Shown piece by piece: positions 1 to 64,000 of a stretch of 64,000 bases of DNA. This DNA is from Microbacterium proteolyticum (GTDB lineage Bacteria; Actinomycetota; Actinomycetes; Actinomycetales; Microbacteriaceae), in NCBI RefSeq assembly GCF_030818075.1, contig NZ_JAUSZZ010000001.1, positions 992,001 to 1,056,000 of the forward strand, given 5' to 3'. How positions within the stretch are numbered: the stretch's first letter is position 1; every line of letters starts with the position of its first letter. The position numbers were made by a program, and so were the translations under genes. The notes beneath the pieces are model-generated. The model ran no database searches, had not been told where the DNA came from, and saw only the letters and a program-made list of their open reading frames with translations.

Positions 1-1
1 C

Positions 2-358
2 GCGCTCGAGCTCGCGGGCGACGGGCTGCGTCACCTGGCCCGGACGGTGCTCGGCATCGACACCGACGGAGTCGCGCTCGACGACCTCGTGCGTCTCACC
101 GACACCCATGTCGGCACGGTGGACGAGGTCGTCGCGTCCCTGTCCGCCGATCGGACGCTCGCCGAGGCGAGCGACGTGTCGTTCCAGGTGCACTCGATCG
201 CGGCGACGCACGAGCTGACCCTCCGTTCGCTCGAGCTGCTGGCGGACGAGGTCGCTCCCCGGCTCGGATTCGCCGTCGGACCGGATGCCGCAACCGACCT
301 CCAGCGCGCGCACCGGCCGTTCGCCGCTGCATCCACTTCCTCGGAAGGCCCCGCATGA
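2..358 (+). CDS. LLM-class flavin-dependent monooxygenase, C-terminal part (5' end outside window)
   Basis: Open from the window edge in frame 2 to TGA at 356-358, so only about 118 C-terminal residues are seen. The text fits the end of a luciferase-like (FMN/F420 TIM-barrel) monooxygenase: a helix with HLARTVLGID, then GTVDEVVASL, typical of the substrate-lid end of these proteins. The next genes are a CMD-domain protein and an AhpD-like protein, a trio that recurs next to the KPN_01858 subgroup of LLM enzymes. ATG of the next gene overlaps the stop (ATGA), so the genes are translationally coupled. The substrate is unknown. The family call rests on a short fragment. Confidence 0.7.
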   Translation, partial: ALELAGDGLRHLARTVLGIDTDGVALDDLVRLTDTHVGTVDEVVASLSADRTLAEASDVSFQVHSIAATHELTLRSLELLADEVAPRLGFAVGPDAATDLQRAHRPFAAASTSSEGPA

Positions 359-978
359 GCACGACCACCGCCGACATCATCGACCTCCTGGCCGGTATCG
401 CGCCCGGCGACGCACTCGACGGTGTCCGCCGTCAGCGCGCCCAGGCGCGCGAGAACGCCCAGCGCAGCTTCGAGGCCCTGCTGGAGCCGGACGATCCGGG
501 CACCTTCTCTCTCGCGGAGCGGTATGCCGTGGCGGTCTTCGTCTCGCAGCTGCACGGCTTCGACGCAGCCACGGCGTTCTACGGCGACGTGCTGGGCGAT
601 GAGAGTCCCGAGCTGGCTCCGATCGTCACCACGGCTGCGACCGCCGCCGCGGCGACCGGCCCGTTCGGGTCGTACCGTGAACCGCGCCTCGAGCCGGAAT
701 CGACGGACGGTCCGCGATGGACACCGGATGCCGCGGTCGCCGGCGAGCTCGGTAAGCGGCTGGCCGCGGCGCTCGCGCACGCGCACCTGCTCGTGTTCCG
801 GCCCCGCGAGGCGCGCAGCGAGGCTCTGCGGGCGCTCGTGGATGCCGGGTGGGACCCGGACGCCATCGTCTCGCTGTCGCAGCTGGTCGCCTTCCTCACG
901 TTCCAGCTGCGCGTCGCGTGGGGGCTGAGAGTGCTGGCCGAGGCCGCCCCCGCCGCATCCGTCGCCGAAGGAGTCTGA
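355..978 (+). CDS. CMD-domain protein (Avi_7170-like)
   Basis: A 207-residue, mostly helical protein that starts in the ATGA overlap with the monooxygenase. It resembles the CMD-domain proteins (carboxymuconolactone decarboxylase/AhpD fold) of the Avi_7170 type: an N-terminal helix with DIIDLLAGI, a central FVSQLHGFDAATAFY and a C-terminal SLSQLVAFLTFQLRV. It contains no cysteine, so it lacks the CxxC peroxidase site that its neighbour has. Together they may form a paired catalytic/non-catalytic helper of the flavin enzyme, but no reaction is known. The family is likely; the role is open. Confidence 0.7.
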   Translation: MSTTTADIIDLLAGIAPGDALDGVRRQRAQARENAQRSFEALLEPDDPGTFSLAERYAVAVFVSQLHGFDAATAFYGDVLGDESPELAPIVTTAATAAAATGPFGSYREPRLEPESTDGPRWTPDAAVAGELGKRLAAALAHAHLLVFRPREARSEALRALVDAGWDPDAIVSLSQLVAFLTFQLRVAWGLRVLAEAAPAASVAEGV

Positions 979-979
979 C

Positions 980-1603
980 ATGACCGAGATCGTCACCGAG
1001 TACCCCCAGCTCGCTCGCCCCGACGCCTTCACGCAACGCGGGCTCGGCTGGGTGCCGTGGCTCGCCCCCGTCGCCGAGGACGAGCTGTCCGAGGCGCAAC
1101 GCGATGCCCTCATCGAACCGGCGCGCGCGAAGATGCCCTACTTCCGGTTGCTCGCCCGCGACCCCGCGGCCCTGCGCGCCCGCACCCTCACCGACCTGGA
1201 CATCTTCTACAACGTCTCCGGGGGCATCGGCCGTGCCGAGCGCGAGCTCGCCGCCGCCGCCACGTCCCGCCGCAACGGCTGCGTGTTCTGCGCGTCGGTG
1301 CACGCGGCATCCGCCACCCGGGAATCGGGTCGCGAAGCCGACGTGCAGCGCCTCCTCGACGAGGGAGTGGATGCCGATCTCGGCGACGAGAGGTGGAACG
1401 CGGTCGTCGCGGCCTCCGTCGCCCTGGCGGAGACGCCGCTCGCGTTCGGAGAGGCCGACATCGCCCGGCTTCGGGCGACCGGACTCGACGACGCCGAGAT
1501 CATCGACGTCATCGGTGGCGCGGCCTTCTTCAACTGGGCGAACCGCCTGATGCTCTCGCTCGGCGAACCCGAAGTACCCACCCCGAAGGGAGCGAAACAG
1601 TGA
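980..1603 (+). CDS. Alkylhydroperoxidase AhpD-like protein (Avi_7169-like)
   Basis: A 207-residue protein starting 2 bases after the previous stop. The AhpD/CMD signature CxxCxxxH is clear: C101, C104 and H108 in GCVFCASVHAA. In AhpD-type proteins these residues carry out thiol-based peroxide reduction with a proton relay. The upstream motif MPYFRLLARDP and the downstream GGAAFFNWANRLM are typical of the family. It may remove hydroperoxides formed by the flavin monooxygenase of the same operon, which is an inference from context. The stop codon overlaps the GTG of the next gene. Confidence 0.8.
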   Translation: MTEIVTEYPQLARPDAFTQRGLGWVPWLAPVAEDELSEAQRDALIEPARAKMPYFRLLARDPAALRARTLTDLDIFYNVSGGIGRAERELAAAATSRRNGCVFCASVHAASATRESGREADVQRLLDEGVDADLGDERWNAVVAASVALAETPLAFGEADIARLRATGLDDAEIIDVIGGAAFFNWANRLMLSLGEPEVPTPKGAKQ

Positions 1604-2247
1604 CCATCCCCACTCTCCTCGACCACGTCGTCATTGCCGGCCCCGACCTCGCCGATCTCGTCGAGTGGTTCGCCGACCGGACCGGCGTGGTGGCCGCGCC
1701 CGGAGGCGCGCACCCGACGGGGACCGCCAACGCGCTCGTCGCGCTCACCGTCGACGGGCGCCGGGGCCCGCAGTACGTCGAGCTGATCGGGCCCGATCCC
1801 GCACGCGCAGAGGCCGCCCTGCCCCGGACCTTCGGCATCGACGCGCTCTCCGTTCCCGTCGTGCAGGCGTACGCCGTCCACCCCCACGACATCGACGCGA
1901 CCGTCGCGACCGCACGGGCGGCCGGTTACGACCCCGGCGACGTGCAGCCTCTCTCGCGGCGGACGCCGGCGGGGACGCTGCTGGAATGGCGGCTGACGCG
2001 CGGGGAGCACCAGCGGCTCGACGTACCCTTCCTCATCGACTGGGGAACGACGCCGCAGCCGGGCGTGAGCGACATCCCGTCGATCGAGCTCGTCTCGTTC
2101 GTTCGGACGGAGCCCGACCCGGAACCGTTGCGCGCGACGTCGTCCGCCCTCGGCCTGGGAGACGGGGTGGCCGAGGTGCGGTCGGGCGAGGCGTCGGCGT
2201 TCCACCTCACGGTGCGGACCGCCGACGGCGCGCTGGTGACGTTGTGA
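1600..2247 (+). CDS. VOC/glyoxalase-like domain protein
   Basis: 215 residues from GTG 1600 (GTGA overlap with the previous stop); GAAGGGAG lies 9 bases upstream. An earlier in-frame start would run through the AhpD-like gene and was rejected. The opening LLDHVVIAGPDLADLVEWF is the usual first beta-alpha unit of a VOC fold, and QYVELIGPDP and GTLLEWRLT fit metal-site strands of the Glyoxalase_3-like subgroup. It is the last gene of the LLM/CMD/AhpD unit. It probably acts on a small organic substrate; no specific reaction can be assigned. Confidence 0.72.
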   Translation: MTIPTLLDHVVIAGPDLADLVEWFADRTGVVAAPGGAHPTGTANALVALTVDGRRGPQYVELIGPDPARAEAALPRTFGIDALSVPVVQAYAVHPHDIDATVATARAAGYDPGDVQPLSRRTPAGTLLEWRLTRGEHQRLDVPFLIDWGTTPQPGVSDIPSIELVSFVRTEPDPEPLRATSSALGLGDGVAEVRSGEASAFHLTVRTADGALVTL

Positions 2248-2366
2248 GACCCATGCGGTGATCGCGGGGGCGCTCGGGACGGGGTCGTCGAGATGATCGG
2301 GGGAGGGGGCCCGCTGGCGACCATCGCCCGCAGGGCCCGGGACGTGGTCGACGCCGACGACAAACG

Positions 2367-2394
2367 TTGAATTCCGACATAAGTCCGCTACACT
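2367..2394 (+). promoter_or_regulatory. Candidate sigma70-type promoter for the MFS/oxidase operon
   Basis: TTGAAT (2367-2372), 16-nt spacer, TACACT (2389-2394), about 100 bases upstream of the MFS start. This AT-richer patch is the only promoter-like pair in the 246-base gap after the VOC gene. It is read by eye, without a scoring model. Confidence 0.45.
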
Positions 2395-2493
2395 GGAGGG
2401 GACGTCGGGGCTCATCGAGTCCGTTCGCCCGGTGAGGGAGCCGGTGCGGCACACACGGTCGCGTCGATCGCCCGGTCTCACGGGCGCCCTCGC

Positions 2494-3987
2494 ATGACTC
2501 TCTCCCGCACTCGGCTGCGCGTCCTCGTCGCGGCCCTCCTCTCCGTCTCCTTCCTCGGTGCGCTCGACCACACCGTGGTCTCGACGTCGCTGGCCACGAT
2601 CGCCGGGCAGCTCGGCGCGCTCGAGCACATGAGCTGGATCATGGTCGGCTACACCCTGGCCGCCACGGTGATGCTGCCCGTGCTGGGCAAGCTCGGCGAC
2701 ATCGTGGGGCCGCGCCTCGTCTTCGTCGTGTCGCTCGTGACCTTCCTCGTCGCCTCGCTGGTGTGCGGCTTCGCCCCCGACCTCGGGTGGCTCATCGCCG
2801 CGCGGGTGCTGCAGGGTCTCGGGTCGGCCGGGCTCCAGCTGATGTCGCAGACGATCATCGCCCGCGTCACCACCGCGCGCGAGCGCCCGCGCTACATGGC
2901 GATCATCGGGGCCGCCTTCCCCATCGCGATCGTGGTCGGCCCCGTCGTCGGCGGGCTCATCACCGACTACTGGAGCTGGCCGTGGGTGTTCTGGATCAAC
3001 ATCCCGGTCGGCGTCGTCGCCCTCGTGCTCGCGGTCACGGCCGTCCCGCGGCTGCCCGGCGGCGCGCACCCGCGCTTCGACGTGCCGGGCTCGCTCGTGT
3101 TCACCGCGTCGCTGCTGGCGCTCATCCTCGCGGTGACCTGGATCGGCGACGACGCCCTGCGTCCCGCGGCGATCGCCTGCGCGGTCGGTGCGGGTGTCGG
3201 CATCCTGGCCCTCGTCGCCATCGAGCGTCGGGCCGCCGCCCCCATCTTGCCGCCGCGGATCCTGCGCGACCGCACCATCCTCGTCTGCCTCGGGCTTTCG
3301 CTCGTCGTCGGGGCGGGCCTGTTCTCGGTGGTCGCGTACGTGCCGACCTACGTGCAGATGGCGTACCGCACGAGCGCGACGGTGTCGGGTCTCGTGCCCA
3401 TCGCGACGGTGCTGGGCATGCTCGTGAGCAGCCTGCTGACCGGGTGGCTCGTCAGCCGCTCGGGGCGATACCGCCTCTATCCGATCGCGGGCACGGCGCT
3501 CGCCGCGCTCGGCCTCGTCGCGATGGCGCTGCTTCCCGCCGGCATCCCGCTGTGGGTGCCGATGGGGGTCATGGCCGCGGTGGGAATCGGGACCGGGGCC
3601 TTCACGAACCTCATCTTCGCGGTCGTGCAGAGTGCGGCCTCGCGCGACGACCTCGGCGCGGTCACCGCGACCACGAACCTCGTGCGGCAGATCGGCGCGG
3701 CCGTCGGCACCGCGGTGGTGGGCGGCGTGATCGGCTTCGCCGTCGCGGCGGGTCTTCCGGCGGGGATGGATGCCGCGACGCTCACGCCCGCCGCGGTCCG
3801 GTCGATGCCGGAAGCGTTGCAGGAGCAGATCGCGCTGGTCTATCACGACGTCTTCGCCCCCGTCTTCCTCGGGCTCGCGGCCGTCTACGCGTGCGGTGTC
3901 GTCATCGCGCTGCTGCTCCCGTCGGGACGACTGTCGGACGAGATGCCCGCGCCCGCCGCGCCCGTTGCCGGCCGCCAGCCCGTGTGA
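2494..3987 (+). CDS. MFS transporter, DHA2 type (14 TM)
   Basis: 497 residues with about 14 hydrophobic segments. The first-helix motif LGALDHTVVSTSLATIAGQL and LGKLGDIVGPR in the loop between helices 2 and 3 are hallmarks of the EmrB/QacA (DHA2) exporters. A motif-C-like glycine/proline helix (AIVVGPVVGGLI) supports a proton-driven antiporter. It is followed after 16 bases by the GMC flavoprotein, so the pair is probably one transcript. It could export an oxidised product or a toxic aglycone, or take up a glycoside; the sequence does not decide. Confidence 0.85.
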   Translation: MTLSRTRLRVLVAALLSVSFLGALDHTVVSTSLATIAGQLGALEHMSWIMVGYTLAATVMLPVLGKLGDIVGPRLVFVVSLVTFLVASLVCGFAPDLGWLIAARVLQGLGSAGLQLMSQTIIARVTTARERPRYMAIIGAAFPIAIVVGPVVGGLITDYWSWPWVFWINIPVGVVALVLAVTAVPRLPGGAHPRFDVPGSLVFTASLLALILAVTWIGDDALRPAAIACAVGAGVGILALVAIERRAAAPILPPRILRDRTILVCLGLSLVVGAGLFSVVAYVPTYVQMAYRTSATVSGLVPIATVLGMLVSSLLTGWLVSRSGRYRLYPIAGTALAALGLVAMALLPAGIPLWVPMGVMAAVGIGTGAFTNLIFAVVQSAASRDDLGAVTATTNLVRQIGAAVGTAVVGGVIGFAVAAGLPAGMDAATLTPAAVRSMPEALQEQIALVYHDVFAPVFLGLAAVYACGVVIALLLPSGRLSDEMPAPAAPVAGRQPV

Positions 3988-4003
3988 ACTCGAAGGAGAG
4001 GAC

Positions 4004-5575
4004 ATGTCCGAAACCACCATCGCCATCGTCGGCAGCGGACCGATCGGCTCCGCCTACGCGCGCGTGCTGCTCGAATCGCTGCCCGACGCGCGCGTCGTCA
4101 TGTTCGAGGCCGGCCCGCAGATCACCGAGCGTCCCGGCGAGAGCGTCCGCAACATCGCCGACCCCGACGAGAAGGCCCGGGCGCGCGAGCGGTCGCAGGG
4201 ACCGCAGTCCGGCGCGTTCCGCGATGCGCTCGGCATCCCCGCGACGGCCGTCGTCGAGGGCATGTTCACCGCCCGTCAGGGGACGCACCTGTTCGACTTC
4301 GGCGGGGAGGGATCCGCGCACGCGAGCTCGTTCCCCGCGGCCGCCGGGGCGACGAACGTCGGCGGCCAGGGATCGCACTGGACCTGCGCGATTCCGCGCC
4401 CGGCGTTCAGCGAGAAGCTCGACTTCATCGACGACGACGAGTGGGAAGACCTCGTCTCGACCGCTGAAGACCTGCTGCACAAGCAGAGCGCCGCCTTCTC
4501 TGACTCACCGGTCGGCGCGGCGATCCGCACCCTGCTCGACCGCGAGTTCGGTGCGGAGCTCCCCGAGGGGTACGGCGTGAGCACGCTCCCGGTCGCCGGT
4601 GACCCCCAGCCCGACGGCACGATGCGCTGGGCCGGCGCCGACACGGTGCTCGGTCCCCTGATCGAGCCCGGCACCGGCACCGCAGCCCGTTTCGAGCTGC
4701 GCGACCTCCACCTCGTGCGGCGCATCGCGCACGACGGCACGCACGTGCGCGGTCTCGTCGTCGAGGATCTGCGCACCCGCGAGGAATCGTTCGTCGAGGC
4801 GGATGCCGTCGTGGTCGCCGCCGACGCCTTCCGCTCGCCGCAGCTGCTGTGGGCCTCCGGCATCCGTCCCGCACCTCTGGGGCGCTACCTCACCGAGCAT
4901 CACGTGGTCATCAGCACCGTCGCGCTCGACGGCGAACGCATGAGCGCACTCGTCTCGGACGACGAGCTCGAGGCCGAGCTCGCCCGCCGCGCCACGAACC
5001 CCGCCGACCCGGTCGCCGCGGTCAACCGCATCCCGTTCTCCGAGCCCGGGCACCCGTACTCCGCCCAGATCATGTACGCCGAGAACCCGCCGTTCCCGCT
5101 CGACGCGTCGCACCCCGCATTCGAGAACCGCTGGGGGTACGTCAACATGGGCTTCGGCGTGCGCAAGTTCCCGCGGGTGGAAGACGGCGTGACGTTCTCG
5201 GACGACGAGCTCGACTACCGCGGACTGCCGAACTTCACGATCGACTACTCGCTCGACGCCGACGAGGAGCGCGAGATCGCCGAGGCGACCGAACGGCTGC
5301 GCCGCGCGGGCGACGCCCTCGGCACCTTCATCGCCGAGCCGCGGCTGCTGCCGTTCGGGTCGAGCCTGCACTTCATGGGCACGATGCGCGCGGGAACGGA
5401 TGCCGAGACCTCGGTCGCCGACCCGTACTCGCGGGTGTGGGGCTTCGACAACCTCGTGGTGGGGGGCAACGCGCTGATCCCCACCGCGAACACGATGAAC
5501 CCGACGCTGACGAGCGTGGCCATCGCCGTACGCGGGGCGCGGCATCTCGCGCAGGAGCTCGGCGCACGCGGATGA
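4004..5575 (+). CDS. GMC flavoprotein, pyranose oxidase / C-glycoside 3-oxidase-like
   Basis: 523 residues from ATG 4004, with GAAGGAGAGG 5-14 bases upstream; longer in-frame starts lie inside the MFS gene. The dinucleotide fold is at residues 7-20 (IVGSGPIGSAYA) with E36 ending strand 2. GGQGSHWTCAIP (120-131) matches the THW segment of pyranose 2-oxidases, where the histidine (H125 here) contacts or covalently binds FAD. The catalytic His/Asn pair of GMC oxidases is seen as H456 (SSLHFMGT) and N499 (TANTMNPT). Bacterial members of this branch include glucose 3-oxidases that act on C- or O-glycosides, some from Microbacterium. No C-deglycosidase gene follows here, so the substrate is an inference. 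Confidence 0.78.
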   Translation: MSETTIAIVGSGPIGSAYARVLLESLPDARVVMFEAGPQITERPGESVRNIADPDEKARARERSQGPQSGAFRDALGIPATAVVEGMFTARQGTHLFDFGGEGSAHASSFPAAAGATNVGGQGSHWTCAIPRPAFSEKLDFIDDDEWEDLVSTAEDLLHKQSAAFSDSPVGAAIRTLLDREFGAELPEGYGVSTLPVAGDPQPDGTMRWAGADTVLGPLIEPGTGTAARFELRDLHLVRRIAHDGTHVRGLVVEDLRTREESFVEADAVVVAADAFRSPQLLWASGIRPAPLGRYLTEHHVVISTVALDGERMSALVSDDELEAELARRATNPADPVAAVNRIPFSEPGHPYSAQIMYAENPPFPLDASHPAFENRWGYVNMGFGVRKFPRVEDGVTFSDDELDYRGLPNFTIDYSLDADEEREIAEATERLRRAGDALGTFIAEPRLLPFGSSLHFMGTMRAGTDAETSVADPYSRVWGFDNLVVGGNALIPTANTMNPTLTSVAIAVRGARHLAQELGARG

Positions 5576-5683
5576 GGCTCGGGTGCGGGTCGCGAGATCA
5601 CACCGTCTGCGCGAGATCACACGCTTTTCGACGCAATCGCGGGTGATCTCGGGGACAACGGGTGATCTCGGCGAGCGGGCCGA

Positions 5684-5716
5684 GCGCGGGCGGGGAGATC
5701 TCCTCCCCGCCCGCGC
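5684..5716. terminator. Bidirectional hairpin between convergent genes
   Basis: Perfect 14-bp stem (5684-5697 with 5703-5716, GCGCGGGCGGGGAG/CTCCCCGCCCGCGC) and a 5-base loop ATCTC. It sits between the ends of the plus-strand oxidase and the minus-strand GH43 gene. There is no T-tract, as is common in high-GC actinobacteria. Just upstream, GAGATCAC appears twice and GTGATCTC twice (about 5594-5669), which can form alternative pairs. Confidence 0.75.
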
Positions 5717-5738
5717 CTCCGGTGGGCCGCTCAGGCGG

Positions 5739-8684
5739 TCAGCGGCAGCTCACGGCCGCGAACGGCGCGTCCACCGTCCGGGACCCGGTGGGCCCCGCCG
5801 CCGTCACCTGGACCGACCCCGCCGCGACCGACGATGCGCGCACCGTGGTCGTGGTCGAGACCGTGGCGCCGGCTGCGACCGCGTTGTGGGTCTTCGAGCC
5901 CCACTGCGAGGTGACGGTGATGTTCGCCGCCGCATCGCTGTCGTTGGTGACACGCGTGGTCAGGACCACCTTGCCGCTGACGCACCGCGCGGACGCGACG
6001 GCCGTGACCGCGGGTCCGGGAGGAGCCGTCGCGGTGATGGTGGCCACGGCCGGGGTGGCCGCGGAGTTCGCCAGCTGGCCGCGCACCTGGACGGTGTCAC
6101 CGGCCTTCTTCAGCGACGACAGGTCGGCCGTGTCCCAGGTCACGGCGACCGTCTCACGGTGTCCGTCCTTGAAGGTCGCCTGCACCGTGCCGGGCAGGGT
6201 GACCTCGGAGGAGCCGGCGGGCACGGTCGTCGAGACCGGGTCGACCGAGGTCACCAGCAGCGAGGGGTTCCACTTCGCCGCGAGGGCGTCGCGCTCCTTC
6301 GCGGTGATCGCCAGGATCGAACCGTGTCGCGGCGATGCCGGGAGCGAGAAGCTGCTCGGGATCGTCCACTGGATGTCGCCCTCGAGGGAGTTCGTCCCCA
6401 GCGGGATGTAGCCGCGGCCGCCGTAGTTGTCGACCCACAGGAAGTACTTGTACCCGGCGCGGTCGCCCTCGTTGGCCTTGAAGATCTCGGGCCCTTCGAC
6501 CTCGGGCGTCCCGGCGTTGCGGCCGATGCAGGTGTCGATGAGCGACCAGGCACCCGACTCCGTGGTGGCGCGGAGGTTCGTCGACTTCTGCCCGATGATG
6601 TCGGGAGACGGGCACCCGCTGCTCTGCGTCGCCTTCGTGAAGCGGTAGTAGGTGTCACCCTCCTTCAGGACGGTCGAGTCGATGAGGCCGTTCCCCTGCA
6701 CCAGCCCGGCGACGTCGCGTGCCTTGAACCACGGCTGCGGCGTGGTGAAGTCACGGAAGTCGCGTGTGGTGGAGATGAGGATCTGCGGGCCGTTGCCGTC
6801 CGGCGTCGTGCGGCTGGCGTCGCTGAAGATCGTCGAGGTCCAGTAGACGGTGTACGCGCCGATGGTCTCGTCGTAGATCGCCTCGGGTGCCCAGGTCATG
6901 CCCGTGTTCGGCAGGTTGACCTCGACGTGACGCTGCTCACCCCAGTTGACCAGGTCGGTGGACTCCCAGATCTCGAGGAAGTGGCTTCCGCGATCGGTGG
7001 CGCCGCCCCAGCCGGACGTGCCCACCGACAGGTCGGTGGCGAGGAGGAAGAAGCGGTCGCCCTCCTTGGAACGGAGGATGAAGGGGTCGCGCAGACCCGT
7101 CGTGCCCTTCGTCGACGTGAGCACGGGCTGCGCGTCGTTGAGCGTCTTCCACCGCAGCGAGTCGTTGCCGTCGGAGGTGGCGAAGCGGATCTTCTCCCCC
7201 TCGACGTTGTCGCCCGTGAAGTAGGCGAACATGTAGGCGTCGAGGTCGCTCGCCGCGACCGGTGCCGCGGCCGGGACGGTGCGCGCGAGGTCGCGGGTGA
7301 CCGCGGCGGCTCCGGGCACGGTGACCGTCGCCGTCAGCGTGACCTGCGTGTCGGCGGCCGGCCGGACGACGGCACCCTTGGCGATGACGTTCGGGGCGGT
7401 GCCCGTGTCGACGCTCGAGATGACCGCCTCGTTCGACGAGGCCCAGGTGATGGTCGCGTTCGATGCGCCGGCCCGGTTCTTCGTGGCATCCACGTCGGCG
7501 CCGTTGGTGGGCAGCGTGACGTTGCCGCGGATCGGGCTCGCGAGGGCAGGGTCGGCCGCGACGGCGTCGGCGACCGCGCGGGCGAGCTCGGCCTGGGCGC
7601 TGTCGCCCTGCGCGTACGCCGGCACCTTCACGGTGATGCCGCCGCCGGCGACGGCGGTGCCGCCATGGGTGGCGGTGGGGGTCAGGATGACGGTGGCGTC
7701 GGGCGATCCGGCCGCGGGGCGCACGACTGTGCCGGTGGTGCTGACCACGCCCGGGGCGCTCGAGGTCCAGGAGATCGTGGAGCCTCCTGCGCCGGTGGTC
7801 GGCAGGGCCAGGTCGGCGGTGACGTTCGAGGTGTCGCCGAGCGAGACGGCGGCGTCGCTGCGGGCGATCGTCGCGTGCACGTCGCTCTCGGCCTGCTGCA
7901 GCTGACCCGTGGTCAGCGCCGAGGTCCAGACCTTCACGTCGTCGATGGCGCCGGCCCAGTAGGCGTCCGGCCCGTAGAACGACTTGCCCAGGTACCCCGA
8001 GAAGGTCGACGAGCCGATGGCCGCCGCGGCCGTGTGCGTGGTGGATGCCTGGCCGACGAGCGCACCGTCGAGGTAGGTGGAGACGGTCTTGCCGCCGGCC
8101 ACGACCACGGCCATGTGCACCCAGCGCGACGCCGCGACGGGGGCGGTGCCGGAGGCGCGCACCTCGTAGCCGCTCTTGATCGCGCCGTAGCCCGAGCTGC
8201 CGCACTGCGTGGTCGCCAGGATGTGGGCGTCGACGCTCGAACCGAGCGTGAACGGCCACGTGCACTGCGGCGCGCCGCTCCAGCGGATCCACGCCGACAT
8301 CGTCACGTCGGTGGTGCCGGCGGGGATGAGCCCGGGAGCGATGCGCACGTGGGGCGCGGCGGCGTTGCTGGCTCCGCCGGGGAGCGACAGAGCGAGGTCG
8401 CCCGCGGCGCCGGTGGGTCCGGCCACGCTCATGGCTCCGCCGTTGACGACGGTGCCGGCGTGGTTGCCCGGGGCGCTGTCGGCGATGATCGCACCGTCCG
8501 CGGGACGTGCGTCGATCTGGTCGAAGCCGTACTCGAGGATCGGAGCCGGCACGGTCTCCGCTGCCGTCGCGGCGGGGGTGACGACGGTGACCATCGACGC
8601 GATGCACGCCGCGGTCGCCGCAAGAGCCAATCCCGCTCTTCCTCGTCGAGAACCCGTGGTCCTCGGTCCTGCATGATTCGTCAT
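5739..8684 (-). CDS. Secreted LamG-GH43 glycosidase with C-terminal two-Cys module
   Basis: 981 residues; GAGGAGGAG precedes ATG (8684). Signal peptide 1-42, LamG/concanavalin-like domain about 46-265, two Ig-like linker domains (about 270-470), GH43 five-blade propeller about 480-800, bacterial Ig-like 805-890, and the shared C-terminal module 895-981 with C901 and C980. GH43 residues: D533 in LRDPF (base), D669 in LIDSTV (pKa modulator), E730 in VEGPEIF (acid), plus WAPEA and PRHG. It should be a secreted exo- or endo-acting arabinofuranosidase/arabinanase-type enzyme; the exact linkage is unknown. It is transcribed divergently from the next GH43 gene, and an arabinose-type operator lies 70 bases upstream. 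Confidence 0.88.
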   Translation of the reverse strand: MTNHAGPRTTGSRRGRAGLALAATAACIASMVTVVTPAATAAETVPAPILEYGFDQIDARPADGAIIADSAPGNHAGTVVNGGAMSVAGPTGAAGDLALSLPGGASNAAAPHVRIAPGLIPAGTTDVTMSAWIRWSGAPQCTWPFTLGSSVDAHILATTQCGSSGYGAIKSGYEVRASGTAPVAASRWVHMAVVVAGGKTVSTYLDGALVGQASTTHTAAAAIGSSTFSGYLGKSFYGPDAYWAGAIDDVKVWTSALTTGQLQQAESDVHATIARSDAAVSLGDTSNVTADLALPTTGAGGSTISWTSSAPGVVSTTGTVVRPAAGSPDATVILTPTATHGGTAVAGGGITVKVPAYAQGDSAQAELARAVADAVAADPALASPIRGNVTLPTNGADVDATKNRAGASNATITWASSNEAVISSVDTGTAPNVIAKGAVVRPAADTQVTLTATVTVPGAAAVTRDLARTVPAAAPVAASDLDAYMFAYFTGDNVEGEKIRFATSDGNDSLRWKTLNDAQPVLTSTKGTTGLRDPFILRSKEGDRFFLLATDLSVGTSGWGGATDRGSHFLEIWESTDLVNWGEQRHVEVNLPNTGMTWAPEAIYDETIGAYTVYWTSTIFSDASRTTPDGNGPQILISTTRDFRDFTTPQPWFKARDVAGLVQGNGLIDSTVLKEGDTYYRFTKATQSSGCPSPDIIGQKSTNLRATTESGAWSLIDTCIGRNAGTPEVEGPEIFKANEGDRAGYKYFLWVDNYGGRGYIPLGTNSLEGDIQWTIPSSFSLPASPRHGSILAITAKERDALAAKWNPSLLVTSVDPVSTTVPAGSSEVTLPGTVQATFKDGHRETVAVTWDTADLSSLKKAGDTVQVRGQLANSAATPAVATITATAPPGPAVTAVASARCVSGKVVLTTRVTNDSDAAANITVTSQWGSKTHNAVAAGATVSTTTTVRASSVAAGSVQVTAAGPTGSRTVDAPFAAVSCR

Positions 8685-8752
8685 GGTCTCCTCCTCGAGA
8701 CATGGGGTCGGGTAGCCCGCTGAGTCCCTCGGGGGAGGGGGCTCTGGCCGTT

Positions 8753-8782
8753 ACGTTATCGCTCACAATTGCGTGCCGACAA
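8753..8782 (-). promoter_or_regulatory. Promoter with AraR-type operator, for the 8684 GH43 gene
   Basis: Operator copy CGTTATCGCTCACA at 8754-8767 (10 of the 12 fixed positions of TGTTANCGNTAACA). On the minus strand TTGTCG (8782-8777), 18-nt spacer and TAACGT (8758-8753) form a promoter in which the operator covers the end of the spacer and the -10 box. Confidence 0.65.
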
Positions 8783-8918
8783 GAGTTCGAGGCAGCGGTT
8801 TCCTCCGAGAACGCCGCATGGCGCCGTCATGAGAGCCCCGCACGAGCAGCGGGTCGGCGCGGTAGCGAGACGATGCCCGTCCGGCGGGTCCCAGTCGGGC
8901 GGGGGTGGGGCGACGGCG

Positions 8919-8947
8919 TTGTGGGCCCTCGGGGTTACCGCTAACGT
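8919..8947 (+). promoter_or_regulatory. Promoter with AraR-type operator, for the 9108 GH43 gene
   Basis: Operator copy GGTTACCGCTAACG at 8933-8946 differs from the consensus only at its two outer bases. TTGTGG (8919-8924), 17-nt spacer and TAACGT (8942-8947) make a promoter whose -10 box is the right arm of the operator. Confidence 0.7.
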
Positions 8948-9107
8948 GTAGCCCAACGTCCCCCGACGACCGATGCGGGGGCGCTGACCCGAGGCGACGG
9001 AGCCCGCGGTCCTCGACCGTGATGGCGAGGAGTACCGGCGTGCTCCGCCCGATTCGGATCCCCCACCATCGCGTCACCCCCCCGCACCACACAGAGAGGT
9101 CTCATCG

Positions 9108-12080
9108 ATGAGATCGTCCGATTCCCGCCCGCCCCGAGCCGCACGGTTCTCGCGAGGGCTCGGCCTGTCGCTGACCGGCGTGCTCATCGCCTCCACGATG
9201 AGCCTGGTCGCGCCGGCGGCTCACGCTGCCGACGTCCCGACGCCGACGGCGCACTACGACATGTCGCACACGGGCACGACGCTGACCGACGTGTCCGGCA
9301 ACGGTCGCAACGCGTCGCTCACCGGCTTCACCGACGCGTCGTTCGCGGACGCCGCCGGCGACGCCGTGCTGCGCTTCAAGGCCGACGGCTACGCGGCCCT
9401 GCCGAAGGGCCTCGTCACCGGCACCGACAACGACTTCACCGTCGAGTACACCGTCTCGACGCAGACCTCCGCCAACCACTTCGGCTGGGTGATCGGCGAC
9501 GGGGTCGGGCCGTGGAACACCACGCAGCTCGGCAACCACATCTTCCTCAGCCCGCGCTCGGCGCAGGGCGGATACACCGACCAGGTGCTCGCGGCCATTC
9601 GCGTGAAGAACGGCAGCAGCAACGGCGAGAGCCGCATGCCGGCGGGCGGCGGGCTCAATCCCGGCTTCACCACGCTGACCATGGTCGGCGCGGGGAACAC
9701 GCTGACGCTCTACCGCGACGGCAGCGTCATCTCCACGCTCTCGCACACCAACGCGCTCAGCTCGATCATCCCGTCGGGCACCGTGCTGGGGTACCTCGGT
9801 CGTTCGCTCTACCAGGGTGACGCGCTGCTGCGAGCCGATGTCAGCGACGTGAAGTTCTGGGATTCGGCGCTGACCGCCGACCAGGTCTCGTCGAGCATGC
9901 CCACGGCGTCGCAGAAGTCCGCGACGACATCGGCGCTGCTGCGCGGCGACGTCCAGGCGATCATGCTGCGCGCCAACCCGTCCCTCGACAGCGTGTCGAG
10001 CGACCTCAACCTCGCGAGCTCGGTGAACGGCGTCGCCCTCACGTGGTCGTCGTCCAACCCGGCCGTGATCTCCAACACCGGTGTCGTCTCGCGCTCCATC
10101 ACGACGAACACCCCCGTCACCCTCACCGCCACGAGCTCGCTCGGGGTGTTGACCTACGACGTCATCGTCGTCGCGCCGAACGTCTCCACCGACCTGGATG
10201 CCATCTCCCTGGCATCCCGGACGACCGAGAACCTGCCGCTGGTCACGAAGGGCGCCGTCAACGGCGCGGCGATCACGTGGGCCTCGTCGGACGCGGCCCT
10301 GGTCACCCCGACGAAGGCCGATTACGCGGCGCAGGCGGTCGGCGCGGCCGACCCGTTCCGCGGCGGCGGAGTCGTGGCGCGTCCCGCCTATGGCGCGGGC
10401 GATGCGAAGGTCACGCTGACGGCCACGGCCACGCTCAACGGCCAGACCGCGCAGAAGAGCTTCGAGGTCACCGTGGCCGAGAAGGGGCGCTGGGCTCCGG
10501 ATGCCGGATACGCGGCGGCGTACTTCAAGTCCGACGGCGACGAGAAGATCTACCAGGCGGCCACGAACGGCAACGACTTCTTCTCGTTCTCGCCCGTCAA
10601 CGGCGGTCAGCCGGTCATCACCTCGACGACCGACACGAAGGGTCTGCGCGACCCGTACATCCTGCGGTCGAAGGACGGCGACAAGTACTACATGGTCGCC
10701 ACCGACCTCTGCATCAGCTGCGGCACCGGCTGGGGCCCCGCGCAGTCCGACGGCTCGCTGAAGATCGAGGTGTGGGAGTCCACCGACCTCGTGACGTGGA
10801 CGCGCACCAACGGCAAGAACGAGGGCATCACGATCAACCAGCCGGCGGCCGGCATGACCTGGGCGCCCGAGGCGTACTGGGACGATGCGCTGCAGTCGTA
10901 CGTCGTGCACTTCTCGTCGCGCCTGTACAGCAGTGCCTCGAAGACGAACTCCGACAACCTGCACGCCCGTGTCTTCTCCGTCCTGACGCGGGACTTCAAG
11001 ACGTTCACCTACCCGCCGACCGAGTGGCAGAACACCGGCTTCGCCCGTATCGACTCGACGGTGCAGAAGATCGGCGACTACTACTACCGCTTCACCAAGA
11101 ACGAAGAGGGTGGTGCGGCCGACGGCCTCGAGGCGGGCAAGGACATCTTCCTCGAGCGCTCCAAGGTCCTCACCGCCCCGACGACGCGGTCGAACTGGAA
11201 CGCCGACCCCGAGACGACCTGGCAGCTGACCGATACGAACATGACGGTGCCGGAGACGGGTCAGGCCGGTGAGGGGCCGCAGATCGTCAAGCTGAACGAG
11301 GGTGACCCGAACAACGCCGGGGGCGACGGCTACGCCTTCCTCGTCGACAACTTCGGGGCGGGCGGCTACCGCGCCTTCGTCACCACCGGGGCGGCCATCG
11401 CGAGCAGCTCGCAGGCCGATCGTCTGTCGCGTCGCGCGGACTGGAACGTGCGTCCGGTCGGCGGCCTGCCCGCCAGCCCCCGCCACGGCTCGTTCGTGAG
11501 CGTGAGCCAGTCGGTCCTCTCCGCGATGCAGGACTGGACGTCGGTCAAGGCGGTCGCCTCGACCACGACCCTCTCCCGGGACGGACGTACCGTCACCGCC
11601 GCCGTCGCCGCGGCCGACCGGGGCGATGTCGCCGGAACCGTCACCTTCTCGGGGGACGGATGGACGCAGACGGTGAAGCTCGATCAGCGCTCCGCGACGG
11701 TCGACGTGCCGGCGAACGTCCGCTCCGTGACCGCCCGATACGACGGGTACACCGACGGTCGCGTCACCGCATCCACCTCGGCGGCTCTGACGCTCGGCCT
11801 GCAGGTATCGGCCGTCGTCGCGAACCGCTGCGTGTCGGGCAAGGTGACGCAGATGGTGACGGTGACCAACAAGGATGCCGTCGCCGCCGACGTCACGGTG
11901 ACCAGCGCATTCGGGACGAAGCAGCTGACGCTGGCCGCGGGCAAGTCGGCGTCGACGGCCTTAGCGACGCGAGCGACGAGCGTCGAGGCGGGAACGGTCT
12001 CGATCGACGCCGTGGCCAGTGCGACGAAGGATGCCAAGACGTCATTCGCGGTGTCGGCACCGTCGGGCAGCTGCCGCTGA
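9108..12080 (+). CDS. Secreted LamG-GH43 glycosidase with C-terminal two-Cys module
   Basis: 990 residues. Signal peptide 1-41, LamG-like domain about 44-265, two Ig-like spacers (about 275-360 and 362-456), GH43 propeller about 460-800, an Ig-like domain rich in beta strands 815-895 and the shared module 902-990 (C908, C989). GH43 residues: D515 (LRDPY), D649 (RIDSTV), E722 (GEGPQIV), with WAPEAY and SPRHGS. The layout is that of the divergent neighbour, but sequence identity is modest, so they are likely old paralogues with different linkages. A pair of cysteines (CISCG, 535-539) near propeller blade 1 is not shared with the neighbour. Predicted role: extracellular release of arabinose or arabino-oligosaccharides. 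Confidence 0.88.
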   Translation: MRSSDSRPPRAARFSRGLGLSLTGVLIASTMSLVAPAAHAADVPTPTAHYDMSHTGTTLTDVSGNGRNASLTGFTDASFADAAGDAVLRFKADGYAALPKGLVTGTDNDFTVEYTVSTQTSANHFGWVIGDGVGPWNTTQLGNHIFLSPRSAQGGYTDQVLAAIRVKNGSSNGESRMPAGGGLNPGFTTLTMVGAGNTLTLYRDGSVISTLSHTNALSSIIPSGTVLGYLGRSLYQGDALLRADVSDVKFWDSALTADQVSSSMPTASQKSATTSALLRGDVQAIMLRANPSLDSVSSDLNLASSVNGVALTWSSSNPAVISNTGVVSRSITTNTPVTLTATSSLGVLTYDVIVVAPNVSTDLDAISLASRTTENLPLVTKGAVNGAAITWASSDAALVTPTKADYAAQAVGAADPFRGGGVVARPAYGAGDAKVTLTATATLNGQTAQKSFEVTVAEKGRWAPDAGYAAAYFKSDGDEKIYQAATNGNDFFSFSPVNGGQPVITSTTDTKGLRDPYILRSKDGDKYYMVATDLCISCGTGWGPAQSDGSLKIEVWESTDLVTWTRTNGKNEGITINQPAAGMTWAPEAYWDDALQSYVVHFSSRLYSSASKTNSDNLHARVFSVLTRDFKTFTYPPTEWQNTGFARIDSTVQKIGDYYYRFTKNEEGGAADGLEAGKDIFLERSKVLTAPTTRSNWNADPETTWQLTDTNMTVPETGQAGEGPQIVKLNEGDPNNAGGDGYAFLVDNFGAGGYRAFVTTGAAIASSSQADRLSRRADWNVRPVGGLPASPRHGSFVSVSQSVLSAMQDWTSVKAVASTTTLSRDGRTVTAAVAAADRGDVAGTVTFSGDGWTQTVKLDQRSATVDVPANVRSVTARYDGYTDGRVTASTSAALTLGLQVSAVVANRCVSGKVTQMVTVTNKDAVAADVTVTSAFGTKQLTLAAGKSASTALATRATSVEAGTVSIDAVASATKDAKTSFAVSAPSGSCR

Positions 12081-12209
12081 CCGACGCCGGCGCGGTGGGT
12101 GCGCTCGGGCGTCCGGGCGCACTCACCGGCATGGCGGAGCTCGCGTTCCTCGCGCCGACGCACCCGTCGGCGCGGGCTCGTATGCGTCCGCCGGCATACG
12201 GTCCACCCC

Positions 12210-12249
12210 AGATGTCGGGAAGACGATCTGAGTCTTGTCTTCCCCATCT
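12210..12249 (+). terminator. Hairpin after the 9108 GH43 gene
   Basis: GGGAAGAC (12217-12224) pairs with GTCTTCCC (12237-12244), extended by AGAT/ATCT at the base. It ends directly before the operator of the surface cluster, so it separates the two transcripts. Confidence 0.55.
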
Positions 12250-12264
12250 GTTCTCGCTAACATT
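12235..12264 (+). promoter_or_regulatory. Promoter with AraR-type operator, for the WxL-like surface cluster
   Basis: Operator copy TGTTCTCGCTAACA at 12250-12263 differs from the consensus at one base. TTGTCT (12235-12240), 18-nt spacer and TAACAT (12259-12264) repeat the design seen upstream of the GH43 genes. This places the surface cluster in the same regulon. Confidence 0.68.
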
Positions 12265-12373
12265 TGAGGTGCGCGGGTCGTGGGTGACCCGGATCCCTCC
12301 CGTAGCAACCGGAGCGTCCGGTGAGCGTTGTGGTCGTTCGACGTCGGTGTCGGATGAAGAAATGGAGTTGACA

Positions 12374-13012
12374 ATGAAGTTTTCCAAGGGTTTTGCTGCG
12401 CGTATCGCCGTGGCGACCGTGGGCGGCCTGGTGCTGATCGGAACGGCCGGTGCGGCCTCCGCGGCTGAGCAGGTCGGCGGTGAGGACGTCGACGTCAACG
12501 TCGACATCGCCGACACCGGAGCGGAGAGCCTGAGCCTGACCATCGCCGGCACGAAGGCGACGCTCGCAGAGACCGCGTCCGGCGTCGCCGACGTGCGTCA
12601 GTTCGACGGCACCCTCCCGACGGTCACCGTCACGGACACCCGCGACGTCGCCGACATCCCGGCGAACACGTGGTGGTACGTGACCGGCCAGGCGTCCGAC
12701 TTCGTCGGCCCCGACGGCGCCATCATCACCGCCGACCACTTCGGCTGGACCCCGCAAGCGGTCGACGACGGCGACACCGGTCTGATCGCCGTGGGCGACG
12801 AGGTCGGCACGTCCCTGGACTCCGGCCCGAACGCCGTCGGCCTCGTCGGCCAGGAGCTGCTCTACGCCTCCCTCGAGTCGGCGACCGTCCGCGAGAGCGG
12901 AGAGACGTCGTGGACGGCTGACGCCGCGCTGGTGCTGAAGACCGATGCCGGTGTCACCCCGGGTGCGTACACCTCCAAGCTGACCCTGTCGCTCTTCGAG
13001 GACGTGTTCTGA
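12374..13012 (+). CDS. WxL-like secreted surface protein
   Basis: 212 residues from ATG 12374, chosen because GGAG lies 6 bases upstream; ATG 12362 has no such site. Signal peptide 1-31 (AGAASA^AEQ), then a beta-rich mature part with GGEDVDVNVDI at its start, TWWYVTGQ in the middle and YTSKLTLSLFE at the end. The compact beta pattern, size and position next to a DUF916 gene and a small LPxTG gene match WxL proteins, which bind peptidoglycan non-covalently. The exact W-x-L residues are not perfectly kept, so this is WxL-like. In lactobacilli such sets (csc clusters) are linked to plant polysaccharide use, which agrees with the operator upstream. Confidence 0.62.
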   Translation: MKFSKGFAARIAVATVGGLVLIGTAGAASAAEQVGGEDVDVNVDIADTGAESLSLTIAGTKATLAETASGVADVRQFDGTLPTVTVTDTRDVADIPANTWWYVTGQASDFVGPDGAIITADHFGWTPQAVDDGDTGLIAVGDEVGTSLDSGPNAVGLVGQELLYASLESATVRESGETSWTADAALVLKTDAGVTPGAYTSKLTLSLFEDVF

Positions 13013-13038
13013 GCCGACCAGCCGTAAACTCGGTTACT

Positions 13039-13072
13039 CGCGGGCCGGGTCCTGACAGGGACTCGGCCCGCG
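13039..13072 (+). terminator. Hairpin between WxL-like and DUF916 genes (likely partial terminator)
   Basis: 14-bp stem with one G-T pair (CGCGGGCCGGGTCC 13039-13052 with 13059-13072), loop of 6, followed by GTTT. Within an apparent operon, such a hairpin would give more of the secreted WxL-like protein than of the membrane partner. Confidence 0.6.
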
Positions 13073-13132
13073 GTTTCGCGGGAGTGACGAGGTCGCCGCG
13101 GTCGATGACGATCTGGAGAGTGACGAAGCGGT

Positions 13133-14260
13133 ATGTCTGAGAACCGCCCCTTTCTCATGCGGGCGACGATGGTGCTGCTGGCCGTCGTCGCGACGGTGTT
13201 CCTCGGCGTGCCCGCCGCGCATGCCGCCTCCGACACCGACATCACCTGGGCGGTGACGCCGGCGGATGAGTCGGGTCCGGACAAGCGCGGCATCATCCAG
13301 CAGGAGCTGGACCCGGGAGCCTCCCGCCAGGACTTCCTGGCGGTGCGCAACCTGAGCCGTTCGGAGGTGACCTTCGCGCTGACCGCGGCGGACGGCTTCT
13401 ACACGCCGACGGGGCGCTTCAACATGCTGCCCTCCGACCAGGAGTCCGTGGACGCCGGTCTCTGGATCGATATCGCGGACACCGTCACGGTCGCCCCGAA
13501 CGCGATCGTCGTCGTGCCCTTCACCACGACGGTGCCCGACGACGCCATTCCCGGCGACCACGCGGCGGGTATCGCGGCGTCGGTCTTGTCGACCGGTACC
13601 GACGCCTCCGGGGCCGAGGTGGGCGTGGAGAGCCGCGTCGGCTTCCGCGTCATGACCCGCGTCACCGGCGACATCGTGCCGTCGTTCGCTGTCACGGGGA
13701 TCGACGCGTCATACGACATGTCGTGGAACCCGTTCCGCCCCGGCGCCGCCCACACGACGTTCACGGTCGAGAACACCGGCAACGCCAGCCTGCTCGTCAC
13801 CGGAACGGCGGCGATCGGCACCGGTTCGGCGGCCTTCCCCGAAGACGGCGCCCCCCGGCAGGAGCTCCTGCCCGGCGAGTCCCGCTCGTTCACGGTGACC
13901 ACGCCGGATGTGTGGCCGACGATCTTCGTTCCGGGTTCCATCGACGTCGTCCCGACGGCCACGGATCTCGGCGGCGATGCTGTCGAGGTGGCGCCCCGGT
14001 CGACCGATGCGTCGCTGTGGGCCTTCCCCGTCTCGCAGGCGCTCGTGCTCCTGGGCGTCCTGCTCATCGTCGCCGCGATGTTCTGGCGGCGCCGCCGGTT
14101 CGAGGCCGCCCTCGATCGCGCGCGTGCGGAGGGTCGAGCGGCTGCCGGCGCTCCGGCCGAGTCCGCCGGGTCGGCGGTCTCGTCCGAGAACGCCCCCGCG
14201 CGGGGAGCCGGTGCGGACCGCGCCGAGAGTCCGTGGACGTCGCCCACGGGGAGGCCGTGA
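13133..14260 (+). CDS. DUF916 (WxL-interacting, peptidoglycan-binding) membrane protein
   Basis: 375 residues. Signal peptide 1-32, then ITWAVTPADESGPD and the DUF916 pattern LDPGASRQDFLAVRNLS, DGFYTPTGRF and PGDHAAGIAASV (about 35-175). A second beta domain (about 180-295) follows, then one TM helix (about 300-322) and a basic cytoplasmic tail RRRRFEAALDRARAEGR. DUF916 proteins bind WxL proteins and peptidoglycan in Gram-positive surface complexes (CscA type). The residues and the gene order support that family here. The tail after residue 340 is Ala/Ser-rich and of low complexity. Confidence 0.75.
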   Translation: MSENRPFLMRATMVLLAVVATVFLGVPAAHAASDTDITWAVTPADESGPDKRGIIQQELDPGASRQDFLAVRNLSRSEVTFALTAADGFYTPTGRFNMLPSDQESVDAGLWIDIADTVTVAPNAIVVVPFTTTVPDDAIPGDHAAGIAASVLSTGTDASGAEVGVESRVGFRVMTRVTGDIVPSFAVTGIDASYDMSWNPFRPGAAHTTFTVENTGNASLLVTGTAAIGTGSAAFPEDGAPRQELLPGESRSFTVTTPDVWPTIFVPGSIDVVPTATDLGGDAVEVAPRSTDASLWAFPVSQALVLLGVLLIVAAMFWRRRRFEAALDRARAEGRAAAGAPAESAGSAVSSENAPARGAGADRAESPWTSPTGRP

Positions 14261-14568
14261 TGTCGGCCGGTCCGACGGGGTCGCTGCACGACGACGACTT
14301 CTTCATCACGGTCGAGATCGCGCCCCTCCCGAGTCCTCCGTCGGTCCTTCCGCCCCCCGCGTCCGACGGCTCGTCGTCGGTGTGGGCGGGTCTCGGCCAG
14401 GGCTGGCTCCCCGCGACCGGCGCGGAGCCGGCGTGGCTCGTCGGCGGCGGTGCCCTCCTCCTCGTCGTTCTCGGCGTCGTCCTGCTCCGCGCCCGGCGTC
14501 GCGCCTCGCCTTCGCCGTCCCCCTCTCCCGCGCCTGGGCCCGCGAGAGACGTTCCGCGGGATCTCTGA
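14260..14568 (+). CDS. Small LPATG-TM surface protein (csc-type), no signal peptide seen
   Basis: 102 residues from ATG 14260, overlapping the DUF916 stop by one base. Residues 50-54 are LPATG, followed by a hydrophobic helix (about 58-76) and RARRR, the form of a sortase signal. Unusually, the N-terminus (MSAGPTGSLHDDDFF) is not a signal peptide, and 20 Pro/Ser-rich residues follow the basic stop-transfer. It may be a truncated CscD-like protein or a single-pass anchor that is not sorted. Its position as third gene after WxL-like and DUF916 completes the csc pattern. Confidence 0.6.
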   Translation: MSAGPTGSLHDDDFFITVEIAPLPSPPSVLPPPASDGSSSVWAGLGQGWLPATGAEPAWLVGGGALLLVVLGVVLLRARRRASPSPSPSPAPGPARDVPRDL

Positions 14569-14716
14569 GCGACGTGTGGTGAGGCCCGTCCCAGCGAAAT
14601 GTTCGCGTGCTATAGAGTGGCCAGATCGACTTGCCGGGGGGCGCTGTCCGAAGTCTGCCGCGTGTTCCGTTATTTTCGGTACACCCGTGATCGCCGGCGG
14701 AATCGGATGAACCTCA

Positions 14717-15739
14717 ATGCCTCAGTCCTCTGACCGCGGGTGGCAGCGGCCCAGTATCTACGACGTCGCGCGACGCGCGGGTGTGTCGCACATGACGGTG
14801 TCGCGGGTGCTCAACAATCACCCGAACATCCGCGAGTCGACGCGGTCGCGCGTGCTGCAGGCCATCGAGGAGATGAACTACACGCCGAGCTCGATCGCCC
14901 GCGCCCTCGCGACCCGGCGTGCTCGCAGGATCGGTGTCGTCATCGATGGCCCCGTGCAGAACGGTCCCAACAACACCCTGCGTGCGCTCGAGAAGGCCGC
15001 GCGGGGGGTGGGCTACGCGGTGAGCGCGTTCTCCATCAGCGACGAGGACTCGTCGCAGATGGACTCCGGTGTGATGGAACTGGTGACCCAGGGCGTGGAC
15101 GCCCTGTGCATCATCGCTCCCCGGGCGTCATCGTTGGATCTGCTGCGCCAGCAGAGCGTCGGACTCCCGACCATCGTGATCAAGGCCGAGGCCGACTCGG
15201 TGTGGCACACGGTCGGCGTCGATCAACGGCAGGGAGCCCGACTGGCCGTCCGGCACCTGATCGAGCTCGGTCACCGCCGGATCGCTCACCTCGCCGGTCC
15301 CATGGACTGGTTCGACGCCCGGGAGCGCACGGAGGGATGGCGCGAGAGCCTGGCCGAGGCGGGGCTGGAAGAGGGACCGTTCCTCATCGGCAACTGGAGT
15401 TCCGATTTCGGCTACGAGTTCGGCCGGTCCTCCGACCTGGGAGACACCACCGCGGTGTTCGCGGCGAACGACCAGATCGCCCTCGGCGTCATCCACGGGC
15501 TCCACGGTCGCGGCATCCGTGTTCCGGAAGACATCAGCGTGGTCGGGTTCGACGACCTGTCAGACGCGCGTCATTTCCTGCCGCCGCTCACGACCGTGCG
15601 GCAGGACTTCTGGGAGCTCGGCGAACTCGCCCTGCAGCAGATCATCGCCGCCATCGAAGGCGACGTCGAACCCACTCACGACATGATCCAACCGCGCCTC
15701 ATCGTGCGCGAGTCGACGGCATCCGCGGCGTCTGCGTAG
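14717..15739 (+). CDS. LacI-family regulator, probable arabinose-responsive AraR-like repressor
   Basis: 340 residues. HTH and hinge at 11-70 (SIYDVARRAGVSHMTVSRVL, then NYTPSSIARALA), followed by a periplasmic-binding-like effector domain (70-335) with VVIDGPVQNG, GVDQRQGARLAVRHLIELGH, FAANDQIALGV and VVGFDDL. It lies directly upstream of the arabinose import and catabolic operon. A palindrome near TGTTANCGNTAACA precedes that operon and most secreted enzyme genes, so I assign this site to this protein. Binding and effector (arabinose or arabino-oligosaccharide) are inferred. No clear copy of the site is seen before its own gene; TATAGAGT at 14611-14618 is a possible -10 region. Confidence 0.85.
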   Translation: MPQSSDRGWQRPSIYDVARRAGVSHMTVSRVLNNHPNIRESTRSRVLQAIEEMNYTPSSIARALATRRARRIGVVIDGPVQNGPNNTLRALEKAARGVGYAVSAFSISDEDSSQMDSGVMELVTQGVDALCIIAPRASSLDLLRQQSVGLPTIVIKAEADSVWHTVGVDQRQGARLAVRHLIELGHRRIAHLAGPMDWFDARERTEGWRESLAEAGLEEGPFLIGNWSSDFGYEFGRSSDLGDTTAVFAANDQIALGVIHGLHGRGIRVPEDISVVGFDDLSDARHFLPPLTTVRQDFWELGELALQQIIAAIEGDVEPTHDMIQPRLIVRESTASAASA

Positions 15740-15823
15740 TGCCGCGCGCGACCGTCCCGACGGCTCGCGAGCACCGGCGTGATCGAGTTGTGATCTGATT
15801 CGCGAACATTCTCGTTCTCGCTC

Positions 15824-15852
15824 TTGCGCTCGGCTTTGTTAGCGCGCACACT
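15824..15852 (+). promoter_or_regulatory. Promoter with AraR-type operator, for the arabinose import/catabolic operon
   Basis: Operator copy TGTTAGCGCGCACA at 15837-15850 (10 of 12 fixed positions). TTGCGC (15824-15829), 17-nt spacer and CACACT (15847-15852) form a weak promoter, with the operator in the spacer and over the -10 box. The 5' leader to the first gene is about 80 bases. Confidence 0.6.
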
Positions 15853-15934
15853 GGACCTGACCAAGAGTGCCGCTCAAAGCTGCACAGCACTCCTCTCCAA
15901 CCCGATGCTGGAGAGATCTCAAGGAGGAGAACAC

Positions 15935-16945
15935 ATGTCGATTTCGAAGCGCATGCGCGGCGTCGTCGGATTCATCGGAGCGGGCGTCGTCGCCCTGAGC
16001 CTGGCCGGCTGCGCCGGCGGCTCCAGCTCGGGTGGCGAAGGGGACGCCGCGGGGGGAGACGATGTCGTCACCGTCGGCTTCGTCGCCGTCGGCCCCGAGG
16101 GCGGCTGGCGCAACGCCAACGAGCAGGCGATCAAGGACGCCTTCACGGCCGACGCCGGCTTCGACCTGAAGTACGCCCCCGCCGCCAGCCCGAGCGACCA
16201 GAAGTCGCAGCTCGACGCCTTCGCGACCTTCGTCAACGACGAGGTCGACGTCATCCTGCTCACCGCCACCGAGGCGTCGGGCTGGGAGTCGTCGCTCGAG
16301 CTCGCCAAGGAGGCGGAGATTCCCGTCGTGCTCCTCGACCGCGGTGTCGACGCGTCCGACGACCTCTACGTCACGCGCATCGCCCCCGACAACAAGCAGG
16401 TCGCGGAGTCGGTGGGCTCGTGGGCCGTGTCGACGTTCCCGAGCGGCGCGAAGTACTTCGTCCTCGAGGGCGTCCCGGGCCTGTCCGTCGTCAACGAGCG
16501 CAACGAGGGCTTCGACGCCGAGGTCAGCAGCGCTTCGGGCTTCACCAAGGTGGGCGCTCAGACCGCCAACTGGAAGACCGACGAGGGCAAGTCCGTCATC
16601 GAGACCGTCCTGAAGGCCAACAACAACGACATCCAGTTCATCTTCGCCCAGAACGACGAGATGGGCATCGGCGCGGCGCAGGCCGTGTCCGCCGCGGGCC
16701 TGACCCCGGGCACCGACGTCAAGATCGCCACCATCGACGGCACCAAGGGCGCGCTCGAGGCCCTGGCCGCCGGCCAGCTGAGCTTCGTCGCTCAGTACAA
16801 CCCGTTCTTCGGTGACACCGCCGTCGAGGCCGTGCAGAAGGCTCTCGCCGGCGAGACCGTCGACAAGACGATCATCGTCGACAGCGCGATCTTCGACTCG
16901 CCCGAGGCGGCCGAGACCGCGCTGTCCGAGGGCCTGGGCTTCTAA
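15935..16945 (+). CDS. Sugar-binding lipoprotein of a furanose ABC importer (YtfQ-like)
   Basis: 336 residues from ATG 15935 with an AAGGAGGAGA site. Lipobox LAGC with C26, then a Ser/Gly linker. VTVGFVAVGPEGGWRNANEQ, LLDRGVD, IAPDNKQVAE, VLEGVPGLSVVNERNEGF and AQNDEMGIGAAQA are typical of the YtfQ (galactofuranose/arabinofuranose) branch of periplasmic-binding proteins. With an operon that ends in araDBA, the likely ligand is L-arabinose or arabinofuranose. It is followed by a hairpin that should favour its own mRNA over the downstream genes. Confidence 0.87.
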   Translation: MSISKRMRGVVGFIGAGVVALSLAGCAGGSSSGGEGDAAGGDDVVTVGFVAVGPEGGWRNANEQAIKDAFTADAGFDLKYAPAASPSDQKSQLDAFATFVNDEVDVILLTATEASGWESSLELAKEAEIPVVLLDRGVDASDDLYVTRIAPDNKQVAESVGSWAVSTFPSGAKYFVLEGVPGLSVVNERNEGFDAEVSSASGFTKVGAQTANWKTDEGKSVIETVLKANNNDIQFIFAQNDEMGIGAAQAVSAAGLTPGTDVKIATIDGTKGALEALAAGQLSFVAQYNPFFGDTAVEAVQKALAGETVDKTIIVDSAIFDSPEAAETALSEGLGF

Positions 16946-16984
16946 GCCCCGTCCCGCCCGCTCGAACAGTACGACCCACGGAGT

Positions 16985-17009
16985 GGGGGCGGCCCGCCGG
17001 GCTGCCCCC
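16985..17009 (+). terminator. Intra-operon hairpin after the binding-protein gene
   Basis: 11-bp stem with one G-T pair (GGGGGCGGCCC 16985-16995 with 16999-17009) and a 3-base loop. There is no T-tract. The position after a solute-binding-protein gene is the usual place for a partial terminator or mRNA 3'-end stabiliser. Confidence 0.55.
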
Positions 17010-17056
17010 GCTCCCCATTCCCTACCCGCTCCGTACAGCGAGGAAGTTCGTCAGCG

Positions 17057-18628
17057 ATGACAGAATCCCTACCGATCGTCGAAGTCCGCGGCGCATCGAT
17101 CACGTTCCCCGGCGTCAAAGCCCTCGATGAGGTCCAGTTCCGACTGCTGCCGGGAGAGGTCCACACCCTCATGGGTGAGAACGGGGCGGGCAAGTCCACC
17201 CTCATCAAGGCGCTCACCGGCGTCTACCAGATCGACTCCGGCTCGATCCTCATCTTCGGCGAGGAGCGCCGGCTGACCGGCACCGCCTCGGCTCAGGCCG
17301 CCGGCATCTCGACGGTCTACCAAGAGGTCAACCTCTGCACGAACCTCACCATCGGCGAGAACGTCATGCTCGGTCACGAGATCCGCGGACCGCTGGGCAT
17401 CAATTGGCGCGCCACCCACAGCCGCGCCCAAGAGGCGCTGACCCGCATGGGCCTCGGTCATCTCGACACCCGTGCTCCGCTGTCGTCGATCTCGATCGCT
17501 CTCCAACAGCTCGTCGCCATCAGCCGCGCGATGGTCACCGACTCGAAGGTGCTCATCCTCGACGAGCCCACCTCCAGCCTGGATGCCGCCGAGGTCGAGG
17601 TGCTCTTCACCGTCATGCGGCGTCTGCGCGACCAGGGCGTGGCCATCCTCTTCGTCTCGCACTTCCTCGATCAGGTGTACGCCATCAGCGACCGCATCAC
17701 GGTCCTGCGCAACGGCGGCTTCGTCGGCGAGTACCTCACCCGCGACCTCGATCGCACCCAGCTCATCTCGAAGATGATCGGCAAAGACATCGAGGCCCTG
17801 CGCGCCCTCGGCTCCAACCGCCAGGTCGACGCGCGCGACCGCAGCGAGACCCCCGTCTACGCCGCCGAGGGAATCGGCCGCGCCGGGGCTCTCGCGCCCA
17901 CCGACATCGAGATCCACAGGGGTGAAGTCGTCGGGTTCGCGGGTCTGCTCGGGTCGGGCCGCACCGAACTCGCCCGCCTGATCGCCGGGGCGGACCGCGC
18001 CGACTCGGGCACCGTGCGTCTCAAGGGCAAGAAGGTCAACGTCAGCTCGCCGGTCTCGGGGCTCGGCAACCACATCGCCTACTCGACCGAGAACCGTCGC
18101 GACGACGGCATCATCGGCGACCTCAGCATCCGCGAGAACATCATGCTGGCCCTGCAGGCCAAGCGCGGATGGCTCCGCCGCATCCCCGCGAAAGAGGTCG
18201 ACCAGCTCGTCTCGACCTACATGGAGCGCTTCAGCGTCCGACCCAACGACCCCGATCGTCCCATCCGTCTCCTCTCCGGCGGCAACCAGCAGAAGGTCCT
18301 GCTGGGGCGCTGGCTCGCGACCGACCCCCAGCTCCTGCTGCTGGACGAACCGACGCGCGGGATCGACGTCGGCGCGAAGGCCGACATCCAGGAGACCGTC
18401 GCCGAGCTGGCCGAGGGCGGCATGAGCGTCGTGTTCATCTCGTCCGAGCTCGAAGAGGTCGTGCGCCTGTCCGAGCGCATCGTCATCATGAAGGACCACG
18501 AGAAGGTCGGCGAGATCGTCAACGGCCCCGACGTCACGGCGGAACGCGTCGTGTCGATCATCGCCGCCGAGAGTGAAGAAGAGGCAGAGGCTCAGACCGA
18601 GGCCCTCGCCGAAGGAGAGACCCGCTGA
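17057..18628 (+). CDS. Double-domain sugar ABC ATPase (YtfR-like)
   Basis: 523 residues; AGGAAG lies 10 bases upstream of ATG. Two nucleotide-binding domains: N-terminal Walker A GENGAGKST (about 39-47), Walker B VLILDEPTSSLD and a degenerate signature SSISIALQQ; the C-terminal half has a degenerate Walker A (LLGSGRTEL) and signature LSGGNQQKV with LLLLDEPTRGID. The odd SISIALQQ signature is the form seen in YtfR, supporting the furanose branch over the RbsA branch. Powers the two permeases encoded next. The C-terminal tail is very acidic (ESEEEAEAQTEALAEGE). Its stop overlaps the next ATG. Confidence 0.9.
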   Translation: MTESLPIVEVRGASITFPGVKALDEVQFRLLPGEVHTLMGENGAGKSTLIKALTGVYQIDSGSILIFGEERRLTGTASAQAAGISTVYQEVNLCTNLTIGENVMLGHEIRGPLGINWRATHSRAQEALTRMGLGHLDTRAPLSSISIALQQLVAISRAMVTDSKVLILDEPTSSLDAAEVEVLFTVMRRLRDQGVAILFVSHFLDQVYAISDRITVLRNGGFVGEYLTRDLDRTQLISKMIGKDIEALRALGSNRQVDARDRSETPVYAAEGIGRAGALAPTDIEIHRGEVVGFAGLLGSGRTELARLIAGADRADSGTVRLKGKKVNVSSPVSGLGNHIAYSTENRRDDGIIGDLSIRENIMLALQAKRGWLRRIPAKEVDQLVSTYMERFSVRPNDPDRPIRLLSGGNQQKVLLGRWLATDPQLLLLDEPTRGIDVGAKADIQETVAELAEGGMSVVFISSELEEVVRLSERIVIMKDHEKVGEIVNGPDVTAERVVSIIAAESEEEAEAQTEALAEGETR

Positions 18629-19665
18629 TGCCCGTTCTCAAGTCGCTGCTTCGGACCCCGTGGTTCTGGGGCATCATCGGCATCGTCCTGCTGCTGTCGC
18701 TCAACGTCATCAAGGATCCGACCTACCTCGCCGTCGGCATCAACCCCACGACCGGGCAGCTCTCGGGCAACGTGCTCGACATCCTGCGCGTCTCGGCGCC
18801 GATCATCATGATCGCCCTCGGCATGACCTTCGTCATCGCCACCAAGGGCATCGATCTGTCGGTCGGCTCGATCATGGCCGTCGGCGGCGCTGCCGCCATG
18901 GAACTGCTGCGGGCGCTCAACGCCCCGAGTTCGTTCGGGGCCATGTTCACCGCGATCGCCCTCGCCCTGCTCCTCGGCGCGGTCCTGGGCCTCATCAACG
19001 GTCTGCTGGTCTCGATCGTGGGTCTGCAGCCGTTCATCAGCACGCTGGTCATGATGCTGGCGGCCCGCGGAATCGCCCGCGTGATCACGGGCGGCCAGAA
19101 CACCAACTCGCAGAACCAGCCGTTCCAGCAGATCTCGAATGGTCAGGTGCTGGGACTGCCCATCAGCTTCGTCACGGCGATCGCCATCGTCGTGGTGGTG
19201 ACCGTCATCATGCGGCGTACCGCTCTGGGTCTCATGATCGAGTCGATCGGCGTGAACCCGGATGCCAGCCGGCTGGCCGGCATCCGCCCGCGCCCCATCC
19301 TCATCACCGTGTACGTGCTCTCGGGCATCCTCGCCGCCGGCGGTGGTCTGTTCACGGTGTCGGAGGTCATGACCGTCGACGTCTCGGGCACCGGCTACCA
19401 GATGGAGCTCGATGCGATCCTGGCCGTCGTCATCGGCGGGACCTCCCTCGCGGGAGGCAAGTTCTCCATCCTCGGGTCGACCGTCGGGGCGTTGCTGATC
19501 GCGACCCTCAACAAGACCGTCCTCTTCCTCGGGGTCTCCGCCGCGGCGACCCCGGCCTTCAAGGCCATCGTCATCGTGCTGCTCGTCCTGCTGCAGTCCG
19601 AGCGGGTGAGGACCTTCGTCCTCCAGGCCGGACGCCGCCGTACCCGTAAGGAGGTCGTCGCATGA
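18628..19665 (+). CDS. Furanose ABC permease 1 (YtfT-like)
   Basis: 345 residues with about 10 hydrophobic helices of the BPD_transp_2 fold. GMTFVIATKGIDLSVGSIMA and VVIGGTSLAGGKFSILGST are the permease consensus regions that contact the ATPase. It starts in a TGATG overlap with the ATPase gene and overlaps the next permease by ATGA. Two different permeases after one double ATPase is the YtfT/YjfF arrangement, probably a heterodimer in the membrane. Confidence 0.88.
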   Translation: MPVLKSLLRTPWFWGIIGIVLLLSLNVIKDPTYLAVGINPTTGQLSGNVLDILRVSAPIIMIALGMTFVIATKGIDLSVGSIMAVGGAAAMELLRALNAPSSFGAMFTAIALALLLGAVLGLINGLLVSIVGLQPFISTLVMMLAARGIARVITGGQNTNSQNQPFQQISNGQVLGLPISFVTAIAIVVVVTVIMRRTALGLMIESIGVNPDASRLAGIRPRPILITVYVLSGILAAGGGLFTVSEVMTVDVSGTGYQMELDAILAVVIGGTSLAGGKFSILGSTVGALLIATLNKTVLFLGVSAAATPAFKAIVIVLLVLLQSERVRTFVLQAGRRRTRKEVVA

Positions 19666-20714
19666 GCGCGACCGTCTCACCCCCGTCGCCCTCGCACGGC
19701 ACCGAAGTCCCGGTGCGGGGACTGGCGATCTCCCGCATGTGGGGGCGCAGCCAGTCCGCCATCCCGACGCTGGCCGCCGTCGTGCTCCTCGTGGCGATGC
19801 TCGTGTACGCCGAGCTCGCCTACGGCCGCGTGTTCCACGCCGGCACCATGTCGAGCCTGCTCGTCAGCTTCGCGCCGACGATCATCCTCGCCGTCGGCAT
19901 GACCATCGTCATCCTCTCGGGCGGTATCGACCTGTCGGTCGGCGCGGTTGTCGCCTTCACCTCGGTGTCGGGCGTCATGCTGATGAACAACGGCGTCAAC
20001 GGCTGGCTCGCCGTGGTCCTGATGATCGCGTTCGGCGCCCTCTTCGGGCTCGTCTCGGGCGTGCTGATCCAGTACTTCAACGTGCAGCCGTTCATCGCGA
20101 CCCTGGCCATGATGTTCCTCGCCCGGGGCCTGGCATCCATCCTGTCGACGGTGCCCGTCCAGGCGCCGGAGGGGGCGCCGATCCTGGTGCTCGCCACGGA
20201 CCTCAAGCTCTACGACGGGCCCAAGACCAACGACCTCGTGCTCACGCCCGGTTTCTTCGTGGCCGTGGTGGTGGTCGTCGCCGCCTTCTGGCTCCTGCAC
20301 CGCACCCGCACGGGTCGCACGGTCTACGGCATCGGCGGGGCCGAGAACTCTGCTCAGCTGATGGGCCTGCCCGTCGCCCGCACCCGGGTCGTCATCTACG
20401 TCCTGAGCGGAGCCCTCGCCGGCCTCGCGGCCGTCGTCTACACGGCCGAGGTGGGCGGCAAGGCGCAGAACGTCACGGGTATCGGATGGGAACTGGATGC
20501 CATCGCCGCCGTCGTCATCGGCGGAACGCTGCTCACCGGCGGGGCGGGCTACGTCCTGGGCTCCGTCGTCGGCTCGCTCGTGCTCGCGGCCCTGGCGATG
20601 ATCATCACCAAGGACGGCGGAATCCGTCCGGAGTACCTCACCATCATCACCGGCGGTATCCTGCTCGCGTTCGTCCTGCTGCAGCGCGTGCTGACCGCGC
20701 GGCGCCGAAAATGA
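19662..20714 (+). CDS. Furanose ABC permease 2 (YjfF-like)
   Basis: 350 residues of the same permease family as the gene before, with a longer hydrophilic N-terminus. TIVILSGGIDLSVGAVVAF and VVIGGTLLTGGAGYVLGSV are its family motifs; ~10 TM helices are visible. Likely partner of the upstream permease. The stop overlaps an ATG (20711), but the next gene more likely starts at a later GTG with its own ribosome site. Confidence 0.88.
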   Translation: MSATVSPPSPSHGTEVPVRGLAISRMWGRSQSAIPTLAAVVLLVAMLVYAELAYGRVFHAGTMSSLLVSFAPTIILAVGMTIVILSGGIDLSVGAVVAFTSVSGVMLMNNGVNGWLAVVLMIAFGALFGLVSGVLIQYFNVQPFIATLAMMFLARGLASILSTVPVQAPEGAPILVLATDLKLYDGPKTNDLVLTPGFFVAVVVVVAAFWLLHRTRTGRTVYGIGGAENSAQLMGLPVARTRVVIYVLSGALAGLAAVVYTAEVGGKAQNVTGIGWELDAIAAVVIGGTLLTGGAGYVLGSVVGSLVLAALAMIITKDGGIRPEYLTIITGGILLAFVLLQRVLTARRRK

Positions 20715-20752
20715 GCATCGTCGTCGACCCGCACCCCCGCAAGGAGAACATC

Positions 20753-21472
20753 GTGGCAGCGTCCCCTGCTGACATCACCCCCGACGTCCAGGCATCCATC
20801 GATCGTGTCCGCGAAGACGTCGCCCGGCTGCACGACGAGCTCGTGCGCTACAACCTCATCGTCTGGACCGGCGGCAACGTCTCGGGTCGGGTGCCCGGTG
20901 CCGATCTGTTCGTGATCAAGCCGTCGGGCGTCTCGTACGACGACCTCTCCCCGTCGAACATGATCCTGTGCGACCTGGACGGCAACGCCATTCCGGGCAC
21001 GCCCGGTAGTGAGCGCAGCCCCTCCAGCGACACCGCGGCGCACGCCTACGTCTACCGCCACATGCCCGAGGTCGGCGGTGTCGTGCACACGCACTCCACC
21101 TACGGCGTCGCGTGGGCGGCCCGGGGCGAGGAGATCCCCTGCGTCATCACGGCCATGGCCGACGAGTTCGGCGGCCCCATCCCGGTCGGCCCGTTCGCGA
21201 TCATCGGCGACGACTCGATCGGGCGCGGCATCGTCGAGACGCTGCGCGGTCATCGCTCGCGCGGCGTGATCATGCAGAACCACGGTCCGTTCACGATCGG
21301 CTCGAGCGCGAAGGATGCCGTGAAGGCGGCCGTCATGCTCGAAGACGTCGCCCGCACGGTGCACATCGCCCGTGAGGCAGGTCCGCTCATCCCGATCCCG
21401 CAGGACAAGATCGACGCCCTCTACAACCGTTACCAGAACGTCTACGGACAGAGCACGGACGATCGCCGATGA
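20753..21472 (+). CDS. araD: L-ribulose-5-phosphate 4-epimerase
   Basis: 239 residues from GTG 20753, chosen because AAGGAGA (20741-20747) fits it; ATG 20711 would add 14 residues without a site. Class II aldolase fold: GGNVSGR phosphate loop (40-46), D93, zinc ligands H112 and H114 in VHTHSTYG, and H177 in NHGPF. It converts L-ribulose 5-phosphate to D-xylulose 5-phosphate, the last step of L-arabinose entry to the pentose phosphate pathway. It overlaps the kinase gene by ATGA. Confidence 0.9.
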   Translation: MAASPADITPDVQASIDRVREDVARLHDELVRYNLIVWTGGNVSGRVPGADLFVIKPSGVSYDDLSPSNMILCDLDGNAIPGTPGSERSPSSDTAAHAYVYRHMPEVGGVVHTHSTYGVAWAARGEEIPCVITAMADEFGGPIPVGPFAIIGDDSIGRGIVETLRGHRSRGVIMQNHGPFTIGSSAKDAVKAAVMLEDVARTVHIAREAGPLIPIPQDKIDALYNRYQNVYGQSTDDRR

Positions 21473-23076
21473 GCGCGGCAGTCACCACGGCCGCCGAGAC
21501 GATCTCGTCCGGACGGGCGGCGCTCGGCATCGAGCTCGGCTCGACGCGCATCAAGGCCTGCCTCGTCGACGCCGATGACCCCACCCGCGTGCTGGCCACA
21601 GGCTCGCACGCATGGGAGAACCGCTACCGCGACGGCAACTGGACCTACGCACTCGAGGACGTCTGGACCGGCGTGCAGACCGCGTACGTGGCGCTCGCCG
21701 CCGACGTGAAGCGCCGCCACGGGGTCGAGATCGAAACGCTCGCGGCGGCCGGCGTCTCGGCGATGATGCACGGGTACCTGGCGTTCGACGCCGAGGGCGA
21801 CCTGCTGGTGCCGTTCCGCACCTGGCGGAACACCTCGACCGAGCGCGCCGCGGGCGTGCTCTCGGAGCTGCTGGGCACCAACATCCCCCTGCGCTGGTCG
21901 ATCGCCCACCTCTACCAGGCCGTGCTCGACGAGGAAGACCACATCCCCGACCTGCACTCGTTCACCACTCTCGCCGGATACGTCCACGAGAAGCTGACCG
22001 GCCGCCGTGTGCTCGGTATCGGCGACGCATCGGGCATGTTCCCGATCGACGTCGCGACGCGCGACTACGACGCGGCGATGATGGCGAAGTTCGACCGCCT
22101 CGTGACCGATCGCGCGCCCGGTCTCGAACTGCGCAGGCTCCTGCCCGACGTGCTCGTCGCCGGCGAGGCGGCGGGAGAACTGACCGCCGAGGGGGCGGCA
22201 CTGCTCGACCCGTCCGGCGTCCTGCGCCCCGGTGTGCTGTTCTGCGCGCCCGAGGGAGATGCGGGCACCGGGATGGTCGCGACCAACTCGGTCGCCCCCC
22301 GCACCGGAAACGTCAGCGCGGGCACGAGCATCTTCGCGATGGTGGTGCTCGAGCGTCCGCTTCGTCGTGCCCACGACGAGCTCGACCTCGTCACGACCCC
22401 GGCGGGCGACCTCGTCGCCATGGTGCACTGCAACAACGGTGCGAGCGAGCTCGCCGCCTGGGTCGGGATGTTCGAGCGGTTCGCCGCGATCGCCGGCGGA
22501 ACCCTCGACGCCGACGAGGTCTTCGAGGCGCTGTTCCTGGAGTCGCTGGACGGGGCGCCCGACGCCGGCGGCCTGCTCGCGTACAACCACCTCGCCGGCG
22601 AGCCGATCGCGGGCCTGCACGAGGGGCGTCCGCTCGTCGTGCGCACCCCCGACAGCCGTCTGACGCTGGCCAACTTCATGCGCGCTCAGCTGTACGGCGT
22701 GTTCGGCACCCTCGCGCTGGGGATGCGCGTGCTCTCCGAAGAGGGCGTCGAACTCGACCGCATGTACGCGCACGGCGGTGTGTTCCGCACAGCCGGCGTG
22801 GCGCAGCGCTTCCTCGCGGGGGCGCTGGACGCCCCGGTCGCCGTGGCCGCCACCGCGTCGGAGGGCGGTGCGTGGGGCATCGCCGTGCTCGCCGCGTTCG
22901 CTGCCGATACGGCCGGGCACCCCCTCGACACCTACCTCACCGACCGTGTGTTCGTTCAGACGACGTTCGAGTCGCTGGATCCGGACCCCGAGGACGTCCC
23001 CGGGTTCGCCGCCTACCTCACCCGATACCGCGCGGGTCTCGCCATCGAGCACGCCGCGATCGCGGCGACGCCCTGA
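21469..23076 (+). CDS. araB: FGGY-family kinase, probable L-ribulokinase
   Basis: 535 residues. The N-terminal phosphate-binding loop GIELGSTRIKACLVD and the middle GNVSAGTSIFAMVVLE are FGGY hallmarks, and the C-terminal MYAHGGVFRTAGVAQRFLAG is the adenosine region. It differs from the enterobacterial AraB type and looks like the actinobacterial form often labelled xylulokinase-like. Its place between araD and araA argues for phosphorylation of L-ribulose. It overlaps araD by 4 bases. Confidence 0.8.
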   Translation: MSAAVTTAAETISSGRAALGIELGSTRIKACLVDADDPTRVLATGSHAWENRYRDGNWTYALEDVWTGVQTAYVALAADVKRRHGVEIETLAAAGVSAMMHGYLAFDAEGDLLVPFRTWRNTSTERAAGVLSELLGTNIPLRWSIAHLYQAVLDEEDHIPDLHSFTTLAGYVHEKLTGRRVLGIGDASGMFPIDVATRDYDAAMMAKFDRLVTDRAPGLELRRLLPDVLVAGEAAGELTAEGAALLDPSGVLRPGVLFCAPEGDAGTGMVATNSVAPRTGNVSAGTSIFAMVVLERPLRRAHDELDLVTTPAGDLVAMVHCNNGASELAAWVGMFERFAAIAGGTLDADEVFEALFLESLDGAPDAGGLLAYNHLAGEPIAGLHEGRPLVVRTPDSRLTLANFMRAQLYGVFGTLALGMRVLSEEGVELDRMYAHGGVFRTAGVAQRFLAGALDAPVAVAATASEGGAWGIAVLAAFAADTAGHPLDTYLTDRVFVQTTFESLDPDPEDVPGFAAYLTRYRAGLAIEHAAIAATP

Positions 23077-23115
23077 CCAGGGCCGTCGCCTCACCCACCC
23101 AAAAGGAACATGTGC

Positions 23116-24627
23116 ATGTCTCGCTCCCCGCTCAAGAACGACCTCAACGGCTACGAGGTCTGGTTCGTCACCGGTAGCCAGAACCTCTACGGCGAAGAGA
23201 CGCTGAAGCAGGTCGCCGAGCAGTCGCAGGCCGTCGTCGAGGGCTTGAACGGTCTGCCGGTGAAGGTCGTCTGGAAGCCCGTGCTGAAGGACTCCGACAG
23301 CATCCGCCGCATGGCGCTGGAGGTCAACGGCCGCGACGATGTCATCGGCGTGATCGCGTGGATGCACACGTTCAGCCCCGCGAAGATGTGGATCTCGGGT
23401 CTGGACGCGCTGCAGAAGCCGCTGCTGCACCTGCACACGCAGGCCAATGTCGAACTGCCGTGGAACGACATCGACTTCGACTTCATGAACCTCAACCAGG
23501 CCGCGCACGGCGACCGGGAGTTCGGGTACATCCAGACGCGCCTCGGCGTCTCGCGCAAGACCGTCGTCGGCCACGTCTCGAACCCGGCGGTGCGCCAGCA
23601 GATCGAGGACTGGGAGCGCGCTGCGGCCGGCTGGACCGCCGCCCGCACCCTCAAGCTCGCCCGCTTCGGCGACAACATGCGCTTCGTCGCCGTCACCGAG
23701 GGCGACAAGACCGAGGCCGAGCTGCGTTTCGGCGTGCAGGTCAACACCTGGGGCGTCAACGAGCTCGTCGAGGCCGTCCAGGCAGCATCGGATGCCGACA
23801 TCGACGCGCTCGTGCAGGAGTACATCGACAGCTACGACGTGGTCGCCGAGCTGCTTCCCGGGGGAGCGCGTCACCAGCCGTTGCGCGACGGCGCCGCCAT
23901 CGAACTGGGCCTGCGCTCGTTCCTCGAGGAGGGTGGTTTCGGTGCGTTCACCACGTCGTTCGAAGACCTCGGTGCGCTGAAGCAGCTGCCCGGTCTCGCG
24001 GTGCAGCGCCTCATGGCCGAGGGCTACGGCTTCGGCGCCGAGGGCGACTGGAAGACGGCGATCCTCGTGCGCGTCGCGAACGTGATGGGTGCGGGCCTGC
24101 CCGGCGGTGCCTCGCTGATGGAGGACTACACCTACGACCTGGTTCCCGGGCAGGAGCGCATCCTCGGTGCTCACATGCTCGAGGTCTCGCCGACGCTGTC
24201 CTCGCAGAAGCCGCGACTCGAGATCCACGCGCTCGGCATCGGCGGCAAGGACGACCCGGTGCGCCTGGTCTTCACCGCCGACCCGGGCCCCGCGATCGTC
24301 GTCGCCCTCAGCGACATGCGCGACCGCTTCCGCCTGACCGCCAACGTCGTCGAGAACGTCGAGGCGCCCGACCTGCCGAAGCTCCCGGTGGGTCGCGCGG
24401 TCTGGAAGCCCGCGCCCGACTTCGCGACCTCGGCCGCGTGCTGGCTCGCTGCCGGTGCCGCCCACCACACCGTCATGACGACGGCCGTGGGCATCGAGGT
24501 GTTCCGCGACTTCGCCGAGATCGCCAAGACCGAGCTCGTCGTCATCGACGACGACACCACGGTCCGCGGCTTCCAGAGCGAGCTGCGCTGGAACCAGGCG
24601 TACTACCGCCTGGCCCAGGGCCTGTAA
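23116..24627 (+). CDS. araA: L-arabinose isomerase
   Basis: 503 residues from ATG 23116; AAAAGGA is 8 bases upstream, while the alternative ATG 23110 is only 2 bases from it. The N-terminus [20 protein letters not shown] is diagnostic for AraA, followed by [28 protein letters not shown], GEGxWKTA-type [12 protein letters not shown] and AAHHTVM. It converts L-arabinose to L-ribulose with a divalent metal, in the cytosol. It is the last gene of the operon. Confidence 0.96.
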
Positions 24628-24634
24628 GACCCGT

Positions 24635-24663
24635 CGCCCCGGGTGCCGCACTGCCCCGGGGCG
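24635..24663 (+). terminator. Hairpin after araA
   Basis: CGCCCCGG (24635-24642) pairs with CCGGGGCG (24656-24663) around a 13-base loop, 8 bases after the araA stop. Alternative overlapping pairs exist in the same GC-rich stretch. Confidence 0.5.
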
Positions 24664-25089
24664 ATGCGGCACTCGCGCGTCCTGTTCGCTCGGGACGCGT
24701 GCCGCGCGCCGGTTCGACCGACGCACGGATCGTGCCCCGGAATCGTCGTAGCGGTGGGCTGCGGCGAGACCGGGGCACATCTGCGTGCGGGCGCGTCTCG
24801 CGCTCGCCCGGCGGTTCGGGGCGGTGCTCACGCTTCGCCGGCGGACACTCCTCGGCCCCGAACGGCGGAACCGGCCCCGCACTGAGGGACGAGCCCCGGG
24901 TGAAGCCCCGGGGGCCGTGGCGCCGTGAGACTGCTTCCCGCCGACACGTCGCTCGCAGGGTGCAGCCGTCTCATCGGGTGGATTCCGTCTCGCGGCGTCG
25001 CTGCACCACGTCGGGAGGGCGCCGGCGCGCCGCTGCGCTGCCGCCGTCGGAGCGGCGCACGCTGACGGCACGAGAGCCCGGGAACGACA

Positions 25090-25146
25090 CAGGCCCCGGT
25101 GGAGAGGAGTCCACCGGGGCCTGGACCGTCACCCGAGGGTGACGGT
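25090..25146 (-). terminator. Tandem hairpins after the 25154 GH43 gene
   Basis: Two adjacent stems: 14 bp perfect (25090-25103 with 25110-25123, CAGGCCCCGGTGGA) and 9 bp (ACCGTCACC 25125-25133 with 25138-25146). They start within 10 bases of the minus-strand stop and would also stop read-through from araA. Confidence 0.75.
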
Positions 25147-25153
25147 GCGGGGG

Positions 25154-28072
25154 TCAGCCGCAGGACTTCGCGGCGTACGGGGCCGCGATCGTGGCCTTCG
25201 CCGCGCCCTGCGTCACCGCCGCGGTCGCCTCGCCCGCCGCGACAGACGTCGAGCGGGTGGCGAAGACGGCGGAGGTGGTGGCGCCCGCAGCGACGGTGGC
25301 GTTCTTCGAGCCGTACGCCGACGACATGGCGACGGATGCCGCGACGTCTCCGGTGTTGACGGCCTTGACCACGAGCTGCACCTTGCCGGCCACGCAGCGC
25401 GCTTCCGCCGTGTACTGCACCTTCACGAGCGAGCGCACGGTGACGGTGGCCTCGACCGGCATCCGCGAGTCGTCTTGAGCGACGCCCGAGACCGTGAACG
25501 TGCCCGGGGCGTTGTACTTCGCCGCATCCACGGCATCCCACTTCACGTCGACCGTCTGCACCGAACCGTCGGCCTTGGTCAAGCGGGCCTGGGGCAGCAC
25601 GGGCGCGGTGCCGGCATCGGTGGCGACGTCGATGGCATCCACGGTCTTCACCGCGATGTTCGGCGCGTACGCCTCGAGTACCTTCTGGTACTCGGCGCGG
25701 GTCACCGGGATGACGGTGCCGTGACGCGGTTTGCCGCCGTCGGCGTTCTGCGGCAGACCCTGACGGAGCTTGCTGCCCAGCGCCTGCCAGCTGCCGGCCT
25801 GATCGAGGTCGTTCGTGCCGAACGGCACGTAGTGGTTGGGCCCGCCGTGGTAGTTGGGCTGGTCGATGAAGAGGAACCAGTCGAGGTCGTTCACGTCGCC
25901 CTCATTGGCCGCGAAGATGTTCGCGCCCTCACCGCTGGAGTAGGTGCCACCCGGCTCGCCGTTGGGCAGGCCGCTGGCGACGCGCTCCTCGACGAGGGTC
26001 CACTGGTCGGCCGGTCCCGAGGTGCCGGGCAGCGTGCCCGAGATCGTCGCGAGCAGGTCGGTGGACTTCTCGTGGCGGATGGTCATGCTCGCCTCGTCCT
26101 TGGTGAAGCGGTGGTAGACGCCGTCCTTCTTCGCCACGGTCGAGTCGATGAGGCCCAGGCCGTTGCCGCGACGCACGTCGGACCACACCTTCGCGTCGGA
26201 GAAGGTGACGAAGTCGTCGGTGGTGGCGTACATCATGCGGTTGTAGGTGACGCCCGTGCGGTCAGCCACGTTGGTGGTCGGGTAGAGGTTCGACGCCCAG
26301 AACACCACGAAGGTGTCGAGCTCTTCGTCCCAGTACGCCTCGGGCGCCCAGGTGTTGCCGGCGAAGTCCGACGACACCTTGACGTGCCGCTGCTCCGACC
26401 AGCTCACGAGGTCGTCGGACTCCCAGACCTCGATGTATTTCGAGCCCGAGATCTGCGCGGTCGTGAAGCCGCCGGCGAGTCCCGCGACCTTGAGGTCGGT
26501 GGCGATCATGTAGAACTTGTCGCCGTGCGGGGCGCGGATGATGAACGGGTCGCGCAGACCCTCGGTGCCGACGGTGGAGCTGAAGATCGGCTTGCCCTGG
26601 TTGAGGGTGTTCCAGGTCAGTGCGTCGTTGCCCTTGGAGGCCGCGATGCTGACGCGCTCGGCGCCGTCGCCCTCGCCGGTGAAGAACGTCCAGAAGTACG
26701 CCTCGGTCTTCTGCGATCCGCCCGGCATGGGCTGGATGCGAGCGGTGAAGGTGCGGCTCGAGGTCGCCGAGCCGTTGGTGGCGGTGGCGGAGAGCTCGAT
26801 GTCGACGGCGGGCGAGCCCGCGGCCGGTCGCTTGACCTCGATGGTGCGCGAGTCGTCGCGGACGCCCGCGCGCAGCTCCGCGTTGGCCGCGCCCGCCGGA
26901 GCGATCGACCAGGCGATGCTCGAGCCCTCGGCGCCGGTGGTGGGCACCGAGAAGTTGCCGCGGATGTTGTCGAGGTTGCGGATCGACACGGCGGCGAGGT
27001 CGCGCGACACCTTCTCGGCGTCGGAGAGCTGCTGTGCGACCAGGACGGGGTAGGTCTGCGTGCGAGTGTCGGAGCCGACGGTGAAGGTCGCGGTGAGGGT
27101 CACCGCGGCGTCACCCGCACCGGCTGCCGGACGCGTCACCGTGGCGGTGCCGCCCGAGACGGCGATGGCGGCGTTGTCGGAGGCCCAGCTGACGGTCGCG
27201 CCGGCGCTGGTCGTGGGGACCGTGAAATCGGTCAGGGCCGTGGTCGGCACGCTCACGCCCGCGACGGCGCGGTCGAGCGCCTGCGCGTTGTAGAGCGACT
27301 TCACGTCGGCCTCGCTGAGCGCGGAGGCGTAGACGGCGTAGTCGTCGACGAGCCCGCTCCAGCCGGCGTCGTTGTAGGTGGAGCGACCGAGGTACGACAC
27401 CAGCGACGATCCGAACGAGGACACGTCGCGTGCGATGGCGTTCTGCGCGATGCGCGTGCCGTTGATGTAGACGCTCAGCTGGCCGGTGGTGCCGCTGATC
27501 ACCGTCGTGTAGAGGCTCAGCCCGGCCGGGGTGCGTGCGCCCGACGTCGCGGCGTTCGTCGCGCCGGGGCCGACCTCGGTGCCCCACGGGGCGCTCGCGT
27601 TGACGGAGTCGGTGACGACCGACTTGACGTAGCCGCTGGGATTGGCGGGGTTGAGCAGCCAGTAGCCCGACGAGAAGCTCGCGCCCGAGGCGACAGCGGC
27701 GCCGATGAAGGCCGCCGCGACGTTGCCGTTGCCCGAACGCGGCGAGAGCCACGTCGAGATGGTGAGGTCCTTCTTGCCGACGAGGCCCGCCGTGGGGATG
27801 TCGAGGTAGGCCGCCGTGTTGGCGGCGCCGCCCGGGAGCGACAGGCTGCCGCCGCTGATCGAGCCCCCGCTCTGGCGGAGCGTGCCGTTCCAGCTGTTTC
27901 CGCTGGAGTCGGCGGTCGTTCCGTCGTCGAAGGAGTAATGGAGGAGAGGCTGCGGCCCGGTGGCCGCCTGGGCGGCCGTCGCGGTGGCTCCCAGACCGGT
28001 CATCGAGAGGGTCAGCGCGGCCGTGACGGCCAGACCTTTCCTCCACAGGGGTGAACGTGTGCGCGTGCGCAT
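25154..28072 (-). CDS. Secreted LamG-GH43 glycosidase with C-terminal two-Cys module
   Basis: 972 residues from ATG 28072. The frame opens further upstream (to 28249), but the operator lies inside that stretch and MRTRTRSPLWRKG begins the signal peptide, with AAGGA upstream. Signal peptide 1-37, LamG about 42-262, two Ig-like spacers (265-450), GH43 propeller about 455-800, Ig-like 805-885, shared module 888-972 (C893, C971). GH43 residues: D508 (LRDPF), D643 (LIDSTV), E715 (GEGANIF), WAPEAY, KPRHG. Two cysteine-free middle domains resemble those of the 8684 protein. Predicted extracellular arabinan-active enzyme. Confidence 0.88.
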   Translation of the reverse strand: MRTRTRSPLWRKGLAVTAALTLSMTGLGATATAAQAATGPQPLLHYSFDDGTTADSSGNSWNGTLRQSGGSISGGSLSLPGGAANTAAYLDIPTAGLVGKKDLTISTWLSPRSGNGNVAAAFIGAAVASGASFSSGYWLLNPANPSGYVKSVVTDSVNASAPWGTEVGPGATNAATSGARTPAGLSLYTTVISGTTGQLSVYINGTRIAQNAIARDVSSFGSSLVSYLGRSTYNDAGWSGLVDDYAVYASALSEADVKSLYNAQALDRAVAGVSVPTTALTDFTVPTTSAGATVSWASDNAAIAVSGGTATVTRPAAGAGDAAVTLTATFTVGSDTRTQTYPVLVAQQLSDAEKVSRDLAAVSIRNLDNIRGNFSVPTTGAEGSSIAWSIAPAGAANAELRAGVRDDSRTIEVKRPAAGSPAVDIELSATATNGSATSSRTFTARIQPMPGGSQKTEAYFWTFFTGEGDGAERVSIAASKGNDALTWNTLNQGKPIFSSTVGTEGLRDPFIIRAPHGDKFYMIATDLKVAGLAGGFTTAQISGSKYIEVWESDDLVSWSEQRHVKVSSDFAGNTWAPEAYWDEELDTFVVFWASNLYPTTNVADRTGVTYNRMMYATTDDFVTFSDAKVWSDVRRGNGLGLIDSTVAKKDGVYHRFTKDEASMTIRHEKSTDLLATISGTLPGTSGPADQWTLVEERVASGLPNGEPGGTYSSGEGANIFAANEGDVNDLDWFLFIDQPNYHGGPNHYVPFGTNDLDQAGSWQALGSKLRQGLPQNADGGKPRHGTVIPVTRAEYQKVLEAYAPNIAVKTVDAIDVATDAGTAPVLPQARLTKADGSVQTVDVKWDAVDAAKYNAPGTFTVSGVAQDDSRMPVEATVTVRSLVKVQYTAEARCVAGKVQLVVKAVNTGDVAASVAMSSAYGSKNATVAAGATTSAVFATRSTSVAAGEATAAVTQGAAKATIAAPYAAKSCG

Positions 28073-28194
28073 GGTGGGCGTCCTTGCTCTCGAGGGACGC
28101 GAGACCGCATGTTCGGCCCGGGACGGCGACGTCACGAGCGCCGGACACGCGCCATCGCGGTCGGGGGTGGTCACTGAGCGATCAGTGGGTGCCT

Positions 28195-28208
28195 TGTTAC
28201 CGGAAACA
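28195..28208 (-). promoter_or_regulatory. AraR-type operator, for the 28072 GH43 gene
   Basis: TGTTACCGGAAACA differs from the consensus at one base. On the minus strand TAACAA (28199-28194) is a fitting -10 box inside it; a clear -35 was not found. It lies 123 bases upstream of the start. Confidence 0.65.
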
Positions 28209-28301
28209 CCGGCCGATCTCACGGTAAGTCGGAGCCAAATCGCTGTCAAGAACGGTGGTCGGCAGCGCCATCGGAAGGCCGGGAAGCGCAGTCGCGAACG
28301 A

Positions 28302-28335
28302 GAGGGTGCGCCCGGCCGTACCCGGACGCACCCTC
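28302..28335 (-). terminator. Hairpin downstream of the frameshifted GH43 gene
   Basis: 14-bp stem with one mismatch (GAGGGTGCGCCCGG 28302-28315 with 28322-28335) and a 6-base loop, about 190 bases after the stop at 28524. Confidence 0.6.
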
Positions 28336-28523
28336 ATCCCTGTCGCTCTCCGCGGCAGCTGCGTGCCGCGTCGTCGGTCGTCGCCGACCGATGCGTCGGC
28401 GCTCCCTTCACCCGAGAGCGCTGAAGATCACCCCCGCGCAGCGTCGGCGCACGGCGGCCCGGGCGGGCGCGCTCGTCTTCCTCGTCACGTCGTTCCTCCG
28501 CTTCGTCGAGTCGGCTCGACCGG

Positions 28524-31500
28524 TCACTTGCAGCTGGTGGCGCGGTAGTCCGCGGTCACCGGGGTGGGGATGCCCTGCACGGTCACCGTCACGGTGCCCG
28601 CGTCGACGGACGCGCTGCGGGTGGACTGCGCCTTGGAGACGGCCTTGCCCGGAGCGAGGTTGGCGAAGGTGGTTGAGCCGAAGCTGCTCGCGATGGTTCC
28701 GGACACCGCGGCGGTGCCGGTGTTGGTAACCGTGGTGACGAGCGTCACCTTGCCCGAGACGCAGCGCGTCACCGCACTCGCCTGCACGCCGGCGGGGGCG
28801 GCGGCCACGATCACCCGCGCGGTCACCGTGCGGTGGGCCGGGGCGACCTCCTGCGCGGCGGTGAGTGACAGGTCGAGCATGCCGTTCGCGCGCACGTTGA
28901 CCGCCTTGAACCAGCTGTTGCGGTCGGGGTCGAACAGGCCGCCGGCGGCGGCGCCCGAGTGCGGCTCGGGGTAGGGACGGGCGTGGTAGGCGAGCACGAG
29001 GTTGCCGGCCGGGTCGGTCGCGAAGGAATTGTGACCGGTTCCGGCTTGCGGCGCCCCACCGATGCGGCCGGTGAAGGTGTCGTTCGTGGTGAGCACGGGG
29101 GAGGGCACCTGCGTCCAGCTCGCGCGGTTCGTCAGATCCGCGTCCTTCGGGGCGCGCAGCATGCCGAGGTCGTAGTACTTGTCGACGGTGCCGCCCGAGT
29201 AGGTCAGGTAGATGAAGTCGCCGTGCTCGACCATGAAGGGCGCCTCGACGATCCCCTGGTCGGCGCCCTCGTTCGTGTCCGAGGGCGTCGGGGCCTGCTT
29301 GCCGTACTCCCACGGCTGGCTGAGCGCGTAGATCTCGCTCAGTCCGCCGTCGAGCAGCGGGACGGTGCCGGTCGCGCCCATCTTGGCCTTGCCGACGAGC
29401 ACGCGGCCGCCGTTCGGCATCACCCAGTAGCCCTGGGTGGCGCCGTTCTCCTGGCGCTCGAGGTACGAGACGTCGAAGGCGGCGCCCTCGAGGATGGTCG
29501 GCTCGCCCCAGTTCGCCTGGTTCACGAGCCCGCCGTTCCGCAGCGACTCCTCGGTGCCCGTGTAGGGGATGAGCACGGTGTTGTCGCACCAGCCGTTGGT
29601 GGGCGCGTAGCCGCGGTTCATGCCGGCGACGATCCACCACCGCCCGTTGATCTTGTGGAACTCCTGCGCCCAGATGTATCCGCCCCAGCCGTAGAAGGTG
29701 TTGGGGTACTGAGCCTGCTTGCCGGGCGTTCCGTTGTCGGGGTCGATCACGATCTGCTCGGGAGCGTCCTTGAGGCCGGCGATGGTCGTCGCGCGCTTCA
29801 AGCCGATCTTGCGGTAGGCGTTGGCGTCGATGAGCTGGTCGTCGGGCGCGTTCGAGGGGATCGAGTAGTGCGAGCCCGTGAGGTACCAGTAGCCGTCGTC
29901 CTCGTTGAAGAAGAGGTGCGGATCGGCCCGCGCATCGTTGACCATCTCTTCGGCCGTCTGCTGCACGGTTCCGGACACCTCGTACACGCCCGCCTTGCGC
30001 GAGTCGATCGCGGCGAGGTCGGCGGCATCCCATGCCACCGGCAGATTCTTGGTGGAGCCGTCGTTGTAGTCGAGGGTCACGGTGGCGGGCAGGGTCGACG
30101 CCTCCACCTTCGTGCCGTTCTCGACCTGCACGTCGCCCGGGGTGCGGACGCCGGTGTTCTGAAGGTCGACGTAATTCTTGAAGAACACGTCGAACTCGCT
30201 CTTCGACAGCGCGAACGAGCTCGCCTGCGCCTGGGCTGCGAAGTCGGGGAGGCCCGATCCGGTCACACCGAGCGTGCGCAGGTCGGCCTTGGTCGCGGCG
30301 GTCGGGGTGCTGCTGCCGGTGAGGCCGTCGAGCCGGGCCACGCGGCCTTCCCCGGTGAGCTCGTCGGTCCAGAAGGCCTTGTACTTCTGGCTCGCGGCGT
30401 CGAACTCGATGCGCGGGTTCGTGACGATCGATCCGTCCGAGGCGAGCTTGACGCTGCGCTGGTTGCGGAAGGTGGCTCCGTCGGGGGCGTCCCAGACGTA
30501 CACCGAGTCGGTGGCGTTGTTCTGCGCGGCCACCGCGCCCAGGCTGCCGTCGGCGAAGCGGATCAGGGTGGGCGAGCCGACCTGGGCGTTCGGGTTCGCG
30601 CTCTGCGAGCCGTTCCAGGTGGCGTAGAGGATCGCCTGCGAGCGGTTCAGCGGCTCCCAGGTGGAGGCGCCCGCGGGCCGGGCCGAGACGAACAGTGCGT
30701 CGGAGCGGCGGTCGTCGTCGTACGCGAGCGGGTCGTCCTTGACGCCGCCCGTCGTCGTGACCGTCTTGACGTAGGTGGCGATGTCGCCGCCGGCGTCGAG
30801 GATCTGCGCCGAGGCGGTGATCGGCTGCGCGACGCCGGCGATCGCGGCCGTCAGCTGCACCGCGACGGGACCGGATGCCGGGCGGGTCACCTTTCCGTCG
30901 GCCGAGACGAGCGAGGCGCCGGGGCCGGTCGCCGACCACGTCACCGCGTTGCCGAGAACGGACGGCGGAAGATCACCCGTGATCCGAGCGGGGATGCTCA
31001 GGGCGGCAGCGGGGGTCGCTTGCGACGGCCCCGACGCCGAGTTCGGACGGGGTCAGGGCGCGGTTGTAGATGCGCAGGTTGTCCAGAAGACCGGCGAAGT
31101 ACTCGCCGCCGCCCCAGTTGGCCTTGCCCACCTGGAGCACGCCGCCCGAGGCTCCGAGGATCTGGGAGAGGGCGGGTCCCGCCGCGTTCGTCGAGACGAG
31201 CTTCTTGTCGACGAACAGGCGCGCCGTCGCGCCCGACAGCACCAGGTCGACGTGCTTCCACTCCGTCGTGGCGACGGTCGAGACGAGGTTGCCCGCGGTG
31301 TTGCGGGAGCCGGCGTTGTCGTACCGCTCGACGGTGACGCCGGAGGTGCGGTCGAGGTACCCGAGGTAATGCTCCTGGGCGTATGCCTGGGCGGCGGCGT
31401 TCCGGGCCGCGAACACGGTCCAGCCCACGTTGCCGGAGGCGTTGGGCTTGCTGTCGTACGAGATGGTGAGGTTGTCGAGCCCGGCGAGCAGCGGGGTGCC

Positions 31501-31827
31501 GTCGGTCTTGGCGACGTCGAGCCAGAAGCTGCTGCTCAGCTGCGCGGCATTGCCGTCGACCCCCGGCGCCAGCTGCGCCGTGCCCCGCGTGGTGGCGGTG
31601 GCACCCGCGCCGGTGAAGCTCGTCGTGCCGCTGTCGAAGGTGAAGTCGGCGATCAGCGCGTCTTCGGGTCCGGCGGCGGCGGCGAGGCCCGGCGTGAGAA
31701 GACCCGCGCACAGGGCGGCGGCCGTGGTGCTCGCGGCGATCGCGGCCCTCCGACGACGCGTGCGCGTGGGCGGGGTTTCGAAGCGCTCGGGGGGCGTCGT
31801 CGGACGCGCCGCAAAGGGCAGGGGCAT
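28524..31827 (-). pseudogene. LamG-GH43 glycosidase split by a 1-base frameshift
   Basis: ATG 31827 (GGAG 7 bases upstream) opens a frame with a signal peptide (to about residue 50) and a LamG domain, but it stops at 30973. The second frame continues to 28524. Removing one C from the CCCCC run at 31015-31011 (G5 on the plus strand) joins them as GAVASDPAAALSIPARIT, giving about 1,100 residues. The second half has an Ig-like part, a degenerate propeller-like region (LFVSARPAGASTWEPL), a GH43 domain (DPHLFF base, WAQEFHK, VEAPFMVEH acid, GHNSFATD, YHARPYPEP) and the shared two-Cys module ending SCK. It is either a true frameshift or a homopolymer error. The nearest relative in the window is the 38375 protein. 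Confidence 0.8.
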
Positions 31828-31865
31828 AACCACTCTCCATTAAGTGAATGACCGTCGGGGTGCTG

Positions 31866-31879
31866 TGTTATCGCTCACA
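31866..31879 (-). promoter_or_regulatory. AraR-type operator, for the frameshifted GH43 gene
   Basis: TGTTATCGCTCACA, one mismatch to the consensus, 39 bases upstream of the ATG. On the minus strand it reads TGTGAGCGATAACA, with TAACAC (31870-31865) as a possible -10 box. Confidence 0.65.
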
Positions 31880-31963
31880 GTATCCGGTCGCCACCGGTTT
31901 GCCCAGGGCGATCTGGCGCGCTCGGCGGTCCCGGTCGCGCGGGGCCCGTTCCGCCGGCGGGTC

Positions 31964-31992
31964 TTGCCCCGCTCTGTGGTGAGCGGTAACAT
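31964..31992 (+). promoter_or_regulatory. Promoter with AraR-type operator, for the 32048 GH43 gene
   Basis: TTGCCC (31964-31969), 17-nt spacer, TAACAT (31987-31992). The operator copy GGTGAGCGGTAACA (31978-31991) covers the spacer end and the -10 box; it has two mismatches. Confidence 0.68.
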
Positions 31993-32047
31993 CCACTCGT
32001 TCCTGCGTCTCAGGGGCCCCGATCATCCTGGCAAAGGAGCTGGAGTG

Positions 32048-34756
32048 ATGACCATGCACCCGACCGCCCCCGCCGCGCCCCGGCGGACGGTTCCCCGTCG
32101 TCGCCGGAGCGCGATCCTCGGCTTCGCCACGGGAGTCGCCCTCCTCGCGGGCGGGCTCGCTCCTCTCGCGGCGGCACCTGCCGTCGCCGAGACCGCGATC
32201 CCGTCCTCGGGCCTGCGCGCGGAGTACGTCTTCGACGAGACCGTCGGTGCGAGCGTGCCCAACAGTGCGCCCACGGGGCTCGGCGCCGCCACCGTCGTGA
32301 ACGGCGCCGATTCGCTGTGGACCGGTTCGTCCCTCGTCTTCACCGGCGGGGGGAAGACCAGCCCCACCGCCAGCTGGGTGCGACTGCCGAACGACGTGCT
32401 CGCCGGCGCGCGATCGGCGACGATCACCATCGAGACCAAGCTCGATGCGTCGATGATGAACAACTGGAACTTTCTCTGGAACATCGGAAACGACTCCCCG
32501 ACGCGGTCGTACTTCGCATCGGTGCGCGACAACCCCCGCACCGTCATCACCACGAACGGCGGCGGCGGCGAGGTCAACGCCCGGTCCGGATCGGCCCTGA
32601 CGGCCGATCGCTGGTACAGCCTCACCTCGGTCATCGACGGCGCGGCCGGGCGCATCGCCTTCTTCGTCGACGGCGTGCAGGTGGCATCCACCCCCACCAC
32701 CCTCTCGCCCGCCGACATCACCGATCAGACCCTGAACACGATCGGTCGCGCGCCCTACCCCGACCCCATGTACAAGGGCGAGGTCTCCACGTTCCGCGTG
32801 TACGACCGGGCCCTGAGCGCCGACGAGGTCGCCCGCGTGTCGACCGCCGACGCGTCGATCCACTCCGACGAGCACCGGCGCGCAGCACAAGCCGTGGTCG
32901 ACGGACTCGCCCCCGTCACCGTCGACGAGAGCGTCACCACCCTGCCCACGTCGGGTGGCCGCGTGTCGTGGAGCTCGACCGACCCCGGTCTGACCGTCTT
33001 CGCGGACGGCGCGACCGTCACCGCTCAGCAGCCCGCGCCGGGCGCTGCGCCTCGCACCTCGTCGCTGACGGCGACCGCGACGGTCCGCGGAGTGGCGGCC
33101 ACCCGCTCGGTGCCCGTCACCGTCCAGCCCGCCCGGGCCGCCGGCGACGCCTTCGGCTACGCGATGGTGCATTTCGTCGAGGACGCCAACGGCTACGCCG
33201 AGAAGATCTATCTCGACGTCTCGCGGGGCGATGACCCCGAGGCGTGGGATCCGCTGAACGGGGGCAAGCCGATCCTCGCGTCGCAGCTGGGCACCACCGG
33301 CGTCCGCGACCCGTACCTGACCTACAACCCCGAGACGAAGACGTACTACATCATCGCCACCGACCTGCGCGTGTTCGGCGGCGACCGCGGAACCGGCTCC
33401 TGCACCGACTGGTGCTACTGGCAGACGCAGGGCAGCACGAAGCTGAACGTGTGGGAGTCGAAGGACCTCGTCACCTGGAGCGATCTGCGCCAGTTCGACG
33501 TGGCGCAGTCGCCCGCCGGCAGCAAGGTCGCCGAGCTCGGCATGGCCTGGGCGCCCGAGGCGACGTGGGTCCCCGGCTACAACGCCGACGGCAGCGGCGC
33601 GTTCGTCCTCTACTGGTCGTCGACGATGTTCGACAACAGCGCGCACACGGGTTCGAGCTACTCGCGCGTGCTGTGGGGCGCGACCACCGACTTCACGCAG
33701 CAGACCTACCGCTACGGCGGCACGATGATCGACACCGGCGGCAACGCCATCGACACCACCGTCATCCAGAACGACGGCACCACCTACCGCGTCACGAAGG
33801 ACAACGCCTTCGGCCGGGGCATCTACATGGAGTCGACCACGGCCACCGACTGGTGGAAGCCGACGACGGTGTGGACGACCGTGCAGGAGCGGATCGGCGC
33901 CGTCTGGTCGGGCGGCAACGCCGGTGGCGTCGAGGGGCCGGCCGTGTTCCAGCGCCACGGCGAAGACCACTGGTACCTCTACGTCGACGTCATCCCCTCG
34001 ACCGGCTACCGGCCGATGGAGACGTCGAACCTGGATGCCGGGTGGACGCAGCTCGTGTCCGACTCCTTCTCGATGGCGCCCAGCACCAAGCACGGCGGAA
34101 TCGTGCCGCTGACCTTCGGGCAGTACGACGGGATCCGCAAGGCGGATGCCGCGGCGGTCGTCGCCAGCGACCTCGGCGACGCCACCGTCGCCCAGGGCGC
34201 GAACGCGCAGACGGTCTCGGCCGCTCTTCCCCGCGAGGCGCAGGTGACGTTGGCGTACGGCCGCGGCACCGCCGCGCAGCCGGTGACGTGGAACCTGTCG
34301 GGTGTCGACACCGCGCGGCCCGGCACCTACCCGATCACCGGCACGGTGCGCACCATCGGCGCCAACCTCAACCAGTGGGCCGGGGCGAACGGCTCGACGG
34401 CGTACAACGCCGCCGATCGGCGCCTGTTCAGCTCGACCGCGCTGACGGTCACGGCGGACGTCGTCGTGACCGCTCCCGCGCTGGCCGTCACGGCCACGGC
34501 GGAGACCCGGTGCGCGGCGGGCAAGCCCATCGTCATCGCCCGCATCGCCAACGGCGGCACGGCGCCCGTCGCGGTGAAGGTGGAGTCGACGCACGGCTCG
34601 AAGACAATCGCCTCTCTCGGTGCCGGCAAGAGCACATCGGTGACCTTCACCTCGCGGACGAACCCGATGTCCGCCGGCGAGGTCAGTGTGACCGCGACCG
34701 CCGGCGACGCGACGACGACGGTGACCGCGCCCTACGCGGCGACCACCTGCCGCTGA
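32048..34756 (+). CDS. Secreted LamG-GH43 glycosidase with C-terminal two-Cys module
   Basis: 902 residues from ATG 32048 (AAGGAG 8 bases upstream); ATG 32054 also has a possible site and would remove two residues. Twin-arginine-rich signal peptide 1-49 (RRTVPRRRRSA), LamG about 53-275, one Ig-like spacer 285-370, GH43 propeller about 375-690, Ig-like 700-815 and the shared module 817-902 (C822, C901). GH43 residues: D421 (GVRDPYL), D569 (AIDTTV), E629 (VEGPAVF), with WAPEAT and KHGG in place of RHG. It has one Ig spacer fewer than its relatives. Divergent from the frameshifted gene. Confidence 0.88.
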   Translation: MTMHPTAPAAPRRTVPRRRRSAILGFATGVALLAGGLAPLAAAPAVAETAIPSSGLRAEYVFDETVGASVPNSAPTGLGAATVVNGADSLWTGSSLVFTGGGKTSPTASWVRLPNDVLAGARSATITIETKLDASMMNNWNFLWNIGNDSPTRSYFASVRDNPRTVITTNGGGGEVNARSGSALTADRWYSLTSVIDGAAGRIAFFVDGVQVASTPTTLSPADITDQTLNTIGRAPYPDPMYKGEVSTFRVYDRALSADEVARVSTADASIHSDEHRRAAQAVVDGLAPVTVDESVTTLPTSGGRVSWSSTDPGLTVFADGATVTAQQPAPGAAPRTSSLTATATVRGVAATRSVPVTVQPARAAGDAFGYAMVHFVEDANGYAEKIYLDVSRGDDPEAWDPLNGGKPILASQLGTTGVRDPYLTYNPETKTYYIIATDLRVFGGDRGTGSCTDWCYWQTQGSTKLNVWESKDLVTWSDLRQFDVAQSPAGSKVAELGMAWAPEATWVPGYNADGSGAFVLYWSSTMFDNSAHTGSSYSRVLWGATTDFTQQTYRYGGTMIDTGGNAIDTTVIQNDGTTYRVTKDNAFGRGIYMESTTATDWWKPTTVWTTVQERIGAVWSGGNAGGVEGPAVFQRHGEDHWYLYVDVIPSTGYRPMETSNLDAGWTQLVSDSFSMAPSTKHGGIVPLTFGQYDGIRKADAAAVVASDLGDATVAQGANAQTVSAALPREAQVTLAYGRGTAAQPVTWNLSGVDTARPGTYPITGTVRTIGANLNQWAGANGSTAYNAADRRLFSSTALTVTADVVVTAPALAVTATAETRCAAGKPIVIARIANGGTAPVAVKVESTHGSKTIASLGAGKSTSVTFTSRTNPMSAGEVSVTATAGDATTTVTAPYAATTCR

Positions 34757-34764
34757 CCCGAGCG

Positions 34765-34794
34765 ACCCGGACCCGCCTGATGGCGGATCCGGGT
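34765..34794 (+). terminator. Hairpin after the 32048 GH43 gene
   Basis: 13-bp stem with one mismatch (ACCCGGACCCGCC 34765-34777 with 34782-34794) and a 4-base loop TGAT, 9 bases after the stop. It insulates the next, unrelated genes. Confidence 0.65.
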
Positions 34795-34827
34795 CGCCGC
34801 GGCGACGGCCCCTGATGGACCAAGAGC

Positions 34828-35860
34828 ATGCCCTCCACGCGCACCCGGCCCCCGGCGCCGCCTCCGCCCGCGGCCCCCGTGCCCGCCATCGGACCGCGGC
34901 GGGCGCTGATCGTCGCGGCGTCGCTCGTCGTGATGGCCGTCGTCGTGCGGTGGGTGACGATCGACGTCGACGCCTCCCTGCCGAGCGCCCTCTCCGACGG
35001 CATCACGCTCGCCGCGAGCGTCGTCATCGAGTCGCTGCCCTTCGTCTTCCTCGGCATCTCGATCTCGATCGCGGTGCAGCTGTGGGTCCCTTCGCGTGTC
35101 CTGGATGCCGTGATCCCGCGCAGGGGCGTGCTCCGACGGGCCGTCCTGTCACTGCTGGGGGTCGTGCTGCCGGTGTGCGAGTGCGGAAACGTCCCGCTGG
35201 CGCGCGGGCTGATGATGCGCGGGTTCTCCGTCGCCGACTCCGTGACCTTCCTGCTCGCGGCCCCCATCCTCAACCCCGTCACCCTCGTCACGACCTATCA
35301 GGCGTTCGGCTGGAACGACGGCATCCTGATCTCCCGCCTGGTGGGTGGTTTCGTGCTCGCCAATCTCGTGGGCTGGCTCGTGAGCCTGCACCCCGCCCCG
35401 GAGCGCCTGCTCACTCCGCAGTGGGCCGCGGTGTGCGCGTCGGCGTCGTCCTCCGAACGGCAGCCGGCGACGCTGCGGCGCGCGGCGGTGATGTTCCGCG
35501 ACGAGGTCTCCGCCATGCTGCCGGCGCTCTTCCTCGGTGCGGCGATCGCCGGCGTCATCCAGGTCGCCGTCTCGCGCGACACGCTGACCGGGATCGGCGG
35601 GCACCCCGTGCTCGGCATCCTGGCGCTCATGGTGCTGGCGTTCGTGATCGCGATCTGTTCGAACGTCGACGCGTTCTTCGCGCTGTCGCTGGCGTCGACG
35701 TTCTCGCCGGGGGCGCTCGTGGCGTTCCTCGTGCTCGGGCCGATGATCGACGTGAAGATGCTCGTGATGCTGTCGACGACGTTCCGCCTGCGCACGCTCG
35801 CCGGGATCACCCTCCTCATCGCGCTGGGCGCGCTGACCCTCGGTCTGGTGGTGAACCTCG

Positions 35861-35868
<8 letters not shown>
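34828..35868 (+). CDS. Predicted permease, DUF318/ArsP_1 type
   Basis: 346 residues with 8-9 TM helices after a Pro-rich N-terminus. The motifs ESLPFVFLGISISI, LPVCECGNVPLARGLMMRG, AAPILNPVT and ICSNVDAFFALSLASTF are those of the DUF318 permeases, which carry conserved cysteines and occur beside TIGR03943 proteins. The substrate of such pairs is not firmly known; metal or metalloid handling is often proposed. The next gene overlaps its end, so they act together. No arabinose operator is seen upstream. Confidence 0.82.
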
Positions 35869-36599
<731 letters not shown>

Positions 36600-36619
<20 letters not shown>

Positions 36620-37979
36620 GGGGGATGCCGCCCGCCCGCGGGCGTCGCGCCGGTGGGTCGTCGCCGCCGTCGCCGTGGTGACCTGCCTCGCCGCGGCCAG
36701 TACCGCGCTGGGCGCGGGTGCACTCGAGCGGGGACCGCGCATCCGCGGCGTCGACGGCGACACCGCGCTCGCCGTGCAGCAGGCGGGAGTGACGCTCGTG
36801 TTCCGCGCCGATCAGCCCCTCGATCCGCGCTCCGGCGACGGGGTGCGGGTCGAGCCCGCGGCGCCGGTCGAGGTCGAGGTGGCCGGGTCCACGATCCGCC
36901 TGCGTTTCACCGGCACGATCGACCACGCCCGTGACTACCGGGTGCGCATCCCGTCTCTGACGGGGCGGGCGACCGGGGCGACGGCGGAGGCCGCGTTCGA
37001 CTTCACGACGCCGCCGTTGACCGTGACCACCCTCGAGCGAGGGGGCGCCTTCGATCGTCCGGACGGTGCCGACGATCGGATCGTCCGACACGACCTCTCG
37101 ACCGCCACGGACGAGGTCGTCTTCTCGGCGCCCCGCATCCAGGAGTACGCCGACGACGGCGTCGGCGTGGTCGCCGCCGTGCTCGACCCCGACGGACGGG
37201 CCGACCTCACCCGGGCGGAGCCGGGGGAGGAGCCCGTCGCGCTGCCCCTCCCCGGCGACGGCACGATCGGTCTGCTCCGCGCCTCCGGCGACGCCCGCCG
37301 CGCGGGATACGTCTTCACGGGCACGGGCGATGACGCGCAGCAGTACATCAGCACGCTCTTCCTCGTCGATCCCGCCGACCCCGACGCCGGCGCGCGCGCC
37401 GCGCTCGACCTCGAGGATCGTCCTCTGCAGGCCGACCTGTGGGTCTTCATCCCCGGCACGTCCTACCTCGTCGCACAGACGCCCGTCGGGTCGCTCATCC
37501 TGGTGGATGCCACCGGCGCGGCGCCCCCGCGTCTGCTCGGCGAGGTCGGGTCGTTGCGCGCGGTGCTGCCCGCCTCGACCTCGCTCGTCGTCGACGGCGC
37601 CACCGGCCCCGCCGTCCTCGACCTGACGAACGGCGCTCTCACCGAAATAGTCGGCGGGGCGGTCGACGAGGTCTCCGCGGGGACGGTGTTCCTCTCCGCA
37701 TCGTCCTCCATGGCGTGGACCGCGACGGACGTCGTGCGCCGGACCGCCTCGCAGCCGGATGCCGAGGTCTTCCGCTCCGACCCCGGAGAGCGGATCGACG
37801 AGGTGTGCGTGTCTCCGAGCGGCCGCTACGCGTCCGTCGGCCTGGTGCCCTCCGCCGCCGGCATCGACGACTACCCGACCCGCGCCGAGTGGCTCGGGAG
37901 GACCTCCCGTGTGGTGGACGTGTCGTCGGGCGACGTGGTCGCCGACGTGCGGGGGACGCGCCCGAACTGGTGCGCCTGA
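36600..37979 (+). CDS. Secreted or anchored Ig-like/beta-propeller protein, unknown function
   Basis: 459 residues from ATG 36600 with GGAGGAG upstream; the longer frame reads through the previous gene. Hydrophobic N-terminal segment about 18-40 (signal anchor), an Ig-like domain about 45-145 (VTLVFRADQPLDPRSG ... LRFTGTIDHARDYRVRIP) and a repeat-rich C-terminal part (150-459) with propeller-like strands (STLFLVDPADPDAG, GSLILVDATGA, VCVSPSGRYASVG). It overlaps the TIGR03943-type gene by 20 bases and may belong to that operon as an extracytoplasmic partner. I do not recognise a named family. Confidence 0.65.
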
Positions 37980-38374
37980 GCCGTCCGGACGTACGCACGT
38001 GCGGCCGTTCCCTGTCGTTTCGCGGCCGATCCGTACTTGTTAGCGCACACATTCTTCGCTAGCGTGGGTCCACCACCGTTCACTTCCCCGGCCTCGTGCC
38101 GGGGTGGCCGGGTTCGACGACGAACCGGAAAGGGGGCGTCGATGACGACGCACAGCGTGCTCTCGCACACGGTGAACGATGCCCTCGATCTCGTTCCGGC
38201 ATCCGTCGATCCACTGCTCGGCGCCGATTCACCACGACGATCCTGCACGCCCTCGCGGCGTGGGGAGTCGACCTCCTCCGTGCCGCGCGGTCGTCGCGCG
38301 CCGGGGAGGCGTATCCCGCTTCGGTCGTCGTCCCTCTCCCGCCCCGAATGCCCCTGCACGGAAAGAAGCCGATC
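37980..38374. other. Leader region of the 38375 GH43 gene
   Basis: 395 bases with an operator/promoter at 38037-38065 and then a leader of about 300 bases. GGTTCG/CGAACC (38111-38126) can form a small hairpin. The only possible gene is the short frame 38142-38378, listed separately. Confidence 0.6.
38037..38065 (+). promoter_or_regulatory. Promoter with AraR-type operator, for the 38375 GH43 gene
   Basis: TTGTTA (38037-38042), 17-nt spacer, TAGCGT (38060-38065). Operator copy TGTTAGCGCACACA (38038-38051, two mismatches) covers the -35 box instead of the -10 box. Confidence 0.62.
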
Positions 38375-38378
38375 GTGA
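38142..38378 (+). CDS. Possible upstream leader ORF, overlapping the GH43 start
   Basis: 78 codons from ATG 38142 with AAAGGGGG 5-13 bases upstream. Its TGA (38376-38378) overlaps the GTG start of the GH43 gene as GTGA. The first 30 residues look ordinary (THSVLSHTVNDALDLVPAS) but the rest is Arg/Ser/Pro-rich, as random GC-rich sequence would be. It may couple translation to the enzyme gene or may be chance. Nothing similar is recognised. Confidence 0.3.
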   Translation: MTTHSVLSHTVNDALDLVPASVDPLLGADSPRRSCTPSRRGESTSSVPRGRRAPGRRIPLRSSSLSRPECPCTERSRS

Positions 38379-41300
38379 GATTGCAACGTCCCCTCGCGCT
38401 CCTGGTGGCCGCGACGCTGACGACGGGGGTGCTCACCACGAGCGCCGCCCCCGCCGTCGCCGCGGTCCCGAGCCCGATCCTGTCCTACGACTTCTCGGCG
38501 TCGGCCGCCGTCGGTGCCGGCGTCGCGGCCGGCAGCACCGTCAGCGACGGAGCCGGTGCGCACGCCGGAACGGTGCGCGGAACGGGCGCGACCGTCGTCG
38601 CCGGCCCGCGCGGCGGCGGCGACAAGGCGCTGCGTCTGCCCGGCGGGGCCGCCGGGTCGAACGCGGCCTTCGTCGAGATCGCCCCGGGTCTCACGACGAA
38701 CGCCACCACGGACGTGACCATGTCGGCCTGGATGCGGTGGGAGGGCAACCAGAGCTGCGCCTGGGCGTACACGCTCGGCCAGTCGTCCGACCGCTACCTC
38801 TTCACCACCCCGGAATGCGGCGGGCGGCTGATCGGAGCCGTCAAGGCCGGCAGCGAGCAGCGCGCCTCCGACGACGCCCCCGCGGCGGTCGGCCGGTGGT
38901 CGCACGTCGCCGTCGTCCTGCGCAGCGGCGTCAGCGTCTCGACGTACGTCGACGGCGAACTGGCCCAGACCACCCCGACCGGCGCGACCGGCGCCGCGAC
39001 CGTGGGCACCTCGACGTTCTCGGGTCTGCTCGGCAAGTCGTTCTACGGCCCCGACCCGTTCTTCATCGGCGCGCTCGATGACGTGCACGTGTACGACCAG
39101 GCGTTGACCGCCGCGCAGGTGAAGGAGGACGCCGCGCCCGCAGCGGCCGCCATCGCCCGCGCAGACGCCGACGCCGCGCGTCCGCCGGTCTCGGGCACCG
39201 TCACCACCGACATCGCCCTGCCCACCTCCGGAGCCGGGGGATCGACGCTCACGTGGGCCAGCAGCAACCCGGCGGTGATCGACGCGAACGGCAGAGTCAC
39301 GCGGCCCGCAGCGGGTTCTCCGGACGCCACCGTCACCCTGACCCCCACCGCCGCCTTCGCGGGTGTCACGGCCACCGGCGCGACCGCCACCCTCACCGTG
39401 CGCGCCGACAGCGACGCCGACGCCGCCGAGCGCATCCGCACCGCTCTCGTGGTGCCGCCCGTCGTGGCATCCGGTACGAGCCTCCCCGAGGTGAGCGGCT
39501 ACGACATCCAGTGGAGCGCGGACGGCGCGACCCTCGGCTCCCGGGAGCTCACCAACTCCACGGCATCCGACCAGGTCCGTCAGATCACGGCGCGAATCTC
39601 CGTCGGCGCGAGCACCGTCGAGAAGACGTTCTCGGTGACCGTGCTGAGCGCATCGACCGGCCGCCAGCTGGTCTCGTACACCCGCAACGCCACCGGTGAG
39701 CACGACGCCAATCACGACTCCGTGGCGCACAGCCTCCACCTGGCGCTGGGCACCTCCGTGAACGACGCGGCGCCGCTGTACAAGAACGGCGGCGTGGTCT
39801 TCGCCGAGGGCGAGTTCTTCGCGGTCGACCGTATCGACCACCGCGGGATCTCGAACCCGTCGCTGTTCACCTTCGCCGACGGCACGATCGGCGTCATCGC
39901 GACGCGCGTGCTGCAGTGGGGAGCAGCGGACGGCACCGAATCCTCGAGCGCCCTCGTCTTCAAGGCGCGCGACGCCGGCGCGACCGACTTCGACGAGCTC
40001 GGCCTGATCGACCTGGGCACGACCGGCGGCGTCATCGCCCCCCGCGCCGTCTACGACTCCGCCGAGAAGCGCTACCTTGTGTCGTGGACGGATGCCGCCG
40101 GCGCGACCAAGTCGACGACCGTCACCGACCTCGCCCTCACCGAACTGCGCACCGCGCCGTTCTGGCCCGAAGACGGCGGCAAGCGTCCCTGGATCGTGAC
40201 CGACGGCAACCGAGGCGACCTGCGCGCGGGCGGTGCACTGACGGTGGCCGCCCCCGACCTCTCCGGCTTCGCCGGTCGGGTGGCCGATGCCCGGCCCGCC
40301 GGCACCCTGGCCGTGTCCGCCGCGACCGCGAAGGCGCTGACCGACCGGCTCGGCCGAGTGGTCAACACGGGGGTGACCGTCGACCCGCAGACCATCACGT
40401 CGGGTGACACGGCATCCCTCGCCAAGACGAAGGCGAAACTCGCCTACTCCGACGGCTCGACGGGACAGCTCGGCATCGACTGGAACAAGGAGCAACTCGA
40501 CCGTCTCGCCACGGCCGGACCCGGCACCTACACCCTGTCCGGGACCGTGCGCCAGCGTCAGTACGCGGAGCCCTTCGCGTACAACCGCGCCGACCCGACG
40601 ATCTACCGGTACGAGCGCGACGGCAAGACGCGGTACCTGTTCATCGCCACCGATGACACCAACAACAACAACATCGCATCCGCGCACCTGCCGATCCGCG
40701 TCGCCGACACGATCGATCAGCTCGCCGACGACAACGGCGGACGCGACCGCGAGGTGGACCTGCTCAATCGCTACACCCGCGGTGACCGCACCACCGACGG
40801 CCGGGTGATCGCCGGATGCTACTGGGCCCCGGAGATCCACGAGATCGGCGGCAAGCTCTCGATCCTGTTCGCGCCGTGCTTCAACCCGTCCAACTCGCAG
40901 TCGAACGAGGGCGGGCAGTGGTACACGGTCCAGGCGCACATCATGCAGCTGCGTGACGGCGGCGACCCGGGCAACCCCGCCGACTGGTCGAAGCCGGCTG
41001 CCGTCCTGAAGTCCGACGGCTCACCGCTGGGCCGCGCGGAGTTCGGGCGCAATATCAGCCTCGACATGACGTATTTCGAGTCGGGCGGCACCGCGTACTA
41101 CGCGTGGTCGCAGCGGTACACCCCCGAGGGTGCGCCGCTCAGCGACCCGGCCACGTGGATCGCGAAGGTCGACCCGAGCAACCCGACCCGCGTCATCGGC
41201 ACCCCCGTGCCCATCATCGTCCCCAGCCTGTCGTTCGAGGAACGTCTGGCCGAAGGTGCCTTCGCCATCCAGCGCAACGGGCGGATCACGCTCGTCTACT

Positions 41301-41962
41301 CGAGCGACGGGGTCAGCCCGAAGTACATCGTCGGCGGTGCCTGGGCCGACGAGTCCAGCGACCTGACCGACATCAACAGCTGGCACAAGTACGACATGCC
41401 CCTGCTCAAGAGCGAGGCGATGCCGGCGGGCGTCTGGGACTACCGCACCTACGAACAGGGCCCGGGCCACGGCGCGGTCACGACCGACGAGGACGGCAAC
41501 GACCTGTACGTCTACCACACGTGGGGCGACGGTGTCGGGGGGAACGGGCGCGACACCCGCATCACCCGCATCCACTACGCAGCCGGCGATCGACCGATCT
41601 TCGACATGACCCGTGACGAGGAGGTGCAGCCGTCACTGCGCACCGTCTCGACGACGGTCACTGTGACCGCTCCGGTCACGGTGGCGTCGACGGCGAGCAC
41701 GCGCTGCGTCGCGGGCAAGGTCACGCTCGTGACGACGGTGAAGAACACGAGCGCCTACGCCGTCGACGTCGCGCTCACCACGACCTGGGGCACCAAGTCG
41801 ATGCGTTCCGTCGCCCCCGGCGCCACCGCGTCGACGACGTTCACCACCCGCGCCGCGTCCGTCCCGGCGGGCTCGGTGGGGGTCACGGCGACGGCGACGG
41901 TCGATGGGAAGCCCGTGTCGACGCAGACCAGCACCGCCTACGCGGCCCGGAGCTGCTCGTGA
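38375..41962 (+). CDS. Large secreted LamG-GH43 glycosidase with C-terminal two-Cys module
   Basis: 1,195 residues from GTG 38375, chosen for GGAAAG 9 bases upstream and because MRLQRPLALLVAATL starts the signal peptide; ATG 38348 has no site. Signal peptide 1-30, LamG about 34-255, two Ig-like domains (270-430), a region of propeller-like strands 435-645 without clear catalytic residues, an Ig-like insert 650-725, GH43 domain 730-1090 and the shared module 1105-1195 (C1111, C1194). Likely catalytic residues: D740 (RADPTIY), D897 (SLDMTYF), E960 (LAEGAFAI), plus WAPEIHE and GPGHGAV. The same two-part layout occurs in the frameshifted gene at 28524-31827, so these two form a subgroup. Confidence 0.85.
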   Translation: MRLQRPLALLVAATLTTGVLTTSAAPAVAAVPSPILSYDFSASAAVGAGVAAGSTVSDGAGAHAGTVRGTGATVVAGPRGGGDKALRLPGGAAGSNAAFVEIAPGLTTNATTDVTMSAWMRWEGNQSCAWAYTLGQSSDRYLFTTPECGGRLIGAVKAGSEQRASDDAPAAVGRWSHVAVVLRSGVSVSTYVDGELAQTTPTGATGAATVGTSTFSGLLGKSFYGPDPFFIGALDDVHVYDQALTAAQVKEDAAPAAAAIARADADAARPPVSGTVTTDIALPTSGAGGSTLTWASSNPAVIDANGRVTRPAAGSPDATVTLTPTAAFAGVTATGATATLTVRADSDADAAERIRTALVVPPVVASGTSLPEVSGYDIQWSADGATLGSRELTNSTASDQVRQITARISVGASTVEKTFSVTVLSASTGRQLVSYTRNATGEHDANHDSVAHSLHLALGTSVNDAAPLYKNGGVVFAEGEFFAVDRIDHRGISNPSLFTFADGTIGVIATRVLQWGAADGTESSSALVFKARDAGATDFDELGLIDLGTTGGVIAPRAVYDSAEKRYLVSWTDAAGATKSTTVTDLALTELRTAPFWPEDGGKRPWIVTDGNRGDLRAGGALTVAAPDLSGFAGRVADARPAGTLAVSAATAKALTDRLGRVVNTGVTVDPQTITSGDTASLAKTKAKLAYSDGSTGQLGIDWNKEQLDRLATAGPGTYTLSGTVRQRQYAEPFAYNRADPTIYRYERDGKTRYLFIATDDTNNNNIASAHLPIRVADTIDQLADDNGGRDREVDLLNRYTRGDRTTDGRVIAGCYWAPEIHEIGGKLSILFAPCFNPSNSQSNEGGQWYTVQAHIMQLRDGGDPGNPADWSKPAAVLKSDGSPLGRAEFGRNISLDMTYFESGGTAYYAWSQRYTPEGAPLSDPATWIAKVDPSNPTRVIGTPVPIIVPSLSFEERLAEGAFAIQRNGRITLVYSSDGVSPKYIVGGAWADESSDLTDINSWHKYDMPLLKSEAMPAGVWDYRTYEQGPGHGAVTTDEDGNDLYVYHTWGDGVGGNGRDTRITRIHYAAGDRPIFDMTRDEEVQPSLRTVSTTVTVTAPVTVASTASTRCVAGKVTLVTTVKNTSAYAVDVALTTTWGTKSMRSVAPGATASTTFTTRAASVPAGSVGVTATATVDGKPVSTQTSTAYAARSCS

Positions 41963-41990
41963 GCGCCTGAGAGGACCCGGACTCTCGACA

Positions 41991-42037
41991 GCAGTGATCT
42001 CCGCCCCCGTCCACGGACGCGGGGCGGAGATCACTGC
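41991..42037 (+). terminator. Perfect 17-bp hairpin after the 38375 gene
   Basis: GCAGTGATCTCCGCCCC (41991-42007) pairs without mismatch with 42021-42037; loop of 13 bases. It starts 29 bases after the stop and is the strongest hairpin in the window. Confidence 0.8.
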
Positions 42038-42189
42038 GTTGTGCCCGAGGACGGTGCGCAGGCGGGGACGGCCCGCGCCGATCCGCACCGGGCGCCTCTG
42101 CGTCCTCGGGTGCGGCATCCGTCCGTCCCCTCCGGTGTCGCACTGACGGGTGCCCTCCCGCGGGGCGTGGGTGCTCGCGTCCTGCGGTG

Positions 42190-42789
42190 ACTTGCGCCGT
42201 GTGTACGCGCGGGGTGGGTGTGCGTGTGCATTTGGGCGAAGTCAGCGGTGGGGGCGTGGGGCGTGGGTGCTGGGTCTTGTCGTGACTTGCGCCGTATGTA
42301 CGCGCGGGGTGGGTGTGGGCGTGCATTTGGGCGAAGTCAGCGGTGGGGGCGTGGGGCGTGGGTGCTGGGTCTTGTCGTGACTTGCGCCGTATGTACGCGC
42401 GGGGTGGGTGTGGGCGTGCATTTGGCCGAAGTCAGCGGGGGGTGGGGTGTGGGTGCTGGCGTGCGGCGTGGCTTGCGCCGTGTGTACGCGCGGGGTGGGT
42501 GTGCGCGTGCATTTGGCCGAAGTCAGCGGGCGTTGAGCGTGGGCGCTAGCGCGCAGCGGTGACTTGCGCCATGTGTACGCGCGGGGTGGGTGCGCGTGTG
42601 CATATGGCCGAAGTCAGCGGGGGTGGGGTGTGGGCGCTGGCGTGCGGCTGTGACTTGCGCCATGTGTACGCGTGGGGTGGGTGTGCGTGTGCATATGGCC
42701 GAAGTCAGCGGGCTTGAGGCGTGCGGCGGTGGCTTGCGTCGTGTGTACGCGTGGGGTGGGTGCGCGCGTGCATTTGGCCGAAGTCAGCG
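42190..42789. repeat. Seven tandem ~91-95-bp GC-rich repeats between convergent genes
   Basis: Copies begin at 42190, 42285, 42379, 42470, 42561, 42652 and 42731 (spacing 95, 94, 91, 91, 91, 79). Each has a ~60-base core from GACTTGCGCC to GGCGAAGTCAGCG, with TGTACGCG, GGGGTGGGTG and TGCATTTGG between, followed by a ~31-base G/T-rich spacer. The core ends are imperfect inverted repeats (GACTTGCGCC against GGCGAAGTC). The first three copies are closest to each other. The open frames through it are not coding in appearance. The whole 41963-43057 gap holds only this array, the poly-G run and terminators. Confidence 0.92.
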
Positions 42790-42798
42790 CCGGGGAGC

Positions 42799-42827
42799 GG
42801 GGGGGGGGGGGGGGGGGGGGGGGGGGG
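42799..42827. repeat. Run of 29 G residues
   Basis: An uninterrupted G29 tract ten bases after the last tandem repeat. Such a tract is extremely rare in bacterial chromosomes and its length may be inexact in the assembly. Confidence 0.9.
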
Positions 42828-42961
42828 TGACGCACGCGGTCCGGGAATGCCGCCGGCACGAGTTCTCCTGCCGTTCGGATGTCGTCCACGGGGGAGTCGA
42901 TCGTCGGACGACGGTGCGCCTCTGGCCGTGCCGGGCGGGCGCGCCGTCCCAGCACGACAGA

Positions 42962-43047
42962 ACGCCCCGGGTCACCGGTCGAGGGTGACCCGGGGCGTCC
43001 CCGGGGGTGGGTGCCGGGCGGCTGCGCCTCACGCGTCAGCCGCCCGG
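42962..43047 (-). terminator. Two perfect hairpins after the GH127-type gene
   Basis: 15-bp stem ACGCCCCGGGTCACC (42962-42976 with 42984-42998) and 11-bp stem CCGGGCGGCTG (43014-43024 with 43037-43047), both perfect. The second begins 10 bases after the minus-strand stop. Confidence 0.78.
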
Positions 43048-43057
43048 TGACGACATG

Positions 43058-46000
43058 TCAGCCGCAGCTGCGGGCGCTGTACCCCGCCTTCTGCGTCGCC
43101 GTCGACGGGGCGCCGTCGACCTGACCGGTGGCGGTGACCGACGCCTCGCCCGCGGGGATCGACGTCTGTCGGGTCGTGAACGCCTGGCTGGCGCTCTTGC
43201 CCGGAGCCAGGCTCGTGACGCTCTTCTTGCCGAAGGCGGTGGTCACCTCGACCGACACCGGGACCGTGCTGGTGTTCTTGACCGTGGTGGTCAGGGTCAC
43301 CTTGCCCGAGACGCACCGCGTCGCCGCCGAGAACTCCGTCTTGATCGCGGAGGCCGCGGCCCGCACGATCTGGATGCTGTACGTCTTGGCCGTGGTGTGA
43401 TCCTGCGCCAGTGCGCGCAGCGTCAGCGTCGTCGGCGAGCCGTCGGCGTTCAGAGCGACGGTGCGCTTCTGCGTGTCGTCGATCAGGATGTCGCCGACGT
43501 AGACCAGGCCGCTGGGTGTGGCCGGGTCGGCGTCGAACGTCGCCGTGGTCGCATCGCGCGGAACCGTCACGGTGTAGCCGTACGTTCCGTCGGTCAGCTG
43601 GGGGCTGATCGTGCCGCCGTCGAACGTGAGGGCGTTCAGGTCGGCGTCGGTCGCGTACGTCGTGGACGTGGTCGTGTAGACCCCGTACACCCCGCCCACG
43701 TAGCTGGCGCCGGTGCCCTGGAAGCGCACCGTCACGATGGGGATCTTGTTCCCCTTCTCGTCGAGCACGTAGTTGCCGGCCTGATCGCGCTTGTAGCGGT
43801 CCTTGGCGGCGATGTCGGCCAGCGCCGACGCCGGGATCTCGTCGTACTGGATGTAGAACGAGTTCGCTCCGTTGGCATTGGTGACGCGCTCCGACTTCAG
43901 CTTGACGTCGTTGATGTAGACGTCGAACGTCCGGCCGTTGTCGCCGCCGAAGTACCGCACACCGAGGTAGTTCTTCGGCGCCGACGGGTCGACGGCCATG
44001 TCGTACTGGAAGAACGCCTCGGCCGACATCTCGCCGTCGCGGTACTGCTGCCCGAGCCACGTCCCCACCGACGAGCGGTTGAACTTGTAGTTCTTCCCCG
44101 CCTCGCTGTTGTTGTTGTCGAACGAGGTGAGGGCGTCCGTCGTCGTCTCGTCGACGCGGAGCTTCTCCTTCTCGCTCTTGATCAGCGCCTGCGCGGCGGC
44201 CGAATCGGGCTGGATGAGGTTCATGTAGATCGCGTAGCGGGCGTTGTACATGCTGTAGTACGGCTCGAAGGTGAGCGCCGCGGAGGCGGTGTCGACGTTC
44301 TGCAGCGTGAATTTCATGACGGTACGGCCGTTGTTGTCCGCACCGTTCGCCTGACGGACGAGGTTCTTCTCGATGTCCTTCTTGAAGCCCTCGACGTCGC
44401 CGACGCGCACGCTGTTGATGACCGACTTGTCGGCGGCGCTCATGCGCACGAGGATGCCCGCGGGCGTGGTCGCCTCGACGTTCGCCCGGTTGAGCTCCGT
44501 CGACAGCACGACGGGGCCGTAGCGGAACGCGACCCAGTTGGGGTCTTCCGTGCCGGCCTCGACCTGCACCGTGGCGGGGAGCTTGTACGCGATCGTGTCG
44601 CCGGCGGCGACGGGGATCACCACGTAGCCCTTGTCGGTGGCGGCGGCGACGTCACGCGTCTGGCCGTTCACCGTCAGGGTCGGGTTCGGAGACCACGACG
44701 GCACGCGCAGGCGCAGGGTGGTGCCCTCCGCCAACGTTCCCCCGTCGAGGGCGGCGACCGTGAAGGTGGCCGTGTCGGTATTCGGGATGTCCGCCGTCTG
44801 CGTCAGCTTCAGGTTCTGCGGCGCGGACGAGAACTCCGTCGAGCGGAACATGTTCACGTAAACCGACTGCCCCTTGCGGAAGTAGATCGAGTCGCCGAGC
44901 TTGGTGAAGCTCTCGGTCGCCGTGCCGTGATCGCACCAGAACTCGTCCTCTTTCCGACCGAAGACCTTGGCGTACCCGGCGGTCTGCGGCTGGAAGTACG
45001 TCATCATGCCCGTCTCGGGGTTCTGCGACGCGAGGATCGTGTTGATGTAGGTGTTCTCGTACCAGTCGGCGTACTTCACGTCAGGGCTCACACGGAACAG
45101 GCCGTGCGTGAGCTTGAGCATGTTGTACTCGTTGCATCCCTCGACCGTGGACTGCTCGCCGTAGCCGGTGGTGATGCCGTTGGTGGCGAACTCGTGCAGG
45201 GTGCCGGGCTGCTGGAAGTGCTCCGAGTAGCTGTTGCCGCCGCCGATGTAGGAGTGGTCGTTCACCACCATCTGCCAGAAGTTCTCGGCCGCCCGACGGT
45301 ACATGTCGAGGTTGGACTTCTCGGCATCCGTCAGACGGGCGTAGAGCGTCGGGTTGTCGGTGAGGACGGTGTAGCGCTTGAGGGCGCCCACCAGCTTCGG
45401 GATGGTGGTGTTGGCGTGCTTGCCGGCCAGGACGTCCTGGTTCGCGGCGAGCTGCTGGAACAGCGAGACCTCGTCGAAGAGCTCGGCCGCCTTCTTGTGC
45501 TGGTCGTTCTCGGTGATGCTGTACAGCTCGTACAGCGCCTCGTTCATGCCGCCGTACTCGGTGCTGAGCAGCGCGCTCGGGTTGGCCTGGCGCGAGCCCC
45601 ACACATTCAGCCACGAACCGAAGCCGCTCGCGACCGAGAGGGCCTTGTCGGCCACGTCCTTCGGTGCGTACTGGTGAGCCTTGAGCAGCCCCGCGAGCAC
45701 CTTGTGGAGGTTGTAGAAGGGCACGATCAGTCCGTCGGCGCCGTGCGGCAGGTACGACACCGGGAAGGGGGCGACGTATCCGCTGTTGGACGGGTCCTTC
45801 TGCGCGTACGCGGCCTGGGCGGCGGCGAGGCCGTCGACCGCGGTGGTCAGCTTGGCCAGCAGCTGGGCCTTGCGACCCTCGTCGGTCTCGGTCGCGTACG
45901 CCTGCGACAGCGCCGACACGAAGTGGCCGAAGAAGTGACCCTGGAAGCGTGCACCGGTGGTGCGCTCCCACCCGCCGTACGGCTGCGCGGTCGTGGGGAT

Positions 46001-47197
46001 GCCCGCCAGCTGATCGAACGAGTACAGGAAGCGCTTCGGGTCGAGGGTGAGCAGCCAGTCGACCATCTTGGCGTTGCTGTTCTGCAGATACGGGTCGGTG
46101 ACGAGCACCTCGTTGAGGTCGGTGTCGTCGACGTAGATCGAGGTGGCGACACCCTCCTTCGGCACCGAGACCTGGAAGGTCTTGGTCCGCGGCGTGCTGC
46201 CGGCGTAGGTCGCCGACGCGGTGAGGGTGACGGTGGCGTCAGCGTCCTTCGGCCGGGTCACGCTCGCCTGGCCGCCGTCGACCGAGATCACGCTCGGCGC
46301 GGAGGAGGTCCAGGTGAAGGCCGTGCCGTTGGAGGCGGAGGTGGTGAGGCCGAAGCTGGTCGACGCGCTCGCCGGCACGGACAGCTGGTCGAGACCGCGC
46401 TGCGCGACGTCGGCCGGGTCGAAGGACGGGTTGTTCGCCTTGGTGAGAGCGACGACATCGGATGCCGAGGCGACGGCGTTGTAGAGGGTGTAGTCGTCGA
46501 GCGCGCCGCGGACGTAGGAGCCGTTGTACTGGGGGCCGTTGAAGCCGATGGACTTGGTCGTGGTGCTCTCGGACGTCAGCACACCGGTGGCGCCTCCGCC
46601 GATGGCGTTGGCGACGGAGGACACCTGCTGCTCGCCGTTGCGGTAGAAGATGACGGCCTTGGTCGCCGGGTCGTAGGTGACCACGACGTGCGTCCACTGG
46701 CCCGCCGGGAAGAACGCGTCACGCGAACCGTTGACCGCGACCTTGTAGGGCTGATCCGCGCCGGGGCCGATGGACAGCGCGAGCGGCGTGTTGCCGTTCT
46801 CGGAGCTCAGGTACCAGCCCGCCGAGTTGTAGACGCCCTTGTTCCAGGTGAAGACCTGCTCACCCGTGCCCATCGACTGTGCGGGCTTGAACCAGAACGA
46901 CAAGGTCAGCTTCTCGGGCTGCAGCGCGGCGCTCGTTCCGAGGCCGACCGCGTCGGTACCACGCAGGTTCAGCGCCTGGTCGTGGATGCCGGTGGTGTAG
47001 GTGTCCTGCCCTCTCAACATGGACGTCGCGATCTTGTGGGGACCGCCGTCGGTGAGATTGCCGTCGAAGCGGAGGTCGAGGACCTTGGCCGAGTCGAGGG
47101 TTGCTGCCGAGGCGGCGGTGGGGGAGATCACCGCCAATCCGCTGGCGATCATCATCGCGGTCGCGCTGAGCGCCACCGCTTTTCGAATGGGGAACAT
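43058..47197 (-). CDS. Secreted GH127/GH146-type beta-L-arabinofuranosidase with LamG and two-Cys module
   Basis: 1,379 residues; GAGAGGAA precedes ATG 47197. Signal peptide 1-32, LamG about 35-235, Ig-like spacer 255-350, then the (alpha/alpha)6 DUF1680 domain (about 360-900) with GGWERTTGARFQGHFFGHF, GGMNEALYELY, EGCNEYNMLKLTH and FWCDHGTATESFTKLGDSIYF, followed by beta domains, a cadherin-like strand set and the shared module (C1295, C1378). In the known GH127 enzyme HypBA1, zinc is held by Glu338, Cys340, Cys417 (nucleophile) and Cys418. E686, C688 and C755 fit the first three, but the fourth position is Asp (D756-H757). It should act on beta-L-arabinofuranosides such as those on hydroxyproline-rich glycoproteins. 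Confidence 0.85.
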   Translation of the reverse strand: MFPIRKAVALSATAMMIASGLAVISPTAASAATLDSAKVLDLRFDGNLTDGGPHKIATSMLRGQDTYTTGIHDQALNLRGTDAVGLGTSAALQPEKLTLSFWFKPAQSMGTGEQVFTWNKGVYNSAGWYLSSENGNTPLALSIGPGADQPYKVAVNGSRDAFFPAGQWTHVVVTYDPATKAVIFYRNGEQQVSSVANAIGGGATGVLTSESTTTKSIGFNGPQYNGSYVRGALDDYTLYNAVASASDVVALTKANNPSFDPADVAQRGLDQLSVPASASTSFGLTTSASNGTAFTWTSSAPSVISVDGGQASVTRPKDADATVTLTASATYAGSTPRTKTFQVSVPKEGVATSIYVDDTDLNEVLVTDPYLQNSNAKMVDWLLTLDPKRFLYSFDQLAGIPTTAQPYGGWERTTGARFQGHFFGHFVSALSQAYATETDEGRKAQLLAKLTTAVDGLAAAQAAYAQKDPSNSGYVAPFPVSYLPHGADGLIVPFYNLHKVLAGLLKAHQYAPKDVADKALSVASGFGSWLNVWGSRQANPSALLSTEYGGMNEALYELYSITENDQHKKAAELFDEVSLFQQLAANQDVLAGKHANTTIPKLVGALKRYTVLTDNPTLYARLTDAEKSNLDMYRRAAENFWQMVVNDHSYIGGGNSYSEHFQQPGTLHEFATNGITTGYGEQSTVEGCNEYNMLKLTHGLFRVSPDVKYADWYENTYINTILASQNPETGMMTYFQPQTAGYAKVFGRKEDEFWCDHGTATESFTKLGDSIYFRKGQSVYVNMFRSTEFSSAPQNLKLTQTADIPNTDTATFTVAALDGGTLAEGTTLRLRVPSWSPNPTLTVNGQTRDVAAATDKGYVVIPVAAGDTIAYKLPATVQVEAGTEDPNWVAFRYGPVVLSTELNRANVEATTPAGILVRMSAADKSVINSVRVGDVEGFKKDIEKNLVRQANGADNNGRTVMKFTLQNVDTASAALTFEPYYSMYNARYAIYMNLIQPDSAAAQALIKSEKEKLRVDETTTDALTSFDNNNSEAGKNYKFNRSSVGTWLGQQYRDGEMSAEAFFQYDMAVDPSAPKNYLGVRYFGGDNGRTFDVYINDVKLKSERVTNANGANSFYIQYDEIPASALADIAAKDRYKRDQAGNYVLDEKGNKIPIVTVRFQGTGASYVGGVYGVYTTTSTTYATDADLNALTFDGGTISPQLTDGTYGYTVTVPRDATTATFDADPATPSGLVYVGDILIDDTQKRTVALNADGSPTTLTLRALAQDHTTAKTYSIQIVRAAASAIKTEFSAATRCVSGKVTLTTTVKNTSTVPVSVEVTTAFGKKSVTSLAPGKSASQAFTTRQTSIPAGEASVTATGQVDGAPSTATQKAGYSARSCG

Positions 47198-47298
47198 CAG
47201 TGTTTCCTCTCTGCGGCTCTGCAGAAACGGTCGTGATCATCGAGTCGGGACCGCGGAACGCAGGGACCCGACGGGCGGGCGGCGGCCGACATGCGCAA

Positions 47299-47312
47299 TG
47301 TTAGTGGTAACA
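47299..47312 (-). promoter_or_regulatory. AraR-type operator, for the GH127-type gene
   Basis: TGTTAGTGGTAACA, one mismatch to the consensus (the central C is T), 102 bases upstream of the start. TAACAT (47303-47298 on the minus strand) is a possible -10 box at its downstream arm. Confidence 0.65.
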
Positions 47313-47406
47313 CGATTCGTGTGGGGGAAAAATTCCCTTCGGTCACCCGTCGCCCCTTATGGCGGGCGGTGCAGGCCGTGCGAGGGCGCCGTCCGACGAC
47401 CACACC

Positions 47407-47435
47407 TTGCCGCCCTTCCTTGTGAGCGATAACAT
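47407..47435 (+). promoter_or_regulatory. Promoter with AraR-type operator, for the double-GH43 gene
   Basis: TTGCCG (47407-47412), 17-nt spacer, TAACAT (47430-47435). Operator copy TGTGAGCGATAACA (47421-47434, one mismatch) covers the spacer end and most of the -10 box. Confidence 0.7.
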
Positions 47436-47483
47436 GTCGGAACACGGACATGACCTCGACCAATGGTGGTTGGAAGGATCGCA

Positions 47484-50400
47484 ATGGAGCAGACCCTTTT
47501 CCGTCGCGCGCTCGCGGGCGTCACGACACTCACGCTCGCGCTGACCGGCGCACTCGTCGCCGCGCAGCCCGCTGCCGCGGCCGACGACCGGCTTGTCGCC
47601 TCCTACCCGCTGACGGAGACGAGCGGCACCGTCGCCGTCGACGTCTCCGGCAAGGGGCGCAACGCCGCCTACATGCAGGGGGCGACCCTCACAGGCGGTG
47701 AGGGCGTGCGCCTCGACGGCACCGACGACTACGTCGACCTGCCCGACAACCTGCTCGCCGGGCTCGACTCGATCACCATCAGCACCGACGTGCTGATCCG
47801 CGGCAACCAGGGCACGCCGTACTTCATCTACGGCCTCGGCAACACCGCGGGCGGGGCCGGAAACGGCTACCTCTTCTCGACGGGCAACTCGTACCGGACG
47901 TCCATCGCCACGGGCAACTGGCAGACGGAGCAGACCGCCAACAGCAACGCCGACCTGCAGCGAGACGTGTGGAAGACCATCACGTACACGCTCGACGACG
48001 CCACCGACACCGCGCGCATCTATCTCGACGGCACGCAGGTGGGCATGGCCACCGGAGTGACCACCAAGCCGAGCGCGATCGGAGGCGGGGTGACGACGGC
48101 GAACTACATCGGCCGTTCCGTGTACGACGCCGACCGACGCCTCGCGGGCAGCGTGCGCGACTTCCGCGTCTACAACGCCGCCCTCTCGGCATCCGAGGTG
48201 GCCGCCCTCGTCCCGACCGACGCCACGCGGCTGCAGCGGGATGCCGCGGCCCTCTCGCTCGGCGACCTGAGCGCCGTCACCGCCGACCTCGCCCTGCCCG
48301 CCACCGGCGTCAACGGCTCGGCCATCGCCTGGTCGACGAGCAACGCCGGCGTCGTGAGCGCGACCGGCAAGGTCACGCGTCCGGCTGCCGGTCAGCCCGC
48401 GGCCACCGCGACCCTCACGGCGAAGCTGACTCGCAACGCGGCCACCGAGACCAAGACCTTCGCGGTCACCGTCGCGCCCCTGCCGGGAAGCGCAGAACTG
48501 GCCAAGGCCGATCTCGACGCGATCAGCATCCCCAACGCGAGTGACGTGCGCGGCAACATCACGCTCCCCGCGAAGGGATCGGTCAACGGCACCGCCCTCA
48601 CGTGGTCGGCCTCGCCCGCCGGTGTCATCACGACCTCGGCGTCGGGTGGCAAGGCCGCGGGCGTCGTGACGCGCGGCGCCGCCGACACGAAGGTGACGCT
48701 GACGGCAGCGGCATCCGGAACCTCCGCCACCCGGCAGATCGAGGTGACCGTCAAGGCGGCACCCGTAGGCCTCGACAAGGACTACACGGCCGGCTACCTG
48801 TGGACGCACTTCGGCGTCGAGGGCGGCTACGAGAAGATCTTCTACGGCCACAGCACCGACGGTCTGCACTGGGAGAAGCTCAACGACAACCGGTCGATCC
48901 TCGCCAACCTCGGCGGCGACCTCGGCGTCCGCGACCCGCACCTCGTGCGCTCGCCCGAGGGCGACAAGTACTGGATCATCGGCACCGACCTGCACGCCGA
49001 AGGCGGCGGCGCGGGCGGCTCGGGCTGGGACCAGCTGAACGCCAGCCAGAACCTCGTCGTCTGGGAGTCCACCGACCTGGTGAACTGGAGCGACCAGCGC
49101 ATCGTCTTCGCGGGCTTCGACAAGGCCGGCTGCGTGTGGGCGCCCGAGGCCATCTATAACGAGGCCACCGGTGAGTACTACGTCTACTGGGCCGCGCGCG
49201 ACCAGACCGACAACAACACCCCGGACTGGGCGCTGCGCATGTACCTGACGAAGACCCGCGACTTCGTCACGTTCACCACGCCCGAGATCTGGACGACGAT
49301 GAACCCCAAGGGCGACGGCCAGGGCGGTCGCAACATCATCGACTCGACCATCGCCAAGGAGGGCGACACCTACTACCGCTTCTCGACCTCCGACTGGGAC
49401 ACGCTCGTCGACACAGCTCCGTCGCTCGACGGCCCGTGGACCCGCAAGATCGAGCCCGGACAGGCGGCCGCCGCGGGGCTCCGCACGCGCATGGAGGGCC
49501 TGACGGTCTACCAGCTGCCCGACGGTCGCTGGTCGGTCATGGGTGACGAATTCAACTACTACGGTCACATCGCCGACACGCTGTCGAGCCTGAAATTCCG
49601 TCAGCTCAGCAGCGGACCGGGTGCCGACCAGTTCTCGTTCGACCAGACCTTCCGTCACGGGTCGGTCCTGCGCCTGTCCAAGGCGGAGGAGGCGCGTCTG
49701 CTCGCCGCCTACGGCGACCAGCCGGTCACGCCGACCGATCCCGAGGAGCCGCAGCAGGGCCCGATCGCCGAGTACACCTTCGAGAACGGATCCCTCGCCG
49801 ACTCCGTCGGTGACGCCGACCTCACCGCGTCCGGCACGGCATCCATCGCGACGGATGCCGAGAAGGGCTCCGCCCTGCGCCTGACCGGAGCCACGGGTGG
49901 CTATGCCTCGTTCCCGACCGGCTTCTTCGACGGTCGCAACACCATGACGGTGTCGATGGACGTGAAGTCCGAGCGCACGAGCGGCAACTTCTTCACCTTC
50001 ACCTTCGGACAGAACCAGGACCGCTACTCGTTCCTGCGGGTCCGTGGTGACGAGGCCCGCAACGCCATCACGAAGGCGACGTGGCAGGGGGAGTCCGACG
50101 TCTCGGGCACCATCTCGAGCGGTCAGTGGCACAAATACGACCTCGTGTACGACGGCCGCATCATGCGCATGTACATCGACGGCGTGAAGGTCGACGAGAA
50201 CCTCGCGCTGAACGCCACGGTGAGCGAGCTCGGCTCGAACCTCGCCGGGTACCTGGGTCGGTCGTTCTACGGCGGAGACGGCTACTTCCAGGGCTGGTAC
50301 GACAACATCCGCGTGTACAACCGCGCGCTGTCGAGCACCGAGGTCCTGCAGAACGCGGGCGTCGAGGATCACTTGGTCGACGTCTCGCTGACGCAGCCCG

Positions 50401-51821
50401 AGAAGCTCAAGATGGCGCCGATCGTCGACAACGCGGCGCGCACGGTGAAGCTGCCGGTGGTCAAGGGCACCGATGTGTCGAAGCTCGCTCCGACCTTCAG
50501 CCTCGTCCCCGGGTCCACGGCGTCGCCGGCGTCGGGCACCGTGGTCGATATGCGCTCGCCCGTCACCTACACCGTGACGACCTCCACGGGCGCCAAGACG
50601 GAGTGGAAGATCGAAGCGCTCGTCGTCAACAGCCCCGTGCTGCCGGGCCTGTACGCCGACCCGAACATCGCGGTGTTCGGCGACACCTACTACATCTACG
50701 CGACGACCGACGGCTTCGACGGGTGGGGCGGCAAGGAGTTCTACGTCTGGAAGTCGAAGAACCTCGTCGACTGGACCCGCTCCGACAAGCCCTTCCTGAC
50801 GCTCGACGGAGCCAACGGCAACGTGCCGTGGGCGACGGGCAACGCGTGGGCGCCGACCATCATCGAGCGGGGCGGGAAGTACTACTTCTACTTCAGTGGT
50901 CACAACCCGACCTTCGATCGCAAGACGATCGGTGTCGCCATCGCCGACAGCCCCGAGGGGCCGTTCACGGCGGAGCCGAACGCGATGATCGTCAACAACG
51001 AGGCCGTCACCTCGGGACAGGCGATCGACCCGGCGGCGTTCCACGACCCGGTGACGGGCAAATGGTACCTCGGGTGGGGCAACGGCTCGCCCGTCCTGGC
51101 GGAGCTGTCCGACGACATGAAGTCGATCAAGCCGGGGACGTACCAGCGCATCAACGGTCTGACCGACTTCCGCGAGGGTGTGTTCTTCAACTACCGCAAG
51201 GGTCTGTACCACCTCACGTACTCGATCGACGACACCGGCTCCGAGAACTACCGGGTGGGCTACGCGACCGCGACCAGCATGAACGGTCCGTGGACGTACC
51301 ACGGGGTGATCCTCGAGAAGGACCTGTCGCTCGGCATCAAGGGACCGGCGCACAGCTCGATCATCAACGTGCCCGGTACGGACGACTGGTACATCGCGTA
51401 CCACCGGTTCGCGATGCCGAACGGCAACGGCACCAACCGCGAGACCACGATCGACCGGGTGCGCTTCGGTGCGGACGGCCTGATGCAGAAGGTCGTCCCG
51501 ACGCTCGAGAGCGTCGCGCCGCAGACGGTCCCCTCGCCGGGGCCGGAGATCACGGCGGCGGTGTCCACCCGGTGCGTGTCGGGCAAGGTCGTCCTCGCCG
51601 TAGCCGTCACCAACCGTGACGATGCGCCGGTGTCGGTCGCCCTCACGAGCGATTTCGGGTCCAAGACGGTCGCCTCCGTCGCCCCGGGCAAGACGACCAC
51701 GCAGAGCTTCACGGTTCGCCAGTCGTCGGTGCCGGCGGGAACGGTGACGGTCAAGGCGACCGACGCGGGCGGCGGGGCCACGAAGGTGAAGTCGCCCTAC
51801 AGCGCGCGGAACTGCGGCTGA
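47484..51821 (+). CDS. Secreted enzyme with two LamG and two GH43 domains plus two-Cys module
   Basis: 1,445 residues from ATG 47484 (GGAAGGA 5 bases upstream). Signal peptide 1-32, LamG-1 about 35-245, two Ig-like spacers (250-425), GH43-1 about 430-755, LamG-2 about 765-965, Ig-like 970-1050, GH43-2 about 1052-1345 and the shared module 1358-1445 (C1364, C1444). GH43-1 residues: D484 (GVRDPHL), D620 (IIDSTI), E671 (RMEGLTV). GH43-2: D1059 (YADPNI), D1182 (AIDPAAF), E1231 (FREGVFF). The two catalytic domains belong to different GH43 branches; the second resembles exo-alpha-L-arabinofuranosidases and xylosidases. The fusion probably couples two linkages on one substrate. Confidence 0.88.
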   Translation: MEQTLFRRALAGVTTLTLALTGALVAAQPAAAADDRLVASYPLTETSGTVAVDVSGKGRNAAYMQGATLTGGEGVRLDGTDDYVDLPDNLLAGLDSITISTDVLIRGNQGTPYFIYGLGNTAGGAGNGYLFSTGNSYRTSIATGNWQTEQTANSNADLQRDVWKTITYTLDDATDTARIYLDGTQVGMATGVTTKPSAIGGGVTTANYIGRSVYDADRRLAGSVRDFRVYNAALSASEVAALVPTDATRLQRDAAALSLGDLSAVTADLALPATGVNGSAIAWSTSNAGVVSATGKVTRPAAGQPAATATLTAKLTRNAATETKTFAVTVAPLPGSAELAKADLDAISIPNASDVRGNITLPAKGSVNGTALTWSASPAGVITTSASGGKAAGVVTRGAADTKVTLTAAASGTSATRQIEVTVKAAPVGLDKDYTAGYLWTHFGVEGGYEKIFYGHSTDGLHWEKLNDNRSILANLGGDLGVRDPHLVRSPEGDKYWIIGTDLHAEGGGAGGSGWDQLNASQNLVVWESTDLVNWSDQRIVFAGFDKAGCVWAPEAIYNEATGEYYVYWAARDQTDNNTPDWALRMYLTKTRDFVTFTTPEIWTTMNPKGDGQGGRNIIDSTIAKEGDTYYRFSTSDWDTLVDTAPSLDGPWTRKIEPGQAAAAGLRTRMEGLTVYQLPDGRWSVMGDEFNYYGHIADTLSSLKFRQLSSGPGADQFSFDQTFRHGSVLRLSKAEEARLLAAYGDQPVTPTDPEEPQQGPIAEYTFENGSLADSVGDADLTASGTASIATDAEKGSALRLTGATGGYASFPTGFFDGRNTMTVSMDVKSERTSGNFFTFTFGQNQDRYSFLRVRGDEARNAITKATWQGESDVSGTISSGQWHKYDLVYDGRIMRMYIDGVKVDENLALNATVSELGSNLAGYLGRSFYGGDGYFQGWYDNIRVYNRALSSTEVLQNAGVEDHLVDVSLTQPEKLKMAPIVDNAARTVKLPVVKGTDVSKLAPTFSLVPGSTASPASGTVVDMRSPVTYTVTTSTGAKTEWKIEALVVNSPVLPGLYADPNIAVFGDTYYIYATTDGFDGWGGKEFYVWKSKNLVDWTRSDKPFLTLDGANGNVPWATGNAWAPTIIERGGKYYFYFSGHNPTFDRKTIGVAIADSPEGPFTAEPNAMIVNNEAVTSGQAIDPAAFHDPVTGKWYLGWGNGSPVLAELSDDMKSIKPGTYQRINGLTDFREGVFFNYRKGLYHLTYSIDDTGSENYRVGYATATSMNGPWTYHGVILEKDLSLGIKGPAHSSIINVPGTDDWYIAYHRFAMPNGNGTNRETTIDRVRFGADGLMQKVVPTLESVAPQTVPSPGPEITAAVSTRCVSGKVVLAVAVTNRDDAPVSVALTSDFGSKTVASVAPGKTTTQSFTVRQSSVPAGTVTVKATDAGGGATKVKSPYSARNCG

Positions 51822-51860
51822 CGCGGCGGCCGACCCCGGCGGGGTCACCACTGCGAGCGG

Positions 51861-51888
51861 GTGGGCTCCGGCTTCGGCCGGGGCCCAC
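51861..51888 (+). terminator. TTCG-loop hairpin after the double-GH43 gene
   Basis: GTGGGCTCCGGC (51861-51872) pairs with 51877-51888 with one G-T pair; the loop is TTCG, an unusually stable tetraloop, and TT follows. Confidence 0.72.
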
Positions 51889-52021
51889 TTCGCGTGCGCC
51901 CGGTGCCCTCCCGGTGTGCGAGGGCGCCGGATGGCGTTCGGCGGTGGTTCCCGAAAGCCGCGCCCGGCGCGACGCGAGCCGGATGCGGTGGGGCGGAGCC
52001 CTGAGAGCCCGCCGAGAGCTC

Positions 52022-52050
52022 TTGTTACCGAGAACATGAGCGCTTAGAGT
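52022..52050 (+). promoter_or_regulatory. Promoter with AraR-type operator, for the 59-residue peptide gene
   Basis: TTGTTA (52022-52027), 17-nt spacer, TAGAGT (52045-52050). Operator copy TGTTACCGAGAACA (52023-52036, one mismatch) covers the -35 box, as upstream of 38375. Confidence 0.65.
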
Positions 52051-52137
52051 GAACACATCGTGGTCCGTCTCCGGCGGCCCACCACCGGACCCGCTCAGGG
52101 CTCGTCGATGTCGACAGCCCTTCGGAAGGAACTCCCG

Positions 52138-52317
52138 ATGGCCCGACGCCAGATCCTCACCATCCTCGCCCGCGGGCTCCTCGTGACCTCCGCGGTCGCT
52201 CCCGCGGGCATCGCCGCCTGGGACCAGACGGACCTCGAGAGCAGCGCCGTCCTGCAGGTCGCCGCCGGCGAACCCGACACGTTGTTCATCAACGGTCGGG
52301 CTTTCATCCTCGAGTGA
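52138..52317 (+). CDS. Small secreted peptide of unknown function (59 residues)
   Basis: ATG 52138 has GGAAGGA upstream; ATG 52108 is in frame but has no site. Residues 1-27 look like a signal peptide (RRQILTILARGLLVTSAVAP, then AGIAA), leaving a mature acidic peptide of about 32 residues that starts WDQTDLESSAVLQ and ends FINGRAFILE. The unit has its own operator, promoter and terminator, so expression as a separate arabinose-regulated gene is likely. It lacks the two-Cys module. It could be a functional exported peptide or the left-over start of a lost enzyme gene. I know no relative. Confidence 0.55.
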   Translation: MARRQILTILARGLLVTSAVAPAGIAAWDQTDLESSAVLQVAAGEPDTLFINGRAFILE

Positions 52318-52326
52318 GCCTCGTCG

Positions 52327-52358
52327 GGGCCCGCGCGCGTCGATCGATGTGCGGGCCC
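52327..52358 (+). terminator. Hairpin after the small peptide gene
   Basis: GGGCCCGCGC (52327-52336) pairs with GTGCGGGCCC (52349-52358) with one G-T pair, 9 bases after the stop. Confidence 0.65.
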
Positions 52359-52496
52359 GGCGGAGGACGGAACAGACATCGCCGCGGGCGAGCCGCGCGC
52401 GGCGGGGGGCGTCTCGTGCCAGGCCTCCGCGCCCTCACGTCATCGTCGACGCGCTGACAGCGCGCGGGGCACCGCGCCGGCGACACCGGCGCTTCC

Positions 52497-52855
52497 GTGG
52501 CATCCCCTTTCCCCTCCCGGGGGGTCCGCGGTATCCGTCGAGCTGGTGATCCGCGGCGAGGCTCGGCCCTGTCCGCGGGGTGTGAGGCATCCGTCGAGCT
52601 GTCGTTCGCCGCGCAGATCCGTCCCCGCGGGTGAGCGGTATCCGTTGCGCTCTGCTCGGCTGCATGGCGGGTTCTGCGCACGAGGTCGGCATGCGCGCCC
52701 GCCGGCCGCTCGACGCCGCTCCGCCCGCAAGCGGGGGTCAGTGGTATCCGTCACCCGTCCGGATCGCTCGACATCGCCGTGCCTGCACCTCCGCCGAACC
52801 CGCACCCCGAGATCGTGGCTCTCATCGCGGATCGCGACGGTCGAGTGGCATCCCT
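52497..52855. repeat. Degenerate ~52-bp direct repeats
   Basis: The word GNGGYATCC recurs at 52497, 52528, 52584, 52635, 52741 and 52845, mostly at multiples of about 52 bases, often preceded by CCGCGGG and followed by GTCGAGCTG. Similarity between copies is patchy. It fills most of the 625-base gap 52318-52942, which holds no supported gene. Confidence 0.5.
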
Positions 52856-52887
52856 CCGTGCTCTCCCCGTGATGCATCAGGGGGAGA

Positions 52888-52939
52888 CCTCGCTCCCGGT
52901 GCCCTCCGGCTGGGGGAGGGGCGGGCACCGGGAGCGAGG
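52888..52939 (-). terminator. Perfect 17-bp hairpin after the decayed gene
   Basis: CCTCGCTCCCGGTGCCC (52888-52904) pairs fully with 52923-52939; loop of 18. It begins 4 bases past the minus-strand stop. Confidence 0.75.
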
Positions 52940-52942
52940 CGA

Positions 52943-53377
52943 TCAGCCGCAGCTTCGCGCCGAATACGCTGCGGTCTTGCTCGTGGTGACGCGCGTGCCA
53001 TCGACGGTGGCGGTCGCGGTCGCAGTGATGGATCCCGCCGGGATGGACGCAGCGCGCTCGTAACTGACCGCTCTTCCCAGCCCAGTGGATCTCAGTCGCC
53101 CACGTGTTGCGGGGACGACATCGCCTTCGGGTCGATCGCGCGCTACGAGCTCCCCGCGAGGAATGGACGGACCGCGGTCAAATCTGCCCCGGGCTCTCCG
53201 ATCGGCAACGGAACCGTCGACGTCGCCGTCCCGTGGGCCTGAGGCCAGGACTTTTCGTTCTCGGGCGGCGGCAGCGGTGGCCGGCCCCGGGACGAGCGTG
53301 GCCGCGAGGGTGGCGACCGCGGCGAGGGCGAGAGCGCGCGCACCGTAACGGCGTCGGCGCGGCGGTGCCTGATGCAT
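52943..53377 (-). pseudogene. Decayed secreted-enzyme gene: signal peptide plus end of the two-Cys module
   Basis: ATG 53377 with GGGAGAAG upstream opens 144 codons. Residues 1-36 are a good signal peptide (ALALAAVATLAATLVPGPAT). The middle is Arg-rich nonsense in this frame, while another frame there reads HGTATSTVPLPIGEPGADL, which looks protein-like. The last ~40 residues (SIPAGSITATATATVDGTR ... AAYSARSCG) are the second half of the shared module, including the terminal Cys. So the catalytic part is missing through deletion and frameshift. Operator and terminator are still perfect, which suggests recent decay. Confidence 0.7.
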
Positions 53378-53424
53378 GTCTTCTCCCGTGAGGACGTGAC
53401 ACCGCAGGACTGCTCCGTCGCCGG

Positions 53425-53438
53425 TGTTAACGGTAACA
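53425..53438 (-). promoter_or_regulatory. AraR-type operator, perfect consensus copy
   Basis: TGTTAACGGTAACA matches every fixed base of TGTTANCGNTAACA. It lies 47 bases upstream of the decayed gene; TAACAC (minus strand) is a possible -10 box. Confidence 0.7.
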
Positions 53439-53574
53439 GTAGGGGACGCTGTCTGCGGGGAGCAAGCAGGAGCCCGGAACGTGCGGCCGCGTCGGCGGAT
53501 GTCGTCACGCGGACGCGGGGGTCCTCGTCCGGATCCGATGGGCGACGCGCGCCGGCTCGGAACTCCCCTGTCGC

Positions 53575-53621
53575 TTGCGCTCCCTGTCGCCGCCGGATAC
53601 TGTTCCATCGAACCAGTTCGA
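53575..53621 (+). promoter_or_regulatory. Promoter and autoregulatory operator of the second LacI gene
   Basis: TTGCGC (53575-53580), 17-nt spacer, TACTGT (53598-53603), followed at 53608-53621 by TCGAACCAGTTCGA, one base off a perfect palindrome. The site lies between the -10 box and the start codon, fitting self-repression. Confidence 0.68.
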
Positions 53622-53636
53622 CGGAGAGGGTGAGGC

Positions 53637-54638
53637 ATGGTCAACATCGCCGATGTCGCGAAGGCCGCCGGTGTCTCTCGCAGCACCGTCTCGTACGCGC
53701 TCTCCGGGAACCGGCCGATCTCGCGCGAGACCCGGGAGCGCATCGACCTCGCCATCAGCGAGCTCGGCTTCACCGTCAACGCCGGGGCGCGCGCACTCGC
53801 CACGGCGCAGACAATGGTGCTCGGTCTGCTCGTCCAGTTCGAGGACGACGAGTTCCCACCCGCGATGCTGCAATACATCCTCGCGGTCTCCACAGCGGCG
53901 AGGGAACTCGGCTACGACATCCTGATGGTCACGGACGATCACGGTCCCGATGCGGTGCGACGCATCACGTCCTCCAACATGGTCGACGGCGTCGTGCTCC
54001 TCGACGTCGTCCACGACGATCCCCGGCTGCAGCCCCTCCGCGAGGCGCGCCAGCCGGGCGCTCTGGTCGGGCTGCCGCGCGACACCGAGGGACTCGACGT
54101 CTTCGACTTGGACTTCGGCGAAGCGGCCCGGCTCATCGTGGACCACTTGCACGGGCTCGGGCACCGGGACATCATCCTCGTCTCTCCGCCGCGTCATGTG
54201 TTCGAGCGCGGCGGGGCGTACGCGTGGAGGTTCCGGGAAGCCGCGCTGGAGCGGGCGGCGCGTCACGACATCCACCTCTACGCCCACTACGGCGAATCCC
54301 AGCAGCCGGGGATCGAGCGGAGCGTGAACGCCATCATCGATGCGCGTCCGCAGGCGACCGCCCTGATCGTGCACAACGACGCGTCCATCGCGGCGCTGCC
54401 TGCCGTCCTGCGGGAGCGGGGCATCGCGGTCCCTCGGGACCTGTCCGTCGTCAGTCTCTATTCGCGCGACTTCGGACGCACCTTCCTCCTGCCCTACACG
54501 GCGGTCGAGACATCTCCAGACGAGCTGGGACGCCTCGCGGTCCAGCACCTGGTCCGGCGCATCACCGAACCCGACTACGGTCCGCCGGTGGTTCGATTCG
54601 TCGAGCCGCAGCTCACCGACAGGGGGAGCACCGCCTGA
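53637..54638 (+). CDS. LacI-family regulator of the second sugar regulon
   Basis: 333 residues. HTH at 2-22 (NIADVAKAAGVSRSTVSYAL) and hinge GFTVNAGARALATAQ; the recognition helix SRSTVSYAL differs from SHMTVSRVL of the arabinose-type regulator, in keeping with a different operator. Effector domain 58-330 with VLGLLVQFEDDEFPPAM, DFGEAARLIVDHLHGLGH and LIVHNDASIAALP. The palindrome TCGAACCGGTTCGA precedes this gene, the ABC transporter and the 60183 enzyme, so I assign it to this protein. Sugar ligand unknown. Confidence 0.85.
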   Translation: MVNIADVAKAAGVSRSTVSYALSGNRPISRETRERIDLAISELGFTVNAGARALATAQTMVLGLLVQFEDDEFPPAMLQYILAVSTAARELGYDILMVTDDHGPDAVRRITSSNMVDGVVLLDVVHDDPRLQPLREARQPGALVGLPRDTEGLDVFDLDFGEAARLIVDHLHGLGHRDIILVSPPRHVFERGGAYAWRFREAALERAARHDIHLYAHYGESQQPGIERSVNAIIDARPQATALIVHNDASIAALPAVLRERGIAVPRDLSVVSLYSRDFGRTFLLPYTAVETSPDELGRLAVQHLVRRITEPDYGPPVVRFVEPQLTDRGSTA

Positions 54639-54670
54639 ACGGGCGGACATCGCGAGCCGTTTCCCGTCGA

Positions 54671-54690
54671 TTGACGTCGAACCGGTTCAA
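54671..54690 (+). promoter_or_regulatory. Operator (and -35-like TTGACG) of the CUT1 transporter operon
   Basis: TCGAACCGGTTCAA (54677-54690) is one base short of a perfect palindrome. It directly follows TTGACG (54671-54676). No good -10 box was seen at the expected distance. Confidence 0.6.
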
Positions 54691-54738
54691 CGCGTCCCTG
54701 CAGAAGACAGTGCAGTCACATTCAGAGAGGAATATGCA

Positions 54739-55980
54739 GTGAGCACTTTCACGACCCGTCATCGCACTCTCGGCACAGCGGCCCTCGCCGCTGTGGCCGT
54801 GGGGGTCCTCGCCGGATGCTCCGGCGGCGTCACCGGCAGCACCACCGAGGCCTCGGGAACGTTCACCTTCTGGGATCCCTACCCCCAGTACGACGAGACA
54901 TCCGAATGGGCCAAGGTGATCGGCAGCTGCGCGGCGGACGCCGGCGTCACCGTCGAGCGCACCGGCTTCGACACGAGCGACCTCACCAGCCGAGCGCTCC
55001 TGTCCGGTCAGCAGGGCGACTCCCCTGACATCCTGCTGATCGACAACCCCGCCGTCTCGACCCTCGTCGAGGCGGGGCTGCTGACCTCGGCCGGCGAGAA
55101 CAACCTCGAGGTCGGCGATGTCGCCGAGAACATCCTCGGGGCCTCGGTCGTCGACGGCGAGACGTACGGTGTTCCCATCGGCGCGAACACTCTCGCCCTG
55201 TACTACAACCCGCAGGTGCTGAGCGCGGCGGGCGTCGACATCTCGTCGGTCGAAGACTGGGTCACCCTGAACGCGGCGATCGAGAAGGTCGTGGCCTCCG
55301 GTAAGAAGGGCATCACCTTCTCCGCCATCGGAACGGAGGAGGGCAGCTTCCAGTTCCTTCCCTGGTACTGGGGTTCGGGTGCGGAACTCACCGAGCTCGA
55401 TTCGGCGGATGCCGTCTCGGCGGTGCAGCTGTGGACGGATTGGGTCAGCAAGGGGTGGGCCCCCAACTCGGTGATCAACAACACGCAGACCACCAGCTGG
55501 GAGGAATTCCTCACCGGTGAATTCGCCTTCGCCGAGAACGGCACGTGGCAGAAGGCCGCGGCCGCCGAGGCCGGCTACGAGGTCATCCCCATCCCGGCGA
55601 AGGACGGCGGAGCAGCCGCCGCTCCCACGGGCGGGGAGTTCCTGACCCTTCCGGTGCAGAGCGATCCCTCCCGGTACGAGAAGTCGGCGCAGATCGTGTC
55701 CTGCCTGACGAGCACCGACAATGTCGTCGACACCGACAACTCCCTGAACTACATCGCTGCGACCCCGGAGGCGCAGCAGGCGCAGCTCGCAGAGGACGCC
55801 ACGTTGGAGCCGTGGATCGAGGCGGTCAACGCGGCGCAGGCGCGCACCGGCGACAACCTGGGAACCCGGTACCCGGTGATCTCGGAGCAGCTCTGGACGG
55901 CCGTCCAGAACGCGCTGACCGGTGTGCAGTCCCCCCAGGACGCCCTGACCGCGGCGCAGCAGAGCGTCAGCGCCGGCTGA
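54739..55980 (+). CDS. Sugar ABC transporter substrate-binding lipoprotein (CUT1)
   Basis: 413 residues from GTG 54739 with GAGAGGAA upstream; a nearby ATG is out of frame. Lipobox LAGC with C27. SGTFTFWDPYPQYDETSEW, PDILLIDNPAV, GVPIGANTLALYYNPQVL and EFAFAENGTWQ are typical of family 1 binding proteins that deliver oligosaccharides to MalFG-type permeases. First gene of a four-gene run with two permeases and a glycosidase. No ATPase gene follows, so a shared MsiK-type ATPase elsewhere is probable, as is usual in actinobacteria. Confidence 0.87.
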   Translation: MSTFTTRHRTLGTAALAAVAVGVLAGCSGGVTGSTTEASGTFTFWDPYPQYDETSEWAKVIGSCAADAGVTVERTGFDTSDLTSRALLSGQQGDSPDILLIDNPAVSTLVEAGLLTSAGENNLEVGDVAENILGASVVDGETYGVPIGANTLALYYNPQVLSAAGVDISSVEDWVTLNAAIEKVVASGKKGITFSAIGTEEGSFQFLPWYWGSGAELTELDSADAVSAVQLWTDWVSKGWAPNSVINNTQTTSWEEFLTGEFAFAENGTWQKAAAAEAGYEVIPIPAKDGGAAAAPTGGEFLTLPVQSDPSRYEKSAQIVSCLTSTDNVVDTDNSLNYIAATPEAQQAQLAEDATLEPWIEAVNAAQARTGDNLGTRYPVISEQLWTAVQNALTGVQSPQDALTAAQQSVSAG

Positions 55981-56006
55981 ACCCCTCTCCGGAAAGAAGC
56001 AGCGAC

Positions 56007-56984
56007 ATGACCCTGACCCAGTCACCCCCTGCGTCAGCGGCACGTGGTGGGAACGGGAGGGCGGCAACACGCACTGCCGCCCTCCCGGGCCCTGCCCGTC
56101 GTTCCCGCAGAACGGGTCAGTGGGCCGCGTGGGCGTTCCTCGCCCCCGTCGTGATCTACCTGATCGTCTTCTACGCCTACCCGCTCGCCCGCAACCTCGA
56201 TCTGAGCCTTCGCGACTACACGGTCCGCTCGTTCATCACCGGAGACGCCCCCTTCGTCGGGCTGGCCAACTACCTCGCCGTCTTCCGCGACGCGACGTTC
56301 TGGCCCGCGCTCGCGAACACCGCCACCTTCACCCTGGTGTCGATCGTCTTCCAGTACTCCATCGGCATGGCGCTGGCGGTGTTCTTCTTCCAGAGGTTCC
56401 CCCTCTCGGCGACCCTGCGTGCCCTGTTCCTCGTGCCCTGGCTGCTACCGCTGCTGGTGTCGGCCTCGGCGTGGTCGTGGATGCTGAATTCCGAGTCCGG
56501 CGTGGTGAATTCCCTCCTCGGCGCGATCGGTCTCGGTCAGGTGAACTGGCTGACCTCGCCGCAGTGGTCGCTGGTGTCCGTGCTCATCGCCAACATCTGG
56601 ATCGGCGTGCCCTTCAACCTCGTCATCCTCTACAGCGGCCTGCAGAACATCTCGTCGGACATCTACGAGGCCTCCTCGATCGATGGTGCGACCGCGTGGC
56701 AGCGGTTCTGGCGCATCACGTTCCCGCTGCTGCGGCCCGTCTCGGCGATCACGATCCTGCTGGGCCTGGTCTACACCCTCAAAGTCTTCGACATCGTCTG
56801 GATCATGACCCGCGGCGGCCCCGGGTCCACGTCGACGACCTTCGCCATCTGGTCGTACCGCCTCGGGTTCGGCTCGGCCCTGCCCGATCTCAGCCCCGCC
56901 GCGGCGGTCGGCAATCTCCTCATCCTCATCGCCCTCGTCTTCGGGCTCGTCTACATCCGCGCCCAGCGCCGTCTGGAGGTCTGA
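56007..56984 (+). CDS. CUT1 sugar ABC permease (MalF-like)
   Basis: 325 residues from ATG 56007 with GGAAAGAAG 7 bases upstream; the longer frame overlaps the binding-protein gene. Six TM helices; the EAA loop is EASSIDGATAWQRFWRITFP. The N-terminal 40 residues are basic and disordered. It precedes its partner permease by 1 base. Confidence 0.88.
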   Translation: MTLTQSPPASAARGGNGRAATRTAALPGPARRSRRTGQWAAWAFLAPVVIYLIVFYAYPLARNLDLSLRDYTVRSFITGDAPFVGLANYLAVFRDATFWPALANTATFTLVSIVFQYSIGMALAVFFFQRFPLSATLRALFLVPWLLPLLVSASAWSWMLNSESGVVNSLLGAIGLGQVNWLTSPQWSLVSVLIANIWIGVPFNLVILYSGLQNISSDIYEASSIDGATAWQRFWRITFPLLRPVSAITILLGLVYTLKVFDIVWIMTRGGPGSTSTTFAIWSYRLGFGSALPDLSPAAAVGNLLILIALVFGLVYIRAQRRLEV

Positions 56985-56985
56985 C

Positions 56986-57801
56986 ATGAGGACGCGACCG
57001 TGGTGGGTCACCGTCGTCGGTGTCATCCTCACCGCCATCATGCTGTTCCCGGTCTACTGGATGGTCAACGTCTCCTTGACCCCCCAGAGCGACATGCGCA
57101 AGAGCCCCCCGGACCTCTTCCCCGTGTCGCCCACCTTCGAGGGGTACCGGCGAGTCGTCGAGGATCAACTCCCCTTCCTGGGAGCGAGCTTCGTCATCGG
57201 GATCGGCACCGTCGTGCTCACCATCGCCCTGGCCGCGCCGGCGGCATTCGCTTTGGCGAAGCTCCGACCCCGCGGTGGCGATGCGCTCAGCTTCGCCCTT
57301 CTGATCGCGCAGATGATCCCCGGGATCATCATGGCGATGGGGTTCTACGCCATCTACCTGAATCTCGGCATCCTGAACACCATCCCGGGGCTCATCCTCG
57401 CGGACTCGACCCTCGCGGTGCCGTTCGGTGTCCTCATCTTCACCGCGTTCATGCGCGGGATACCCGACGAGCTCATCTCCGCCGCGCGCATCGACGGCGC
57501 GGGCACCTGGCGCACCTTCCGATCCGTCGTCCTCCCCGTCAGCCGCAACTCGATCGTCACCGTGTCGCTCTTTGCGTTCCTCTGGTCGTGGTCGGACTTC
57601 CTCTTCGCGTCGACGCTGAACAGCGGCGGAAAGATGCAACCCATCACCATCGGCATCTACCGCTACATCGGCAACAACAACCAGGAGTGGAACGCGATCA
57701 TGGCGACGGCCGTCGTGGCATCCATTCCCGCGGCCGTCCTCCTCATCGTCGCGCAGCGGTACGTGGCGGCCGGTGTCACCGCCGGCGCCGTCAAAGACTG
57801 A
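56986..57801 (+). CDS. CUT1 sugar ABC permease (MalG-like)
   Basis: 271 residues with six TM helices. The EAA loop SAARIDGAGTWRTFRSVVLP contacts the ATPase. With the previous gene it forms the membrane channel. The glycosidase gene follows after 14 bases, so import and cytosolic cleavage are encoded together. Confidence 0.88.
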   Translation: MRTRPWWVTVVGVILTAIMLFPVYWMVNVSLTPQSDMRKSPPDLFPVSPTFEGYRRVVEDQLPFLGASFVIGIGTVVLTIALAAPAAFALAKLRPRGGDALSFALLIAQMIPGIIMAMGFYAIYLNLGILNTIPGLILADSTLAVPFGVLIFTAFMRGIPDELISAARIDGAGTWRTFRSVVLPVSRNSIVTVSLFAFLWSWSDFLFASTLNSGGKMQPITIGIYRYIGNNNQEWNAIMATAVVASIPAAVLLIVAQRYVAAGVTAGAVKD

Positions 57802-57815
57802 CCTGAAAGGCTCCC

Positions 57816-59552
57816 GTGTCCGCCTCCTCCCTGCCCTCGTTCGACGTGAGCGAGATCCCCTTCAGCTACCGGGGCTCGTGGATGAACCTCTCCCCGGTCG
57901 TGGGACTCCACGCCCACGCGGAGGATGTGCACCTCGTCTCGCATCTCACCGGCATGCACGCCGTCCTGCGCCTCGCGCCGTCGCGCGCGGACAGTCCGCT
58001 GCCGTGCACGGTCCGCTCCGATCCGGCGCAGCTGCACTGGCTGGTCGGCGACACGGTGGTGGCGCGCGCCGCCTTCGAGTCGTCCGATGTGCTCCGGCTC
58101 CGGGGGGATGCGGGGGAGTTCACCATCGCGGATGCCGCAGAGGCGTTGACGCCCTTCACCGGGTCCTACTTCTACCGGGAGCCGAAGGACGGGTCGTTCG
58201 TGTTCACCTCCTACGAGACGGGGAGGCGATATCGACTCACCGTCCTGCGGGGAGAGGCGCGGGCCGATGGCGCCGAGGCGCTGGGCGAGCACTGGCGCGC
58301 GCTCATCCTGGGCGGCCAGGACGGCTGGGAGGTCGCCCTCGAGCAGATCGAGGCCGCGGCGCCCCCCTACACCCGGAGGGAGAGCTTCGACGACGTGTGC
58401 CGGCGGGTGGGGGAGGAGTTCACTGACTACCTGGACGCGCTCGCCGCGTGGCGCACGACGCAGACCCCGGCCGTGGCTCGGGCGGTGTACGTGCTCTGGT
58501 CGGCGACGGTCGCGCCCGCCGGCTTCGTCACGCGCGAGTCGGTGCTCATGTCGAAGCACTGGATGGACAAGGTGTGGAGCTGGGATCACACGTTCAACGC
58601 CCTCGCTCTGGCGCCGGGGCTCCCCGATTCCGCCCTCGATCAGTTCCTCGCCCCGTTCGATCACCAAGACGCCTCGGGTGCCATGCCCGACTCGATCACG
58701 CACTCGGAAGTGCTGTACAACTTCGTCAAACCCCCGATTCACGGCTGGGCCTTCACGCGGCTCCGCGAACGACTGAGCCGACCGCTCGCCCCGGACGAGC
58801 TGCAGCAGATCTACACGCACCTGAGCCGCTGGACCTCGTTCTGGTTGGACCACAGGACGGCACCGGGGCGGGAGCTGCCGTACTACCAGCACGGCAACGA
58901 CAGCGGCTGGGACAACTCGACCGCCTTCGATCACGACCGGGTCGTCGAATCGCCCGATCTCGCCGCCTTCCTCTGCGTCCAGCTCGGCGTGCTCGCCGGA
59001 CTCGCGGAGGAGCTCGGCCACGACGGCGAGCCGTGGCGTGCGAAGCAGCACCGGCTTCGCGCGGCGCTCCTGCGCGACCTGCGCGACGACGAAGGATTCT
59101 TCGCCGTCGGCGCGCTCAGCCGTCGAGAGAGCAAGCGCAGCAGTCTCCTCCTGCAACTGCCCGTGCTCGCCGGCGATCAATTGCCGCCCGAGGTGAACGC
59201 GCAGCTCGCGAAAGACATCGAGGCCCACCTGACGTCCTGGGGGCCGGCCACCCAGCTCGTCCTGACGCCGGAGTACGAGAGCGACGGGTACTGGCGCGGG
59301 CCGATCTGGGCGCCGTCGACCATGCTCATCGAGGAGGGCCTGCGCCGCGGGGGGCACGTCGACCTGGCCGACACGGTGAACGCTCGCTTCCGCGCCCTGT
59401 GCGAGGAGTCCGGCTTCGCCGAGAATTTCGACGCGATCACCGGTGAGGGACTGCGTGATCGCGCCTACACGTGGACGGCGAGCGTGTATCTGGTGTTCGC
59501 GCACGACTTCACGCTCCGAGAGCGCGAAGCCCGGCGCGAGGACGCGGCGTGA
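57816..59552 (+). CDS. Cytosolic (alpha/alpha)6 glycoside hydrolase, GH63/GH37-like
   Basis: 578 residues from GTG 57816 (GAAAGG upstream), no signal peptide. A beta-sandwich N-terminal part (about 1-190) precedes an (alpha/alpha)6 barrel with SKHWMDKVWSWDHTFNALAL, YYQHGNDSGWDNSTAF, YWRGPIWAPSTMLIEEGL and GEGLRDRAYTWTAS. In clan GH-G and related MGH1-like hydrolases the Asp of NDSGWDNS is the acid and a C-terminal Glu the base; D362 and E544 are the candidates. It should cleave the oligosaccharide brought in by the upstream transporter. Specificity cannot be set from sequence. Confidence 0.75.
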   Translation: MSASSLPSFDVSEIPFSYRGSWMNLSPVVGLHAHAEDVHLVSHLTGMHAVLRLAPSRADSPLPCTVRSDPAQLHWLVGDTVVARAAFESSDVLRLRGDAGEFTIADAAEALTPFTGSYFYREPKDGSFVFTSYETGRRYRLTVLRGEARADGAEALGEHWRALILGGQDGWEVALEQIEAAAPPYTRRESFDDVCRRVGEEFTDYLDALAAWRTTQTPAVARAVYVLWSATVAPAGFVTRESVLMSKHWMDKVWSWDHTFNALALAPGLPDSALDQFLAPFDHQDASGAMPDSITHSEVLYNFVKPPIHGWAFTRLRERLSRPLAPDELQQIYTHLSRWTSFWLDHRTAPGRELPYYQHGNDSGWDNSTAFDHDRVVESPDLAAFLCVQLGVLAGLAEELGHDGEPWRAKQHRLRAALLRDLRDDEGFFAVGALSRRESKRSSLLLQLPVLAGDQLPPEVNAQLAKDIEAHLTSWGPATQLVLTPEYESDGYWRGPIWAPSTMLIEEGLRRGGHVDLADTVNARFRALCEESGFAENFDAITGEGLRDRAYTWTASVYLVFAHDFTLREREARREDAA

Positions 59553-59664
59553 GCGGCGTCTCACCGCTCTTCCGCGCGAACGGGGGCCGACTCGTCCTCG
59601 TCAGCCCCGAGCAGGTCCTCCGCGCAGATCGGGTGTCCAGCGGGTCCCCCACCCGGGCTGCCAC

Positions 59665-59898
59665 ATGGTGAAGCGGATCGCGATAGAAGAAGCCCGAACA
59701 CGTCTCTCCTCCGTCGTGGACGGGGCGTGCGACGAGCCCGTCCTGTTGACCCGTCGCGGTCGAGCGGTCGCGGCGATCGTGACCGTCGAGCAGTACGAGC
59801 TCCTGGAGAGGATGCGACGCACTTCGGCGCGAAGCGGAGCGCCCCCTGCCGAAGAGGCGCCACGGCATGCGCCGCTGAACGCCCGTATTCCCCCGTGA
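59665..59898 (+). CDS. Phd/YefM-type antitoxin, without a visible toxin gene
   Basis: 77 residues from ATG 59665. The N-terminus KRIAIEEARTRLSSVVDGAC, then EPVLLTRRGRAVAAIVTVEQYELLERM, is the classic Phd/YefM DNA-binding fold. The C-terminal 25 residues are Ala/Pro-rich. No RelE, Doc or PIN gene follows in the 284 bases before the next promoter, and none precedes it. No good ribosome site is visible. It may be an orphan antitoxin used as a regulator, or a relic. Confidence 0.7.
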   Translation: MVKRIAIEEARTRLSSVVDGACDEPVLLTRRGRAVAAIVTVEQYELLERMRRTSARSGAPPAEEAPRHAPLNARIPP

Positions 59899-60097
59899 GG
59901 CGCCCCCGCGGGGAGAACCGGTCGCGCTCGCGGACGTGAGCGACGACCCGCGCCGGAGCTGCGCGGCGAGCGGGCGGCGATCGTGGGTCGGACCGCGCTC
60001 GGATGACGTCACCACCTCGGCGGACGTCTCGACCAGTGCGACGGCATCGACACGCGATCGCCCGCCGATAGCGCGCCCAGAACGCCGGGACGTGTTC

Positions 60098-60146
60098 TTG
60101 CCACCCCATCCCGACTGCCCTAAAGTAACATCGAACCGGTTCGATG
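60098..60146 (+). promoter_or_regulatory. Promoter and perfect operator of the second regulon, for the 60183 gene
   Basis: TTGCCA (60098-60103), 17-nt spacer, TAAAGT (60121-60126), then the perfect 18-bp palindrome CATCGAACCGGTTCGATG (60129-60146). A further half-site TCGAACC follows at 60148-60154. The site covers the transcription start. Confidence 0.75.
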
Positions 60147-60182
60147 TCGAACCGCACATCTCAACGACGAGGAAGACACCCC

Positions 60183-63100
60183 ATGAGGTCATCTCCGCGG
60201 CTTGCGTCCTGCAGGCCCATCGCAGCAGTGACGGCGGGCTTGGCCGTCGCCGCTCTCGCCATCGGCCAGCCCGCCGTCCCCGAAGGTGCGCAGGCCGCCG
60301 CGACCACGGTCTCGGCTGCCGACCACCTGATCCTGGACTACGACTTCGAGGGGCAGAGTTCCGTCACGGCGACCGTGCAGGACACGTCGGGTGACGGACG
60401 CAACGGTGTGCTCACCAACCCCGCGTCCGCGCGGCTGGTCGACCGTGAGGGCGGCGGCAAGGCGCTCCAGCTCACGGGTGGGGCGCCCAACTCCACGACC
60501 GCGCCCTACATCACGGTGCCTGCCGGCCTGTTCGAAGACCTGCAGGGCACGACGATCTCGTCGTGGGTCAAGTGGGAGGGCAGCGACGTCTTCGAGTGGC
60601 TGTACGTGCTGGGCAAGGACCGCGACAGCGCCACGTTCTACACGCCGAAGTTCGAGGACGGCACGGCGCGCTCCAGCGCCAAGCCCACCGCCACCGGCCA
60701 GGAGATCGGCGCCCGCGCGACGACCCCTCTGCCCGCCGGCGAATGGCACCAGGTCACCACGACCATCGACAAGAACACCCTCATCTCCTACCTCGACGGC
60801 CTCGAGGTGAGTCGTACCGAGGTGGGGATCGACGTCGCGCAGGCGCTGTTCGGAGCGGGCTCGCCGAACTCGGGCTACATCGGACAGCCCTTCTGGACCG
60901 GCGTGCACCCCTTCTTCAAGGGATCGATCGACGATTTCCAGGTGTACGACACGGTTCTCACGCCGCAGCAGGTGCGGGATCTGGCGGGGTCGTCCGCTCC
61001 CGTGCCCACCGAGGTGCTCGAGAGCTCCACGCAGGTGCGCACGAACGTCGGCACGGCGCCGGCCCTCCCGGGCGTGCGCGCGCGGTTCAGCGATGGGCAG
61101 GAACGCCTCGCGCTGGTGAACTGGGACGACGTGCCTGCGTCGGCCTACGCGCAGCGCGGCACCTTCACCGTGAACGGCGTGGTCGACGGGACCGACACCG
61201 CCGTGACGGCGCGCGTGCGGGTCGTCACCCCCGGCGAGTTGTCCATCGACGCGGGGGAGCGCACCGGAGCCTTCATGGGCGGCGCATCGGGAACCCTTTA
61301 CGGGCTGTACGGCCCCGGTCTGCCCTCGAACAATCTGATCGACGGCATCCAGCTCCGTACCGTCTCGACGAAGGCGCAGGACGGCCCCCAGCACCCCGGC
61401 GCCGACGCGCTCGAGGTGGTCAAGCCGCTGGCGGACTCCTCCGACGGCGATGTCTACATCTACATGACGGACATCAACCGCGGGTTCCCCTATCAGGTGC
61501 CCGGGAACAACGGCGCGGAGAAGACCGCCTGGTACAAGCAGTCCGTCTTCGACCAGGCGAAGCAGGTCAAGCAGCTCCCCGCCGAATACCAGGACAACAT
61601 CGTCTTCGTGCCGTTCAACGAGCCCGAGGGCAACATGTACGGCGGGGGTGCGGAGAACTTCTGGGGCTACAGCTGGCTGGACAACCCCGACAAGTTCTTC
61701 GCCGCGTGGGACGACTTCTACCGGGCGATCAAGGCGGAGCTGCCGGATGCCCGCATCGCCGGTCCCAACACCAGCATCCTGTACAACCAGGTCGAGGGCT
61801 TCATGAAGCACGCCGTCGCCAACGACACCGTTCCCGAGGTCGTCACCTGGCACGAGCTGAGCAACCCGGCCACCATCCGCTCCAGCGTCGACCGGTATCG
61901 GACGTGGGAGAGAGGGTTCTTCGCGGGGACGAAGTGGGAGGGCACAGAGCTTCCCATCAACGTCAACGAGTACGCCTTCAACTACCACACGTCCGTGCCC
62001 GCGCAGATGATCCAGTGGATCTCCGCGATCGAGGACAGCAAGATCGACGCCGACATCGCCTACTGGAACATCGACGGCAACCTCTCCGACTCCGCCGTCG
62101 AAGCCAATCGCGGCAACGGCCAGTGGTGGCTGCTGAACTCCTACGGGAACATGACCGGCGACACCGTCCGCGTGACCCCGCCTCAGCCCGACGTGAGCTA
62201 CACCCTGCAGGGCGTGGCGACGATCGACGACGCCAAGAAGCAGGTGAAGGCACTCATCGGTGGCTCCACGGGGGCGCAGACCGTCTACGTCGACAACCTG
62301 CCGTCGTACGTCGGCGACAGCGCGCACGTGCTCATCCGCGACATCCGGTGGACGGGGCAGATCGGCGACTCCGCCGAGCCCCAGACGGTGAAGGAGTTCG
62401 AAGCTCCGGTGCGCGGCGGCACGGTCGAGCTCGGCTTCGGTGCGGGCGATCTGCCCGCGCTCGGCGCCGACTCCGCCTACGAGATCGTCGTCACTCCCGG
62501 CACCGACACCTCCTCGCCCTCGCAGCCCTCCGTGTCGTGGCGCGGCGTGTACGAGGCGGAGGCGGCCGGGCACACCGGTGCGCCGTATTACCTCAACGGT
62601 CCCGAGGGGTCGCCGGCCGACGTGGCGAAGTTCTACACCTCCGGCGAGCGAAACGTCGGCGGAATCGAGGGCAACTCCTCCCTGGCGCTGAACTTCGACG
62701 TCACGGTGCCCCAGGCCGGCACGTACGACCTGAGCGTCCTGGCGAATGCGTACAACAAGGAGGCGCGCAACGAGGAGCAGGGTCCGGTCAACATGTTCCT
62801 GCGCGTCAACGGCGGCGCCGAGCAGGAGATCTACGCCGACCTCGGCTACAAGTGGGTCGTCTGGGATCACACCGACACCAAGGTCGCCCTCAACGCCGGG
62901 AAGAACACGATCACCCTCGCGGCGCGCAGCCTCGACGGCACGAAGGCGACGAAGGGTGCCGCCATCATCGACAAGATCGATGTGACGCTGCCCAACGCGA
63001 ACTACACGCCCATCTACGAGGCCGAGAACGCCGTTCTCCACGACGCCACGGCGACCTACGACCGGGGCGGCGTGTCCGGCTCGGGTTCGGTGAACGTCGG

Positions 63101-64000
63101 CGCGAACCAGTCGGTCACCTTCTGGGTCTACAACAAGGACGACTCCGAGAAGTCGCTCGAGGTGAAGACTCTCGGCGGCGGTACGGGGACGGTCAAGGTC
63201 AACGGGAGCGAGATCGCCTCGGTGACCGACACCGCGACGATCCCGGCGTTCCTGGTGGGCGGTGTCAACAAGGTCGAGATCGTCGGCGCCACGGGGACCC
63301 TGGCCCTGGACCGCGTCTCCGTCGGCGCATCCGGGGGCAAGCTCGCCACGCAGTCCGTCGAAGCCGAAGCGGGCACGCTCAACGGCACCGCGCGGGTGCA
63401 GGACCTCTCGCTCGCGAGCGGGGGCAAGGCGGTCGTCGCCGTCGGCGGCGCCCAGAACAACGCCAACACCCTGACCCACAAGGTGACGGTGGAAGAGGCC
63501 GGCACGTACGCGATGACGGTGCGCTACTCCAACGAGGAGCAGTCGCCCGCCTCGCACTACAACCCCGATCCGGTGGCCCGCCGAGCCGACATCACGGTGA
63601 ACGGCGGACCCGTGCAGCAGGTGCTGTTCCCGCAGAGCTACAACGCCAACCAGTTCTGGGATCTCACCGTGCCGGTCCAGCTGAAGGCCGGAGAGAACAC
63701 CGTCACGTTCGCGTCGAAGGAAGCGCCGGACTTCAACGGCCGGACCTTCATCTCGGAGCGGTACCCGACACTGGGGCTGCGGTCGCAGTGGGCGCCCAAC
63801 CTGGACAAGCTCACCTTCACGGCGCTGAAGCCGGCGGCCGCAACTGCGGCCCTGAAGGTGGATGCCACGGCCTCCACCCGCAAGATCGGCGGCAAGGCGT
63901 ACGTCACCGTCACGGCGGTGAACCGTTCATCGGTGCCGGTGCAGATCGAGGTCGTCACGGCGTACGGGAAGAAGACGTTCGCCGAGGTCAAGCCGAACCA
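60183..64000 (+). CDS. Large secreted LamG/clan GH-A/CBM protein, 3' end outside window
   Basis: ATG 60183 (GAGGAAG upstream); open for 1,272 codons to the window edge. Signal peptide 1-38, LamG about 48-275, Ig-like 285-360, then a TIM-barrel-like domain about 365-690 with PFNEPEGNMYGGG (acid/base candidate E480) and INVNEYAF (nucleophile candidate E596), the layout of GH39-like clan GH-A enzymes. It continues with CBM35/CBM6-like modules beginning YEAEAAG (about 785), YEAENAV (about 945) and VEAEAGT (about 1060). The last ~40 residues begin the shared C-terminal module, but with RKIGGK where the others have RCVSGK. Control by the second LacI is suggested by the perfect operator upstream. 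Confidence 0.82.
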   Translation, partial: MRSSPRLASCRPIAAVTAGLAVAALAIGQPAVPEGAQAAATTVSAADHLILDYDFEGQSSVTATVQDTSGDGRNGVLTNPASARLVDREGGGKALQLTGGAPNSTTAPYITVPAGLFEDLQGTTISSWVKWEGSDVFEWLYVLGKDRDSATFYTPKFEDGTARSSAKPTATGQEIGARATTPLPAGEWHQVTTTIDKNTLISYLDGLEVSRTEVGIDVAQALFGAGSPNSGYIGQPFWTGVHPFFKGSIDDFQVYDTVLTPQQVRDLAGSSAPVPTEVLESSTQVRTNVGTAPALPGVRARFSDGQERLALVNWDDVPASAYAQRGTFTVNGVVDGTDTAVTARVRVVTPGELSIDAGERTGAFMGGASGTLYGLYGPGLPSNNLIDGIQLRTVSTKAQDGPQHPGADALEVVKPLADSSDGDVYIYMTDINRGFPYQVPGNNGAEKTAWYKQSVFDQAKQVKQLPAEYQDNIVFVPFNEPEGNMYGGGAENFWGYSWLDNPDKFFAAWDDFYRAIKAELPDARIAGPNTSILYNQVEGFMKHAVANDTVPEVVTWHELSNPATIRSSVDRYRTWERGFFAGTKWEGTELPINVNEYAFNYHTSVPAQMIQWISAIEDSKIDADIAYWNIDGNLSDSAVEANRGNGQWWLLNSYGNMTGDTVRVTPPQPDVSYTLQGVATIDDAKKQVKALIGGSTGAQTVYVDNLPSYVGDSAHVLIRDIRWTGQIGDSAEPQTVKEFEAPVRGGTVELGFGAGDLPALGADSAYEIVVTPGTDTSSPSQPSVSWRGVYEAEAAGHTGAPYYLNGPEGSPADVAKFYTSGERNVGGIEGNSSLALNFDVTVPQAGTYDLSVLANAYNKEARNEEQGPVNMFLRVNGGAEQEIYADLGYKWVVWDHTDTKVALNAGKNTITLAARSLDGTKATKGAAIIDKIDVTLPNANYTPIYEAENAVLHDATATYDRGGVSGSGSVNVGANQSVTFWVYNKDDSEKSLEVKTLGGGTGTVKVNGSEIASVTDTATIPAFLVGGVNKVEIVGATGTLALDRVSVGASGGKLATQSVEAEAGTLNGTARVQDLSLASGGKAVVAVGGAQNNANTLTHKVTVEEAGTYAMTVRYSNEEQSPASHYNPDPVARRADITVNGGPVQQVLFPQSYNANQFWDLTVPVQLKAGENTVTFASKEAPDFNGRTFISERYPTLGLRSQWAPNLDKLTFTALKPAAATAALKVDATASTRKIGGKAYVTVTAVNRSSVPVQIEVVTAYGKKTFAEVKPN

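Follow-up and report, generated by a model that had tools for sequence, protein, structure and literature searches.

INTRODUCTION

Most of what is known of surface enzyme complexes comes from anaerobic cellulosome bacteria, in which dockerins, small modules carried by many enzymes, assemble these on a scaffold. In Bacteroidota, the C-terminal domain of type IX secretion is a conserved Ig-like C-terminal module found on many secreted enzymes. It is a general question how soil and plant bacteria other than Bacteroidota retain what their secreted hydrolases release.

A third described system is that of the Firmicutes csc/WxL clusters, which encode CscA (DUF916 and a transmembrane segment, TM), CscB (small WxL), CscC (large WxL) and CscD (LPxTG). 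In the accessible parts of PMC1534035, PMC9772566 and PMC10599100, the small WxL protein, the DUF916-TM protein, a large protein with a terminal WxL domain and an LPxTG protein are found together, the large protein sometimes carrying a ConA-like domain. In the accessible part of PMC12537917, DUF916 proteins appear as neighbours of a different protein family.

Here we describe a small unnamed domain that terminates many secreted enzymes for plant-sugar degradation in Microbacterium and relatives, and propose as its likely partner, which is new here, a pair formed by a small WxL-like and a WxLIP/DUF916-like protein. Among the papers listed in literature searches, titles and abstract openings gave no description of the module or of WxL-linked hydrolases in Actinomycetota, and the accessible part of PMC10509167, on Microbacterium D-arabinanases, makes no mention of the module.

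RESULTS

A two-cysteine module at the end of secreted enzymes

The window, i.e. the whole stretch of 64,000 nucleotides of Microbacterium proteolyticum analysed here, had been proposed to carry a shared C-terminal module eight times in complete form, once as a remnant and once cut off by the window edge. A profile search recovered exactly this set (Table 1). Most copies lie between 11805 and 63999, as originally placed, while one complete copy (5742-6008) is located outside this interval. Built from seven of the window copies, the profile matched 13 complete modules (E 3.9e-37 to 3.9e-20) genome-wide, plus a remnant at E 5.6e-6; an additional match at E 0.185 was excluded from the count.

Table 1. 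Features of the window (positions in the 64,000-nucleotide stretch)
Feature	Position	Strand	Remarks
Module	5742..6008	-	profile; C-terminus of GH43-like enzyme, ORF 5739-8684
Secreted GH43-like enzyme with aBig_2 domains	9108..12080	+	module at its end
Module of the 9108 enzyme	11805..12077	+	profile; immediately 5′ of WxL-like gene
Small WxL-like secreted protein	12374..13012	+	212 aa, strongly acidic; proposed docking partner
WxLIP/DUF916-like protein	13133..14260	+	C-terminal transmembrane helix (by eye)
LamG + GH43-like enzyme	25154..28249	-	module 25157-25420
GH43 enzyme split over two frames	28524..31840	-	module 28527-28787
Pieces of the two-frame enzyme	30973-31840; within 28524-31052	-	LamG part; catalytic part; searched separately
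LamG + GH43 enzyme	31844..34756	+	module 34487-34753
LamG + GH43 enzyme	38096..41962	+	module 41681-41959
GH127-type enzyme (beta-L-arabinofuranosidase family)	43058..47197	-	module 43061-43339
Double LamG + double GH43 enzyme	47463..51821	+	module 51549-51818
Module remnant	52946..53092	-	profile positions 56-89; closes a decayed gene
LamG + Big_4 + CBM_35 secreted protein	60144..64000	+	module from 63858, continuing beyond window end

The original prediction attributed the module to all secreted enzymes. This is borne out for the GH43 ORFs of the genome, nine of ten carrying it and the tenth (L181) showing no signal peptide by eye; it does not extend to L224, a secreted LamG protein devoid of the module. 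Instead of an LPxTG anchor, the module enzymes of the window end in the module, and as anticipated no LPxTG end was detected there by a strict pattern. In an exploratory F5/8 type C search, both matched ORFs bore the module.

The module has two cysteines, one per end. Among 85 modules collected without seeding by the first-Cys pattern, both were found in 79, neither in 6 and a single one in none (L085 being counted as two-Cys, with its terminal Cys located in its tail). An overlapping named set of 137 modules, whose counts are not to be added to the former, gave 132, 5 and 0, respectively, in a collection seeded with a pattern containing the first Cys, which biases these counts and columns 8-14 of A7. 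The 60144/60183 protein had been thought to share the terminal Cys; when read beyond the window edge, it lacks both cysteines (TRKIGGK ... YNAQQ-stop).

The C-terminal place assigned to the module is the rule (in 83 of 85 cases no more than 3 residues separate it from the stop) and not an obligation: the relative L095 continues for 97 residues downstream of an internal copy, and in this genome a ricin-lectin/metalloprotease-like protein (domains named by eye) has its copy, G000:C1:648086, N-terminally, after its signal peptide. The 83 terminal positions would suit a signal for secretion or sorting at the C-terminus, recognised by some export or anchoring enzyme. This reading is disfavoured because the N-terminal copy exists; the internal copy and the signal-peptide-like start seen in 55 of 70 carriers by a crude hydrophobic-stretch test, the remainder having unsettled starts, add to this, and we give such a signal hardly any credit.

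In all 130 cases compared, the module was more cationic than the enzyme carrying it, columns 8, 13, 39 and 57 being basic in 80-91% of the 85 modules and no column exceeding 57% for acidic residues. Per 100 residues, modules carry +2.7 charges against -13.6 for small WxL proteins (n=21), -8.7 for the WxLIP ectodomain (n=13) and -6.2 for the large-class WxL domain (n=9). Since both enzyme bodies and WxL are acidic, this contrast is weak when taken alone. The conserved basic columns also speak against a passive structural cap, that is, a stable disulfide-closed end shielding long secreted enzymes from proteolysis. Although the cysteine pair from end to end and the terminal position would agree with a cap, the natural Cys-less copies (6/85) and the linkage to WxL/WxLIP genes described below do not, making this quite improbable.

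Relation of the module to known domains

The module is a multi-copy domain without a covering Pfam family. No clear Pfam match was obtained: at E ≤ 0.1, CARDB was matched by 15 of 129 modules (best 3.2e-4) and PLipase_C_C by 22 of 129, while no dockerin is present among the matches listed for the 129 modules (25 of 44 Pfam families). A designed Ig protein, 8bl3 scIg12, matched profile positions 18-56 with an E of 4.3e-4. Based on these weak hints from CARDB, PLipase_C_C and designed Ig proteins, the module is probably an Ig-like beta-sandwich whose two ends are joined by a disulfide; the weak similarity of the few modules matching CARDB and PLipase_C_C would then reflect this common fold.

CBMs often sit at the ends of carbohydrate-active enzymes, and a carbohydrate-binding module for a plant substrate (pectin, arabinan or arabinogalactan protein) has to be considered, as the module terminates such enzymes. 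Pfam was run on 60 of 62 chosen carriers from outside the window, and GH43, GH127, GH95, GH62, GH59, GH30 and CE2 were matched besides the module. A known CBM was looked for among the module matches and only weak ones were found (CBM_35 in 12 of 129 modules, best E 0.0013; CBM_6 in 1). A classical CBM is disfavoured because Trp is nearly absent (none in 124 of 137 modules) and because a single module is common to GH127, GH43 and other enzyme families. Many carriers already have LamG, CBM_4_9, CBM_6, CBM_35 or F5/8 domains, and substrate binding by the module is in our opinion improbable.

Three further candidates were rejected. CBM2 has an end-to-end disulfide; no such family is among the matches listed, and Trp is nearly absent from the module. 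A divergent WxL was dismissed after hhalign comparison with the local WxL-like family gave a probability of 0.3%, no WxL being among the Pfam families listed. Similarly, no profile similarity to the WxLIP-like family was found that would make the module a divergent WxLIP.

The profile was then applied to genomes of the order, and the module was detected in 41 of 297 (own genome included), with a maximum of 19 copies in a single genome; modules per genome were capped in the survey (17 scored). When one module was used as the region of a protein search, 7 proteins were returned, and the 3 bearing species names are from Microbacterium.

WxL-like and WxLIP-like genes next to module enzymes

Downstream of the module enzyme starting at 9108, the WxL-like gene and then the WxLIP/DUF916-like gene follow in this order (Table 1). 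The first WxLIP domain (DUF916, PF06030) can be assigned to the window protein through its homologues, and the C-terminal TM by eye. The protein itself scored 19.5 bits with PF06030 (cut-off 27.3, E 0.0011), and the domain is borne by 11 of its 120 listed homologues, e.g. P0048 (53% identical); several are named WxL protein peptidoglycan domain-containing or DUF916. DUF3324, the second WxLIP domain, is absent from its matches up to E 10.

The small WxL-like protein has a fitting position and size, and some of its homologues are named WxL domain-containing by UniRef. No Pfam match was found for the window protein up to E 10, and the dual W-x-L motif was seen in none of 21 such proteins. An LPxTG protein is present in 3 of 10 WxLIP loci by the strict pattern and, by a looser one, in L197, L203, L206 and L207 among 14 loci; none is located in the window.

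Co-occurrence and adjacency

Small WxL matches were present in 25 of 41 module genomes against 1 of 256 others (Fisher p 1.7e-24, not phylogeny-corrected; seven family groups), and WxLIP-like matches in 33 of 41 against 38 of 256 (p 7e-17, not phylogeny-corrected). When only GH43-positive genomes (match E ≤ 1e-10, secreted or not) were compared, small WxL was present in 21 of the 34 that have the module and in none of the 122 that do not. Genomes in which at least three modules were scored have small WxL in 18 of 19 cases, those with one or two in 7 of 22.

In the named loci, 18 of 21 WxL-like genes are directly 3′ of a module gene on the same strand; chance adjacency is raised here, since these loci were selected for holding a module. 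Fifteen were obtained by a gap rule; in the other three (L102, L148 and the window), the WxL open frame overlaps the module gene and the protein start lies after it. In the 297 genomes, at least 25 of the 49 matches classed as small WxL have a module within 500 bp upstream; this class was assigned by hand from 84 listed rows using match start and score, as length is exaggerated by open frames in high-GC DNA. At least 18 of 27 listed WxLIP places lie 0.7-1.25 kb after a module. Longer runs headed by the WxL set were seen in L207 (WxL, WxLIP, LPxTG, then three module enzymes) and L208 (WxL, WxLIP, then three module enzymes).

The enzymes preceding WxL are diverse: 17 of the 18 could be judged (L103, with a body of 19 residues, was not placed) and fell into seven groups at 35% identity over 60% length, covering at least four kinds, namely GH127, GH43 types, the 60144 type and L105/L110, which have no window counterpart.

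Conversely, a direct WxL follower was detected by the gap rule for 15 of 128 module genes with at least 1.2 kb of downstream sequence, and there is one small WxL per 13 modules in the own genome. No small WxL match was obtained in 16 of the 41 module genomes, G034 with its three modules among them, and no WxLIP match in 8; the search with a single WxL protein overlooked large WxL domains in five genomes, found by profile, so diverged small WxL could be missed too. G496 contains small WxL, WxLIP and LPxTG without a module match, its small WxL being as acidic as others; two-cysteine ends of the G496 type lie next to WxL and may be a second docking family.

These exceptions, with the conserved basic residues and positive charge, would agree with direct binding of the module to peptidoglycan or to an anionic wall polymer of teichoic or teichuronic type, WxL/WxLIP being a separate surface device of the same habitat: small WxL is missing in the 16 genomes and most module genes do not adjoin WxL. 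However, this explains neither the absence of small WxL from all 122 GH43-positive module-less genomes nor the position of WxL directly after module genes. We judge wall-polymer binding unlikely, with a chance worth keeping in mind.

WxLIP loci without the module

Nine module-less WxLIP loci, chosen among high-scoring WxLIP matches and not at random, were examined. In eight of them, a WxL-like domain terminates an open frame of 489-843 aa, i.e. the large-WxL arrangement is found where the module is absent.

DISCUSSION

The module probably docks enzymes on the cell, because its genes travel with a known type of cell-surface holder. Wall retention, docking, secretion sorting and substrate binding had all been envisaged as its common function, with the WxL-like protein named as one ligand to try; the genes for small WxL-like and WxLIP-like proteins, by their order and co-occurrence with the module, favour docking or retention, and sorting and a classical CBM are disfavoured. 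We put the probability at roughly 55% that the module is the docking domain of an actinobacterial csc/WxL-like surface complex, to which it is predicted to bind. As the last domain of secreted polysaccharide-degrading enzymes, it would attach these non-covalently to a wall-associated complex of the small, very acidic WxL-like protein and the membrane-anchored WxLIP/DUF916-like protein, with an LPxTG protein in some loci. GH43, GH127 and other enzymes would thereby be held on the cell near sugar importers. Either WxL or WxLIP may be the protein bound, and wall attachment of the complex and an advantage for the cell are presumed.

Several observations were counted against docking: most module genes are not beside WxL, one copy is N-terminal and another internal, 16 module genomes are without small WxL and G496 has the holder set without a module. 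The profile dissimilarity of the module to WxL-like and WxLIP-like proteins and the missing dual W-x-L of the WxL-like protein were counted likewise.

The module loci share with csc clusters a WxLIP-like membrane protein, a small WxL-like protein and sometimes an LPxTG protein, as well as large secreted proteins that end in an attachment domain, in our case presumably the module, and bear ConA-like (LamG) domains; plant polysaccharide use is proposed for both. They differ by their many separate hydrolases with a common two-cysteine module of about 90 residues in place of a WxL domain, by a WxL-like protein without dual W-x-L, by the lack of a DUF3324 match and by their high-GC Actinomycetota hosts. 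In function, the module would resemble CscC's C-terminal large WxL domain (WxL2), without being one. Both are C-terminal on large proteins in a similar cluster, and WxL2 is thought to be surface-attaching; the module, however, has no W-x-L motifs, two cysteines and no profile similarity to the local WxL-like family, and measures about 90 residues against 130-140 in the accessible part of PMC1534035. Compared with cellulosome dockerins, the proposed partner is WxL/WxLIP-like and not a cohesin. The type IX secretion domain is distinguished by the Actinomycetota host of the module and by a C-terminal place that is not obligatory.

More tentatively, at somewhat less than even odds, Microbacterium, Agromyces, Rathayibacter, Promicromonospora, Glycomyces and Propionibacteriaceae may possess a cellulosome-like surface system in which many hydrolases plug via one two-cysteine module into a small WxL/WxLIP holder, docking having been split off the WxL domain. 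A multi-copy domain outside Pfam families thus gains a description and a prediction. If true, a common docking module and a WxL-type holder would constitute a surface-display system for Actinomycetota, the scarcely understood WxL/WxLIP proteins would gain a testable biochemical role, and a new modular tag would become available for enzyme display on aerobic Gram-positive cells.

Anatomy, carriers and distribution of the module

Seven aligned window copies of the two-cysteine module (of eight complete) share 11 invariant columns, and a search with their profile retrieved 13 full copies and one remnant from the 3.77 Mb genome. The consensus spans about 90 residues (R-C-V-A-G-K, a V-x-V-x-N strand, [YF]-G-x-K, A-P-G-K, F-T-T-R, A-G, Y and C, often with one further residue), and no clear Pfam family was found for the module itself. 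The genome-search loci yielded 85 distinct modules 80 or more residues long, of which 79 carry both cysteines, six neither and none a single one, as an intra-domain disulfide predicts. The module ends within three residues of the stop in 83 of these 85; the exceptions are one N-terminal and one internal copy. For the named plus window modules, the charge per 100 residues is +2.75 versus -4.84 for the preceding residues (up to 700), all 130 modules being higher in charge than their own preceding residues. Columns 8, 13, 39 and 57 are occupied by basic residues and aromatic residues are few.

Window carriers are secreted GH43-type, double-GH43 and GH127-type enzymes with LamG and bacterial Ig-like domains, plus one LamG/CBM_35 protein. 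Elsewhere in the genome the module is found on two GH43 enzymes, one of them with two F5/8 domains, on a further enzyme that has one F5/8 domain, and on a ricin-lectin/metalloprotease-like protein whose domains were assigned by eye. The window carriers are surrounded by genes for L-arabinose isomerase, an FGGY kinase, a sugar ABC transporter, LacI-type regulators and a solute-binding protein, and the window thus looks like an arabinose-polysaccharide locus. Gene loss in the cluster is seen in a GH43 enzyme broken into two frames and in a module gene that has decayed. Two further observations, an ArsP_1 permease/DUF1980 pair amid the module enzymes and a signal peptidase-like fusion, are included in the table.

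Coordinates of individual features
Feature	Location	Strand	Remarks
N-terminal module copy	G000:C1:647798-649267 (L021)		own genome; directly after signal peptide of ricin-lectin and metalloprotease-like protein; only such copy seen
Second WxLIP-like gene of own genome	G000:C1:3717657-3720793 (L196)		paired with 654-aa frame ending in WxL-like domain; no module nearby
G496 two-cysteine-end frame	L197 (G496:C1:18000-32000), 10078-14001	minus	1307-aa open frame near small WxL, three genes upstream
Broken GH43 enzyme	window 28524-31840	minus	two frames
Decayed module gene	window 52946-53092	minus	remnant
ArsP_1 permease and DUF1980 pair	window 34816-36616	plus	amid module enzymes
Type I signal peptidase-like protein	G000:C1:888641 (L216)		fused to LamG domain (by eye)

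At E <= 1e-4 the module was matched in 19 of 58 near relatives, and at E <= 1e-6 in 41 of the order's 297 genomes. The phylum sample gave 6 matching genomes of 396, all six within the same family. Species-named close homologues belong to Microbacterium, and the own genome is presumed on that ground to be of this genus as well. The named scan gave 77 module loci, in Microbacterium, Agromyces, Rathayibacter, Frigoribacterium, Promicromonospora, Glycomyces, Tessaracoccus, Propionibacteriaceae MAGs, Naasia and others. By Pfam, 32 of the 60 full-length named carriers (31 + 29) match GH43 and five GH127, with one match each to GH95, GH62, GH59, GH30 and CE2.

Association with WxL-like and WxLIP-like genes

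Directly downstream of the module of the 9108 enzyme (GH43-like) lie two genes: the first encodes a secreted protein of 212 residues, the second a protein of 375 residues with a hydrophobic helix at its C-terminus. Homologues of the former are named WxL domain-containing in UniRef; the dual W-x-L motif is absent from the window protein. The latter is WxLIP/DUF916-like: it matches PF06030 with E 0.0011, below the cut-off, and homologues of it were typed and named accordingly.

Across the 297 genomes, small WxL genes occur in 25 of 41 module genomes versus 1 of 256 others, and WxLIP-like genes in 33 of 41 versus 38 of 256. Possession of GH43 does not explain the association, since among GH43-positive genomes (matches including non-secreted enzymes) small WxL is present in 0 of 122 without the module versus 21 of 34 with it. 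The WxL-like gene follows a module gene in 18 of 21 cases at named loci, and at least 25 of the 49 small WxL hits across the 297 genomes do likewise; the adjacency extends beyond Micrococcales to Glycomyces (L137, Glycomycetales) and a Propionibacteriaceae MAG (L164, Propionibacteriales). The 17 judged enzymes upstream of WxL form seven groups and represent at least four kinds; the constant neighbours are therefore module, WxL and WxLIP, not any one enzyme. In one genome, G585, at least four module genes are each followed within 500 bp by a different small WxL gene. From the module side adjacency is rare (15 of 128 module genes followed by WxL under the gap rule), which would be expected where many enzymes share a single holder, but also where the remaining module genes are untied to WxL.

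Loci without the module

Nine module-less WxLIP loci were inspected, eight in module-less genomes plus the second copy of the own genome. In eight (L196, L198-L204) the WxL-like domain closes a longer open frame (489-843 residues), L203 having two such frames, whereas four module loci inspected likewise (L206-L209) have a small WxL and modules on one to three enzymes. This is expected if the module replaces the fused WxL domain, many enzymes sharing one holder. Per 100 residues the small WxL proteins carry a charge of -13.6, roughly double the -6.2 of the WxL part in large ones. In the ninth locus, of G496, WxL is small, and acidic too, with WxLIP and LPxTG genes nearby. The 1307-aa frame ends there in two tandem stretches of about 75-80 aa, each opened and closed by Cys (the last ...VTCD-stop), which may be a docking end of another type.

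Comparison with csc clusters and proposed mechanism

The window system resembles the Firmicutes csc/WxL clusters in parts and gene order. An LPxTG-type protein directly follows WxLIP in L206 and L207, like CscD in csc clusters; none was found beside the window's WxLIP copy. However, the attachment domain here belongs to another family, one that has no Pfam entry, the dual motif is missing from the WxL-like protein, and DUF3324, the second domain of csc WxLIP, was not found in the window WxLIP-like protein. The system would therefore work like csc and is not counted as a csc member. Titles and abstract starts in the open-access published literature searched contain no description of it.

By analogy with WxLIP of Firmicutes (PMC10599100), the WxLIP-like protein is predicted to bind both WxL and peptidoglycan. 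Export, docking and wall attachment may be proposed for the module enzymes. This model still has to account for the 16 module genomes that lack small WxL, G034 among them, for the N-terminal copy and for G496, with small WxL and no module. Under the docking model, the enzymes would be exported and then folded, the cationic module would dock each on an acidic WxL-like/WxLIP-like complex at the wall, and nearby importers would take up the products of the docked enzymes.
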